A DNA stretch of 39,111 nt from an uncultured Chitinophagaceae bacterium (GTDB taxonomy: Bacteria > Bacteroidota > Bacteroidia > Chitinophagales > Chitinophagaceae). The notes beneath the pieces are model-generated. The model saw only the letters and a program-made list of their open reading frames with translations, had not been told where the DNA came from and did no database searches. This document shows positions 1-39,111 of the stretch, piece after piece (position 1 is the stretch's first letter; every line of letters starts with the position of its first letter). The DNA lies in the NCBI GenBank assembly GCA_937858715.1, contig CALLZY010000191.1, forward strand, positions 1 to 39,111, given 5' to 3'. Position numbers and translations under genes: made by a program.

Positions 1-1382
1 CTATTACCTGATATTGTTTTGGGTGCCAGGCCTGATGAGTGGCGCACAAGCGACTGAACGCCTGCATAAGATCCGGTGAGAATAGTACTGTCGTCTTTCA
101 GAAGCCTGAAAAGCCAGGTGCCGCCGCCTTCCCGGCTTAATAATTTTGAAGCGTTATTTTCGATAAGTAATGTGCCATCGTGGTGGCCAACCAGTATTTT
201 TCCCCTGTTTTCATTCAGGTTCCAAACCTGCCCATCGGTGTTTTCTATTTTATAGAAGAAACCTCCCGATAGTCCAATGTCTTCAGTTGGTTGAACCGTT
301 AGTTTACTGGCATACACACCATCGGATGTACCGGCATACAGTTCGTTGTTTACAACACGAACTGCATAAATTGGCAATCGGGCTTTATAAACCGGAGGAA
401 TAATTTTAATTGCTGAGTTAAAGTTTATCCTGTCTATTCCTTCGTCAAGCCCCGTCCAAAGGTTTTGCTGGTCATCAATAAACAGGCTTAGCACATTGTT
501 GTTTTGCATTCCGTTTTCAGTATAGAAATGCCTGGTTGCCTTTCCCTGCCTGTCGAAGAAAAAAACTCCGTTAGAAACAGTACCTGCGGCGAAAGTACTT
601 TCGTTTACCTGTATGGCTGTATAGATTTGTGCTTTGGTAATCTTATCGGATACAGAAAATGGCCAGGCATAATTTTTACTTACTAAGTAAAGCCCGGTTC
701 TCAATGTAAAGACTAATAAAGTATCGCCGCTGTATGGCTGCACAGCAGTTATAAGAGTGTTTTTTAACAGCTCTTCCCCGGCAGGTTTCCAGGCTTTACC
801 ATCAAAAAAATCAAAACCTTCAAAACCATTCTGGGCATACAGTGTGTTATTACACAAACCCATAAATGACCATCTGGCCCCATTCGGCGCCTCATACCTG
901 GTTATAGAACCCCTGCCAGCCGGGTTGTATCTGAAAATTTTTCTTGAAGTCCTGAAAAACACCTCTTCATTTTTGATAATAATATTCCAGACATCCCCAA
1001 AAGCCCTGTCGCCAGGAGCTACTAAGTTCAGAAGTGAATGGTAAACAAGAATTCCCTGTTCATTTGGAAAGAAGTAGCCAAAAGCGTCCTGTCCTCCCGT
1101 ATATATTTTCCCGTCATTTGCGAGAGCAAGGGATCTTACGATGGTTTTGTTGGGCAACGGGTATAGCTTCCACTCCTTATTGTTATATGATAACAAACCA
1201 GAGTTATTGGCAAAATACAAATACCCGGTTTTGTCCTGGATGATTTGCCAGTTTTGGGATCCGGCCCCGGTTTCTTCATGCGGGTAATTCGAAATATCGG
1301 GCACACCAATAGTCTCCTGAGAATGCAATTTTACTAGCCAGGCAAAAAAGAAAAGTGCTGATATGAAAAATTTTGATGGCAT
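1..1382 (-). CDS. Two-component-type propeller sensor/regulator, N-terminal part (cut by window edge)
   Basis: The reading frame starts at a CAT (ATG on the minus strand) at 1380-1382 and stays open to base 1, giving about 460 residues without a stop. It begins with a signal peptide (MPSKFFISALFFFAWLVKLHSQ). The rest is propeller-like, with Reg_prop-type blades such as NNNVLSLFIDDQQNLWTGLD, QNWQIIQDKTGYLYFANNSG and the stretch around LYAGTSDGVYAS. In this family the periplasmic propeller senses an oligosaccharide and is followed by a Y_Y_Y domain, a membrane helix and either a histidine kinase/AraC output (hybrid two-component system) or a LuxR-type output. That part lies outside the window, so the output type cannot be told. 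It is divergent from the susC-like gene with about 290 bp between, which suggests it regulates that locus; this is inference from position. Confidence 0.82.
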   Translation of the reverse strand, partial: MPSKFFISALFFFAWLVKLHSQETIGVPDISNYPHEETGAGSQNWQIIQDKTGYLYFANNSGLLSYNNKEWKLYPLPNKTIVRSLALANDGKIYTGGQDAFGYFFPNEQGILVYHSLLNLVAPGDRAFGDVWNIIIKNEEVFFRTSRKIFRYNPAGRGSITRYEAPNGARWSFMGLCNNTLYAQNGFEGFDFFDGKAWKPAGEELLKNTLITAVQPYSGDTLLVFTLRTGLYLVSKNYAWPFSVSDKITKAQIYTAIQVNESTFAAGTVSNGVFFFDRQGKATRHFYTENGMQNNNVLSLFIDDQQNLWTGLDEGIDRINFNSAIKIIPPVYKARLPIYAVRVVNNELYAGTSDGVYASKLTVQPTEDIGLSGGFFYKIENTDGQVWNLNENRGKILVGHHDGTLLIENNASKLLSREGGGTWLFRLLKDDSTILTGSYAGVQSLVRHSSGLAPKTISGN

Positions 1383-1628
1383 TGTAATCAGGCAGGTGCA
1401 AGTTCAGGCAATAATGATTAATTGAGAAACTATTTCTGTATTCAATAGTTGTGGTGAACTAAGTGACTGATTATCAATTATGATTTTTGTTCTTGTAGTA
1501 GCCATGTAGTGTTTGCCTATTTGTAATGGCTGCGCAATTATATCAATTTTGCATAACCATTTCTAACAAAAATGATTGCTATGAGCGGATAATTCTTATT
1601 AATCCCATCAAATTTTTCAAATCAATAA

Positions 1629-1647
1629 TCCGCAAACTGACTGCGGA
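1629..1647. promoter_or_regulatory. Small hairpin in the leader of the susC-like gene
   Basis: TCCGCA (1629-1634) and TGCGGA (1642-1647) form a perfect 6-bp stem with a 7-nt loop, ending 26 bp before the chosen ATG at 1674. The rest of the 1383-1673 gap is AT-rich. I found no full TAnnTTTG element with a proper -33 box in it, so the promoter of the susC-like gene was not located. The hairpin may affect translation or be chance. Confidence 0.25.
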
Positions 1648-1673
1648 AAAACTTCAAAAACAAGTATTTGCTT

Positions 1674-4600
1674 ATGAAAAGAACTACTCAAAAAAATGGA
1701 AACAGCATCCGGCACAAACTATTTGCCGGAATGCTTTTGTTTGCCTCTCTCCTGTTTGCAGGGGCTCTGCTTGCCCAGCAAACAGTTAGGGGAACGGTTA
1801 AAGACAGTAAAGGTCTGCCTGTGGCCGGTGCCAGTGTGACAATAGCTAAAACCTCCCGTGGCGCCACTACCGATAATAGTGGCCAATTTGTTATACAGGC
1901 GGCTGTTAATGATGTCCTTTCTATTACTTATATCGGACTGGCACCTCAGTCTGCCACCGTGATTAGCGGAAAAACTGTTTATGAATTTGTAATGACGGAG
2001 GCCGACCAGCAAATGCAGGCGGTTGTGGTAACGGCCCTGGGTATTAAAAGACAGGAAAGGTCACTGGGTTATGCCACCCAATCTGTAGAAGGAAAAACGC
2101 TGCAGGCTGTAAAAGGTGTGGATGTAGCCACATCTTTAACCGGAAAAGTTTCGGGCATGATTGTTAAAAACAGCCCCGAGTTCGCTAATGCTCCCGATGT
2201 AACTATCAGGGGCGTAAGTCCGCTGATAGTTATTGACGGGGTTCCTTATGGCAACCTGAGCCTGAGAGACATCCCTTCAGACGATATTGAAACAATAAAT
2301 GTATTGAAAGGTGCAACAGCTTCAGCATTGTATGGTGAAAGAGGCGGAAACGGAGCGATAATGATTACTACCAAAAGGGGTGCTTCTTCCAAAGGAGTAA
2401 GTGTATCATTTAACAGCAGTACTATGTTTACTGCCGGCTATCTTGCCATACCCGAAATGCAGTCATCATTTGGCCGTGTGGTAAGTACAGCAAACAATAC
2501 TTATGTTGGCTCTGCCGATGGTGCCTGGGGCCCGGCGCTGGAAGGACAAACTGTAAAACAGTGGGATCCGGTTACAAAAACCTATGTTGAAATGCCATAT
2601 ACCGCCAGAGGTAAAGACAACTTTAAGAATTTTCTCAACCAGGGCTTTATTCTTAATAATAATCTGAGCCTTGCACAAACAGGTGAAATGGGTGGCATCA
2701 GGGCATCTGCCACATGGGTGCAGAACAAAGGAACTTATCCTAACTCCATGTTCAACAAAGTAACATTTACTCTTGGTGGTGATATCAGGATAAAGAAGTT
2801 TTCTCTCTCTTCTTCTATGTCATATAACAAACAAAAGTCTCCCAATATTGGTTTTAGTGGTTACACAGCCTATGATCCAATGTATAGCCTTCTGATATGG
2901 GGCGCACCAGACTGGAATGTGCTGGAATACAAAGACTACTGGATGGTACCCAACGAAACACAAAACGCCAGCTATACCGCCGGAAACAATAATCCATATT
3001 TCGATCGTTATGAAAGGCTGCAGACCTATGACAGAGACGTTATTAACGGACAGCTTACCCTTAATTATGACATCCTGAGCTGGCTGAAAGTAACAGCAAG
3101 AACAGGATATGATAATTACAATCTTTCAAAAGATATCAGGGTGTCCAAGGGTTCCTTCCAGGGTGCCGGTAACGCTACTGTTATCCCCGGCGGAACAGAA
3201 GTGTGGGGCGAATCTCAAAAAGGCTCTTACAATAAAGGAATAAGCCGTGGCTTTAGCACCAATAATGAGGCGATGATAATAGCAAACAGAAAAATTAAAG
3301 ATTTTACGCTGGACGGGTTTGTGGGCGGAGCAGTTTTTTACAAGCAGGATGAAGGTATGGAAGCCAGAACAAGAAGCGGATTGTCAATTCCCGGCTACTA
3401 TTCACTGAAAGCTTCCATCGATCCGGTTAACGTTTTATCGCTAATCACAAAGAAACAAACAAATAGTCTGTTTGGAAAAGTTGGAGTAAACTGGAAAAAC
3501 ATTGCCTTCCTTGAAGGAACAATCAGAAACGACTGGACCTCTGTACTCAGCGAAAAAGAAAGATCTTATTTCTATCCTTCTGTAGCGGGTAGTTTTGTAG
3601 CCTCAGAATTTCTGAAAAACCTCAACTGGCTTTCTTTCTGGAAACTGAGAGGTTCGTGGACACAGTTTAAGACAACCCCAAGCATATATTCCATTAATGA
3701 TGTTTATTCTATTGCTACCAATCAGTGGGGAACACTGGGAACAGCAACTTATCCTACAACCATAAGGCCCGATGATATCTTTCCGCAGAGCCAGAACACA
3801 ACAGAGGTTGGTACATATGCTGCATTCCTGAAAAACAGGGTTTCGTTTGACGTGGCTGTTTACAAAAAACGTTTTTACGATTTGATTCAAACGGTTAGCA
3901 TCAGCCCGTCATCAGGATTTACTGGTGTTTACACAAATATTGATGAAGAACGTACCACCAAGGGTGTTGAAGTAACATTAGGCGGCACACCAATCAGAAA
4001 TAATAAATTAAGGTGGGACATTTCTTTCAACTGGTCAACCTTCGCCACCCGTTACACTAAGATGGACTCATTATATTCTGTAAAAAAAAGGGATTGGATT
4101 GGTGTTGGCAAAAGAACAGACTACTATGCTTATAACGAATACCAGACAGATAACAGCGGCAATGTTGTTTTTAACAACGGAGCTCCAACCTATAAGCCAA
4201 TTACATCACTTGCAGGCTATTCCGATCCGGACTGGATATGGGGTGTAAGCAATACCCTGAAGTTTAAAAACATTGCTGTCAATTTTTCATTTGATGGCAG
4301 AGTTGGTGGACTGGCACAGTCAATTACAGAGATGTATATGTGGCGTTCGGGCAACCACCCCAATTCGGTTACAGAACAAAGATACCTTGACCAAAAAATT
4401 CCAGGCTCTAAGAACTACCTAGGCGGCGGTGTAAAGGTTGTTTCTGGCTCCATTACTTATGATGCCAACCAGCATGTGGTAAGCGATACCCGTGTGTTTG
4501 CGCCAAATGATGTTTATACTACGTACAAATCTTATATAGAAGGATTGCACAAAGGCACCGCATGGGGCGGCTCTCCGTCTCCGGTTGATTTATATTCAAC

Positions 4601-4817
4601 TACTTTCCTGAAACTAAGAGAGTTGTCTGTTACTTACACCGTACCAATGAGTATTGCCAGTAAGATTAATTCAAAAGGAATTTCTGTTTCAGCAATAGGC
4701 CAGAATCTGATTTATTGGGCCAAAAAATTTAAGTACTCAGATATAGACGGTGGCTCAGACAATTTTGTAGATCCGTCTCTGCGCTATATCGGTCTTAACA
4801 TTAAAATCGATTTCTAA
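1674..4817 (+). CDS. SusC/RagA-family TonB-dependent outer-membrane transporter
   Basis: This 1,047-residue protein imports oligosaccharides through the outer membrane using TonB energy. It starts with a signal peptide (hydrophobic core LFAGMLLFASLLFAGALLAQ). A carboxypeptidase-regulatory-like domain follows at about residues 37-112 (TVRGTVKDSKGLPVAGASVT). The plug domain holds the SusC family signature with VVVTALGIKR and LIVIDGVPYG, then DIETINVLKGATASALYGER. A long beta-barrel ends in the terminal phenylalanine typical of outer-membrane proteins (NIKIDF). The ATG at 1674 is chosen over the upstream in-frame TTG at 1668, which would add only two residues. The susD-like gene follows after 20 bp, forming the usual pair. 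No N-terminal STN domain is seen, so direct anti-sigma signalling is not indicated. Confidence 0.96.
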   Translation: MKRTTQKNGNSIRHKLFAGMLLFASLLFAGALLAQQTVRGTVKDSKGLPVAGASVTIAKTSRGATTDNSGQFVIQAAVNDVLSITYIGLAPQSATVISGKTVYEFVMTEADQQMQAVVVTALGIKRQERSLGYATQSVEGKTLQAVKGVDVATSLTGKVSGMIVKNSPEFANAPDVTIRGVSPLIVIDGVPYGNLSLRDIPSDDIETINVLKGATASALYGERGGNGAIMITTKRGASSKGVSVSFNSSTMFTAGYLAIPEMQSSFGRVVSTANNTYVGSADGAWGPALEGQTVKQWDPVTKTYVEMPYTARGKDNFKNFLNQGFILNNNLSLAQTGEMGGIRASATWVQNKGTYPNSMFNKVTFTLGGDIRIKKFSLSSSMSYNKQKSPNIGFSGYTAYDPMYSLLIWGAPDWNVLEYKDYWMVPNETQNASYTAGNNNPYFDRYERLQTYDRDVINGQLTLNYDILSWLKVTARTGYDNYNLSKDIRVSKGSFQGAGNATVIPGGTEVWGESQKGSYNKGISRGFSTNNEAMIIANRKIKDFTLDGFVGGAVFYKQDEGMEARTRSGLSIPGYYSLKASIDPVNVLSLITKKQTNSLFGKVGVNWKNIAFLEGTIRNDWTSVLSEKERSYFYPSVAGSFVASEFLKNLNWLSFWKLRGSWTQFKTTPSIYSINDVYSIATNQWGTLGTATYPTTIRPDDIFPQSQNTTEVGTYAAFLKNRVSFDVAVYKKRFYDLIQTVSISPSSGFTGVYTNIDEERTTKGVEVTLGGTPIRNNKLRWDISFNWSTFATRYTKMDSLYSVKKRDWIGVGKRTDYYAYNEYQTDNSGNVVFNNGAPTYKPITSLAGYSDPDWIWGVSNTLKFKNIAVNFSFDGRVGGLAQSITEMYMWRSGNHPNSVTEQRYLDQKIPGSKNYLGGGVKVVSGSITYDANQHVVSDTRVFAPNDVYTTYKSYIEGLHKGTAWGGSPSPVDLYSTTFLKLRELSVTYTVPMSIASKINSKGISVSAIGQNLIYWAKKFKYSDIDGGSDNFVDPSLRYIGLNIKIDF

Positions 4818-4837
4818 TCAACCCAAAAATTAATGCA

Positions 4838-6364
4838 ATGAAAAAATATATAAGATTTACGGCCGCATTATTAATTTCTGCAGGCATATTAAGCGGCTGC
4901 AGCAAATTCGATGACATAAACAGCAACCCCGATGCTACAGAACAGGTTAACCCTGCGATGCTGGCGACCAAAATAATTTTAACCAACGTAAAATTTGGCG
5001 GTCTTGATGCCATGGCTTACCTGTCAGATAATGGCATGGCAAAATATGTTGCCTTTGCCAACCAGAGTATTATGCCCTCGCAATACAATTATATTGGCGC
5101 TACAGGTTTTGGCGGCATGACAATGTTGCCAAATGTCGAAGCAATGCTGGAATATGCGAAAGGCAGCACCATGGAGAACTCGTACAAAGGGCTTGGAAAG
5201 TTTATGAAAGCCTGGATGTTTTATAACCTTACCATGCAGGTAGGAGATATTCCATACACTGATGCTGGGCTTGGAAAGACAGGATACATAACGCCTAAGT
5301 ATGATACACAGGAAAGCATATTGAAGAGTATTTTAGATGAACTGAAAGAAGCAGATCAGCTATTCGCAGCAGGCGTTAAGTTTGATGGAGACCCAACGCC
5401 TTACGCCGGCGACCCGGCCAAATGGAGAAGGGCTGTTAATTCGTTCTCCCTTAAAGTGCTGATGTCGTTGAGTAAAAAATCTGAAGTTCCGTCGCTGAAT
5501 GTAAAAACAAGATTTGCGGAAATAATTAATGCCGGCTATATACTAGAAAGCACAACTGGCTTTCTGGGTTTGAATTATTCAAGTACCAACGTACACCCAA
5601 TGTCGGGCACCAACGACCTGTTTACAAGCAGAACTATTGTAACAACAACGGTTATTGACAACCTGAAACTTTATAACGACAGGAGATTATTCTATTACGC
5701 CGACCCGGCTGTTGCAAAAATTAATGCTGGTTTATTGGAAACCGATACTGCCGCCTATGTAGGAGCTGTTGTTTCAGATAACTACGATGATATAACAGTT
5801 GGCCATAGCCAGAAAAAGTATTCTTTGTTGAACTCACGGTATCTGAAACTGGCAACCAGCGAACCAAGGATGCTCGTAACCTATGCAGAACAACAACTGA
5901 TACTTGCAGAAGCCAGGGTTCTTGGCTGGATTACAACAGGCACTGCTCAGAACTATTACGAAACCGGTGTAAGGGCGGCATTGGCCAGCGTAATGGCCAC
6001 CAGCTCTGCTTATGCACATAACAGGGCTATCGACCAGACATATATCAACAACTATTTTACCGGAGAGGCTGCGTTTAAGGCAGTAACCGCCGATCAGCTT
6101 AAACAGATTTGGATGCAGCGGTACTTCCTGAATTTTATGATGGATCCTATTTCTTCTTATTATGAATACAGGAGAAATGGATTTCCCGTGTTCCCAATCA
6201 ACCCATTAACCTCACTGAACGAGAATAACAAAAATGCAATTCCCGTTCGTTGGTTATATCCCAGCTCCGAGGCAAATTATAACAGGCTAAACCTGATAGA
6301 GGCGCTGGCAAGGCAATACGGAGGAGTGGATGAGATAAATAAGGTAATGTGGATATTACAGTAG
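4838..6364 (+). CDS. SusD/RagB-family surface glycan-binding lipoprotein
   Basis: This 508-residue lipoprotein is the substrate-binding lid of the neighbouring SusC-like transporter. The N-terminus is a lipoprotein signal with lipobox LSGC, placing the lipidated cysteine at residue 21. The sequence right after it (FDDINSNPDATEQVNPAMLA) is typical of the SusD-like_2 branch, and the TPR-like helical body continues to residue 508. It lies 20 bp after the susC-like gene, so co-transcription is expected. A strong hairpin lies 27 bp after its stop (6392-6415) and may lower expression of the downstream enzymes relative to susCD. The exact ligand cannot be read from the sequence; the neighbouring GH16 enzyme points to a beta-glucan. 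Confidence 0.95.
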   Translation: MKKYIRFTAALLISAGILSGCSKFDDINSNPDATEQVNPAMLATKIILTNVKFGGLDAMAYLSDNGMAKYVAFANQSIMPSQYNYIGATGFGGMTMLPNVEAMLEYAKGSTMENSYKGLGKFMKAWMFYNLTMQVGDIPYTDAGLGKTGYITPKYDTQESILKSILDELKEADQLFAAGVKFDGDPTPYAGDPAKWRRAVNSFSLKVLMSLSKKSEVPSLNVKTRFAEIINAGYILESTTGFLGLNYSSTNVHPMSGTNDLFTSRTIVTTTVIDNLKLYNDRRLFYYADPAVAKINAGLLETDTAAYVGAVVSDNYDDITVGHSQKKYSLLNSRYLKLATSEPRMLVTYAEQQLILAEARVLGWITTGTAQNYYETGVRAALASVMATSSAYAHNRAIDQTYINNYFTGEAAFKAVTADQLKQIWMQRYFLNFMMDPISSYYEYRRNGFPVFPINPLTSLNENNKNAIPVRWLYPSSEANYNRLNLIEALARQYGGVDEINKVMWILQ

Positions 6365-6391
6365 GCAGTCAGTAGTTCATATAGCGTTCAT

Positions 6392-6415
6392 CCCCGGTGC
6401 CTTAGTGCACCGGGG
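6392..6415 (+). terminator. GC-rich hairpin between susD-like and GH16 genes
   Basis: CCCCGGTGC (6392-6400) pairs perfectly with GCACCGGGG (6407-6415) around a 6-nt loop. A T-run (TTTTTT) follows only about 10 bp later, so it is not a perfect intrinsic terminator. It could act as partial attenuation or as an mRNA-stabilising 3' end for susCD. This is a common arrangement in SusCD loci, where the two membrane proteins need more transcript than the enzymes. Confidence 0.6.
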
Positions 6416-6465
6416 CAATGAACAAATTTTTTAAAAGGAGGCTTTTTACCCGTCAATCAACAGGA

Positions 6466-7260
6466 ATGAAACAACTTCTTATTCTCATTCTGACAGCCTT
6501 TATTCTTCAGTCTGCGAAATCACAAAGCAATCAGTGGAGCCTTATATGGCAGGATGAATTTAACTATAATGGTCTGCCCGACTCTACCAAGTGGGTTTTT
6601 GATACAAAAGGTAATGCTCATGGATGGGGCAACAATGAAAAGCAACATTATACAGCATACAACACCGGGAATGCTGTGGTGGAAAAAGGTTCTTTAAAAA
6701 TAATTGCCCGAAAACAAAAGACAGATAAACGGGATTACACATCTGCCCGCCTGATAACAAAAGGAAGGGCTTCTTTTCAGTACGGAAAAATTATTGCCCG
6801 CATAAAACTACCTGGCGGTAAAGGTGTCTGGCCCGCATTTTGGATGCTCGGAAATAATATTGATTCCGTTGATTGGCCCCGGTGCGGCGAAATTGATATT
6901 ATGGAGCATGTAGGGTATGAGCCGGACAGCATTTATGGAACTATTCATTCCAATGCTTACAACCACATGAAGGGAACACAAAAAGTCAAAGCAATAGCTA
7001 TAAAAAAACCTTATACAAGATTTCATAAATACTCAATCGAGTGGACTCCCGAAAAAATTGACTTTTTTGTTGATGGGAAAAAACTGAATTCTATCGATAA
7101 CGAATACCTCACAGATAAAGAGTGGCCATTTAATCAGCCTTTTTATATTATCCTTAACTTGGCTGTTGGTGGAAACTGGGGTGGCAAGCATGGTATTGAC
7201 GATGCCGTTTTCCCCTCAACCATGGAGGTGGATTATGTGAGGGTCTATCAAAAAAAATAA
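6466..7260 (+). CDS. Glycoside hydrolase family 16 endo-beta-glucanase (laminarinase-like)
   Basis: This 264-residue secreted enzyme should cut internal beta-1,3 or mixed beta-1,3/1,4 linkages of a glucan with retention. The catalytic signature EIDIMEHVG is intact, with nucleophile E142, helper D144 and acid/base E147. Aromatic subsite residues flank it (GVWPAFWML, and NLAVGGNWGG near the C-terminus). EIDIME rather than a DEIDFE-type motif favours laminarinase/lichenase over xyloglucanase (family knowledge). The ATG at 6466 gives a clean signal peptide (MKQLLILILTAFILQSAKSQ). An upstream in-frame ATG at 6418 would begin right at the base of the hairpin and add 16 charged residues, so it is disfavoured. 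It sits in line with susCD and two further hydrolases. Confidence 0.93.
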   Translation: MKQLLILILTAFILQSAKSQSNQWSLIWQDEFNYNGLPDSTKWVFDTKGNAHGWGNNEKQHYTAYNTGNAVVEKGSLKIIARKQKTDKRDYTSARLITKGRASFQYGKIIARIKLPGGKGVWPAFWMLGNNIDSVDWPRCGEIDIMEHVGYEPDSIYGTIHSNAYNHMKGTQKVKAIAIKKPYTRFHKYSIEWTPEKIDFFVDGKKLNSIDNEYLTDKEWPFNQPFYIILNLAVGGNWGGKHGIDDAVFPSTMEVDYVRVYQKK

Positions 7261-7284
7261 TTGTATGCGTTTGATTATTTATTA

Positions 7285-8901
7285 ATGAAAAAATGGTGGC
7301 TGCTTCATATCGTTCTTCTTTTTTGTTTTATTGCATCCTCACAAAACCCGGCTTCTCCCCCCTGGGACAACACTATCTATAAAAATTGGACCGGCGAATT
7401 TCAGTTAGTGCAAATTAAATCACATGTTGACAGTGTTCTTCAAAAGGCATGGTTTTACAGCAGCACAAAAACAACCCGGCAACCGCTTATCGTTTCATTG
7501 CACACATGGAGCGGTGATTACAACCAGGAAGACCCGTTGGCCAAAGAGGTGTTACTGCGGGACTGGAATTATATTCATCCGGATTTCCGGGGACCGAATA
7601 ATAATCCAATGGCCTGCGGAAGCGAATTGGTGATTGCTGATATTGAAGATGCAATTTTGTATGCAGTGAAGCGGGGAAATGTGGATACAAACAATGTACA
7701 CATCATCGGCGTTTCCGGCGGCGGATATGCTGCACTGCTTGCCTACATGAAACTAACCTATCCTGTAAAAAGTTTTAATGCCTGGGCATCCATCAGCGAC
7801 CTTACAAGCTGGTACTGGGAATCGAAAGGGCGCAATGCGAAATATGCAACCGATATTGAGTTGGTGGCAATGAGCGAAGAAAAAATGAATTGGACAGAAT
7901 TGTACAATCGTTCCCCGATAAACCTTCCGGCACCGGCACAAAGAAAAAAGGCAACGCTGAATCTTTACACCGGCATTCACGATGGTTATACAGGTTCTGT
8001 TCCCATCACTCATTCCGTCTTGTTTTATAATAAAATTGCTGCAGCGCTTTTCCCTGGTAAAGAAGAACATCTTATTTCCGACAGTACAATTGTTTCGCTG
8101 CTTGCTAAAAGAAAAAATCCGGATGCTGATACTTTGCAGAAATTATGTACCCGCATTATTCATCTTCAGAAGCAACTATCGGGTTTAAGTTTTACCCTGT
8201 TTGAAGGCGGACATGAAATGCTGGTTCCTTCAGCGCTGGTCTTGCCTCCGGTTGATGGAAACAAAAACCTGGAGAATTTAAACATACTCACTATCGGAGA
8301 TTCTAATGGCTCATTTGAATATGGCTGGCCGCAGCAAATGGTAAAACTGCTGCCGTATTCAACTATTATCAATAAATCAATTTCTGGAAACACTATAGGG
8401 TTTGATAACCTTGATAAGCCCGAACTGAACACACTGAGGAATGTGCAGCAATATTTAGATGATGCTTATAATAAAATCTCTGCAGGCGCAGAGCTTGATT
8501 TTATTTTTTTGGGGATTGGCACAAATGATGCGAAAGTCGTATTTAAAGACAGGCAAAAGGAGGTAGTTGCCAATATGAATACTTTGGTGCAACAGATAAA
8601 AAATCATGTGGTTGCCCATCATAAAAAAATGCCTGTTATCTGCATTATCTCTCCACCCCCAATGGATGAGCAAAAGATTGACAAGATGAAGTATGGTGGA
8701 GGAGATTTACGACTTCAGAAAAACAACAGGCCGTTTAGCAAAATAGCAAGCACAAACCAGGTTTATTTCCTGAACACTTATGACAGGCTCAAAGAAAAAT
8801 TTGGGATAAAAACTATAGATGGCATTCACCTGAATGAAAAAACTCAGTTTGAGCTTGCCACTTACATACTCAGTTTTATCAACTCAATTCAACAAAAATG
8901 A
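7285..8901 (+). CDS. Two-domain hydrolase: alpha/beta hydrolase fused to SGNH/GDSL esterase
   Basis: This 538-residue exported protein carries two different serine hydrolase domains. The first (about residues 55-310) resembles prolyl-oligopeptidase-like or acetyl-xylan-esterase-like alpha/beta hydrolases, with nucleophile S144 in GVSGGGYAA and a likely catalytic histidine in FEGGHEM. The second (about residues 330-530) is an SGNH domain: block I IGDSNG (S340), block II around SISGNT, block III GTNDA (N414) and block V DGIHLN (D512, H515). A signal peptide follows the ATG at 7285 (LLHIVLLFCFIASSQ); an in-frame TTG at 7261 is the alternative. Deacylation of acetylated polysaccharide fits the neighbours, but the substrate is inferred. 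Its stop overlaps the GH31 start (ATGA), suggesting translational coupling. Confidence 0.85.
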   Translation: MKKWWLLHIVLLFCFIASSQNPASPPWDNTIYKNWTGEFQLVQIKSHVDSVLQKAWFYSSTKTTRQPLIVSLHTWSGDYNQEDPLAKEVLLRDWNYIHPDFRGPNNNPMACGSELVIADIEDAILYAVKRGNVDTNNVHIIGVSGGGYAALLAYMKLTYPVKSFNAWASISDLTSWYWESKGRNAKYATDIELVAMSEEKMNWTELYNRSPINLPAPAQRKKATLNLYTGIHDGYTGSVPITHSVLFYNKIAAALFPGKEEHLISDSTIVSLLAKRKNPDADTLQKLCTRIIHLQKQLSGLSFTLFEGGHEMLVPSALVLPPVDGNKNLENLNILTIGDSNGSFEYGWPQQMVKLLPYSTIINKSISGNTIGFDNLDKPELNTLRNVQQYLDDAYNKISAGAELDFIFLGIGTNDAKVVFKDRQKEVVANMNTLVQQIKNHVVAHHKKMPVICIISPPPMDEQKIDKMKYGGGDLRLQKNNRPFSKIASTNQVYFLNTYDRLKEKFGIKTIDGIHLNEKTQFELATYILSFINSIQQK

Positions 8902-10688
8902 GGAATTCACATTTGGCTTTGCTTTTTGTTTTGTTTACCGGCACAACTAAACTGGAGGCTCAGACAAAAACCCGCTTAAACAGAACGGTAGCTGATACAA
9001 ATGTTATATTGCCTCCGGCCTGGGCTTTTGGAATTCTTTATGGAGGTTATACAAACCAGCAGGAAACAATTGAACGAATAGAACAAATTAAAAAGCATGA
9101 TTACCCGATTGATGCTTATTGGATTGATTCGTGGTTCTGGAGTTATAACGATAAAGGAAAAGGCCCGGCGAAGTATATTGATTTTGTTGCTGATACAGTT
9201 AGTTATCCCAACAGAAAAGCAATGTGGAGTTATTTGCAGAAGAACAACATCAAAGGCGGGTTCTGGATTTGGGATTGTATTCTTGAAACGGGAAATGAAA
9301 AAGCCTTTAATGATTTTAAGTCGAAAGGTTTTTTCTCAAGTGTTTACCTCAATACCAATTCTTGGCATAACGGAAGCAGAAGCACGGCTATGTTTCAGAA
9401 TGGAAAAGAAGAAAAAGGAACACAGTGCGGAAATATAGATTTTACTAACCCCGCAGCCGTCGGTTACTTTAAGCAAAAGATGAAAGCTTTCTTTGGTGAA
9501 GGGGCCGATTTTATTAAGCTTGACCGCACCTCAAATATCAGCACCTGCAAAGCAATGTTTGAAATGAGCCAGCAGTTTGGCAAAGAAACAAAAGGCAGGG
9601 GCTTCCTGCTTTCGCACAGCTTTGATACAGAAAATGAAGAATATAAACGCTACCCGACTAAGTGGACTGATGATACAAGAAGCGACTGGACTGTCGAAAA
9701 ACCAGTAATCGGTTTTAATGATTGGGTGCCCAATGTGGCCTTCAAGGAGAATATCACCATGTTTACTAATCCTGCAAACAAAACAAGCAGCATTCCTTTT
9801 CTTACAAACGATATGGGCGGGTTTGATATGGGAAAAACGGCGATGCCTGATGAAGAACTTTTTATTCGTTGGATGCAGTTTTCCATGTTTAATTCAATTA
9901 CTGAAGTTTTTTCGCAACCAGAAAACCCAACGGCAAACCTTGCATGGAAATATTCAAAAAGGGCCGATACTCTTTTCTGGAATTATGCTCATTTACGAAT
10001 GCAGCTGTTTCCTTACATCTACAGTTATGCTTTGCGAAGCCGTATTGAAGGAAGGCACATGATTGGAAAATTTCCCGAACATAATTATCAATACAGCTTT
10101 GGAGATGAAATGTTGCTTGCTCCTGTATATGAAAAGAATGCAGATGAACAAACGGTTTTTTTGCCAGACGGCAAATGGGTGAACTACTGGACCGGAGAAA
10201 CAAAGGAGGGAAACCAGCTCATTTCAGTTGCTGCTCCTCTTGAGCAGGTTCCGCTGTTTGTTAAGGCAGGCTCTGTTATACCGATGCGTAGTTATGCCTC
10301 TGCTGTTGAGGAGGGAAACAATAGTATGCTGACACTGCATGTGTATCCCGGCGCTGACGGCTCATTTACATTATTGGAAGACGATGGGATTAGTAACGAT
10401 TACCTGAAGAATATTTATGCGTCAACAAAAATCACACAAAAAGTCAATGGTGAAAATCTTGTTATAACGATCAATCCTGTAGAAGGGTATTACAGAAAAA
10501 TAGAAAACCGGCGAGACTGGATATTGGTTATTCATACCGATAATGTGTGTCGCTCTGTTACAATTAATGGAAAGAAAAAAGATGCTGAAATTAATCAGCA
10601 CAGATCATCGATAGTAATAAAAACGGGCAGGCAGTCTATAAACAGAAAACTAGCTATTGCTGTTTCTTTTTCAGCACAGGTTAAATAG
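8898..10688 (+). CDS. Glycoside hydrolase family 31 (alpha-glucosidase/alpha-xylosidase type)
   Basis: This 596-residue exported enzyme has a signal peptide (HLALLFVLFTGTTKLEAQ) and a GH31 (beta/alpha)8 barrel. Seen landmarks are PPAWAFGILYGGY, the DAYWIDSWFW strand, GGFWIWD, the nucleophile D209 in DFIKLDRTSN, and a candidate acid/base at D258/D259 in KWTDDTRSDW. NDMGGFDMG follows downstream. The C-terminal part after about residue 430 is the usual beta-sandwich (VPLFVKAGSVIPM, then YPGADGSFTLLEDDG). GH31 enzymes remove alpha-linked glucose, xylose or similar residues with retention; which one cannot be told here. With GH16 and an esterase, a branched or acetylated glucan side chain is possible. 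The start ATG overlaps the previous stop by four bases. Confidence 0.92.
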   Translation: MRNSHLALLFVLFTGTTKLEAQTKTRLNRTVADTNVILPPAWAFGILYGGYTNQQETIERIEQIKKHDYPIDAYWIDSWFWSYNDKGKGPAKYIDFVADTVSYPNRKAMWSYLQKNNIKGGFWIWDCILETGNEKAFNDFKSKGFFSSVYLNTNSWHNGSRSTAMFQNGKEEKGTQCGNIDFTNPAAVGYFKQKMKAFFGEGADFIKLDRTSNISTCKAMFEMSQQFGKETKGRGFLLSHSFDTENEEYKRYPTKWTDDTRSDWTVEKPVIGFNDWVPNVAFKENITMFTNPANKTSSIPFLTNDMGGFDMGKTAMPDEELFIRWMQFSMFNSITEVFSQPENPTANLAWKYSKRADTLFWNYAHLRMQLFPYIYSYALRSRIEGRHMIGKFPEHNYQYSFGDEMLLAPVYEKNADEQTVFLPDGKWVNYWTGETKEGNQLISVAAPLEQVPLFVKAGSVIPMRSYASAVEEGNNSMLTLHVYPGADGSFTLLEDDGISNDYLKNIYASTKITQKVNGENLVITINPVEGYYRKIENRRDWILVIHTDNVCRSVTINGKKKDAEINQHRSSIVIKTGRQSINRKLAIAVSFSAQVK

Positions 10689-10759
10689 TGATAACTAATC
10701 TGGATGTAGAAAGTCGGGAAATTTAAAGTGCCCTCCCTCATAAGTTTCTATATTTGGGT

Positions 10760-11665
10760 ATGCCCTCTCACAGACACAATCGTTACTACTGGCTTGCTGC
10801 AGGAATTTTGTTTGCAGCACTTTGGGGATCTGCATCAACAGCTACAAAACTGGGGCTAACGGTGGCGCAACCGCTTGTAATTTCTGTTATTCGGTTTGGT
10901 ATAGCGTCTGCTATAATGTTGATTGTGTCACACTTAATTGGACGACAACGACTACCCAAGGGAAAAGAATGGAAACAAATAACGATTTACGGGTTGCTCA
11001 ATATAACCATTTACCTGGGGTGTTATGTAGTTGCCATGCAAAAAGTTACTGCCGGAATTGGCGCATTGGCCGTTGCAACAAATCCTGTGTTTATTAGTTT
11101 TTTTTCGGTTCTTTTTTTAAAAAAGAAACTTACGCCATCAATAATTTTTTCACTTCTTATTTGTTCTGCAGGTGTTGTTTGCGCTTCGTGGCCATTATTT
11201 GCCGGAGCAACCGTCACGGCTGATGGACTTTTGATATTGCTCTTCAGTATGCTCTCCTATTCGTTGGCAGCTATTTATTTTTCTTCAAAAAACTGGAACG
11301 GACTTTCTCTTTTTACAATTAACGGATGGCAAACGCTTTTGGGTGGCATGCTGCTGTTGCCAGTTACTCTTTTTTTCTATAAGTCGTCTGCTAATCATTA
11401 CGGTATAAATTTCTGGTACTCTGTAATCTGGCTTGCTGTCCCCGTTTCAATTTTTGCAGTGCAATTATGGCTTTGGCTGTTAAGGCAAAATCCCGTTAGG
11501 GCCGGGCTTTGGCTTTTTCTCTGCCCGCCATTTGGCTTTGTGCTTGCGGCCTGGATAATGAAAGATATAATCACTATTTATACCATTGTCGGGGTATTGC
11601 TTGTTAGCGGTGGCCTGTTGTTGTCAAGAATTAATTTCGGCAGAAAAGAAATGATACTTGACTAG
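10760..11665 (+). CDS. EamA/DMT-family membrane transporter (RhaT/RarD-like)
   Basis: This 301-residue integral membrane protein shows about ten hydrophobic helices in two EamA repeats. The first begins WLAAGILFAALWGSASTATK, the classic EamA helix-1 pattern, and contains GIGALAVATNPVFISFFSVL. The second covers the C-terminal half, with PVRAGLWLFLCPPFGFVLAA and a final VGVLLVSGGLLLS helix. DMT-family members export metabolites or drugs; the substrate is unknown. The ATG at 10760 is preferred to the in-frame TTG at 10754. A TAnnTTTG-like octamer (TATATTTG, 10749-10756) lies only 3 bp upstream with no clear -33 box, so I do not call it a promoter. The 71-bp gap after the GH31 gene means it may be a separate unit. 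Confidence 0.9.
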   Translation: MPSHRHNRYYWLAAGILFAALWGSASTATKLGLTVAQPLVISVIRFGIASAIMLIVSHLIGRQRLPKGKEWKQITIYGLLNITIYLGCYVVAMQKVTAGIGALAVATNPVFISFFSVLFLKKKLTPSIIFSLLICSAGVVCASWPLFAGATVTADGLLILLFSMLSYSLAAIYFSSKNWNGLSLFTINGWQTLLGGMLLLPVTLFFYKSSANHYGINFWYSVIWLAVPVSIFAVQLWLWLLRQNPVRAGLWLFLCPPFGFVLAAWIMKDIITIYTIVGVLLVSGGLLLSRINFGRKEMILD

Positions 11666-12004
11666 CCGTTGGTATTGTGCCGATAATAATAGCGGAGCAA
11701 AGGGATTATGATTCTTTGGCTGGTCTTGTTGCCAAGAGAATTTTTCGGTATTTATGAAGACAATGTCACTGTGCAATGTCAGCCTGTACAGATCCACGAT
11801 ATTGGTAGGTTTTTTTGAAATTAATGTGGAGGAAGCAAATACAGATTCGGAATAGCTGCTCTGATAATCAAGCCTGAATTTATGTCCAACTTGGCGGGCT
11901 GATAGTTAATACAGTAGTTTTGCAGTAAACATATTGAAAGGAAATAGTTACTTTCACTACTGTCCTCCCATTTTGTAACGCTAAACAACCAAAATTGCTT
12001 ATCC
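11666..12004. other. 339-bp intergenic stretch with no supported gene
   Basis: No convincing ORF is present on either strand; the short minus-strand frames here have no family signature or good starts. The only feature seen is the putative promoter at 11891-11922 for the downstream giant gene. Confidence 0.7.
11891..11922 (+). promoter_or_regulatory. Putative Bacteroidota promoter of the giant T9SS protein gene
   Basis: A TTG at 11891-11893 and a TAnnTTTG element (TAGTTTTG, 11915-11922) are separated by 21 bp, close to the Bacteroidota -33/-7 spacing. Transcription would begin near 11929, leaving a leader of about 75 nt before the ATG at 12005. Confidence 0.5.
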
Positions 12005-15000
12005 ATGCTATATTCCAAAAAGATGAGAACCGTCTGTTTTTTTCTAACTCTTGTTTTTTCCATTGCTTTTTTTCCCCTGGCTGCACAAATGCGCCAAATA
12101 CACCTGGATCAGGTAAATACCAACAATGAAATAAAAGGAATGAGTTTCTTAACTCCGGCAGAGGGGTTTGTGGCGTGTACGGAAAGTGCAGCAGATTGGG
12201 TTGGTTATACTACAGACAGCGGAAGGACTTATGTAAAAAGATACATCACCCTGAATAATGTGGACTATGGAAGCTACAGTGTAAACCTGACTTTTGGTTT
12301 TGGATTAAAAGGGGTGAAGGCGTTTAGCGCTACGAATATTATTGCTTGGGGAGATTACGGGCTGGTGCCGGCAATACTTCGTTCAACGAACGGGGGTGTT
12401 TCATACACTTTAATTTATCATTCTCAGTTCAACGCATTTCAACTTCTAACGGGTATAGAAGATGTATTGTTTCCGGAGAATGGGAATGTGGGCTATGCCA
12501 TAGATGCTGATCGTATTTTAAAAACCACAAACCAGGGAGTTAACTGGTCTGTGGTAAGAACAGATCCCGGTAGTTTTTTTGATTACCTGGAAGCGGTGGA
12601 TAATAATACAGTTTTTGCGCTAAGTACAGATTATGTTACCAATAAACTTTTGAAAACCACGGATGGTGGGGCTACCTGGCAAGCAGTTATGCTGCCTTCT
12701 GTAAACACCAGCAAAATGAGGTATGCGCATTTTCTTACTGCTAATACCGGCTGGCTGAGCATGTACGATTACGACAACAACGAATATCTTTATAAAACTA
12801 CCGATGGAGGAGTCGGTTGGGTCTTGCAAAATAACGTATTAGCCAATCCTTTTGCAGGCCATAAACTAAAATTTACTGATGTTAATACTGGATATGCCCT
12901 CTATGGCCAAAACACTGTTTACAAAACAATTGATGGAGGCAGAACCTGGGAACCTCTTTCACGGGACAATAGTTTCGCCTATCTGGGCTTTTCTCACAGC
13001 ACTTTGTATTTTTATTCACCCAGTCAGTTTTGGGCCGGCGGCTACCGGGCATTTTTAGAAATAACGAATAATAGCGGAGGAACCCCTTTACCACGGGCCT
13101 ACTTCAGGATTGATACCACAGGCTATAGTGCAACAGGAAGTGTAAGCCTTGTTAACCACTCCCGCAACACATATACCTGTAAGTGGTTTGTGAACAATGT
13201 CCAGATAAGTACCGCGTATAACACATCATATACGCATAATACTGCAAACACAGCCGATACCATAAAACTTGTGGTAAGTAATGGCATTACAACAGACACA
13301 ACGGAACAAATACAATTTTTCAATCCACCAGTAACCATTACTTCTTTTACTCCTGCGACAGCGGCTACCGGTACTACAGTAACCATTACCGGCAGTAATT
13401 TTACAGCCGCAACAGCAGTGAATTTTGGTGGTGTTGCTGCGTCGTCCTTCTCCGTAATTTCTTCTACAAGTATTTCTGCCGTAGTGGGTAATGGTGCATC
13501 GGGGCAGGTAAGGGTCTTTACACCAATTGGTCAGGGCGCCTTGCCGGGTTTTATATATATACAACCGCCAACAATAACCACATTTATTCCTGCTTCTGCC
13601 ACAGCAGGCACAGTGGTTACAATAACAGGCACCAACTTTACCGGCACTACCGCTGTTAATTTTGCCGGGGTGCCCGCTGTTTCATTTACCGTTGTTTCCT
13701 CTACCACCATTACAGCGGTGGCACCATCAGGACCATCCGGCACAATAAGTGTAACAGCCCCCGGTGGCACTGCAAACGCATCAGGGTATAGTTCGTTGCC
13801 AACCATAAACGCTTTTACTCCGCTTCAAGGTACTTATGGCACCCTTATGACTATTAACGGAACATCATTAAGCGGTGCCACCGGTGTTACTGTTGGTGGT
13901 ATTAATGTGGTTTCTTATACAGTAAACTCCGCTAATAGCATCACAGCCGTTGTGAACACAGGGGCAACGGGTGATGTAACCGTTACCAAAGCTTCCGGAA
14001 ATACTTCTCTTGGAACATTTACCTGGTATCCGCCACCTGTTATCACCTCTTTTTTGCCGGCCAGCGGGCCGGTGGGAACAATAGTTACCATCACCGGCAC
14101 AGGCTTTCACCCGGTAGCAGCAAACAATACAGTATATTTTGGTGCTGTGAAGGCAACGATAACAGGCGGAACCGCTACTTCACTAACCGTGACAGTTCCG
14201 CAAGGGGCAAGCTTTGGCCCTATTAGTATTGTAAGCAATTTATTGCTTGGTTACTCAACTTATCCTTTCCTGGTTACTTTTCCAAATGGAGGAAGTATTA
14301 CGGCATCCTCATTTGCCAATAGAACGGTTGTTTCCGCAGGCTCCAATAACGGCCCGCAAGGGGTGGCCACTGGTGATTTTGATAATGACGGAAAAACTGA
14401 TGTGGCCATTATGAAGTTTGTGGTATCTGGTTCCAACAGTGGTATTCTTGTTTACCGAAATACAAGTACGGGAACCGCAGTTACATTTGATGTACCCGTT
14501 GAACTGGTTGGTGGCTATAATTCGATTACTACCGGGGATATGGATGGGGATGGGAAGCTGGATATTGTACTTTCGGGAGGGACTTCAATCCGGTTTTTTA
14601 GAAATATCTCCGTGCCGGGAGCCGTTTCGTTTTCGCTGAACCACTCCATAACCGAAGCTAACCCCCCTTCGGCAATGTGTATTGCGGATTTTGATGGAGA
14701 CGGGAAAGCAGATTTGATGGGAAGCCGTTATTGGTCTGAAAGTGGCTCAAAGATGTACCGCAACCAGAGTGAGCCGGGTGCAGTGAAATTTGCAACGCCG
14801 GTACTGCTGAATAATACAACCGCAGAAAGAAATATACTGCCCGTTGACATGGACGGCGATAAAAAGCCAGATTTAGTAATTGGCGGGTTGGGTGTAATGA
14901 AAAACAACTGCACATTAGGGAACTTTTCATTCGCCCCGCCGGTTCCTTTTGGCACATTTACACATTCCCATATAGCTTATGGTGATATGGATGGTGACGG

Positions 15001-18000
15001 GAAAACAGATATTATTTCCGGCGACATGAACGGCTCTACGGTAGCGGTAATAAAAAATATCAGCACCACCGGTTCTTTATCATTTGCGGCACCGGTACAG
15101 TTTGTTGCTTCCAGTACCCCTTCTGGCATAGCCATAAGCGATCTGGATGGTGATGGCCGGCTGGATATAACAGCGGGTTTAATAAACTACAGTATAACCG
15201 TATTTAAAAATACTTCAACGCCGGGCAATATTTCCTTTGCCCCCCAACAACAATATAATGCAGGCAGTTATGGAGGCGAAAACATGGTGGCTGCCGGCGA
15301 CTTAAACAGTGACGGCAAGGCTGATGTTATTGTAACCTCGGAGTTATTACGAAGTTTTTCAGTACATATTAACGATGTAAAACCTGAGCCTTTTATTCAA
15401 GCCTTTTCCCCCACATCTGGAGTCTCAGGAACAACAGTAACGATAACAGGTACAAATTTCACCGGTACTAGCGCCGTAAGTTTTGGCGGCGTACCAGCCA
15501 GTTCTTTTGTGGTTAACTCACCCGGCACCATTACTGCCGTAGTTGGCACAGGGGCTTCCGGAGGTGTATCTGTAACGAATACAGCAGGTACCGGCACACT
15601 AAGTGGCTTTGTTTTCGGTGCGGTGCCTGTTATTACTGCCATCTCACCGCTAAGCGGCGCAGTGGGCAGTACAGTTACCATTACCGGCAATAGTTTTAAT
15701 GTTATACCAGACAATAACATCGTTTACTTTGGAGGAGTAAAAGCATTAATAACCGGTGCTACCGCCACCTCACTTACAGCTAAGGTTCCCTTCGGTTCTA
15801 TGTACGAACCCGTTTCGGTAACCGTTGCAAATCGTACTGCTTATTCAAAAGAGGCGTTTACTACTACGTTTTCTACCGGTTCGCCGGTAATTAACGAAAA
15901 CTCTTTTGCGCAACGGATGGATATTACGGGCATTGGCGGCGGTGGTTGTATTGCGGATATTGATACAGACGGGAAACCAGATATTATAGCGGCAAACAGC
16001 AGCACCACATTTGTGGTGGCCAGAAACACAAGCATTACAGCCAACTTGTCGTTTGCAACACCAGTGAGTTTTACAACAGCGACCAGCCCCGGAAGAATGA
16101 CAACAGGGGATTTGGATGGAGATGGCCGGCTTGATGTTGCCATTATTTGTGGCTCATCAACGCTTTCTGTACTTAGAAATACCTCTGTTTCCGGAAATAT
16201 ATCCTTTGCCTTAAAAACAGATTATCCAACCGGGGTAACTACAGCAAACCCTTCAGGTGTGGTAATAAGTGATATAGATAAGGACGGAAAACCGGATATT
16301 GTTGTTTCAAACTATTCGTTGCGAACACTTACTGTTTTTAAAAATACTACCAGCGGAACCACACTTAGTTTTGCAGCCGGAATTGATTATATATTAGATG
16401 GTCTGGCAAACAGTGTACTTCTCTGGGATATGGATGCTGACAATCTTCCCGATTTACTGGGTTCCTCCGTGGGGCCAGAAGAGGTATCGGTTTTTCGTAA
16501 TACATCTCTTACGGGAACCATATCCTTTGCTTCAAAAATTGATTTTGGCACAGGACAATGGCCTTCAGCACTTTCGGCAGGGGATATAGACGGTGACGGG
16601 AAGCCGGATATCACAGTAGCTAATACAAACGGGGGTGGCGTATCTCTTGTACGCAATATCAGCACCACCGGTAATATTGCATTTGCCCCCAAAGTAGATA
16701 TGCCAACCGGCGGCCAGGTACAAAATGCGGCTATGAACGACCTGGATGGTGATGGAAAGGTTGATATCTATACCAGCAACCTTTCTTCCGGCACCATTTC
16801 TGTTTTGAAAAATAACAGTAGTTCTGGAGCATTTTCTATAGCATCCCGAGTGGATTATTCTACCGCCAATTATCCCGGAAGGTTAGCATCTGCCGATATG
16901 GACGGTGATGGCAGGGCAGAAATCGTTGTTTTTGGAAATAATATCAATATTTTCCGAAATCAGATTGGTGGTGCAGGCCCGGTAATCACTTCTTTCTCGC
17001 CTGCCAGCACTGTTATGTCTGGTACCGTTGTTCTTACCGGAACCGGATTCACGGGCACCACAACAGTAACTTTTGGAGGGGTGCCGGCCAGTTCATTTAC
17101 TGTTAACTCAAATTCTTCCATCAGCGCTGTTGTTAGCAGCGGCGCTTCAGGCCACATTGCAATTAATGGTCCTGCAGGCATGGCCAGCCTCAACGGGTTT
17201 ATATTTGGTGCTGTCCCGGTTATAAGCCAGGTTGTTCCTTCTGCCGCAGGCCCCGGTGCTACGGTACAGATTAGCGGAGGTAATTTTACAGGCATAACTG
17301 CGATAAATTTTGGTGGCGTGCCAGTCAGCTCATTTACTGTTAATTCAAATTCTTCCATTACTGCCGTTATTGGTTCTGGCGCAAATGGCTCAATAAGCGT
17401 AACCAACTCTGCTGGTACTGGTACTTATTCTGCTTTTACTTTTCTTGCTCCGCCAGGTATTACTTCATTTACTCCAACATCAGGTGGTGGTGGCAGCACT
17501 ATCACCATTACTGGTACCAACTTAATAGGAACGACAGGAGTAACATTTGGGGGAGTGGCTGCACAAACCTTCACTGTTGTTTCAGCATCTACCATTACAG
17601 CCGTTGTACAATCGGGAAGTGCAGGAACAGTATCAGTTGTTACACCTGCTGGTGTGGCAAATGCACCCGGGTTCACCTTTCTTGCTTCGCCTAACCCTCA
17701 GTCTTTTTATCCCACCAGTGCTGTTACGGGAAGTACAGTATTTATTACCGGTACCAACCTTGGGGGTGTTACGGCTGTTTCGTTTGGAGGAACACCGGCG
17801 CAGTCCTTCACCATTACTTCACCCTCAACGATTACAGCGGTTGTAGGCGGAGGTGCATCCGGGTCTGTTACAGTATCAAATGGTATTGGTTCACCAGTAA
17901 GTATTTCCGGGTTTACTTACCTTGGCGCTACCTCTGCTCCATATATTACAGGATTTAGTCCTGCCATCGCCGCCAATGGAACAGCGGTCACCATTACAGG

Positions 18001-20344
18001 ATTTAATTTTAGCGGCGCTACTGCTATAAGTTTCGGTGGTACTGCGGCGGGTTCGTTCACCGTAAACTCGCCTTCAAGTATTACTGCTGTTGTGCGGGGG
18101 GGGGCTTCTGGTTCTATATTAGTAACAACTACCGGAGGTACCGCTACCGCTGCAAATTTTATTTATTCTGATGCCCCCGTTATTACAGGCGTTTCACCTG
18201 TAAAAGCGATGCCCGGTTCCGTAGTTACAATTAGTGGAAACAATTTTAATCCGCAGGCCGCAGGCAATACTGTTTATTTTGGAAATATTAAAGGCGGCGT
18301 TGTTTCTGCAACATCCTCAGAACTCCGGGTTACGGTACCACATGGTGCCGTGTATGGGCCTTTATCTGTAACGGTTAACACTCTTACCGGTTATTCAAGC
18401 CAAAGGTTCCTTCCATTCTTTTATGGTGAAGGCCGTTTTGGCGCTGCAGCCTTTCCAATACGAACCGACTCTGCTTCTTCTGCCGCCCCGCAAGGCATTG
18501 CCCTTGCAGACATTGATGCGGATGGAAAGCCTGATGTCACTTCTGTAAACAATGGCTCCACATCTTTAACGAGAAATGTGAGTTTCTATAAAAATAATGG
18601 AAGTGCCGGACAGGTATCTCTTTTGCCCCGCACTATTTTGCCATTTGCCAATGCCCCCGACAAGGTAAGCTACACTGATTTTGATGGTGATGGTTTGCTG
18701 GATTTAATGGTTTCACAAGGTGGGGATTTAAGGGCTGTTTCTGTTTATAAAAACAATTCAACAGGCAGCAGCATTACTTTTGGCCCTGAGTTAGTATTAA
18801 CAGCACAACTTGGAGCCTTCCGGGCTGCCACGGGTGATTTTAATGGCGACGGAAAGCCAGATATAGCCGTTATTGGCAACTACAGCAGTTCTGTTTCTGT
18901 TTATAAAAACATTAGCACAGCCACGAGCATCTTGTTTGACACAAGGCTTGTTTTTGGCGTATCGGTTTTTCCCACTTCTATTATGGTGGGGGATATAGAT
19001 ATCGATGGTAAAGCAGACATTGTTGTTTGTGGCGGAAACAATGGTTTTGTGCAAATATTACGGAATACAAGTACATCAACAACCGTTTCCTTCGCCTCAA
19101 CAACATATTCTACTATGGGTATTTGCAGAGATGTGGCTGTTGGCGATTTTGATGATGATGGAAAACCGGACATAGCGGTACTGAATGGGTCTGCAAACAG
19201 GCTAACAATACTAAAAAATAATTCAATACCTGGTTTTATCCAATTCTTTGGAGGCCCGTATTATATTACCGGTGCCGCTCCGGTATCTCTTTCTATAGCG
19301 GATATAGATGGTAATGGTAAAGGGGATATTATTGTGGCCAATAGCGAAGCTAACATCGCTTCTATATTTGCTAATAGCAGCAGTCCGGGAAATATTTTGT
19401 TTGATTATCCTGTTGATATTCCGGTAAACAGCCCTTCAGCATTTACATCTGTTGCAGATATGGACGGTGACGGCAAACCAGATATTGTGCTTGCCAATCC
19501 ACTATCAAACAGCTTGTCGGTACTACGAAACATGCATACCTCTACACAGGTAAGCATTATTTCGTTTTGTGCAAACGGTAATACTTCCTTTACCTCTAAT
19601 CTTACAGGCACAACTTACAAATGGCAGCAAAATACGGGACTTGGCTTTGCAAACATTAATGACAACAGCAATTTCAGCGGTACAAGTACCAGTACGCTTC
19701 AACTTACAAATATCCCGGCAAGCTGGAATAATTATGATTTCCGTTGTTTGATAAATGGTTCTCAAAGCAGCCAGGTTTTCCGCCTGAATGCAGCAACCCT
19801 GCCGACTGTTATAATCTCTGGTAATACTACAGTTATAGTGGGTCAAAGTACTTTATTGACTGCTGTGGCAGCAAATGCGGGAGGAGCCCCTCAGTATCAA
19901 TGGCAGGACAGCACCGCATCCCACACCTGGCAAAATATAAGCGGAGCCTCTCAGGCTACATTAAACTATACGCCTGTTGCAACTGGAATAAAAATCAGAT
20001 GCTTGCTTACCGCTTCTACAGGATGTGCCGTTACGGTATACAGCAACATCATGACTGTTACCACTATCACTGCTGTAAGCCCTGTTCCGGGAGCTTCTTT
20101 GCGGATACGCTGTTTTCCAAATCCCGTTAGCGATTTGTTATATGTTGACAGTCTGCAAATTGCCGACAAATGGGAAACCGCCGAAATAATTAACCTTAAC
20201 GGCACAAAGGTGTTAGCACAAGAAAAAATAAACGGAAAAACAACGCTTCAGTTGCAAGTTCAACAGCTCGTTTCTGGAGGATACATTGTACTCCTCAGAA
20301 GAAGGAACGGAGCTGCGGTTTATCTGAAATTTATTAAGCAATAA
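12005..20344 (+). CDS. Giant T9SS-secreted modular protein (propeller, 12 IPT/TIG, 3 x 7 FG-GAP/VCBS, Ig-like)
   Basis: This 2,779-residue protein has a signal peptide (VCFFLTLVFSIAFFPLAAQ). Residues about 30-350 are YCF48/BNR-type propeller repeats (LLKTTDGGATW, YKTTDGGVGW, YKTIDGGRTW), then a PKD-like domain (about 358-440). IPT/TIG domains and FG-GAP/VCBS repeats then alternate: TIG 1-4 (442-760), seven repeats (762-1129), TIG 5-6 (1131-1295), seven repeats (1297-1658), TIG 7-12 (1660-2140), seven repeats (2142-2514). The repeats carry calcium-loop patterns such as DMDGDGKTD. Two Ig-like domains (about 2516-2690) precede a T9SS type A sorting domain (CFPNPVSDLLYVDS to the end). TIG 4, 6 and 12 are a longer type (NTVYFG) found directly before each seven-repeat block. 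Likely a surface adhesin or glycan binder; no catalytic motif was seen. An in-frame ATG at 12023 is an alternative start. Confidence 0.93.
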   Translation: MLYSKKMRTVCFFLTLVFSIAFFPLAAQMRQIHLDQVNTNNEIKGMSFLTPAEGFVACTESAADWVGYTTDSGRTYVKRYITLNNVDYGSYSVNLTFGFGLKGVKAFSATNIIAWGDYGLVPAILRSTNGGVSYTLIYHSQFNAFQLLTGIEDVLFPENGNVGYAIDADRILKTTNQGVNWSVVRTDPGSFFDYLEAVDNNTVFALSTDYVTNKLLKTTDGGATWQAVMLPSVNTSKMRYAHFLTANTGWLSMYDYDNNEYLYKTTDGGVGWVLQNNVLANPFAGHKLKFTDVNTGYALYGQNTVYKTIDGGRTWEPLSRDNSFAYLGFSHSTLYFYSPSQFWAGGYRAFLEITNNSGGTPLPRAYFRIDTTGYSATGSVSLVNHSRNTYTCKWFVNNVQISTAYNTSYTHNTANTADTIKLVVSNGITTDTTEQIQFFNPPVTITSFTPATAATGTTVTITGSNFTAATAVNFGGVAASSFSVISSTSISAVVGNGASGQVRVFTPIGQGALPGFIYIQPPTITTFIPASATAGTVVTITGTNFTGTTAVNFAGVPAVSFTVVSSTTITAVAPSGPSGTISVTAPGGTANASGYSSLPTINAFTPLQGTYGTLMTINGTSLSGATGVTVGGINVVSYTVNSANSITAVVNTGATGDVTVTKASGNTSLGTFTWYPPPVITSFLPASGPVGTIVTITGTGFHPVAANNTVYFGAVKATITGGTATSLTVTVPQGASFGPISIVSNLLLGYSTYPFLVTFPNGGSITASSFANRTVVSAGSNNGPQGVATGDFDNDGKTDVAIMKFVVSGSNSGILVYRNTSTGTAVTFDVPVELVGGYNSITTGDMDGDGKLDIVLSGGTSIRFFRNISVPGAVSFSLNHSITEANPPSAMCIADFDGDGKADLMGSRYWSESGSKMYRNQSEPGAVKFATPVLLNNTTAERNILPVDMDGDKKPDLVIGGLGVMKNNCTLGNFSFAPPVPFGTFTHSHIAYGDMDGDGKTDIISGDMNGSTVAVIKNISTTGSLSFAAPVQFVASSTPSGIAISDLDGDGRLDITAGLINYSITVFKNTSTPGNISFAPQQQYNAGSYGGENMVAAGDLNSDGKADVIVTSELLRSFSVHINDVKPEPFIQAFSPTSGVSGTTVTITGTNFTGTSAVSFGGVPASSFVVNSPGTITAVVGTGASGGVSVTNTAGTGTLSGFVFGAVPVITAISPLSGAVGSTVTITGNSFNVIPDNNIVYFGGVKALITGATATSLTAKVPFGSMYEPVSVTVANRTAYSKEAFTTTFSTGSPVINENSFAQRMDITGIGGGGCIADIDTDGKPDIIAANSSTTFVVARNTSITANLSFATPVSFTTATSPGRMTTGDLDGDGRLDVAIICGSSTLSVLRNTSVSGNISFALKTDYPTGVTTANPSGVVISDIDKDGKPDIVVSNYSLRTLTVFKNTTSGTTLSFAAGIDYILDGLANSVLLWDMDADNLPDLLGSSVGPEEVSVFRNTSLTGTISFASKIDFGTGQWPSALSAGDIDGDGKPDITVANTNGGGVSLVRNISTTGNIAFAPKVDMPTGGQVQNAAMNDLDGDGKVDIYTSNLSSGTISVLKNNSSSGAFSIASRVDYSTANYPGRLASADMDGDGRAEIVVFGNNINIFRNQIGGAGPVITSFSPASTVMSGTVVLTGTGFTGTTTVTFGGVPASSFTVNSNSSISAVVSSGASGHIAINGPAGMASLNGFIFGAVPVISQVVPSAAGPGATVQISGGNFTGITAINFGGVPVSSFTVNSNSSITAVIGSGANGSISVTNSAGTGTYSAFTFLAPPGITSFTPTSGGGGSTITITGTNLIGTTGVTFGGVAAQTFTVVSASTITAVVQSGSAGTVSVVTPAGVANAPGFTFLASPNPQSFYPTSAVTGSTVFITGTNLGGVTAVSFGGTPAQSFTITSPSTITAVVGGGASGSVTVSNGIGSPVSISGFTYLGATSAPYITGFSPAIAANGTAVTITGFNFSGATAISFGGTAAGSFTVNSPSSITAVVRGGASGSILVTTTGGTATAANFIYSDAPVITGVSPVKAMPGSVVTISGNNFNPQAAGNTVYFGNIKGGVVSATSSELRVTVPHGAVYGPLSVTVNTLTGYSSQRFLPFFYGEGRFGAAAFPIRTDSASSAAPQGIALADIDADGKPDVTSVNNGSTSLTRNVSFYKNNGSAGQVSLLPRTILPFANAPDKVSYTDFDGDGLLDLMVSQGGDLRAVSVYKNNSTGSSITFGPELVLTAQLGAFRAATGDFNGDGKPDIAVIGNYSSSVSVYKNISTATSILFDTRLVFGVSVFPTSIMVGDIDIDGKADIVVCGGNNGFVQILRNTSTSTTVSFASTTYSTMGICRDVAVGDFDDDGKPDIAVLNGSANRLTILKNNSIPGFIQFFGGPYYITGAAPVSLSIADIDGNGKGDIIVANSEANIASIFANSSSPGNILFDYPVDIPVNSPSAFTSVADMDGDGKPDIVLANPLSNSLSVLRNMHTSTQVSIISFCANGNTSFTSNLTGTTYKWQQNTGLGFANINDNSNFSGTSTSTLQLTNIPASWNNYDFRCLINGSQSSQVFRLNAATLPTVIISGNTTVIVGQSTLLTAVAANAGGAPQYQWQDSTASHTWQNISGASQATLNYTPVATGIKIRCLLTASTGCAVTVYSNIMTVTTITAVSPVPGASLRIRCFPNPVSDLLYVDSLQIADKWETAEIINLNGTKVLAQEKINGKTTLQLQVQQLVSGGYIVLLRRRNGAAVYLKFIKQ

Positions 20345-20377
20345 AAAGCTCTGTAATGTGAATATCAACAACCGTAT

Positions 20378-20422
20378 AAAATAAGCACCCTGCAACATCA
20401 TTATTTGCAGGGTGCTTATTTT
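20378..20422. terminator. Strong intrinsic terminator after the giant gene
   Basis: An 18-bp perfect stem (20378-20395 with 20405-20422) encloses a 9-nt loop; its core is AAGCACCCTGC / GCAGGGTGCTT. The stem has A-rich and T-rich ends, so it can work in both directions. It separates the giant gene from the defence island. Confidence 0.9.
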
Positions 20423-20455
20423 TGTGGTGTGGCAAGGGCTTAGCTCTTCTTTTAA

Positions 20456-20490
20456 GACAGATATGGACATATTCGGACATTGGCTGACAT
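20456..20490. repeat. Four GACAT-like repeats at exact 10-bp spacing
   Basis: GACAG at 20456 and GACAT at 20466, 20476 and 20486 recur every 10 bp, in non-coding DNA between the terminator and the first island gene. The copies are all on one face of the helix, as expected of a cooperative protein-binding site. The array lies at the probable left border of the island. Confidence 0.5.
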
Positions 20491-20526
20491 TGTACTACCT
20501 GGGGGAGGCGTTTGAGGAATAGAATC

Positions 20527-20552
20527 CGGGCAAGAAACAGGCTTTCTGCCCG
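20527..20552 (-). terminator. Hairpin just after the leftward 376-residue gene
   Basis: CGGGC plus AGAAA (with one bulged A) pairs with TTTCT plus GCCCG around the loop CAGGC. It sits 3 bp beyond the stop of the leftward gene, the right place for its terminator. No clear U-run follows on the minus strand, so it is only a probable terminator. Confidence 0.4.
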
Positions 20553-20555
20553 ATG

Positions 20556-21686
20556 TTACCAACTGTATGAATATGGTTTTTTGATTGGCTCCAGGGTTTC
20601 CCGGTCGATATCCTGCAATAGCTCATCCGGAGTTTCGGTAAAAGGGTCATACCAGTCTGCCTTTCCCCTCGCCCACGCAAGCCAGGATTGCAGTTCGTCG
20701 TTGAGTTTATTTTCGGCCTTTGCTTTGGCTTCTACTTCGTCTATATAATTTCTGAGGTTGACAGCCTTATGCCAGCGGGAAGATTTGAGCAATGTACTTC
20801 TGAATAATTTCAGTTCCTCCTCCTGCCTCTTTTCAAATTCCTTTTGACGATCCCGTCTTATTTGTTCTTCTTCCCGTTCTTGTTTCCGTTTTCTATCCCA
20901 CTCGTTTAGTTCCACACTTATAATTTCCAGTTTCGCTAAGATTGCCGGCAGTTGGTCTTCCAGCTTTTGTTTCCCATCAATCCATTCTTTATCATACAGA
21001 ACTTTGTCAAGTTTAAATATCAAAATACCAGTTGGAATATAGTCATAGGTCTGCCAGTGATCATTTCCCGGAACCCTCCTTGTTTTTTCCCGTAAACTCA
21101 CCTTGAGCTTTTGTGTATTAATGAGAATATTTGTGGAATCATTTTCAATAATAACATCATGTCCCCTTGCTTTAACCGCCTTAATTAAGGTATCCATAAA
21201 ACGTAAAGCTCTTGGGATATTGGTTCTTGCTACCCGAATGTCCAGCTCTCCTCTTTCACAGCTCACCATTCCGTTATGCTCATAACGGTCCTTCCTGTTC
21301 AGACTTTCTCTTGCCGCAATAATTAGTTCATCCGGCTTGCTGAGTTTCTCAGGAACCGATAAAGTTGGTTGCATTTCCTTTTCTATTTGCTGCTGAAGAA
21401 TTTTTGAAGGTGATGGACTAGCAGCGATGTTTTTCATTTCTTCAGTTCTCAAACTTAATATCACCTCTTTGTCACCATTGTAATTAGCAGACAGCTTTGG
21501 TTGGTTTGTCTTCTTGTTGAATTGAAGTTTCTGCCAGTGACCGGCCTTGGGCAATGGTATTTCCATTTTAATACAGATCTTTCGCAGCCCTACATCGGAG
21601 ATTGCATATTTTTTGGAAAGTGTCAGCAGCGGAACCGACCAAACTAAATCATATAGTTCATTACGGGTGAATGTTTCTTTTTCCAT
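20556..21686 (-). CDS. Unrecognised 376-residue protein with N-terminal HTH-like segment and coiled coil
   Basis: I do not recognise a named family. The N-terminal 50 residues (ELYDLVWSVPLLTLSKKYAI, then ISDVGLRKICIKMEIPLP) look like a helix-turn-helix: a helix, a short turn and a recognition-like helix followed by PKAGHWQKL. The middle part (about 130-240) is mixed alpha/beta. Residues about 245-310 are a very charged coiled coil (RKRKQEREEEQIRRDRQKEF). The C-terminus is tryptophan-rich (LQSWLAWARGKADWYDPF). No signal peptide or membrane segment is present, so it is cytoplasmic, possibly DNA-binding. It is transcribed toward the terminator and away from the restriction-modification genes, 194 bp downstream of the HipB-like gene, and could be co-transcribed with it. 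Confidence 0.75.
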   Translation of the reverse strand: MEKETFTRNELYDLVWSVPLLTLSKKYAISDVGLRKICIKMEIPLPKAGHWQKLQFNKKTNQPKLSANYNGDKEVILSLRTEEMKNIAASPSPSKILQQQIEKEMQPTLSVPEKLSKPDELIIAARESLNRKDRYEHNGMVSCERGELDIRVARTNIPRALRFMDTLIKAVKARGHDVIIENDSTNILINTQKLKVSLREKTRRVPGNDHWQTYDYIPTGILIFKLDKVLYDKEWIDGKQKLEDQLPAILAKLEIISVELNEWDRKRKQEREEEQIRRDRQKEFEKRQEEELKLFRSTLLKSSRWHKAVNLRNYIDEVEAKAKAENKLNDELQSWLAWARGKADWYDPFTETPDELLQDIDRETLEPIKKPYSYSW

Positions 21687-21797
21687 AGACTTATTTTGAA
21701 TTCAAAAGCCAGGTATTCCATCTCAGCTTTTGGTTTAGTCCATGAAGTTAACCCGGATTCATCCGTTATGGTTTGGCTACGGGAATTTGAACATTAC

Positions 21798-21854
21798 GGA
21801 GCAATTGCGGAGGGATTGCGGAGCCATTGAATTTGATGCGGAGTTATTAAGGAG
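21798..21854. repeat. GGAG-containing iterons with 11-bp period
   Basis: GGAG occurs at 21798, 21809, 21820, 21840 and 21851, so spacings are 11, 11, 20 and 11 bp. Copies two, three and four share GCGGAG, and copies two and three share ATTGCGGAG. The array is in non-coding DNA between the 376-residue gene and the HipB-like gene, and no ORF explains it. Confidence 0.55.
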
Positions 21855-21880
21855 CTATAATGTATGTATTGTAAACAAAC

Positions 21881-22120
21881 TTAACCCTCCTCCTTATCAA
21901 TGAGGGAATCTCTGTTTAGTGGTACTGGTCCCAATTCATGACCAAACAACTTTAGTACAACATTCACTTTGTCCATTTTTAGACTACTCTTTCCCTGCTC
22001 AAGATCTCTTAAAAACCGCAGCCCAACAACAGCTTTTGAGGCCAGCATTTTTTGTGTAAGCCTGGCCTGTTTCCTTCGTTCTTTTACAAAACGGGATAAA
22101 TATTGAAGTTCATTTTTCAT
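21881..22120 (-). CDS. HipB-like XRE-family helix-turn-helix repressor
   Basis: This 79-residue protein is one HTH_3 domain: LSRFVKERRKQARLTQKMLA, then SKAVVGLRFLRDLEQGKSS. The segment after it (LKMDKVNVVLKLFGHELGPV) is the usual HipB/Y4mF ending. Such proteins bind DNA as dimers and normally repress their own operon with a HipA kinase. No hipA-like gene is visible; the next gene on this strand is the 376-residue unknown. The upstream region has two inverted ACCC-N4-GGGT sites (22125-22142 and 22164-22181), strong candidates for its operators. The start ATG is at 22118-22120, only a few bases from the first operator. Confidence 0.88.
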   Translation of the reverse strand: MKNELQYLSRFVKERRKQARLTQKMLASKAVVGLRFLRDLEQGKSSLKMDKVNVVLKLFGHELGPVPLNRDSLIDKEEG

Positions 22121-22124
22121 TTTT

Positions 22125-22181
22125 ACACCCTTTCGGGTATAAAGTTAATCGTTTTCTTGTTTATTATACCCGTTAGGGTGT
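22125..22181. promoter_or_regulatory. Paired inverted operators upstream of the HipB-like gene
   Basis: ACACCCTTTCGGGTATAA (22125-22142) and TTATACCCGTTAGGGTGT (22164-22181) are inverted copies of each other with two mismatches. Each also contains its own ACCC-N4-GGGT dyad. The 21 bp between them hold, on the minus strand, TAACTTTA, one base from a TAnnTTTG -7 element. This is the layout of an autoregulated promoter bracketed by two repressor sites. Confidence 0.7.
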
Positions 22182-22273
22182 AATTCAGCTGCTTCCTACG
22201 ATCATACATAATGGATTTGCCTGGACAAGAACCCCCAGAGTTATTCGAATACCTCTGCTAGAGTATGATAATT

Positions 22274-22281
22274 TATTTTTG
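22274..22281 (+). promoter_or_regulatory. Upstream -7 element of the restriction-modification run
   Basis: TATTTTTG matches TAnnTTTG. It is followed by GTAATCACAATAC, which resembles the sequence after the second -7 element 65 bp downstream. No clear -33 box was found. Confidence 0.35.
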
Positions 22282-22313
22282 TAATCACAATACTTAAAAT
22301 ATTTTTTGAAAAA

Positions 22314-22346
22314 TTGTCCTTTTTAGATCAAATCAACCTATATTTG
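22314..22346 (+). promoter_or_regulatory. Probable promoter of the hsdS/hsdM run
   Basis: TTG (22314-22316) and TATATTTG (22339-22346, TAnnTTTG) are 22 bp apart. Transcription would start near 22353, about 20 nt before the GTG at 22373. A perfect dyad GTAAT-TCC-ATTAC begins at 22346 and overlaps the start site, where a repressor could bind. Confidence 0.55.
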
Positions 22347-22372
22347 TAATTCCATTACTCAATATAAATATT

Positions 22373-22933
22373 GTGAAGTATAAAATAGGTGATATCGCAA
22401 AACTCCAAACAGGCTTGTTTGCCAAACCGGAAGCGGCGGGTGAAGTAGTGTATTTACAGGTTAGACACTTTGATGAAAAGGGATTGCTTAAAACAGAACT
22501 TTACACTGATCTCAAGCATTCTAAAGTTACCGAAAAACACTTGCTTCAGGAAGGGGATATATTATTTGCTGCAAAAGGAACTAAAAATTTTGCTGCAGTC
22601 TATGAAAGTCATAATCCTCCTGCCGTGGCATCTACTTCTTTTTTTGTTATTCGGCTAAACGAATCCAGGGTGTTGCCAGCATATTTGGCCTGGTACCTTA
22701 ATCACCCCCTTATAGCAAAGCAATTAAAAGAACAGGCTATTGGCACGGCTACTCCCTCCATTTCTAAAGCGGTGCTGGAGCAACTGGAAATCCCTGTCCC
22801 AGCTGTTCAAAAACAAAAGCTGATCATTGAGCTGCAAGAACTGATAAAAAAGGAAAAGGAATTACAGGATCATATTGAAGAGCTGCGCCAAAATAATATT
22901 CAACAACAAATTTTTAAAGCAATAAATCAATAA
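22373..22933 (+). CDS. hsdS: Half-length type I restriction specificity subunit (HsdS-like, one TRD)
   Basis: This 186-residue protein has one target-recognition domain and one conserved helical region, half the size of a usual HsdS. The pattern YLQVRHFDEKG, then HLLQEGDILFAAKGT, LPAYLAWYLNHP and GTATPSISKAVLEQLEIPVP is the normal single-TRD series. It ends in a coiled-coil helix (KEKELQDHIEELRQNNIQQQ). Half-S proteins can act as dimers that recognise a symmetric split site with HsdM (known from truncated EcoDXXI/EcoR124I-type subunits). The start is a GTG at 22373, about 27 bp after the -7 element; no ATG lies near. It is followed by hsdM after 3 bp. A full-length hsdS is also present downstream, so the system may have two specificities. 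Confidence 0.88.
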   Translation: MKYKIGDIAKLQTGLFAKPEAAGEVVYLQVRHFDEKGLLKTELYTDLKHSKVTEKHLLQEGDILFAAKGTKNFAAVYESHNPPAVASTSFFVIRLNESRVLPAYLAWYLNHPLIAKQLKEQAIGTATPSISKAVLEQLEIPVPAVQKQKLIIELQELIKKEKELQDHIEELRQNNIQQQIFKAINQ

Positions 22934-22936
22934 GCA

Positions 22937-24505
22937 ATGGCAAAACAAATAACTCAGAAAGACATAAATGACGCCGTATGGAAAGCGTGCGACACCTTTC
23001 GTGGTACCATTGATCCAAGTGTATACAAAGACTACGTCCTTACCATGCTTTTTGTAAAATATTTGAGTGATGTGCATGATGATAAAATGGAAGGCTACCT
23101 GAAAAAGTATAATGGAGATAAGGAACGTGCAAAACGGGCCATGCAACACGAACGCTTTGTGATTCCAGAACACAGCCATTTTAAATATCTCTTTGAACAT
23201 AGAAATGAACCTAACATAGGCGAGTTAATCAATATTGCTTTAACCGACCTGGAAGAAGCCAACCGGGAAAAATTGTACAGTGAAGATGGGGCGGGAATAT
23301 TCCAGAACATCGATTTTAACAGCGGTAAGCTGGGAGAGCCGAAAGACAAAAATGTAAGGTTGAAAAACCTGTTGCTGGATTTTAATAAGCCAGAACTGGA
23401 TTTACGTCCGTCTCATTTGGATGGTGTTGACATCATTGGCGGCGCCTACATGTTCCTCATTGAAAATTTTGCCAGCGATGCCGGTAAAAAAGCCGGCGAA
23501 TTTTTTACGCCCAAAGAAGTATCTGCCTTGCTTGCCAAACTCACCAAATCCAAACCAGGTTCACGTATATGCGACCCCACCTGTGGGTCTGCTTCATTGC
23601 TCATAAAAGCAGGAGAAGAAGTAGGCTCCGATAATTTTTCTCTATATGGCCAGGAAGCCAATGGCAGCACTTGGGCGCTGGCGGTAATGAATATGTTTTT
23701 GCATGGGTTTGATAATGCCGTTATCCGCTGGGGTGACACAATTCGTAACCCTAAACTAAAAGTAGGTGATGAACTGATGAGGTTTGATACGGTGGTGGCC
23801 AACCCTCCTTTTTCATTGGATAAATGGGGTAAAGTGGAAGACAAGGACGGAGAGAAAACAACTGTGAGCTACGACCCAGAAACAGATCGCTACAACCGTT
23901 TCTGGCGGGGCATACCTCCAAAGAGCAAGGGCGACTGGGCGTTTATCAGCCACATGATTGAAACCCTGAATGAAAATGGTAAAGCCGGCGTAGTAGTACC
24001 ACACGGCGTTTTATTCCGGGGAGCCAGTGAAGGCAAAATAAGACAAAAGACCATTGAAGATAATTTGCTGGAAGCTGTGATTGGGTTGCCCGCCAATTTA
24101 TTTTTTGGTACCGGTATTCCAGCAGCTATTGTGATTTTTAATAAGGCCAAGGGCAAAAATAAAAACGTATTGTTTATTGATGCCAGTCAGCATTTTGAAA
24201 GCGCCAAAAATCAAAACAAACTCCGGGCGCAGGACATAGAGCACATTGTAAAAACCTATCGTGATTTTAATGCTGGTAAATTACCGGTGGGTGTAATTGA
24301 AGATAAGTTCAGTTATGTGGCCGCGCCTGCTGAACTGGCCGAAAACGACTACAACCTGAATATACCCCGCTATGTAGACACATTCGAGGAAGAACCCGAA
24401 GTGGATATCAAGGCAGTTCAGGGAGAGATTGAAAAACTCGAGGCAGAATTAAAAACAGTGCAGGCAGAAATGGACAAATACCTTAAACAGCTAAATGTGA
24501 TTTAA
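22937..24505 (+). CDS. hsdM: Type I DNA methyltransferase subunit HsdM (N6-adenine)
   Basis: This 522-residue protein transfers a methyl group from S-adenosylmethionine to adenine N6 and works in a complex with HsdS. The N-terminal helical HsdM domain (about 1-150) begins at KDINDAVWKACDTFRGTIDP. Motif I is DPTCGSASLL starting at D213, after GEFFTPKEVSALLAKL. Motif IV is NPPF starting at N289. The C-terminal helix (EIEKLEAELKTVQAEMDKYL) is the usual HsdS-contacting coiled coil. All key residues are present, so it should be active. The start ATG is 3 bp after the half-hsdS stop, and CD-NTase 1 begins 2 bp after its own stop, which ties the methylase to the CBASS-like genes. Confidence 0.95.
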   Translation: MAKQITQKDINDAVWKACDTFRGTIDPSVYKDYVLTMLFVKYLSDVHDDKMEGYLKKYNGDKERAKRAMQHERFVIPEHSHFKYLFEHRNEPNIGELINIALTDLEEANREKLYSEDGAGIFQNIDFNSGKLGEPKDKNVRLKNLLLDFNKPELDLRPSHLDGVDIIGGAYMFLIENFASDAGKKAGEFFTPKEVSALLAKLTKSKPGSRICDPTCGSASLLIKAGEEVGSDNFSLYGQEANGSTWALAVMNMFLHGFDNAVIRWGDTIRNPKLKVGDELMRFDTVVANPPFSLDKWGKVEDKDGEKTTVSYDPETDRYNRFWRGIPPKSKGDWAFISHMIETLNENGKAGVVVPHGVLFRGASEGKIRQKTIEDNLLEAVIGLPANLFFGTGIPAAIVIFNKAKGKNKNVLFIDASQHFESAKNQNKLRAQDIEHIVKTYRDFNAGKLPVGVIEDKFSYVAAPAELAENDYNLNIPRYVDTFEEEPEVDIKAVQGEIEKLEAELKTVQAEMDKYLKQLNVI

Positions 24506-24507
24506 AT

Positions 24508-25737
24508 ATGCTCACAAAAGAACAAAAACAACAATTCAGCGATATTCTGGAGGAGTTAGGCAAAACGCTTGACATCACTGAAACTCAATATGAGGCAGCG
24601 GTAAAAAGTTATGAGGCTGTTGGAAATTGGCTTGCGAAGGAAGATTCCACCCTTGCGCCATACTCACCAGAAATATTACCACAGGGCTCTTTCATGCTTG
24701 GAACAATGGTTAAACCAATTAATGATAAAGATGATTTGGATATTGACCTTGTATGCCAATTAAAAGGTAAGAATCCGGAATGGACACAAGAAGATTTGAA
24801 ACACAAAGTTGGTGACCGTTTAAAAGCACATGGAACCTACAAAGAAATGCTTGATGAAGAAGGCAGGCGTTGCTGGACTTTGGTGTATTCAGATGATGCC
24901 AATTACCACATGGATATTCTTCCCTCCATTGTTGACAAGGGCTACAGAATCATTTTGGAAAAAGCCTTTTCTGATACTGAACTAAAAGATATTGAGAAAC
25001 TAGGCATTCGTATAACCGATAATCAAACCGACAACTACGAATGGGAAACCAATCATTTAGAATGGCTGAAAAGTAATCCTTTTGGGTATGGTCGCTGGTT
25101 TTTTCAGCAAGCTACTCTTGATTTTCAAAAGGCATTTTCGCTGAATGAATCTATTGCCCCTGTGCCTAAATACAAAAAGGAAAAGCTACCACTTCAACGA
25201 GTAGTTCAAATTCTTAAACGGCACCGGGACATGCTCTTTAACGGTAATGAGCACAAGCCCATATCCATCATCATTACAACCCTGGCTTCAAAAGCCTATA
25301 ATAAGGAAACAGATATTATAGAGGCATTAATTAATGTGTTGAACAACATGGAAAACCACATTGAAGAACGCTGGTCAGATGAACATGGTAAAAAAATAAA
25401 GTGGATTTCAAATCCGGTAAATGATGAAGAGAATTTTGCTGACAAATGGCAGGAATATCCTCAACGTGAAGAGAATTTTTATCATTGGTTAAATGAGGTA
25501 AAGAAAGACTTGAACAATATCCTTGGTCAAAGTGGAAAGGGCTTACAGTACATCAATGAATCCATGGCAAAGCCATTTGGAAAGGATGCATTTACCAAAG
25601 CATTTAGTAATTACGGTGAAAACTTACGAAAGCAGCGTGAAGGTGGAAGTCTGAATGTGGCTGCAAAAACCGGAATGATTGGAACTGCCGGAACTACTGT
25701 TAAAAATCACAATTTCTATGGTAAAGAGGAACAATAG
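24508..25737 (+). CDS. CD-NTase 1 (SMODS-type cyclic oligonucleotide synthase)
   Basis: This 409-residue protein has the polymerase-beta-like nucleotidyltransferase signature of CD-NTases: GSF at residues 60-62, DDLDIDL with D78 and D80, and the third acidic residue D136 in YHMDILPS. The helical second half includes LPLQRVVQILKRHRDMLF and a serine/threonine-rich helix (HKPISIIITTLASKA), as in CBASS synthases. These enzymes make a cyclic di- or trinucleotide on phage infection, which activates an effector. The tail ends in HNFYGKEEQ. It overlaps the E2-like gene by 20 bp, typical of short type II CBASS, in which the CD-NTase is a target of the E2. The product nucleotide cannot be read from the sequence. 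Confidence 0.9.
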   Translation: MLTKEQKQQFSDILEELGKTLDITETQYEAAVKSYEAVGNWLAKEDSTLAPYSPEILPQGSFMLGTMVKPINDKDDLDIDLVCQLKGKNPEWTQEDLKHKVGDRLKAHGTYKEMLDEEGRRCWTLVYSDDANYHMDILPSIVDKGYRIILEKAFSDTELKDIEKLGIRITDNQTDNYEWETNHLEWLKSNPFGYGRWFFQQATLDFQKAFSLNESIAPVPKYKKEKLPLQRVVQILKRHRDMLFNGNEHKPISIIITTLASKAYNKETDIIEALINVLNNMENHIEERWSDEHGKKIKWISNPVNDEENFADKWQEYPQREENFYHWLNEVKKDLNNILGQSGKGLQYINESMAKPFGKDAFTKAFSNYGENLRKQREGGSLNVAAKTGMIGTAGTTVKNHNFYGKEEQ

Positions 25738-26203
25738 AATATCATTAATTGTGCAAGAGGGGACGTTGAAAAACATGTTTCCCGATGGTGTAACCAAACG
25801 CTTCCGTGAGGAATCACTCACCTGGACGTGTTCGGTAACGCCATCACCATTAAGCAGTACTTACACATTGAAATTAGAGTACCTTGGAAATAAGGGAGTA
25901 AAAGTTTATGTGCTTGACCCTAAACCATTACCCCTAGCAGCAGGAAAGAAACATTTGCCCCACGTTTATTCCACACCCGAACAAAGGCTCTGCTTATACT
26001 ATCCTAACAGAATTGAGTGGAATGTTGGGATGCTTTATACCAGAACAATAATTCCCTGGGCTTGCGAATGGCTGTGCCATTACGAGCTATGGGTATGCAC
26101 AGGCACATGGCATGGCGGCGGCATACACCACGAAACAGAAGCAGAAAAACAAGCCAACAAACAAAAAGAAACAATTGATGAAGCCAGCAGCGGTAGAAAA
26201 TAA
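25718..26203 (+). CDS. Stand-alone E2-like protein of CBASS type (candidate conjugating enzyme)
   Basis: This 161-residue protein lacks an E1 or JAB domain. The central part resembles an E2 (UBC-like) fold: a beta-meander with YTLKLEYLGNKGVKVYVLDP, then LPHVYSTPEQRLCLYYP, where C92 is in the place of the catalytic cysteine. It is followed by EWNVGMLYTRTIIPWACEWL and CHYELWVCTGTWHGGGIHH, a pattern I associate with the E2 family next to CD-NTases. In short type II CBASS such an E2 modifies the CD-NTase C-terminus without an E1. The ATG at 25718 overlaps the CD-NTase 1 stop by 20 bp, supporting coupling. The tail is lysine- and glutamate-rich. Family assignment is from memory of the pattern, hence moderate confidence. 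Confidence 0.68.
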   Translation: MVKRNNRISLIVQEGTLKNMFPDGVTKRFREESLTWTCSVTPSPLSSTYTLKLEYLGNKGVKVYVLDPKPLPLAAGKKHLPHVYSTPEQRLCLYYPNRIEWNVGMLYTRTIIPWACEWLCHYELWVCTGTWHGGGIHHETEAEKQANKQKETIDEASSGRK

Positions 26204-27542
26204 ACCTAAGGTTGATACAAAACCATTTTACAATTCAGTCATTCCGAATGATTGGGACACTCCTTTCTTTGGTTCAGTTTTCACATTTTTAAAGACCTAT
26301 TCCTTTTCTAGGGAACAGCTTACAAATGAAAAGACTAAAGATGAACTTCGTAATATCCATTACGGAGATATACATGCAACTTTTGAGAATGAAATACTTG
26401 ATTTAGAAATTGAAAAAACTATTCCTTACCTACTTGACGGTATCATTGATAAAGCAAAATTTGGAGATGATGACTTCCCATCTTTAAAGGATGGTGATTT
26501 AATCATTGCTGATGCATCTGAAGATTATGAAGGAGTTTGCGATTGTATTGAATTGAAAAATGTAAAGGAATCCAAATTAATAGCAGGTTTACACACGTTT
26601 GCAGCAAGAACGACAGAAGATAAGGTTGCTCTAGGTTATCGAACGTATGTTTTAAAACAGCAACAAGTTATAAGAGAATTAAGACGAATAGCCACTGGAA
26701 CATCCGTTTATGGTGTTTCGAAAACAAATCTTTCAGAAGTTAAAATTGCTCTTCCACCCTTACAAGAGCAGAAAACCATTGCCGATGTATTAAGCAAATT
26801 TGATGTATCAATTCACACCATAAATAAACTGATAGCCCAGAAACAGCTTCGCAAAAAATGGCTCATGCAAAACTTGTTGACGGGTAAGATGCGTTTGAAA
26901 GGGTTTGAGAAATCAATTGGTTATCATAAAACTGACTTGGGTCTTGCAATACCCATAGACTGGAAAATTATTAAAGTAAAAGATATTTTCAATGAAAGGA
27001 AGGAAACTTCAAAAGACCAATCGATATATCCATTATTTAGCCTGACGATTGAAAGCGGATTAACAGAAAAGACGGATAGATACGAAAGAAGTTTTCTACT
27101 TAAAAACAAGGAAGAAAACTTATATAAGTTAATTTATCCGAATGATATTCTGTTCAACCCAATGAACCTGAGATTTGGAGCTATTGCCAAATCGAAAATT
27201 AATTCGATTGTATCGGTTTCTGCTTACTACAATTCTATATTCCTTACAGAGAATAATACGGATATTGATTATTATGAAGCATTATTTAAAACTCCAGTTT
27301 TCATTAATCTATATGACAGGATAGCAATAGGTTCTTTGATTGAGAAAAAGAGGGTTCATCTTTCTAACTTTTTAGAACTTGAAATTCCACAACCATGTAA
27401 AGAAGAACAAACTGCCATTGCACAAGTGTTGCAAGCAGCTGACAAGGAAATATCGCTATTGAAAGCTAAAGCAAATATGCTGCGAGAAAAGAAAAAGGGC
27501 TTGATGCAACAATTATTAACCGGGAAAATCAGAATCAAATAA
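26178..27542 (+). CDS. hsdS: Full-length type I restriction specificity subunit HsdS (two TRDs)
   Basis: This 454-residue protein determines the DNA sequence recognised by the type I complex. TRD1 (about 15-215) contains FLKTYSFSREQL and ends in the conserved KTNLSEVKIALPPLQEQKTI; a central helix ends in MQNLLTGKMRLKG. TRD2 (about 245-420) starts at IPIDWKIIKVKDIF and ends before CKEEQTAIAQVL; the final helix ends MQQLLTGKIRIK. The two conserved regions match each other, as expected for HsdS. The ATG at 26178 gives a 26-bp overlap with the E2-like gene; an upstream ATG at 26112 would add 22 lysine-rich residues. The patatin gene starts 1 bp after its stop. Separated from hsdM by the CD-NTase/E2 pair. 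Confidence 0.94.
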   Translation: MKPAAVENKPKVDTKPFYNSVIPNDWDTPFFGSVFTFLKTYSFSREQLTNEKTKDELRNIHYGDIHATFENEILDLEIEKTIPYLLDGIIDKAKFGDDDFPSLKDGDLIIADASEDYEGVCDCIELKNVKESKLIAGLHTFAARTTEDKVALGYRTYVLKQQQVIRELRRIATGTSVYGVSKTNLSEVKIALPPLQEQKTIADVLSKFDVSIHTINKLIAQKQLRKKWLMQNLLTGKMRLKGFEKSIGYHKTDLGLAIPIDWKIIKVKDIFNERKETSKDQSIYPLFSLTIESGLTEKTDRYERSFLLKNKEENLYKLIYPNDILFNPMNLRFGAIAKSKINSIVSVSAYYNSIFLTENNTDIDYYEALFKTPVFINLYDRIAIGSLIEKKRVHLSNFLELEIPQPCKEEQTAIAQVLQAADKEISLLKAKANMLREKKKGLMQQLLTGKIRIK

Positions 27543-27543
27543 T

Positions 27544-28617
27544 ATGGCAGAACCATTTAAAATATTATCCATAGATGGAGGCGGCATCAGAGGTGTATTT
27601 CCTGCCATGCTTTTAGCCAACTTTGAAGCAGAACTCAAAGCCAAGGGCATCGAAAAATGGCAAGTGTATCAAAACTTCGATTTAATCTGTGGCACTTCTA
27701 CTGGCGGAATTATGGCCATTGCACTTTCTTTAGGTATACCTGCTAAAGAGATTTATGAAATGTATTTGAACAATGCCGATACCATTTTCAGTAACAAAAA
27801 GGGCTTTCTCAAAAGATTCAAATATTCAGCGCACAATCGTGATGCTTTAGAAAAGTTGATTAAGGATAAATACAAGGCTTACCACAACGGTGAAGATGGA
27901 GAAGACCCAAGATTAAAGCATTGTAAAACACATGTTGCAATTCCAATTTACGATTTAATGGAAGGCAGACCATCGGTTTTAAAAAGTAATTATCACCCTG
28001 CCTTTGTAAGAGACTTTCACATTCCGGCATATCAGGCAGCTTTAGCAACTTCTGCTGCTCCAACCTACTTTGACCCATATTCGGCTTCATACATAGATTT
28101 AAATGGTTTAGAAAAACCGTTTCAGAACAAAGTAGATGGAGGCGTTTTTGCTAACAATCCCACGCTTAACGGAATTATAGAAGCCCAAAAGGCATTCAAT
28201 CTGGATCTAAAAGACCTTTCAGTATTATCAATCGGTACAGGACACCAACGCTTTTGTGATGCTGGTATTGATAAGAAAAAAAATCATCGGGCAAAATATG
28301 GTATTCATTATTGGATGCTTGAAGATGGCAAGAAGCGGTTGATTGAAGTTTTTATGCAAGGCCAAACACAACAAGTTCAAAACCTGATTAGCATATTGAA
28401 AAATGGGATTGATAGACGAGAGCCAGATAACTTTCACTACATCCGAATTGACACGCAATTAGATGAAAGTTGTCCAATAGAAATGGATGAAACCGACAAA
28501 GAGAAACTAAAAAAACTGGCTGAAAAAGCCAACATAGAATTTCAAAATAATGCTACCAATATTATTAAGAGTTTTGGGAATGGCAGTCGGTGGGCTGATT
28601 CTCAAAGAACTGTTTAG
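27544..28617 (+). CDS. Patatin-like phospholipase, CBASS effector (CapV-like)
   Basis: This 357-residue protein is a patatin-type lipid acyl hydrolase. It shows the glycine-rich oxyanion loop DGGGIRGVFP (residues 11-20), the nucleophile S52 in CGTSTGG and the catalytic aspartate D198 in DGGVFANNP. In CBASS, CapV is switched on by a cyclic nucleotide and degrades membrane phospholipids, causing abortive infection. There is no signal peptide or TM segment, as expected of a soluble effector. The ATG is 1 bp after the hsdS stop, and CD-NTase 2 begins 25 bp after its own stop; patatin followed directly by a CD-NTase is the classic capV-dncV order. It may also serve CD-NTase 1, which has no effector of its own nearby (inference). 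Confidence 0.93.
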   Translation: MAEPFKILSIDGGGIRGVFPAMLLANFEAELKAKGIEKWQVYQNFDLICGTSTGGIMAIALSLGIPAKEIYEMYLNNADTIFSNKKGFLKRFKYSAHNRDALEKLIKDKYKAYHNGEDGEDPRLKHCKTHVAIPIYDLMEGRPSVLKSNYHPAFVRDFHIPAYQAALATSAAPTYFDPYSASYIDLNGLEKPFQNKVDGGVFANNPTLNGIIEAQKAFNLDLKDLSVLSIGTGHQRFCDAGIDKKKNHRAKYGIHYWMLEDGKKRLIEVFMQGQTQQVQNLISILKNGIDRREPDNFHYIRIDTQLDESCPIEMDETDKEKLKKLAEKANIEFQNNATNIIKSFGNGSRWADSQRTV

Positions 28618-28642
28618 CGATGACGAAATAAATTACAACGAC

Positions 28643-29509
28643 ATGGCAAATACACATAATCAATTTTTAAAGTTCGAGCAAGCCATCTCACTTACCAAAG
28701 GGAGAAAGGATAAACTCATTGCATCTCGTCAGGCTTTGCAAAAAAGAATTGTTGAATTTTTCAAAACCAAAACGAAAGTTCCGGTTCCTAAATTTTACAT
28801 TCAAGGTTCATACAAAATGAAAACCATGGTGGTGAAGAAAGACGGGAGCTATGACGTTGATTTAGGTGTTTACTTTCTTGCCAAACCTTCAATTGAACCG
28901 CTGACTTTACAGAAGTATGTTGCTGAGGCAGTAAAAGACCAAACCGTTTCGGGCATTGAACATAAAGAAAAGTGTATCAGGGTAATTTACAAAGGTGATT
29001 TTGATATTGACTTACCAGTCTATTACAAAACTCCAAACGATAAACACCCGTTTCTTGCCACAAAAACCAAATGGCAGGAAAGCGATCCCAAAGAATTATG
29101 CGACTGGTTTGAAAAACAACGCAAGGCAAAAGACAAAGATGGTCAGATGCTTCGCTTAGTCAAATATTTCAAAACATGGGCAAACCAGAGGAGCAGAAAA
29201 ATGCCAAGTGGTATTGCATTCAGTGTTTGGGTAGCTACACATTACAAACCAAACACAAGAGATGATATTGCTTTTTACGAAACAGCCAAGGCCATCAAGA
29301 ATTCTTTTGGTTGGGAAACAGCAAGTAAAAATCCTGCAACACCCGGTGATGACTTTCTTGCTAAACTAGACAGTAATCAGAAAAGTAATTTCAAGGAAGC
29401 ATTTAACGAATTGATAAAACAAGCCGAACAAGCCTTGCAACAAGACAATCAAACCAAAGCATTAAACATTTGGAAACAGCAGTTCGGAGATAAGTTTCCG
29501 GTAATATAA
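28643..29509 (+). CDS. CD-NTase 2 (DncV-like cyclic dinucleotide synthase)
   Basis: This 288-residue protein has GSYKMKT (G55, S56), the metal-binding YDVDLGVYF (D71, D73) and DFDIDLPVYY (D119, D121, D123) with the third acidic residue. The helical part includes LRLVKYFKTWANQRSRKM and PSGIAFSVWVATHY. It is shorter than CD-NTase 1 and clearly a different branch. By neighbourhood with a CapV-like patatin it may make 3',3'-cGAMP, but this is inferred. The ATG at 28643 (MANTHNQFLKF) is preferred; the frame extends upstream into the patatin gene (ATG 28550 or 28577), but those starts would add an unlikely segment and overlap the patatin end. The GGDEF gene follows after 10 bp. Confidence 0.9.
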   Translation: MANTHNQFLKFEQAISLTKGRKDKLIASRQALQKRIVEFFKTKTKVPVPKFYIQGSYKMKTMVVKKDGSYDVDLGVYFLAKPSIEPLTLQKYVAEAVKDQTVSGIEHKEKCIRVIYKGDFDIDLPVYYKTPNDKHPFLATKTKWQESDPKELCDWFEKQRKAKDKDGQMLRLVKYFKTWANQRSRKMPSGIAFSVWVATHYKPNTRDDIAFYETAKAIKNSFGWETASKNPATPGDDFLAKLDSNQKSNFKEAFNELIKQAEQALQQDNQTKALNIWKQQFGDKFPVI

Positions 29510-29519
29510 CTATACATAA

Positions 29520-30281
29520 ATGGCAAATTATTTTCGAGAATCCATTAAGAAATTTAAAAATGATGCTTTATCAAAGGGCATTTACGATGTGCTGAAATGG
29601 CTCATTATATTTCTTGTTTTACTAATTCCAACAAAATGGATTCCAGTTGTTAAAGATATTATTTTGAAAGGGTATAGTATTTCTGCTTATATCCTTATTA
29701 TCGCTTCCCTGCTGATAATTACAGGCACTGCTTTAATCGTTGGACGAATATTTAAGAAACGAATAAAAGAAGTGTTGAAAGATAGTCACACTGATGAGTT
29801 AACCGGATTGAAAAATCATAAAGCACTTAATGAATTTCTGAATCTTAAACTTCAAGAGTACAAAAGCAAGTCAGAACCTCTTTCTATTATCATTTTGGAT
29901 ATAGACGACTTCAAAAACTTTAATACTCTATGGGGTTTTAATGTTTCGGACCAGTTATTAAAAAAACTAGGCGAACTTCTGAATAATGACAAAAGAGCTA
30001 CCGATGAAACCTTTAGGTATTTTAACAGGGGTGATGAGTTTTTGGTAGTTGCGAGTGAAACAAGTTTAAGTCAGGCAAAACAAGCAGCAGAAAGGAAAAG
30101 AAAGCTGATTGAAAGAAACTTATTCTCGGTTGATGGAACAAATCACAGATTAACCGTTAGTTGTGGTGTGACCGAACTAAAGAAAAGTGACGACTATACA
30201 AGCTTAACGGATAGAGTTGTAGAAGCACTCAATGAAGCAAAAAAGATTAAAGGAAAAAACAATACAACATCTATTGTCTAA
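29520..30281 (+). CDS. Two-TM GGDEF-domain protein in the CBASS run
   Basis: This 253-residue protein has two transmembrane helices (about residues 22-45, VLKWLIIFLVLLIPTKW, and 54-75, AYILIIASLLIITGTALIV), then a cytoplasmic GGDEF domain from about residue 90 (DELTGLKNHKALNEFL). The metal-binding SIIILDIDDFKNFN is intact and the signature is RGDEF (170-174), an allowed variant. An RATD stretch ahead of it resembles an I-site but is spaced two residues longer than usual. A conserved SCGVTEL follows. It is therefore likely an active cyclase, classically producing c-di-GMP. GGDEF proteins are uncommon in Bacteroidota and have no set role in CBASS. Its stop overlaps the start of the phosphoesterase gene (TAATG), suggesting a synthase/hydrolase pair. 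Confidence 0.88.
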   Translation: MANYFRESIKKFKNDALSKGIYDVLKWLIIFLVLLIPTKWIPVVKDIILKGYSISAYILIIASLLIITGTALIVGRIFKKRIKEVLKDSHTDELTGLKNHKALNEFLNLKLQEYKSKSEPLSIIILDIDDFKNFNTLWGFNVSDQLLKKLGELLNNDKRATDETFRYFNRGDEFLVVASETSLSQAKQAAERKRKLIERNLFSVDGTNHRLTVSCGVTELKKSDDYTSLTDRVVEALNEAKKIKGKNNTTSIV

Positions 30282-31045
30282 TGTCACTCAAACTCCAATA
30301 CGCATCTGATCTCCACATCGAGTTCCCTGCCAACAAGGAATTCTTGCGGCAGCACCCATTACAGCCTGTGGGTGAGGTGCTGGTATTGGCAGGAGATATT
30401 GTGCCGTTTGCTATAATGGACAAACACAAAGATTTTTTTAGTTATGTAAGTGATCATTTTGAAACTACGTTCTGGCTGCCTGGCAATCATGAGTATTATC
30501 ATTTTGATATAACTGAGAGAAGCGGGGTACTGAATGAGAAAATCCGCACTAATGTGTTTCTAGTTAATAATATTTCTGTGTTGCATGATAATATAAGACT
30601 CATTTTTTCTACCCTGTGGAGTAAAATCAGTATCGACAATCAGTGGCAAATAGAGAGAAGTCTCAATGATTTTCATCTCATCAAGCACAAAGGAGTTCGC
30701 TTTTCAGCTGAGCAGTATAACCAACTACATAATGAAAGCCTGGCGTTTATTCAAAACGAGCTGAAAGCGACACAAGTGGAAAAAACGGCTGTTTTCTCTC
30801 ATCATTGTCCTACTTTTCTCAACTATCCGGAGCAATACAAAGGCGATGTATTAAATGAAGCTTTTGCCGTGGAGTTGTTTGACTTGATTGAAACCTCCAA
30901 AACTAATTATTGGGGTTATGGGCATCACCATCTTAACACACCGGAATTTCACATTGGGATTACCAGGCTCATTACCAATCAGTTGGGTTACGTTAAACAA
31001 AACGAGTACGAATTATTCGATACAAATAAGTGCATATTTATTTGA
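30281..31045 (+). CDS. Calcineurin-like metallophosphoesterase
   Basis: This 254-residue soluble protein shows the full metallophosphoesterase motif set: D10-x-H12 (YASDLHIEF), GDI with D39 (VLAGDIV), GNHE with N69 and H70, FSHHCP, and GHHH near the C-terminus. These residues bind two metal ions and cleave phosphomono- or diesters. The substrate is unknown; phosphodiesterase activity on a cyclic nucleotide is an attractive reading because the start overlaps the GGDEF gene stop and two CD-NTases are in the same run. Alternatively it could be a nuclease-type effector or housekeeping enzyme. No signal peptide or TM helix is seen. It is the last gene before the promoter at 31041, so it may end a transcription subunit. 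Confidence 0.9.
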   Translation: MSLKLQYASDLHIEFPANKEFLRQHPLQPVGEVLVLAGDIVPFAIMDKHKDFFSYVSDHFETTFWLPGNHEYYHFDITERSGVLNEKIRTNVFLVNNISVLHDNIRLIFSTLWSKISIDNQWQIERSLNDFHLIKHKGVRFSAEQYNQLHNESLAFIQNELKATQVEKTAVFSHHCPTFLNYPEQYKGDVLNEAFAVELFDLIETSKTNYWGYGHHHLNTPEFHIGITRLITNQLGYVKQNEYELFDTNKCIFI

Positions 31046-31071
31046 AATACAATTTGATATATTTATTTTTG
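31041..31071 (+). promoter_or_regulatory. Canonical promoter of the AbiE-like pair
   Basis: TTTG (31041-31044), a 19-bp spacer and TATTTTTG (31064-31071, TAnnTTTG) match the Bacteroidota consensus closely. A perfect 10-bp palindrome TATAGCTATA (31077-31086) covers the expected start site near 31078 and is a likely repressor site, fitting autoregulation by the first gene product. Confidence 0.7.
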
Positions 31072-31114
31072 CACGATATAGCTATAAGGTTTATTGTGCA
31101 AAAAACTGTTTATC

Positions 31115-32137
31115 ATGGAGTATAAAATGATGGATACAATAAGATATATTCAGGAAACGCTGAATATCGAGACATTGGTAGCTCCGATAGCCAAAAGCTA
31201 CCGGGCCAGGCTACCCATATATATACAGGAAACTTATGATCTGTACAACGCGACGCTTTTTAATACAGAAATCATATTCGCGGAGCTGAAAGCCGGAAAT
31301 GAAATAAGTATTCAGCAAACTGATAAACAGGTTCAGCTAATAAAGAATCAGCTTCAGCGAAAAGTTGTGGTGGTTTTGAAAAATGTAGCGGCTTATAACC
31401 GTAAAAGACTAATTGAAAAAGGAATCAATTTTATTGTGCCTGGAAAGCAATTATACTTACCCGACTTGCTAGTTGATTTAAGAGAAAGTTATAGCAATTT
31501 TAGGGCGAAGCAAAAAAAAGAAAAATTATTGCCATCAGCTCAATTTGTTTTGATTTACCATATCATCCATCGGTACAATGAGTGGAAACTGGAAGAACAT
31601 TCATTTAAGGAAATAGCTAAAAAAATAGACTACACTCCGATGGCTATTACTAATGCTATTGATAATTTGAAATATCATGGGATGGTGGATGTACTGGGGG
31701 AAAAGGAAAAGTATATCCGGTTTAAATACGAAAGACAAGAATTATGGAATATAGCAGAGCAGCAACAACTTTTAGTAAACCCAGTATTAAAAAAGGTTTT
31801 TATTGACGAAAAACCAAGAGACCTTTTTCTTTTAGAAAGTAACTTATCTGCTCTTCCTGAATATACTGATCTAAATCCAAGTAAGCAGCAATATTATGCG
31901 ATTGAGAAAACTGTTTTTTATGGCTTGCAAAAAAGTAATGCTTTGGTGAATATTAATGAGCATGAAGGCCGATTTGTACTAGAGGTATGGAAGTATAATC
32001 CATTGACTTTAGTTGATCAACTGCCCAATGAACTTGGGGTGGTGGATCCTCTTTCTTTATACCTAAGTGTAAAAGACAGCAAAGACGAAAGAATCGAAAT
32101 AGCATTAGATCAAATTTTAGAAAAATTTATATGGTAA
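31115..32137 (+). CDS. AbiEi-like winged-helix antitoxin/regulator
   Basis: This 340-residue protein is the first gene of a pair with a nucleotidyltransferase. A winged-helix DNA-binding segment of MarR type lies at about residues 145-210 (FVLIYHIIHRYNEWKLEEHS, FKEIAKKIDYTPMAITNAID, NLKYHGMVDVLG). The remaining parts are unrecognised. In type IV toxin-antitoxin AbiE systems the first protein both represses the operon and counteracts the toxin. Its stop overlaps the toxin start by 7 bp (ATGGTAA), and a canonical promoter with a palindrome sits upstream. The ATG at 31115 is chosen because the in-frame TTG at 31094 is close to the expected transcription start; ATGs at 31127 and 31130 are also possible. 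The classical AbiEi family is not obvious by sequence, so this is by layout. Confidence 0.65.
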   Translation: MEYKMMDTIRYIQETLNIETLVAPIAKSYRARLPIYIQETYDLYNATLFNTEIIFAELKAGNEISIQQTDKQVQLIKNQLQRKVVVVLKNVAAYNRKRLIEKGINFIVPGKQLYLPDLLVDLRESYSNFRAKQKKEKLLPSAQFVLIYHIIHRYNEWKLEEHSFKEIAKKIDYTPMAITNAIDNLKYHGMVDVLGEKEKYIRFKYERQELWNIAEQQQLLVNPVLKKVFIDEKPRDLFLLESNLSALPEYTDLNPSKQQYYAIEKTVFYGLQKSNALVNINEHEGRFVLEVWKYNPLTLVDQLPNELGVVDPLSLYLSVKDSKDERIEIALDQILEKFIW

Positions 32138-32904
32138 GAGGATTAGACATATTTAAGAAATACTTTGAGCAGTATCCCAATAACTATGTGATTATTGGCG
32201 GAACTGCATGTGATATTATTATTGATGAAGCAGGCTTTGTACCAAGAGCTACAAAAGATATTGACATTATTTTGGTAGTAGAAGCCTTGAACAGTGCTTT
32301 TGTAAAGCAATTTTGGCAATTCATTAATGATGGACAGTATCAACAACGGGAAAAGAGCAACGATGAGCGAGAGTATTATCGTTTCATAAAGCCCGCTAAT
32401 ACAGACTTCCCGCATCAAATTGAACTTTTTTCAAGAACACCCGATATAATTGTACTGGAAGACAATGCCCACCTAACTCCCATTCCGGTTGATGATGACC
32501 TGTCAAGTCTTTCAGCTATTCTTCTAAATGACGATTATTATAATTATATGATTGGGCATAGTCGGGTTGAAGACGGATTACACCACGCCAACATAGAAGC
32601 TTTGATATGCTTAAAAGCCAAGGCTTTTTTGGAAATCAAGGAAAGGATTGAAAATGGAAGTAAAGAAGACAAAAAGCAAATGAAAAAACATAAAGCAGAT
32701 GTTTTCAGGTTAACAGTAATGCTCACGCCGGAATCTGAATTTGATTTGCCCGAAACGATACAAACAAATATTAATCAGTTTTCGAAATTGATAGAAGAAG
32801 ATTTGCCGGATGAAGCCATTTTTAAAGAAATGGGGTTGAACAACATTGATCCAAGTAAAATATTTGACCAATTTAAAAAGTCGTTCAAAGTAAAGGAGTC
32901 TTAG
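32131..32904 (+). CDS. AbiEii-like nucleotidyltransferase toxin
   Basis: This 257-residue protein has the polymerase-beta-like motif of AbiEii/MenT toxins near its N-terminus: VIIGGTACDIIIDEAG followed by PRATKDIDIILV, with the D-x-D pair of metal ligands. A lysine-containing helix HHANIEALICLKAKAFLEIK follows, where the lysines commonly take part in catalysis. AbiEii-type toxins transfer nucleotides to tRNA or other targets and stop growth after phage infection; the target is unknown here. It overlaps the regulator stop by 7 bp. The charged C-terminal part (about 175-257) is of unclear role. The pair lies between the CBASS-like genes and hsdR, so it is an inserted cassette with its own promoter. 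Confidence 0.82.
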   Translation: MVRGLDIFKKYFEQYPNNYVIIGGTACDIIIDEAGFVPRATKDIDIILVVEALNSAFVKQFWQFINDGQYQQREKSNDEREYYRFIKPANTDFPHQIELFSRTPDIIVLEDNAHLTPIPVDDDLSSLSAILLNDDYYNYMIGHSRVEDGLHHANIEALICLKAKAFLEIKERIENGSKEDKKQMKKHKADVFRLTVMLTPESEFDLPETIQTNINQFSKLIEEDLPDEAIFKEMGLNNIDPSKIFDQFKKSFKVKES

Positions 32905-32951
32905 CAACTGGTTACAGCGATACAAACCCTGTAAAAAAAGTTTTGAATGAA

Positions 32952-35900
32952 ATGAATACGCCAAGCTTTAAAGAAGATCATATTAGTCAGATACCAGCAT
33001 TGCAATTATTGCAAAAACTGGGATATAGCTACTTAACACCGTCAGAAGCCGATAGAATGCGTGGCGGTAAAAGCAGCAATGTGCTTTTGGAAGATGTATT
33101 ACGTAAACAGTTAAAAGAGATCAACAGTATCAAGGTAAGTGCAACACGTATCGGTCTTTTCACTGACGAGAATATTGAAAAAGGCATTCTGGCATTGAAA
33201 GAGCTCCCCATGCACGAGGGTTATATTACTGCGTGCGAAGCTGCTTATAATTTATTGACTCTTGGTAAGGCACTGGAGCAATCCATAGACGGCGATAAGA
33301 AAAGTTTTACCCTTCAATACATTGACTGGAAAAATATTCATAACAATGTATTTCATGTAACCGAAGAATACAGCGTAATGCGCAGTAGCAGTAAAGAGCA
33401 TTACAGGCCTGATATTGTACTTTTTGTAAATGGTATTCCCTTTTGCATTATTGAATGTAAACGGCCTGATATGAAAGAGCCGTTAAGCCAGGCTATCAGT
33501 CAGCAATTAAGAAGTCAGCAAGAAGATGGGATAAGAAGTTTGTATGTGTATGCACAAATATTATTAAGCATAGCTACCAGAGAGGCATTATATGGTACGA
33601 ATGCAACACCCGAAAAATTTTGGTCGAAATGGCAGGAAAAATTTTCAAACTCAGAAGGCGAAAAAAGCTATAAAGAATCGGTAAAGCATTTAAAGAATAC
33701 TCCATTAGATATTGATCAAAAAGAAAAATTGTTTTCTGACCGGTTTAAATATGTACGCCAATATTTTGACGCGATGGAGCAGGAACAGATTGAACCTACC
33801 GTGCAGGATGAATATCTATACAACCTTTGTCGCCCCGAACGTTTATTGGATATTACCTTCAATTTCGTGCTATTTGATGATGGAGAAAAAAAGGTTGCGA
33901 GATACCAGCAATATTTTGCTATAAAGAAAGCAATGCGCAGGCTATTAAAGCTAGAGAATGGAAAAAGACAAGGCGGTGTAATCTGGCATACCCAGGGAAG
34001 TGGCAAATCGTTAACAATGGTAATACTGGCAGAAGCAATAGCGCTTGAGCCGAGCATAAAAAATCCCAAGATAATATTAGTAACGGATCGTACAGACCTG
34101 GATGATCAAATCACAAAAACATTTAGAAAGTGTGGCAAGTTTGTAGAAAATGCCAGTACTGGCCAACGTTTGGTTGAGTTGCTGGAAAACAAGAGTGATG
34201 CGGTTATAACTACTATCATTAATAAGTTTAATGCTGCTGTTAAGAAAATCAGTAGCCCACTGGAAAGTCCTGATATTTTTGTGCTGGTGGATGAGGGCCA
34301 CCGTACCCAGCATGGCTTGTTTAATATTGATATGCAAAAGACATTGCCCAACGCTTGTTTTATTGCCATGACTGGAACACCGTTATTTAAGAGGGATAAA
34401 AATACTGCAGCTAAGTTTGGGGGTATCATAGACGCTTATACAGTTGATGAAGCGGTAACCGATAAAGCGGTGGTACCCTTACTATATGAGGGGCGAGTAG
34501 CGAGGCAAAACGTGAACGAGAGCCCGATTGATACATTTTTCGGCATGGTATCGGAGCCGCTCACAGATTATCAAAAAGCTGATCTTAAAAAGAAATTTTC
34601 CAGGTCAGATCAGTTAAATGGGGCTGAGCAAAAAATATACGCTATCGCATGGGATATAAGTCTGCACTTTCGTAATAATTGGCAAGGGACACCCTTCAAA
34701 GGGCAATTGGTTTGTGATAAGAAAGTCAATGCTATTCGCTATAAAGAGTTTTTAGATGAAATAGGCATAGTTACCTCAGAGTTACTTATATCCCCTCCTG
34801 ATGAAAGAGAGGGTGAGGAGAGCGCTTATGAAAAGTCTAATGAGCGGGTTAACAAGTTTTGGAAGCGCATGATGGAAGAACATGGGAACTCCAAAACGTA
34901 TGAAAAAAATATCATTAGCCGGTTTAAAAATCAGAAAGACCCGGAAATTATCATTGTGGTCGACAAGTTGTTAACCGGATTTGACGAACCGAAAAACACG
35001 GTATTGTACTTAACAAGAAATCTACAAAGCCATAAGCTATTGCAGGCTATAGCAAGAGTAAATAGGATTTACCCAGACAAAGAATTTGGTTATATAATTG
35101 ATTACTATGGTGTAATTGAAAATCTTGATGATGCGCTCAAGATGTACTCTTCTTTTGAGGATTTTGATAGTGAAGACCTGGCTGGGACGTTGACAAATAT
35201 CAAGGACGAAGTAATGAAATTGCCCCAACGCCTTTCTGAACTTTGGGATATTTTCAAGGAGATAAAAAACAAACGTGATGCCGAAGCATATCAACTATTA
35301 TTGAAAGACGAAGCCATACGTGTAGTTTTTTATGATAAACTGGCATCTTACGCAAAGAGTCTTAAGCTTGCGATGTCTTCAATTGACTTTCATCAGCAAA
35401 CCGAAGAAAATATTATCAACAAGTATAAGGAAGATCTTGCGATGTTCCTGAAGTTAAGAATTGCAGTTGTCGAAAGGTATAGCGATGAAATAGATTACAA
35501 GCAATATGAGGGGCAGATTCAAAAGTTGATAGATACTCATATCACCACAGAGAAGATAGAGACTATCACTGAGCTGGTAAATATTTTTGACAAAGAAAAA
35601 TTTCAACAGGAAGTAGAGAACACCATTGGCAAAGCTGCTAAAGCAGACAAAATCGCTAGCAGGACGTCAAAGCATATAAGTGAAAAAATGGAAGAAGATC
35701 CTGCCTTTTATAAAAAGTTTTCTCAAATGCTGAAAGAAGCAATTGCCGATTATGAAGCTAAGCGTATTAATGAAGCACAATATTTAAACAGGGTTCAGGA
35801 TATTATGAATAATGTGCTATCACATACCGATACAGATATTCCGGTTGTTCTGAATGAAAGAGATGTTGCAAAGGCGTTTTATGGTTTGACGGTAGAAACA

Positions 35901-36176
35901 TTGCATGAAAAACTACAGGACGATATTGTCAGAAGGGAATTATCTGTGCAGGCAGCTATTCATATTGATGATTTAGTTAAAGATGCGGTTTTGGATAATG
36001 GGAAAGCCATTGTAGATTGGCAGCACAAGTCAAATATTACTGGCAAGCTGCAAATTGATATTGGGGATTACTTAATTGACGAGGTGAGAGACAAATATGG
36101 CATCAATCTTTCATTTGGCGAGATGGATGAAATTGCTGAAAAGTGCATTGAGGTGGCAAAACTCCGTTATAAGTAA
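32952..36176 (+). CDS. hsdR: Type I restriction endonuclease subunit HsdR
   Basis: This 1,074-residue protein is the motor and nuclease of the type I complex: it translocates DNA using ATP and cuts at collision. The PD-(D/E)xK nuclease lies at about residues 150-170 (RPDIVLFVNGIPFC, then IIECKRPD). The SF2 helicase follows with Walker A HTQGSGKS (about 346-353), DEGHRTQHG (Walker B, about 447) and AMTGTPL. Later helicase motifs include VVDKLLTGFDEP and LQAIARVNR. The C-terminal helical region ends in KCIEVAKLRYK. All key motifs are intact. The ATG at 32952 is used; an in-frame TTG at 32943 would add three residues. Its stop overlaps the YgjP-like gene by 1 base. It lies about 8.4 kb away from hsdM because of the intervening genes. 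Confidence 0.96.
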   Translation: MNTPSFKEDHISQIPALQLLQKLGYSYLTPSEADRMRGGKSSNVLLEDVLRKQLKEINSIKVSATRIGLFTDENIEKGILALKELPMHEGYITACEAAYNLLTLGKALEQSIDGDKKSFTLQYIDWKNIHNNVFHVTEEYSVMRSSSKEHYRPDIVLFVNGIPFCIIECKRPDMKEPLSQAISQQLRSQQEDGIRSLYVYAQILLSIATREALYGTNATPEKFWSKWQEKFSNSEGEKSYKESVKHLKNTPLDIDQKEKLFSDRFKYVRQYFDAMEQEQIEPTVQDEYLYNLCRPERLLDITFNFVLFDDGEKKVARYQQYFAIKKAMRRLLKLENGKRQGGVIWHTQGSGKSLTMVILAEAIALEPSIKNPKIILVTDRTDLDDQITKTFRKCGKFVENASTGQRLVELLENKSDAVITTIINKFNAAVKKISSPLESPDIFVLVDEGHRTQHGLFNIDMQKTLPNACFIAMTGTPLFKRDKNTAAKFGGIIDAYTVDEAVTDKAVVPLLYEGRVARQNVNESPIDTFFGMVSEPLTDYQKADLKKKFSRSDQLNGAEQKIYAIAWDISLHFRNNWQGTPFKGQLVCDKKVNAIRYKEFLDEIGIVTSELLISPPDEREGEESAYEKSNERVNKFWKRMMEEHGNSKTYEKNIISRFKNQKDPEIIIVVDKLLTGFDEPKNTVLYLTRNLQSHKLLQAIARVNRIYPDKEFGYIIDYYGVIENLDDALKMYSSFEDFDSEDLAGTLTNIKDEVMKLPQRLSELWDIFKEIKNKRDAEAYQLLLKDEAIRVVFYDKLASYAKSLKLAMSSIDFHQQTEENIINKYKEDLAMFLKLRIAVVERYSDEIDYKQYEGQIQKLIDTHITTEKIETITELVNIFDKEKFQQEVENTIGKAAKADKIASRTSKHISEKMEEDPAFYKKFSQMLKEAIADYEAKRINEAQYLNRVQDIMNNVLSHTDTDIPVVLNERDVAKAFYGLTVETLHEKLQDDIVRRELSVQAAIHIDDLVKDAVLDNGKAIVDWQHKSNITGKLQIDIGDYLIDEVRDKYGINLSFGEMDEIAEKCIEVAKLRYK

Positions 36177-36871
36177 TGACATCGTATATACAATTTGGTT
36201 CAAAGAGAATTGATTTTAAGCTGGAGTATTCTGATCGTAAATCGCTTGGAATAACAGTAACGCCAGACCCATTTGTTGTTGTGAAAGCTCCTGCCGGTTC
36301 ATCATTGGATCAGGTAAAAAATAAGTTACAAAATAAGGCACCCTGGATAATTAAACAACGAAATTATTTTCTTTCATTTCATCCGAAGACACCACCGAGA
36401 AAATATGTGAGCGGAGAGACACATCTGTATCTTGGAAGACAATACAGATTAAGAGTAGTTAAAGGGAGTTCGGACGAAGTTAAGTTGAAGGGTAAATTCA
36501 TTGAAGTTGTTACTACTAATAAATATCCTGTCAAAACATTGCTCAATTCATGGTATCTTAATCATGCTAAAGATAAATTTACGATCATTGCTCTGCCATT
36601 AATTGAGCGATTCAAAAAGTATAAAGTAGAGCCTACCTGTATTCAAATACGAGAGATGTCTGCACGATGGGGAAGTTGTACCCCTAAAGGAAAAATAATT
36701 CTAAACCCCGATCTCATAAGGGCTCCCAAAGCCTGTATCGAGTATGTTGTTGTTCATGAATTATGTCATTTAGTTTATCATGAACACAGCCAACGATTTA
36801 TTGATCTTCAAACCAGGGAAATGAAAGACTGGGAAAAGTGGAAGCAGAAACTGGAAAAATTATTGGCCTGA
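36176..36871 (+). CDS. YgjP/WLM-like metallopeptidase (DUF45)
   Basis: This 231-residue protein is a zinc-dependent M48-type hydrolase of the YgjP (DUF45) family. The metal-binding motif is HELCH (H194, E195, H198), followed by a candidate third ligand in YHEHS. The family signature EMSARWGSC, then KGKIILNPDLI, precedes it. The N-terminal beta-rich part starts with IQFGSKRIDFKLEY. Members are often found next to type I restriction genes (family knowledge), and a role in controlling the restriction subunit is possible but not shown. The ATG overlaps the hsdR stop by one base (TAATG), so translation is coupled. No signal peptide: cytoplasmic. It is the last gene of the rightward defence run; no clear terminator follows. 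Confidence 0.9.
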   Translation: MTSYIQFGSKRIDFKLEYSDRKSLGITVTPDPFVVVKAPAGSSLDQVKNKLQNKAPWIIKQRNYFLSFHPKTPPRKYVSGETHLYLGRQYRLRVVKGSSDEVKLKGKFIEVVTTNKYPVKTLLNSWYLNHAKDKFTIIALPLIERFKKYKVEPTCIQIREMSARWGSCTPKGKIILNPDLIRAPKACIEYVVVHELCHLVYHEHSQRFIDLQTREMKDWEKWKQKLEKLLA

Positions 36872-36920
36872 CATAAAGCTGCACAAATCGGAATTCTTTG
36901 TACATTAGAATCAATATTTT

Positions 36921-36960
36921 GCAAGAGCTTACAAAAACTTGCACAAACTTACCCAAACTG
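36921..36960. repeat. Four CAAACTT-like 10-bp repeats
   Basis: The 10-mers GCAAGAGCTT, ACAAAAACTT, GCACAAACTT and ACCCAAACTG stand head to tail (36921-36960). They share the pattern CAAA then CT at one-helical-turn spacing. They lie in non-coding DNA between the YgjP-like gene and the small acidic gene, close to the recombinase module. Confidence 0.5.
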
Positions 36961-36983
36961 GAAAGTGAGTTTTTCGGCTGTTA

Positions 36984-36991
36984 TAGGTTTG
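36984..36991 (+). promoter_or_regulatory. Putative -7 element of the small acidic gene
   Basis: TAGGTTTG matches TAnnTTTG and lies 24 bp before the ATG at 37016. A clear TTG -33 box is missing; the 10-bp repeats end 23 bp upstream and could hold an activator site in its place. Confidence 0.45.
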
Positions 36992-37015
36992 CATTCTAAA
37001 CAAATCTTATACACC

Positions 37016-37264
37016 ATGAAGACGATTAAAGTCCGGGAGTTTGAAATCCCCGTAAGCGCAATGCCCGAAGTGGCAGACATCCTGGAGAAAAGTGAACTGG
37101 GTAACAGTATCACAGGAACGGATGAAGATCATGAATTCATTTTAGTGGAAGTGAGCTATGACAAAGATGACGAGGATGAGCGTTCTGCCATCCACGCCAT
37201 TGATGACGTAATTGCCGATCACGAAGATGATGACGATGACGACGATGAAGAAGAGGGGAATTAA
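37016..37264 (+). CDS. Small strongly acidic protein of unknown function
   Basis: I do not recognise this 82-residue protein. The first half (MKTIKVREFEIPVSAMPEVA) is a mixed segment with a hydrophobic core; the second half is very acidic and ends in an aspartate/glutamate run (HEDDDDDDDEEEGN). Such charge can mimic DNA or bind basic proteins, but no known anti-restriction family is evident. The ATG at 37016 follows a TAnnTTTG element by 24 bp; an upstream ATG/TTG at 36965 is unlikely because it would begin upstream of the -7 element. Its stop lies in the loop of an intrinsic terminator. It is next to the 65-residue gene and the recombinase, so it may belong to the mobility module. Confidence 0.72.
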   Translation: MKTIKVREFEIPVSAMPEVADILEKSELGNSITGTDEDHEFILVEVSYDKDDEDERSAIHAIDDVIADHEDDDDDDDEEEGN

Positions 37265-37276
37265 CCCCTCTTTTTT
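37251..37276 (+). terminator. Intrinsic terminator overlapping the acidic gene's stop codon
   Basis: AAGAGGGG (37251-37258) pairs with CCCCTCTT (37265-37272) around a 6-nt loop (AATTAA) that contains the stop codon TAA. The run TTTTTT (37271-37276) follows at once. This is a compact, good intrinsic terminator. Confidence 0.8.
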
Positions 37277-37285
37277 ATCTTATTT

Positions 37286-37314
37286 AATTGATAATCAATT
37301 ATTTATTATTTTTG
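37286..37314 (+). promoter_or_regulatory. Probable promoter and dyad upstream of the 65-residue gene
   Basis: AATTGAT-A-ATCAATT (37286-37300) is a perfect 7+1+7 dyad. It overlaps a TTG (37288-37290) lying 16 bp before TATTTTTG (37307-37314, TAnnTTTG). The dyad could be an operator. Spacing is a little short for the -33/-7 pair. The promoter would also serve the recombinase. Confidence 0.5.
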
Positions 37315-37326
37315 AAATCCACTCCT

Positions 37327-37524
37327 ATGAATAGAATCACTGCCGGGGATGTAAAGCAATACCCAGAATTTAAGGATCAAAACGACGAGCAACTAAACGC
37401 CATTGTTGAGCTCATCCAATGCTACAACAATGTAGTGTATCAATTGGCTATGGGGCTGGAAAAGACTGATACAGCTTCCGGGAAATTAATTGAAATAACC
37501 ACTATTAAAACACAGGCTGCATAA
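37327..37524 (+). CDS. Small unknown 65-residue protein upstream of the recombinase
   Basis: This 65-residue, mostly helical protein has no recognised domain. The sequence (MNRITAGDVKQYPEFKDQND, then EQLNAIVELIQCYNNVVYQL) suggests a short helical bundle. The ATG at 37327 lies 12 bp after a TAnnTTTG element; an upstream in-frame TTG at 37288 would lie before that element and is rejected. The recombinase begins 10 bp after its stop, so they are likely co-transcribed. The position suggests a recombination directionality or regulatory role, which is only inference. Confidence 0.7.
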   Translation: MNRITAGDVKQYPEFKDQNDEQLNAIVELIQCYNNVVYQLAMGLEKTDTASGKLIEITTIKTQAA

Positions 37525-37534
37525 ATACATCTAT

Positions 37535-39111
37535 ATGACCAACGCTGTTTTATTTGAAAGTTTTGCAAAAGGAAAAGCATCGCAACAAAGCCGGAGTAAT
37601 AATTGTGTTGTTTACACCCGTGTATCAACCAAAGAACAGGCCGATAACAATATGAGCCTTGAAACGCAACGAAAACACTGTGAACAGTTCGCTATAAAGA
37701 ATGGCTACAATATCCAGGGATACTTTGGCGGCACTTACGAAAGTGCCAAAACAGATGAACGGAAAGAGTTCAACAGAATGCTGTCTTTCGTAAAAAAGAG
37801 CAAAGAAAAAATTGCTCATATCATCGTATATAGTGTTGACCGCTTCAGCAGATCGGGAGCCAACGCCATCTACATTACTGAACAATTGAAGAAACAGGGA
37901 ATATTGTTGCATTCAGTAAGTCAGCCTACTGATATTACCACGCCAAGCGGCAATCTTCAACAGAACATCCAGTTTATTTTCAGTGAATACGACAATCAGC
38001 TACGCCGACAGAAATGTATGGCAGGCGTAAAAGAAATGCTGCTGCGTGGCGACTGGCCAACCATGCCACCAATGGGCTATTCGATTATAAGAGAAAACGG
38101 CGTTAGAAAAATTGTGGTCAATGAAAAAGGGAAATTGCTGAGGAAAGCGTTTATCTGGAAAGCCAATGAAAGAATAACGAACGAAGAGATTTGCAAAAGG
38201 CTCGAAGCGCTTGGATTAAAGTTGGCCGATCAAAGGCTCTCGGATATGTTCCGCAATCCATTCTATTGCGGTTTAATGGTACATAATATGCTGGATGGGC
38301 AGGTAATAAAAGGGAATCATGAAAAAATGGTTTCGGAAGAAATATTTCTGAAAGCTAATAATGCATTACCGCATCATAAAGACGGCATCAGAATACTGCA
38401 TGAGCGAGAAGAAGCACCGCTTAAACGATTCCTGAAATGTGATCAATGCAAGCAGTTTTATACAGCTTACAGGAAAAAGGAAAAGCATTGGTATTATAAG
38501 TGCAACACGAAGGGCTGTAACTGCAACCTGAATGCGTCGCAATTACATGCTGATTTCAAATACATGTTGAAGGACTTGTCGCTCACTGTTTCTCCCGGCA
38601 TTGAAAACCTCATCAAACAGGACATGGAAGCTTTGTATTCAGAAAGCGGTAAGGACGGCAATGAGCAGCGATCAATCGTCAGCAGAAATTTAACTGAGCT
38701 TACCAATAAGATTGCAAGGCTGCATGAGAAGTTTATCGATGGAGATATAGACCGGGAAACCTATTGGCAAATGAAGGGCAAATTTGAAGGGGAGCGGGAA
38801 AAGGTCGAACTCCAGCTGACAAAGATGGGTAAAGGGTTATCGAACTTGCAAAAATGCCTGGATCTGGCAATGGAATTTTCGTCAAACCTCCCGTCACTGT
38901 GGGATTTGAGCGATTATGCCAACAAACAAAGGATCCAATATCTGATCTTTCCGGAGGGAATTTATGTTGATAAAGAAACCAGGGATTATCGAACTCCGAA
39001 AGTAAATTCGGTATGCCTCTATCTGGCACGTCTGAAGCGGGTTTTAGCGGAAAATGAAAGCGGGAAAACCAACACGAATGTCAATTTTCCCGCTTCTGTG
39101 GTGTGGGGCGG
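37535..39111 (+). CDS. Large serine recombinase (3' end cut by window edge)
   Basis: The frame opens at ATG 37535 and runs without a stop to base 39111, giving 525 residues so far. The N-terminal resolvase/invertase domain begins VVYTRVSTKEQADNN, with catalytic serine S31 after the conserved tyrosine and arginine. YSVDRFSRSG carries the DRxxR-type catalytic motif. The recombinase domain follows (MPPMGYSIIREN, then RNPFYCGLMVHN). A zinc ribbon starts at C302 and C305 (CDQC, then CNTKGCNC). A long coiled coil (NLTELTNKIARLHEKFIDGD) lies near the end. Such enzymes integrate and excise mobile elements between attP and attB. It is in the same direction as the island and probably carries it. The C-terminal end is outside the window. 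Confidence 0.95.
   Translation, partial: MTNAVLFESFAKGKASQQSRSNNCVVYTRVSTKEQADNNMSLETQRKHCEQFAIKNGYNIQGYFGGTYESAKTDERKEFNRMLSFVKKSKEKIAHIIVYSVDRFSRSGANAIYITEQLKKQGILLHSVSQPTDITTPSGNLQQNIQFIFSEYDNQLRRQKCMAGVKEMLLRGDWPTMPPMGYSIIRENGVRKIVVNEKGKLLRKAFIWKANERITNEEICKRLEALGLKLADQRLSDMFRNPFYCGLMVHNMLDGQVIKGNHEKMVSEEIFLKANNALPHHKDGIRILHEREEAPLKRFLKCDQCKQFYTAYRKKEKHWYYKCNTKGCNCNLNASQLHADFKYMLKDLSLTVSPGIENLIKQDMEALYSESGKDGNEQRSIVSRNLTELTNKIARLHEKFIDGDIDRETYWQMKGKFEGEREKVELQLTKMGKGLSNLQKCLDLAMEFSSNLPSLWDLSDYANKQRIQYLIFPEGIYVDKETRDYRTPKVNSVCLYLARLKRVLAENESGKTNTNVNFPASVVWG

Follow-up and report, generated by a model that had tools for sequence, protein, structure and literature searches.

CBASS genes on both sides of hsdS in a Bacteroidota type I restriction-modification operon suggest that two phage-defence layers are switched on together

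Introduction

Type I restriction-modification (R-M) operons are known to harbour other defence genes, and PrrC, TgvAB of V. cholerae and DarTG2 of the RRDM island are given as examples in the accessible text of the reports. The same text describes the RRDM island as starting with rptR and as having palindromic operators at its front, cargo between hsdS and hsdR and a downstream metallopeptidase gene. Among CBASS systems, the closest are E2-CBASS, represented by the solved SmCdnG-E2 complex (8hsb), and CapV-DncV CBASS. Specificity subunits with a single target recognition domain (TRD) that act as homodimers are described for EcoR124I delta50, EcoDXXI truncations and NgoAV (available text of PMC3874165). 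No account of a type I hsd operon that encloses a CBASS or divides one was found in the literature searched, which included the accessible text of PMC12255303, PMC11411939, PMC12707154, PMC11153139, PMC12988326, PMC7394358 and PMC3874165; one may exist in other papers, in subscription journals or in bioRxiv work on guilt by embedding.

The window analysed here is a 39,111-nt stretch from an uncultured Chitinophagaceae bacterium, one entire contig out of the 282 that make up the genome. As in the PrrC, TgvAB and DarTG2 cases, it has foreign defence genes between hsd genes; unlike those cases, so far as their available text goes, it carries CBASS genes on both sides of hsdS, in two slots. A sequence-only reading had regarded such insertion as unusual. 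The habit of embedding defence genes there was already known, however, and the best reading is that a CBASS within a type I R-M operon, with shared transcription, is a new variation on it. The window probably carries one allele of a Bacteroidota two-slot type I R-M operon, whose slots on either side of hsdS would here be divided between an E2-CBASS and a CapV-type CBASS, with coupling mainly at the level of expression.

Gene order and junctions

The run between 22373 and 36871 consists of the following genes.

22373..22933, + strand, half-hsdS, single target recognition domain (PF01420, 2.3e-12)
22937..24505, + strand, hsdM (PF02384, 1e-98; PF12161)
24508..25737, + strand, CD-NTase 1, CdnG-like cyclase, slot A (PADLOC PDLC00780, 4.6e-143; PDB 8hsb_A, 2.1e-41)
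25718..26203, + strand, E2-like protein, slot A (PDLC00863, 2.7e-51; 8hsb_B, 1.5e-14)
26178..27542, + strand, full hsdS (PF01420; Specificity_I in PADLOC, 1.1e-68)
27544..28617, + strand, patatin-like phospholipase of CapV type, slot B (PF01734; NF041079, 254.5 bits against a cut-off of 200)
28643..29509, + strand, CD-NTase 2, cGAS/DncV type, slot B (NF041078, 192.2 bits against a cut-off of 150; PDB 7ljo, 2.4e-56)
29520..30281, + strand, GGDEF protein, slot B (PF00990, 1.3e-31)
30281..31045, + strand, calcineurin-like phosphoesterase (Metallophos), slot B (PF00149, 3.3e-09)
31115..32137, + strand, winged-helix-like protein, first of an unclassified pair, slot B (MarR, 0.0032, below the Pfam cut-off)
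32131..32904, + strand, nucleotidyltransferase-like protein (GGT...DID, by eye), second of the pair (no meaningful family match)
32943..36176, + strand, hsdR (PF04313, PF18766, PF22679)
36176..36871, + strand, YgjP-like metallopeptidase (PF01863, 2.6e-53)

Open reading frames together with Pfam, PADLOC and NCBIfam bear out the order proposed earlier, in which genes of one system lie between the subunits of the other, except for the label "AbiE-like" on the pair at 31094-32904, which has no AbiE match in any of the three collections. The junctions read earlier agree with the coordinates: hsdM and CD-NTase 1 are 2 bp apart, E2 overlaps hsdS by 26 bp and patatin follows hsdS after 1 bp. Half-hsdS and hsdM are separated by 3 bp, CD-NTase 1 overlaps E2 by 20 bp, CD-NTase 2 and GGDEF are 10 bp apart, and GGDEF overlaps the phosphoesterase by 1 bp. 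The gap between patatin and CD-NTase 2 is 25 bp when counted from ATG 28643; the CD-NTase 2 frame opens upstream, at 28550. Further on, the pair genes overlap by 7 bp, hsdR begins 38 bp behind them and ygjP overlaps hsdR by 1 bp.

The Pfam families Methylase_S, N6_Mtase/HsdM_N, HSDR_N/SWI2_SNF2, YgjP and SMODS/DncV-like are all matched in the run. By its Pfam domains, the type I set of HsdR, HsdM and HsdS is complete.

CBASS genes of the two slots

PADLOC recognizes a cyclase, an E2 and a phospholipase effector in the run. CD-NTase 1 falls under the NCBIfam cGAS cut-off (82.3 against 150), and with the E2-like protein, whose start is most likely ATG 25718 (161 aa), it matches both chains of 8hsb in a search of PDB sequences. 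A CD-NTase with an E2-like partner, as in E2-CBASS (type II short), is thus present, and the Pfam scan gave no match to E1 or JAB among the run proteins scanned. The C-terminal tail of CD-NTase 1, ...NHNFYGKEEQ, has a Gly followed by four residues. The window differs from E2-CBASS in that the effector stands apart from E2, in the same run but with hsdS between, and that a second cyclase follows the effector. This effector, the patatin, may instead be the partner of CD-NTase 2: as in CapV-DncV CBASS, the two are neighbours, both above curated NCBIfam cut-offs, and could form a complete CBASS by themselves. Unlike described CapV-DncV CBASS, the pair lies inside an R-M operon behind hsdS, followed by GGDEF and phosphoesterase genes. 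Cyclase 1 and E2 occupy slot A, and patatin and cyclase 2 occupy slot B. Because patatin and CD-NTase 2 could suffice, the window does not prove a CBASS split across hsdS; only L020 and L021 show such a split plainly, with a single CBASS cyclase and a single CBASS effector that have hsdS between them.

The two-slot frame across Bacteroidota

A genome search for the same order, as had been proposed, found hsdM, CD-NTase 1, E2, hsdS, a CBASS effector and hsdR with nearly identical junctions on seven further Bacteroidota contigs (L018-L024), a related set recovered by scanning with CD-NTase 1 as the seed. Chance or an assembly artefact was rejected, since these contigs belong to other assemblies and genomes reached through HsdM also have CD-NTase 1 in slot A. 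The step from hsdM to CD-NTase 1 is 1-3 bp in seven of the eight near loci (the window and L018-L024), and L018 has an 81-aa ORF between these genes. E2 overlaps hsdS by 26 bp in the window, L018-L020, L022 and L024 and by 23 bp in L023, these being the seven near loci with a clear reading. In L018, CD-NTase 2 lies in two ORFs.

The 40 loci found with HsdM, the window included, share a common frame as far as their contigs extend: half-hsdS, hsdM, slot A, hsdS, slot B, hsdR and usually ygjP. Half-hsdS lies 5' of hsdM in 39 of them, and the fortieth, L044, starts at hsdM. Defence genes between the hsd genes are recurrent and variable, with CBASS, Pycsar, Shedu, Qat, Fic and others in the slots; CD-NTase 1 occupies slot A also in the HsdM-found genomes L012, L013 and L054. 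Since defence insertion between hsd genes is known and the slots take unrelated cargo, adjacency alone is no sign that the machines talk to each other.

The slots could be merely a recombination hotspot holding two self-sufficient systems, neither regulating nor needing the other. Many unrelated genes in the slots favour this, and so does the history of the CD-NTase 1 bodies: a single clade for those of the R-M loci is rejected (p-AU 1.3e-6, with long branches flagged), and the CD-NTase 1 of L024 is sister to that of L010, outside the R-M operon (support 100/99). The body tree likewise gives no support to one capture followed by vertical descent. However, three observations argue against independent cargo. 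The junctions are preserved almost base for base. An effector (patatin or HNH-SAVED) lies across hsdS, in slot B, in all nine loci found whose slot A holds cyclase 1 without an effector (the window, L018-L024 and L054), seven of them related and from the CD-NTase 1-seeded scan; among loci with a complete slot B but no cyclase 1 in slot A, such an effector occurs in 1 of 33. Finally, the divergence of E2 keeps step with that of patatin and cyclase 2 on the other side of hsdS, with hsdM and hsdR as a separate pair, although the permutation tests are statistically weak (n = 6 loci, 21 uncorrected comparisons). Rho is 0.89 for E2 and CD-NTase 2 (15/720 permutations), 0.70 for E2 and patatin (39/720), 0.48 for hsdM and hsdR (32/720) and -0.02 for hsdM and E2. 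E2 goes somewhat with hsdS too (0.44; 56/720). Whole CD-NTase 1 gives -0.11 against CD-NTase 2 and 0.05 against E2; its tail co-varies with E2 (0.85), its body does not (-0.15). We regard independent cargo as improbable.

Proposed course of defence

Under the two-slot operon reading, one promoter with two dyads would drive transcription as far as the phosphoesterase or beyond. HsdM, HsdS and HsdR would form a first layer by cutting unmodified DNA. If phage escape, the cyclases would make a cyclic dinucleotide, cyclase 1 being conjugated by E2 via its C-terminal tail, and the dinucleotide would open patatin, so that membrane lipids are degraded and the infected cell is stopped. Both layers would be made, swapped and transferred together, with coupling mainly at the expression level.

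A tighter link would be a guard like PrrC, which is known to be embedded with a type I enzyme and to guard it (available text of PMC12707154): inhibition of the restriction enzyme or loss of modification would turn CBASS on, and a phage anti-restriction protein would trigger cell death. The gene order permits the necessary co-expression. Yet relatives of CD-NTase 1, E2 and patatin (39-60% identity) stand in L010, L011, L026 and L027 without this operon's R-M genes in the searched flanks, so the sensor does not have to rely on HsdRMS, and we hold such a guard to be very unlikely. These four loci have the same CBASS order without hsdS, the latter three also without CD-NTase 2. A tie between this kind of CBASS and this R-M family was rejected as well: of nine CD-NTase 1 places in 395 genomes, three are in such R-M loci, and the other six have no such locus within the roughly 20 kb fetched. 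L016 shows a weak, 27% HsdM-like match near CD-NTase 1.

If one promoter serves the restriction enzyme and the CBASS flanking hsdS, two layers of immunity become a single evolvable unit, and the slots become a ready catalogue of partners of type I enzymes. The standing question of whether neighbouring defence systems are stored together or switched on together becomes testable, and the conserved dyads of the promoter are a concrete entry point.

Front promoter and its dyads

Three elements stand before half-hsdS.

22281..22293, + strand, operator-like dyad, copy 1, GTAATCACAATAC (GTA-N7-TAC), by sequence reading
22339..22346, + strand, -7 promoter-like element TATATTTG
22346..22358, + strand, operator-like dyad, copy 2, GTAATTCCATTAC, just 5' of half-hsdS, by sequence reading

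TATATTTG fits the Bacteroidota -7 consensus, with a poor -33 element. In the window, L019-L022, L024 and L028-L030, TAnnTTTG continues into the second dyad. The dyad pair precedes half-hsdS in 14 of 28 loci, against a mean of 0.007 and a maximum of 1 in dinucleotide shuffles, and in 6 of 17 further loci; across these 20 loci, window included, the copies are 37-75 bp apart. The dyad as a mark of a genome-wide regulon found no support (TTTGTA-N7-TAC in 67 places, the reversed control in 70).

It had been suggested that restriction and CBASS may share one mRNA. The recurrent order, the nearly base-exact packing and the pair of dyads at the front make this likely at least as far as the phosphoesterase; beyond it, a second promoter that may precede the 31115 gene limits the claim.

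The dyads may well be ordinary operators of a transcription factor encoded elsewhere and unrelated to HsdS, a reading that we hold tentatively. Dimeric repressors typically have dyads of this size, L032-L034 have no dyad despite half-HsdS of the same class, and the window has a divergent 79-aa ORF at 21881-22120 that looks HTH-like by eye. As a common regulator, however, this ORF found no support, having no relative beside half-hsdS in L010-L047, the loci searched for it, and among the 28 loci only L035 and L038 have an ORF in common within the 1.5 kb upstream.

A more speculative and rather doubtful idea is that half-HsdS and HsdM form a palindrome-specific methyltransferase whose own promoter has two copies of its site, GTAR-N5-YTAC. 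By binding or methylating them, the enzyme would keep the operon low; its loss, blockage or dilution would derepress all genes of the operon, including HsdR and CBASS. The operon would thereby sense how far it is modified and arm abortive defence along with restriction. If true, a half-HsdS controlling its own operon would link methylation state directly to abortive infection. The window half-HsdS likewise has one TRD (PF01420), and the sites of single-TRD subunits, GAA-N7-TTC and GAAY-N5-RTTC in the available text of PMC3874165, have the same geometry as the promoter dyads GTA-N7-TAC/GTAR-N5-YTAC. Unlike the described homodimers, half-hsdS here stands beside a full hsdS, and its binding to the dyads is hypothetical.

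The RRDM island resembles the window in its cargo between hsdS and hsdR, downstream metallopeptidase gene and palindromic front operators, so far as its available description goes. It differs in that rptR comes first there and half-hsdS here, and in its TAGCTA repeats against GTA-N7-TAC dyads; judged by its first gene and front dyads, the run is hence not classed as an RptR-controlled island.

Distal part of the run and other slot B genes

31041..31104, + strand, possible internal promoter TTTG-N19-TATTTTTG with inverted repeat TTTTTGCAC...GTGCAAAAA, by sequence reading
37244..37279, + strand, terminator-like hairpin 3' of ygjP, where the run may end (stem of 15 pairs, longest of 8 sites)

The first pair gene probably starts at ATG 31115 rather than at 31094, so that the gap behind the phosphoesterase grows from 48 bp (as ORF) to 69 bp and holds the promoter-like element. 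A second promoter at this place is possible and could uncouple hsdR. The inverted repeat TTTTTGCAC...GTGCAAAAA is not conserved in L028. Across the region, terminator-like sites are no commoner than in shuffles (8 against 11.9), and sigma-70-like sites are not above shuffles. A search of PDB sequences found nothing convincing for the pair proteins; relatives of the first occur in L028 (74%) and L053 (53%), and of the second in the same loci (86% and 71%).

YgjP as a maturase of the CD-NTase 1 tail was dropped, since ygjP is present in many loci without CBASS. The phosphoesterase as a dedicated CBASS off-switch is weakened because it occurs with many other cargo genes; relatives lie beside other cargo in L028, L039, L049, L050, L053 and L060. 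GGDEF relatives (72-75%) stand behind CD-NTase 2 in L018, L019 and L024. By eye, the GGDEF protein of the window has RGDEF at the signature and a hydrophobic N terminus.

Gene Order in the Window and Its Near Relatives

The genes of a type I restriction-modification (R-M) system and of CBASS are interleaved in a single run, in which every gene lies on the + strand:

22373–36871, + strand: half-hsdS (a single target recognition domain, TRD), hsdM, CD-NTase 1, E2-like, hsdS, patatin, CD-NTase 2, GGDEF, metallophosphoesterase, two unclassified genes, hsdR, ygjP

The sequence-only reading had described this interleaving and proposed one mRNA with possible joint triggering. The junction lengths it gave agree with the measured junctions, and the interleaving is true, packed and conserved. 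The GS and DxD signatures of both cyclases seem intact by eye, as do GTSTG of the patatin, RGDEF of the GGDEF protein and NPPF of HsdM. CD-NTase 1 (a CdnG-like cyclase) matches chain A of the solved SmCdnG-E2 structure and E2 matches chain B, which places both with E2-CBASS. The patatin and CD-NTase 2 score above the cut-offs of the NCBIfam CapV and cGAS models, respectively. Type II short CBASS with E2 only is mentioned in a passage of PMC11153139.

Species genomes were scanned with CD-NTase 1, a search limited to close relatives, and 10 loci were found. The R-M frame surrounds CD-NTase 1–E2 in seven of them (L018–L024), so that the genome search suggested earlier does recover the order in seven other contigs; L023 starts within hsdM, leaving half-hsdS out of view, and L018 stops within hsdR. 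The other three (L025–L027) show no match to the R-M genes of the window operon. In the phylum sample, CD-NTase 1 relatives occur in 8 of 395 genomes at nine places, three in such R-M loci (the window, G171 and G290) and six outside. The gap from hsdM to CD-NTase 1 is 2 bp in the window, L019, L021, L023 and L024, 1 bp in L020 and 3 bp in L022, while an 81-aa ORF separates the two genes in L018. CD-NTase 1 overlaps E2 by 20 bp in the window and L018–L020 and by 17 bp in L022 (L021, L023 and L024, unassigned, are left out). E2 overlaps hsdS by 26 bp in the window, L018, L019 and L024, as well as in L020 and L022 with the start at 11671, and by 23 bp in L023 (L021 left out).

Several neighboring features were also observed. 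In L018, CD-NTase 2 is split over two overlapping ORFs (14996–15875), being either broken or an assembly error, and in L023 a third CD-NTase-like gene (5649–6527), 31% identical to CD-NTase 2, stands directly behind it. One 2779-codon ORF (12005–20344) lies upstream of the run in the window. Right behind the operon is a serine recombinase (37535–39109; PF00239, PF07508), truncated at the contig end; the run may be carried by a mobile element.

A Two-Slot Frame With Variable Cargo

An HsdM search (E ≤ 1e-170) gave hits in 24 of 395 genomes of the phylum sample and 19 of 395 of the class sample, together 39 genomes and 41 places, of which 40 were covered (the window, L012, L013 and L028–L064; a G268 place near a contig end was left out). 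Gene labels in these loci come from BLAST against the proteins of the window, and divergent half-HsdS copies match at just 25–35% identity. In 39 of the 40 loci hsdM is preceded by half-hsdS; the other, L044, starts at hsdM. Downstream, hsdS and then hsdR follow in 37 (L047, L056 and L058 end earlier), and ygjP is present in 34; L042, L047, L056 and L058 end before it, and it is absent from L040 and L063.

Gene content varies in the slots between hsdM and hsdS (slot A) and between hsdS and hsdR (slot B). CBASS-type cyclases occupy them in at least six loci (the window, L012, L013, L029, L037 and L054) and a Pycsar cyclase in at least two (L033 and L052), these counts being lower bounds from a scan of part of the slot genes, several of which carry no label. 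Further cargo comprises SduA (Shedu), QatA, Tin-like, Fic, AlbA_2, DUF3800 and PADLOC candidate families. The phosphoesterase and the two unclassified genes recur as a trio, in slot B of the window (30281–32904) and of L028 (8827–11456) and in slot A of L053. The best explanation of the run is a two-slot R-M operon that carries cargo and probably shares its transcription with it. Defence genes embedded in type I operons are already known: DarTG2 in an RptR-controlled island (PMC12255303), TgvAB (PMC11411939) and PrrC (PMC12707154).

A CBASS Possibly Divided by hsdS

In all nine loci with CD-NTase 1 but no effector in slot A (the window, L018–L024 and L054), which are mostly akin through the seeding scan and so are not nine independent cases, a CBASS effector lies in slot B. 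It is patatin or HNH-SAVED; L018 has one of each, and the L019 effector stands behind one other gene. Among 33 loci with a complete slot B and no slot-A CD-NTase 1, BLAST for these two types found one in slot B only in L037, where patatin, cyclase and E2 all lie in that slot. Slot B of L029 holds another CD-NTase. L012 and L013 carry HNH-SAVED in slot A, ahead of CD-NTase 1, and neither effector type was found in their slot B (two small L013 ORFs lay outside the scan). The HNH-SAVED label rests on Pfam and PADLOC for L012 and L025 and on 42–55% identity for L013, L018, L020 and L021.

In L020 and L021 the single recognized CBASS cyclase and the single recognized CBASS effector are on opposite sides of hsdS, and here CBASS is plainly split. 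For the window, the pair of CD-NTase 2 and patatin might also be self-sufficient. Outside the R-M frame, CD-NTase 1, E2, patatin and CD-NTase 2 are consecutive in L010, and the first three in L011, L026 and L027. L054, found via HsdM alone, has the same split with a different type of cyclase 1 without E2. Excerpts from PMC12255303, PMC11411939, PMC12707154, PMC11153139, PMC12988326 and PMC7394358 contain no description of a CBASS split by hsdS. The CD-NTase 1 variants of L012 and L054 (514 and 511 aa) have no separate E2 gene, and that of L012 has an extra C-terminal part dissimilar to other tails.

Apparent Mosaic History of the Operon

Identities between the window and L024 are 89 for HsdM, 65 for CD-NTase 1, 93 for E2, 35 for HsdS, 93 for patatin, 94 for CD-NTase 2 and 81 for HsdR. 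Against L018, the CBASS stretches flanking hsdS are 83–91% identical in DNA and hsdM and hsdR 66–81%, hsdS being scarcely alignable. Distances were correlated over six loci (720 permutations, 21 comparisons, uncorrected). E2 follows CD-NTase 2 (rho 0.89, 15/720 permutations as high) and patatin (0.70, 39/720), patatin follows CD-NTase 2 (0.69, 44/720), and HsdM follows HsdR (0.48, 32/720); HsdM does not correlate with E2 (−0.02), nor does HsdS track CD-NTase 2 (0.21, 184/720). Two results run against a neat picture: E2 shows some correlation with HsdS (0.44, 56/720), and CD-NTase 1 tracks none of E2 (0.05), patatin (0.20) and CD-NTase 2 (−0.11).

Within CD-NTase 1, the C-terminal 80 residues correlate with E2 (rho 0.85; remainder −0.15; 28 pairs, eight loci), as would be expected if E2 acts on the tail, although adjacent DNA would be expected to co-vary as well. 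In a tree with flagged long branches, the CD-NTase 1 bodies from R-M loci are not monophyletic (p-AU 1.3e-6), and L024 groups with L010 (support 100/99). CBASS parts thus seem to be exchanged between embedded and other sites and yet to end up in the same position.

Paired Dyads Upstream of half-hsdS

Ahead of half-hsdS lie two dyads of the form GTA-N7-TAC, in most cases GTAR-N5-YTAC, the nearer between −14 and −27 and the farther between −51 and −100:

22281–22358: dyad pair ahead of half-hsdS, with counterparts at the corresponding position in 19 other loci, spacing mostly near-whole helical turns

Of 28 loci, 14 carry the dyad twice, against a mean of 0.007 and a maximum of 1 in dinucleotide shuffles, and a control stretch farther upstream has paired dyads in 0 of 26. 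Half-hsdS starts were alignment-corrected in nine loci of this first set; the second set was used without such correction, and two exact copies occur there in 6 of 17 loci. In L054 and L055 the second copy carries one mismatch, L048 shows a single copy, and L057–L064 have none. Copy-to-copy spacing in the 20 loci clusters at 44, 54, 65 and 75, with exceptions of 37, 67 and 68. Its phase at 10.5 bp (R 0.80; R 0.63 over nine different values, from related loci) hints at two sites on the same helix face.

Homodimers of single-TRD S proteins recognize, for example, GAA-N7-TTC and GAAY-N5-RTTC, as described in PMC3874165, and these sites share their geometry with the dyads. Because of this geometry, together with the gene position, we hypothesize that half-HsdS with HsdM may recognize its own promoter. 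The dyad is absent from L032–L034, whose half-HsdS is 34–37% identical to that of the window, about equal to L013 or L037 (34–37%), and this absence is unaccounted for by the own-promoter hypothesis. Only L035 and L038 among 28 loci share an ORF within 1.5 kb upstream, and there is therefore no conserved regulator gene at that place. Over the run, neither terminator-like sites (8 vs. 11.9 in shuffles) nor sigma-70-like sites (41 vs. 48.0) are enriched, so transcript ends are not fixed by sequence.

By eye, another palindrome, near TRCAGWAAACnnTTTACTGYA and partly in two copies, stands upstream of half-hsdS in L035, L036 and L038. All three carry it near −90 (imperfectly in L038), and L035 and L038 also at about −30. 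A further related element was seen by eye at this place in L042, L043 and L045–L047.
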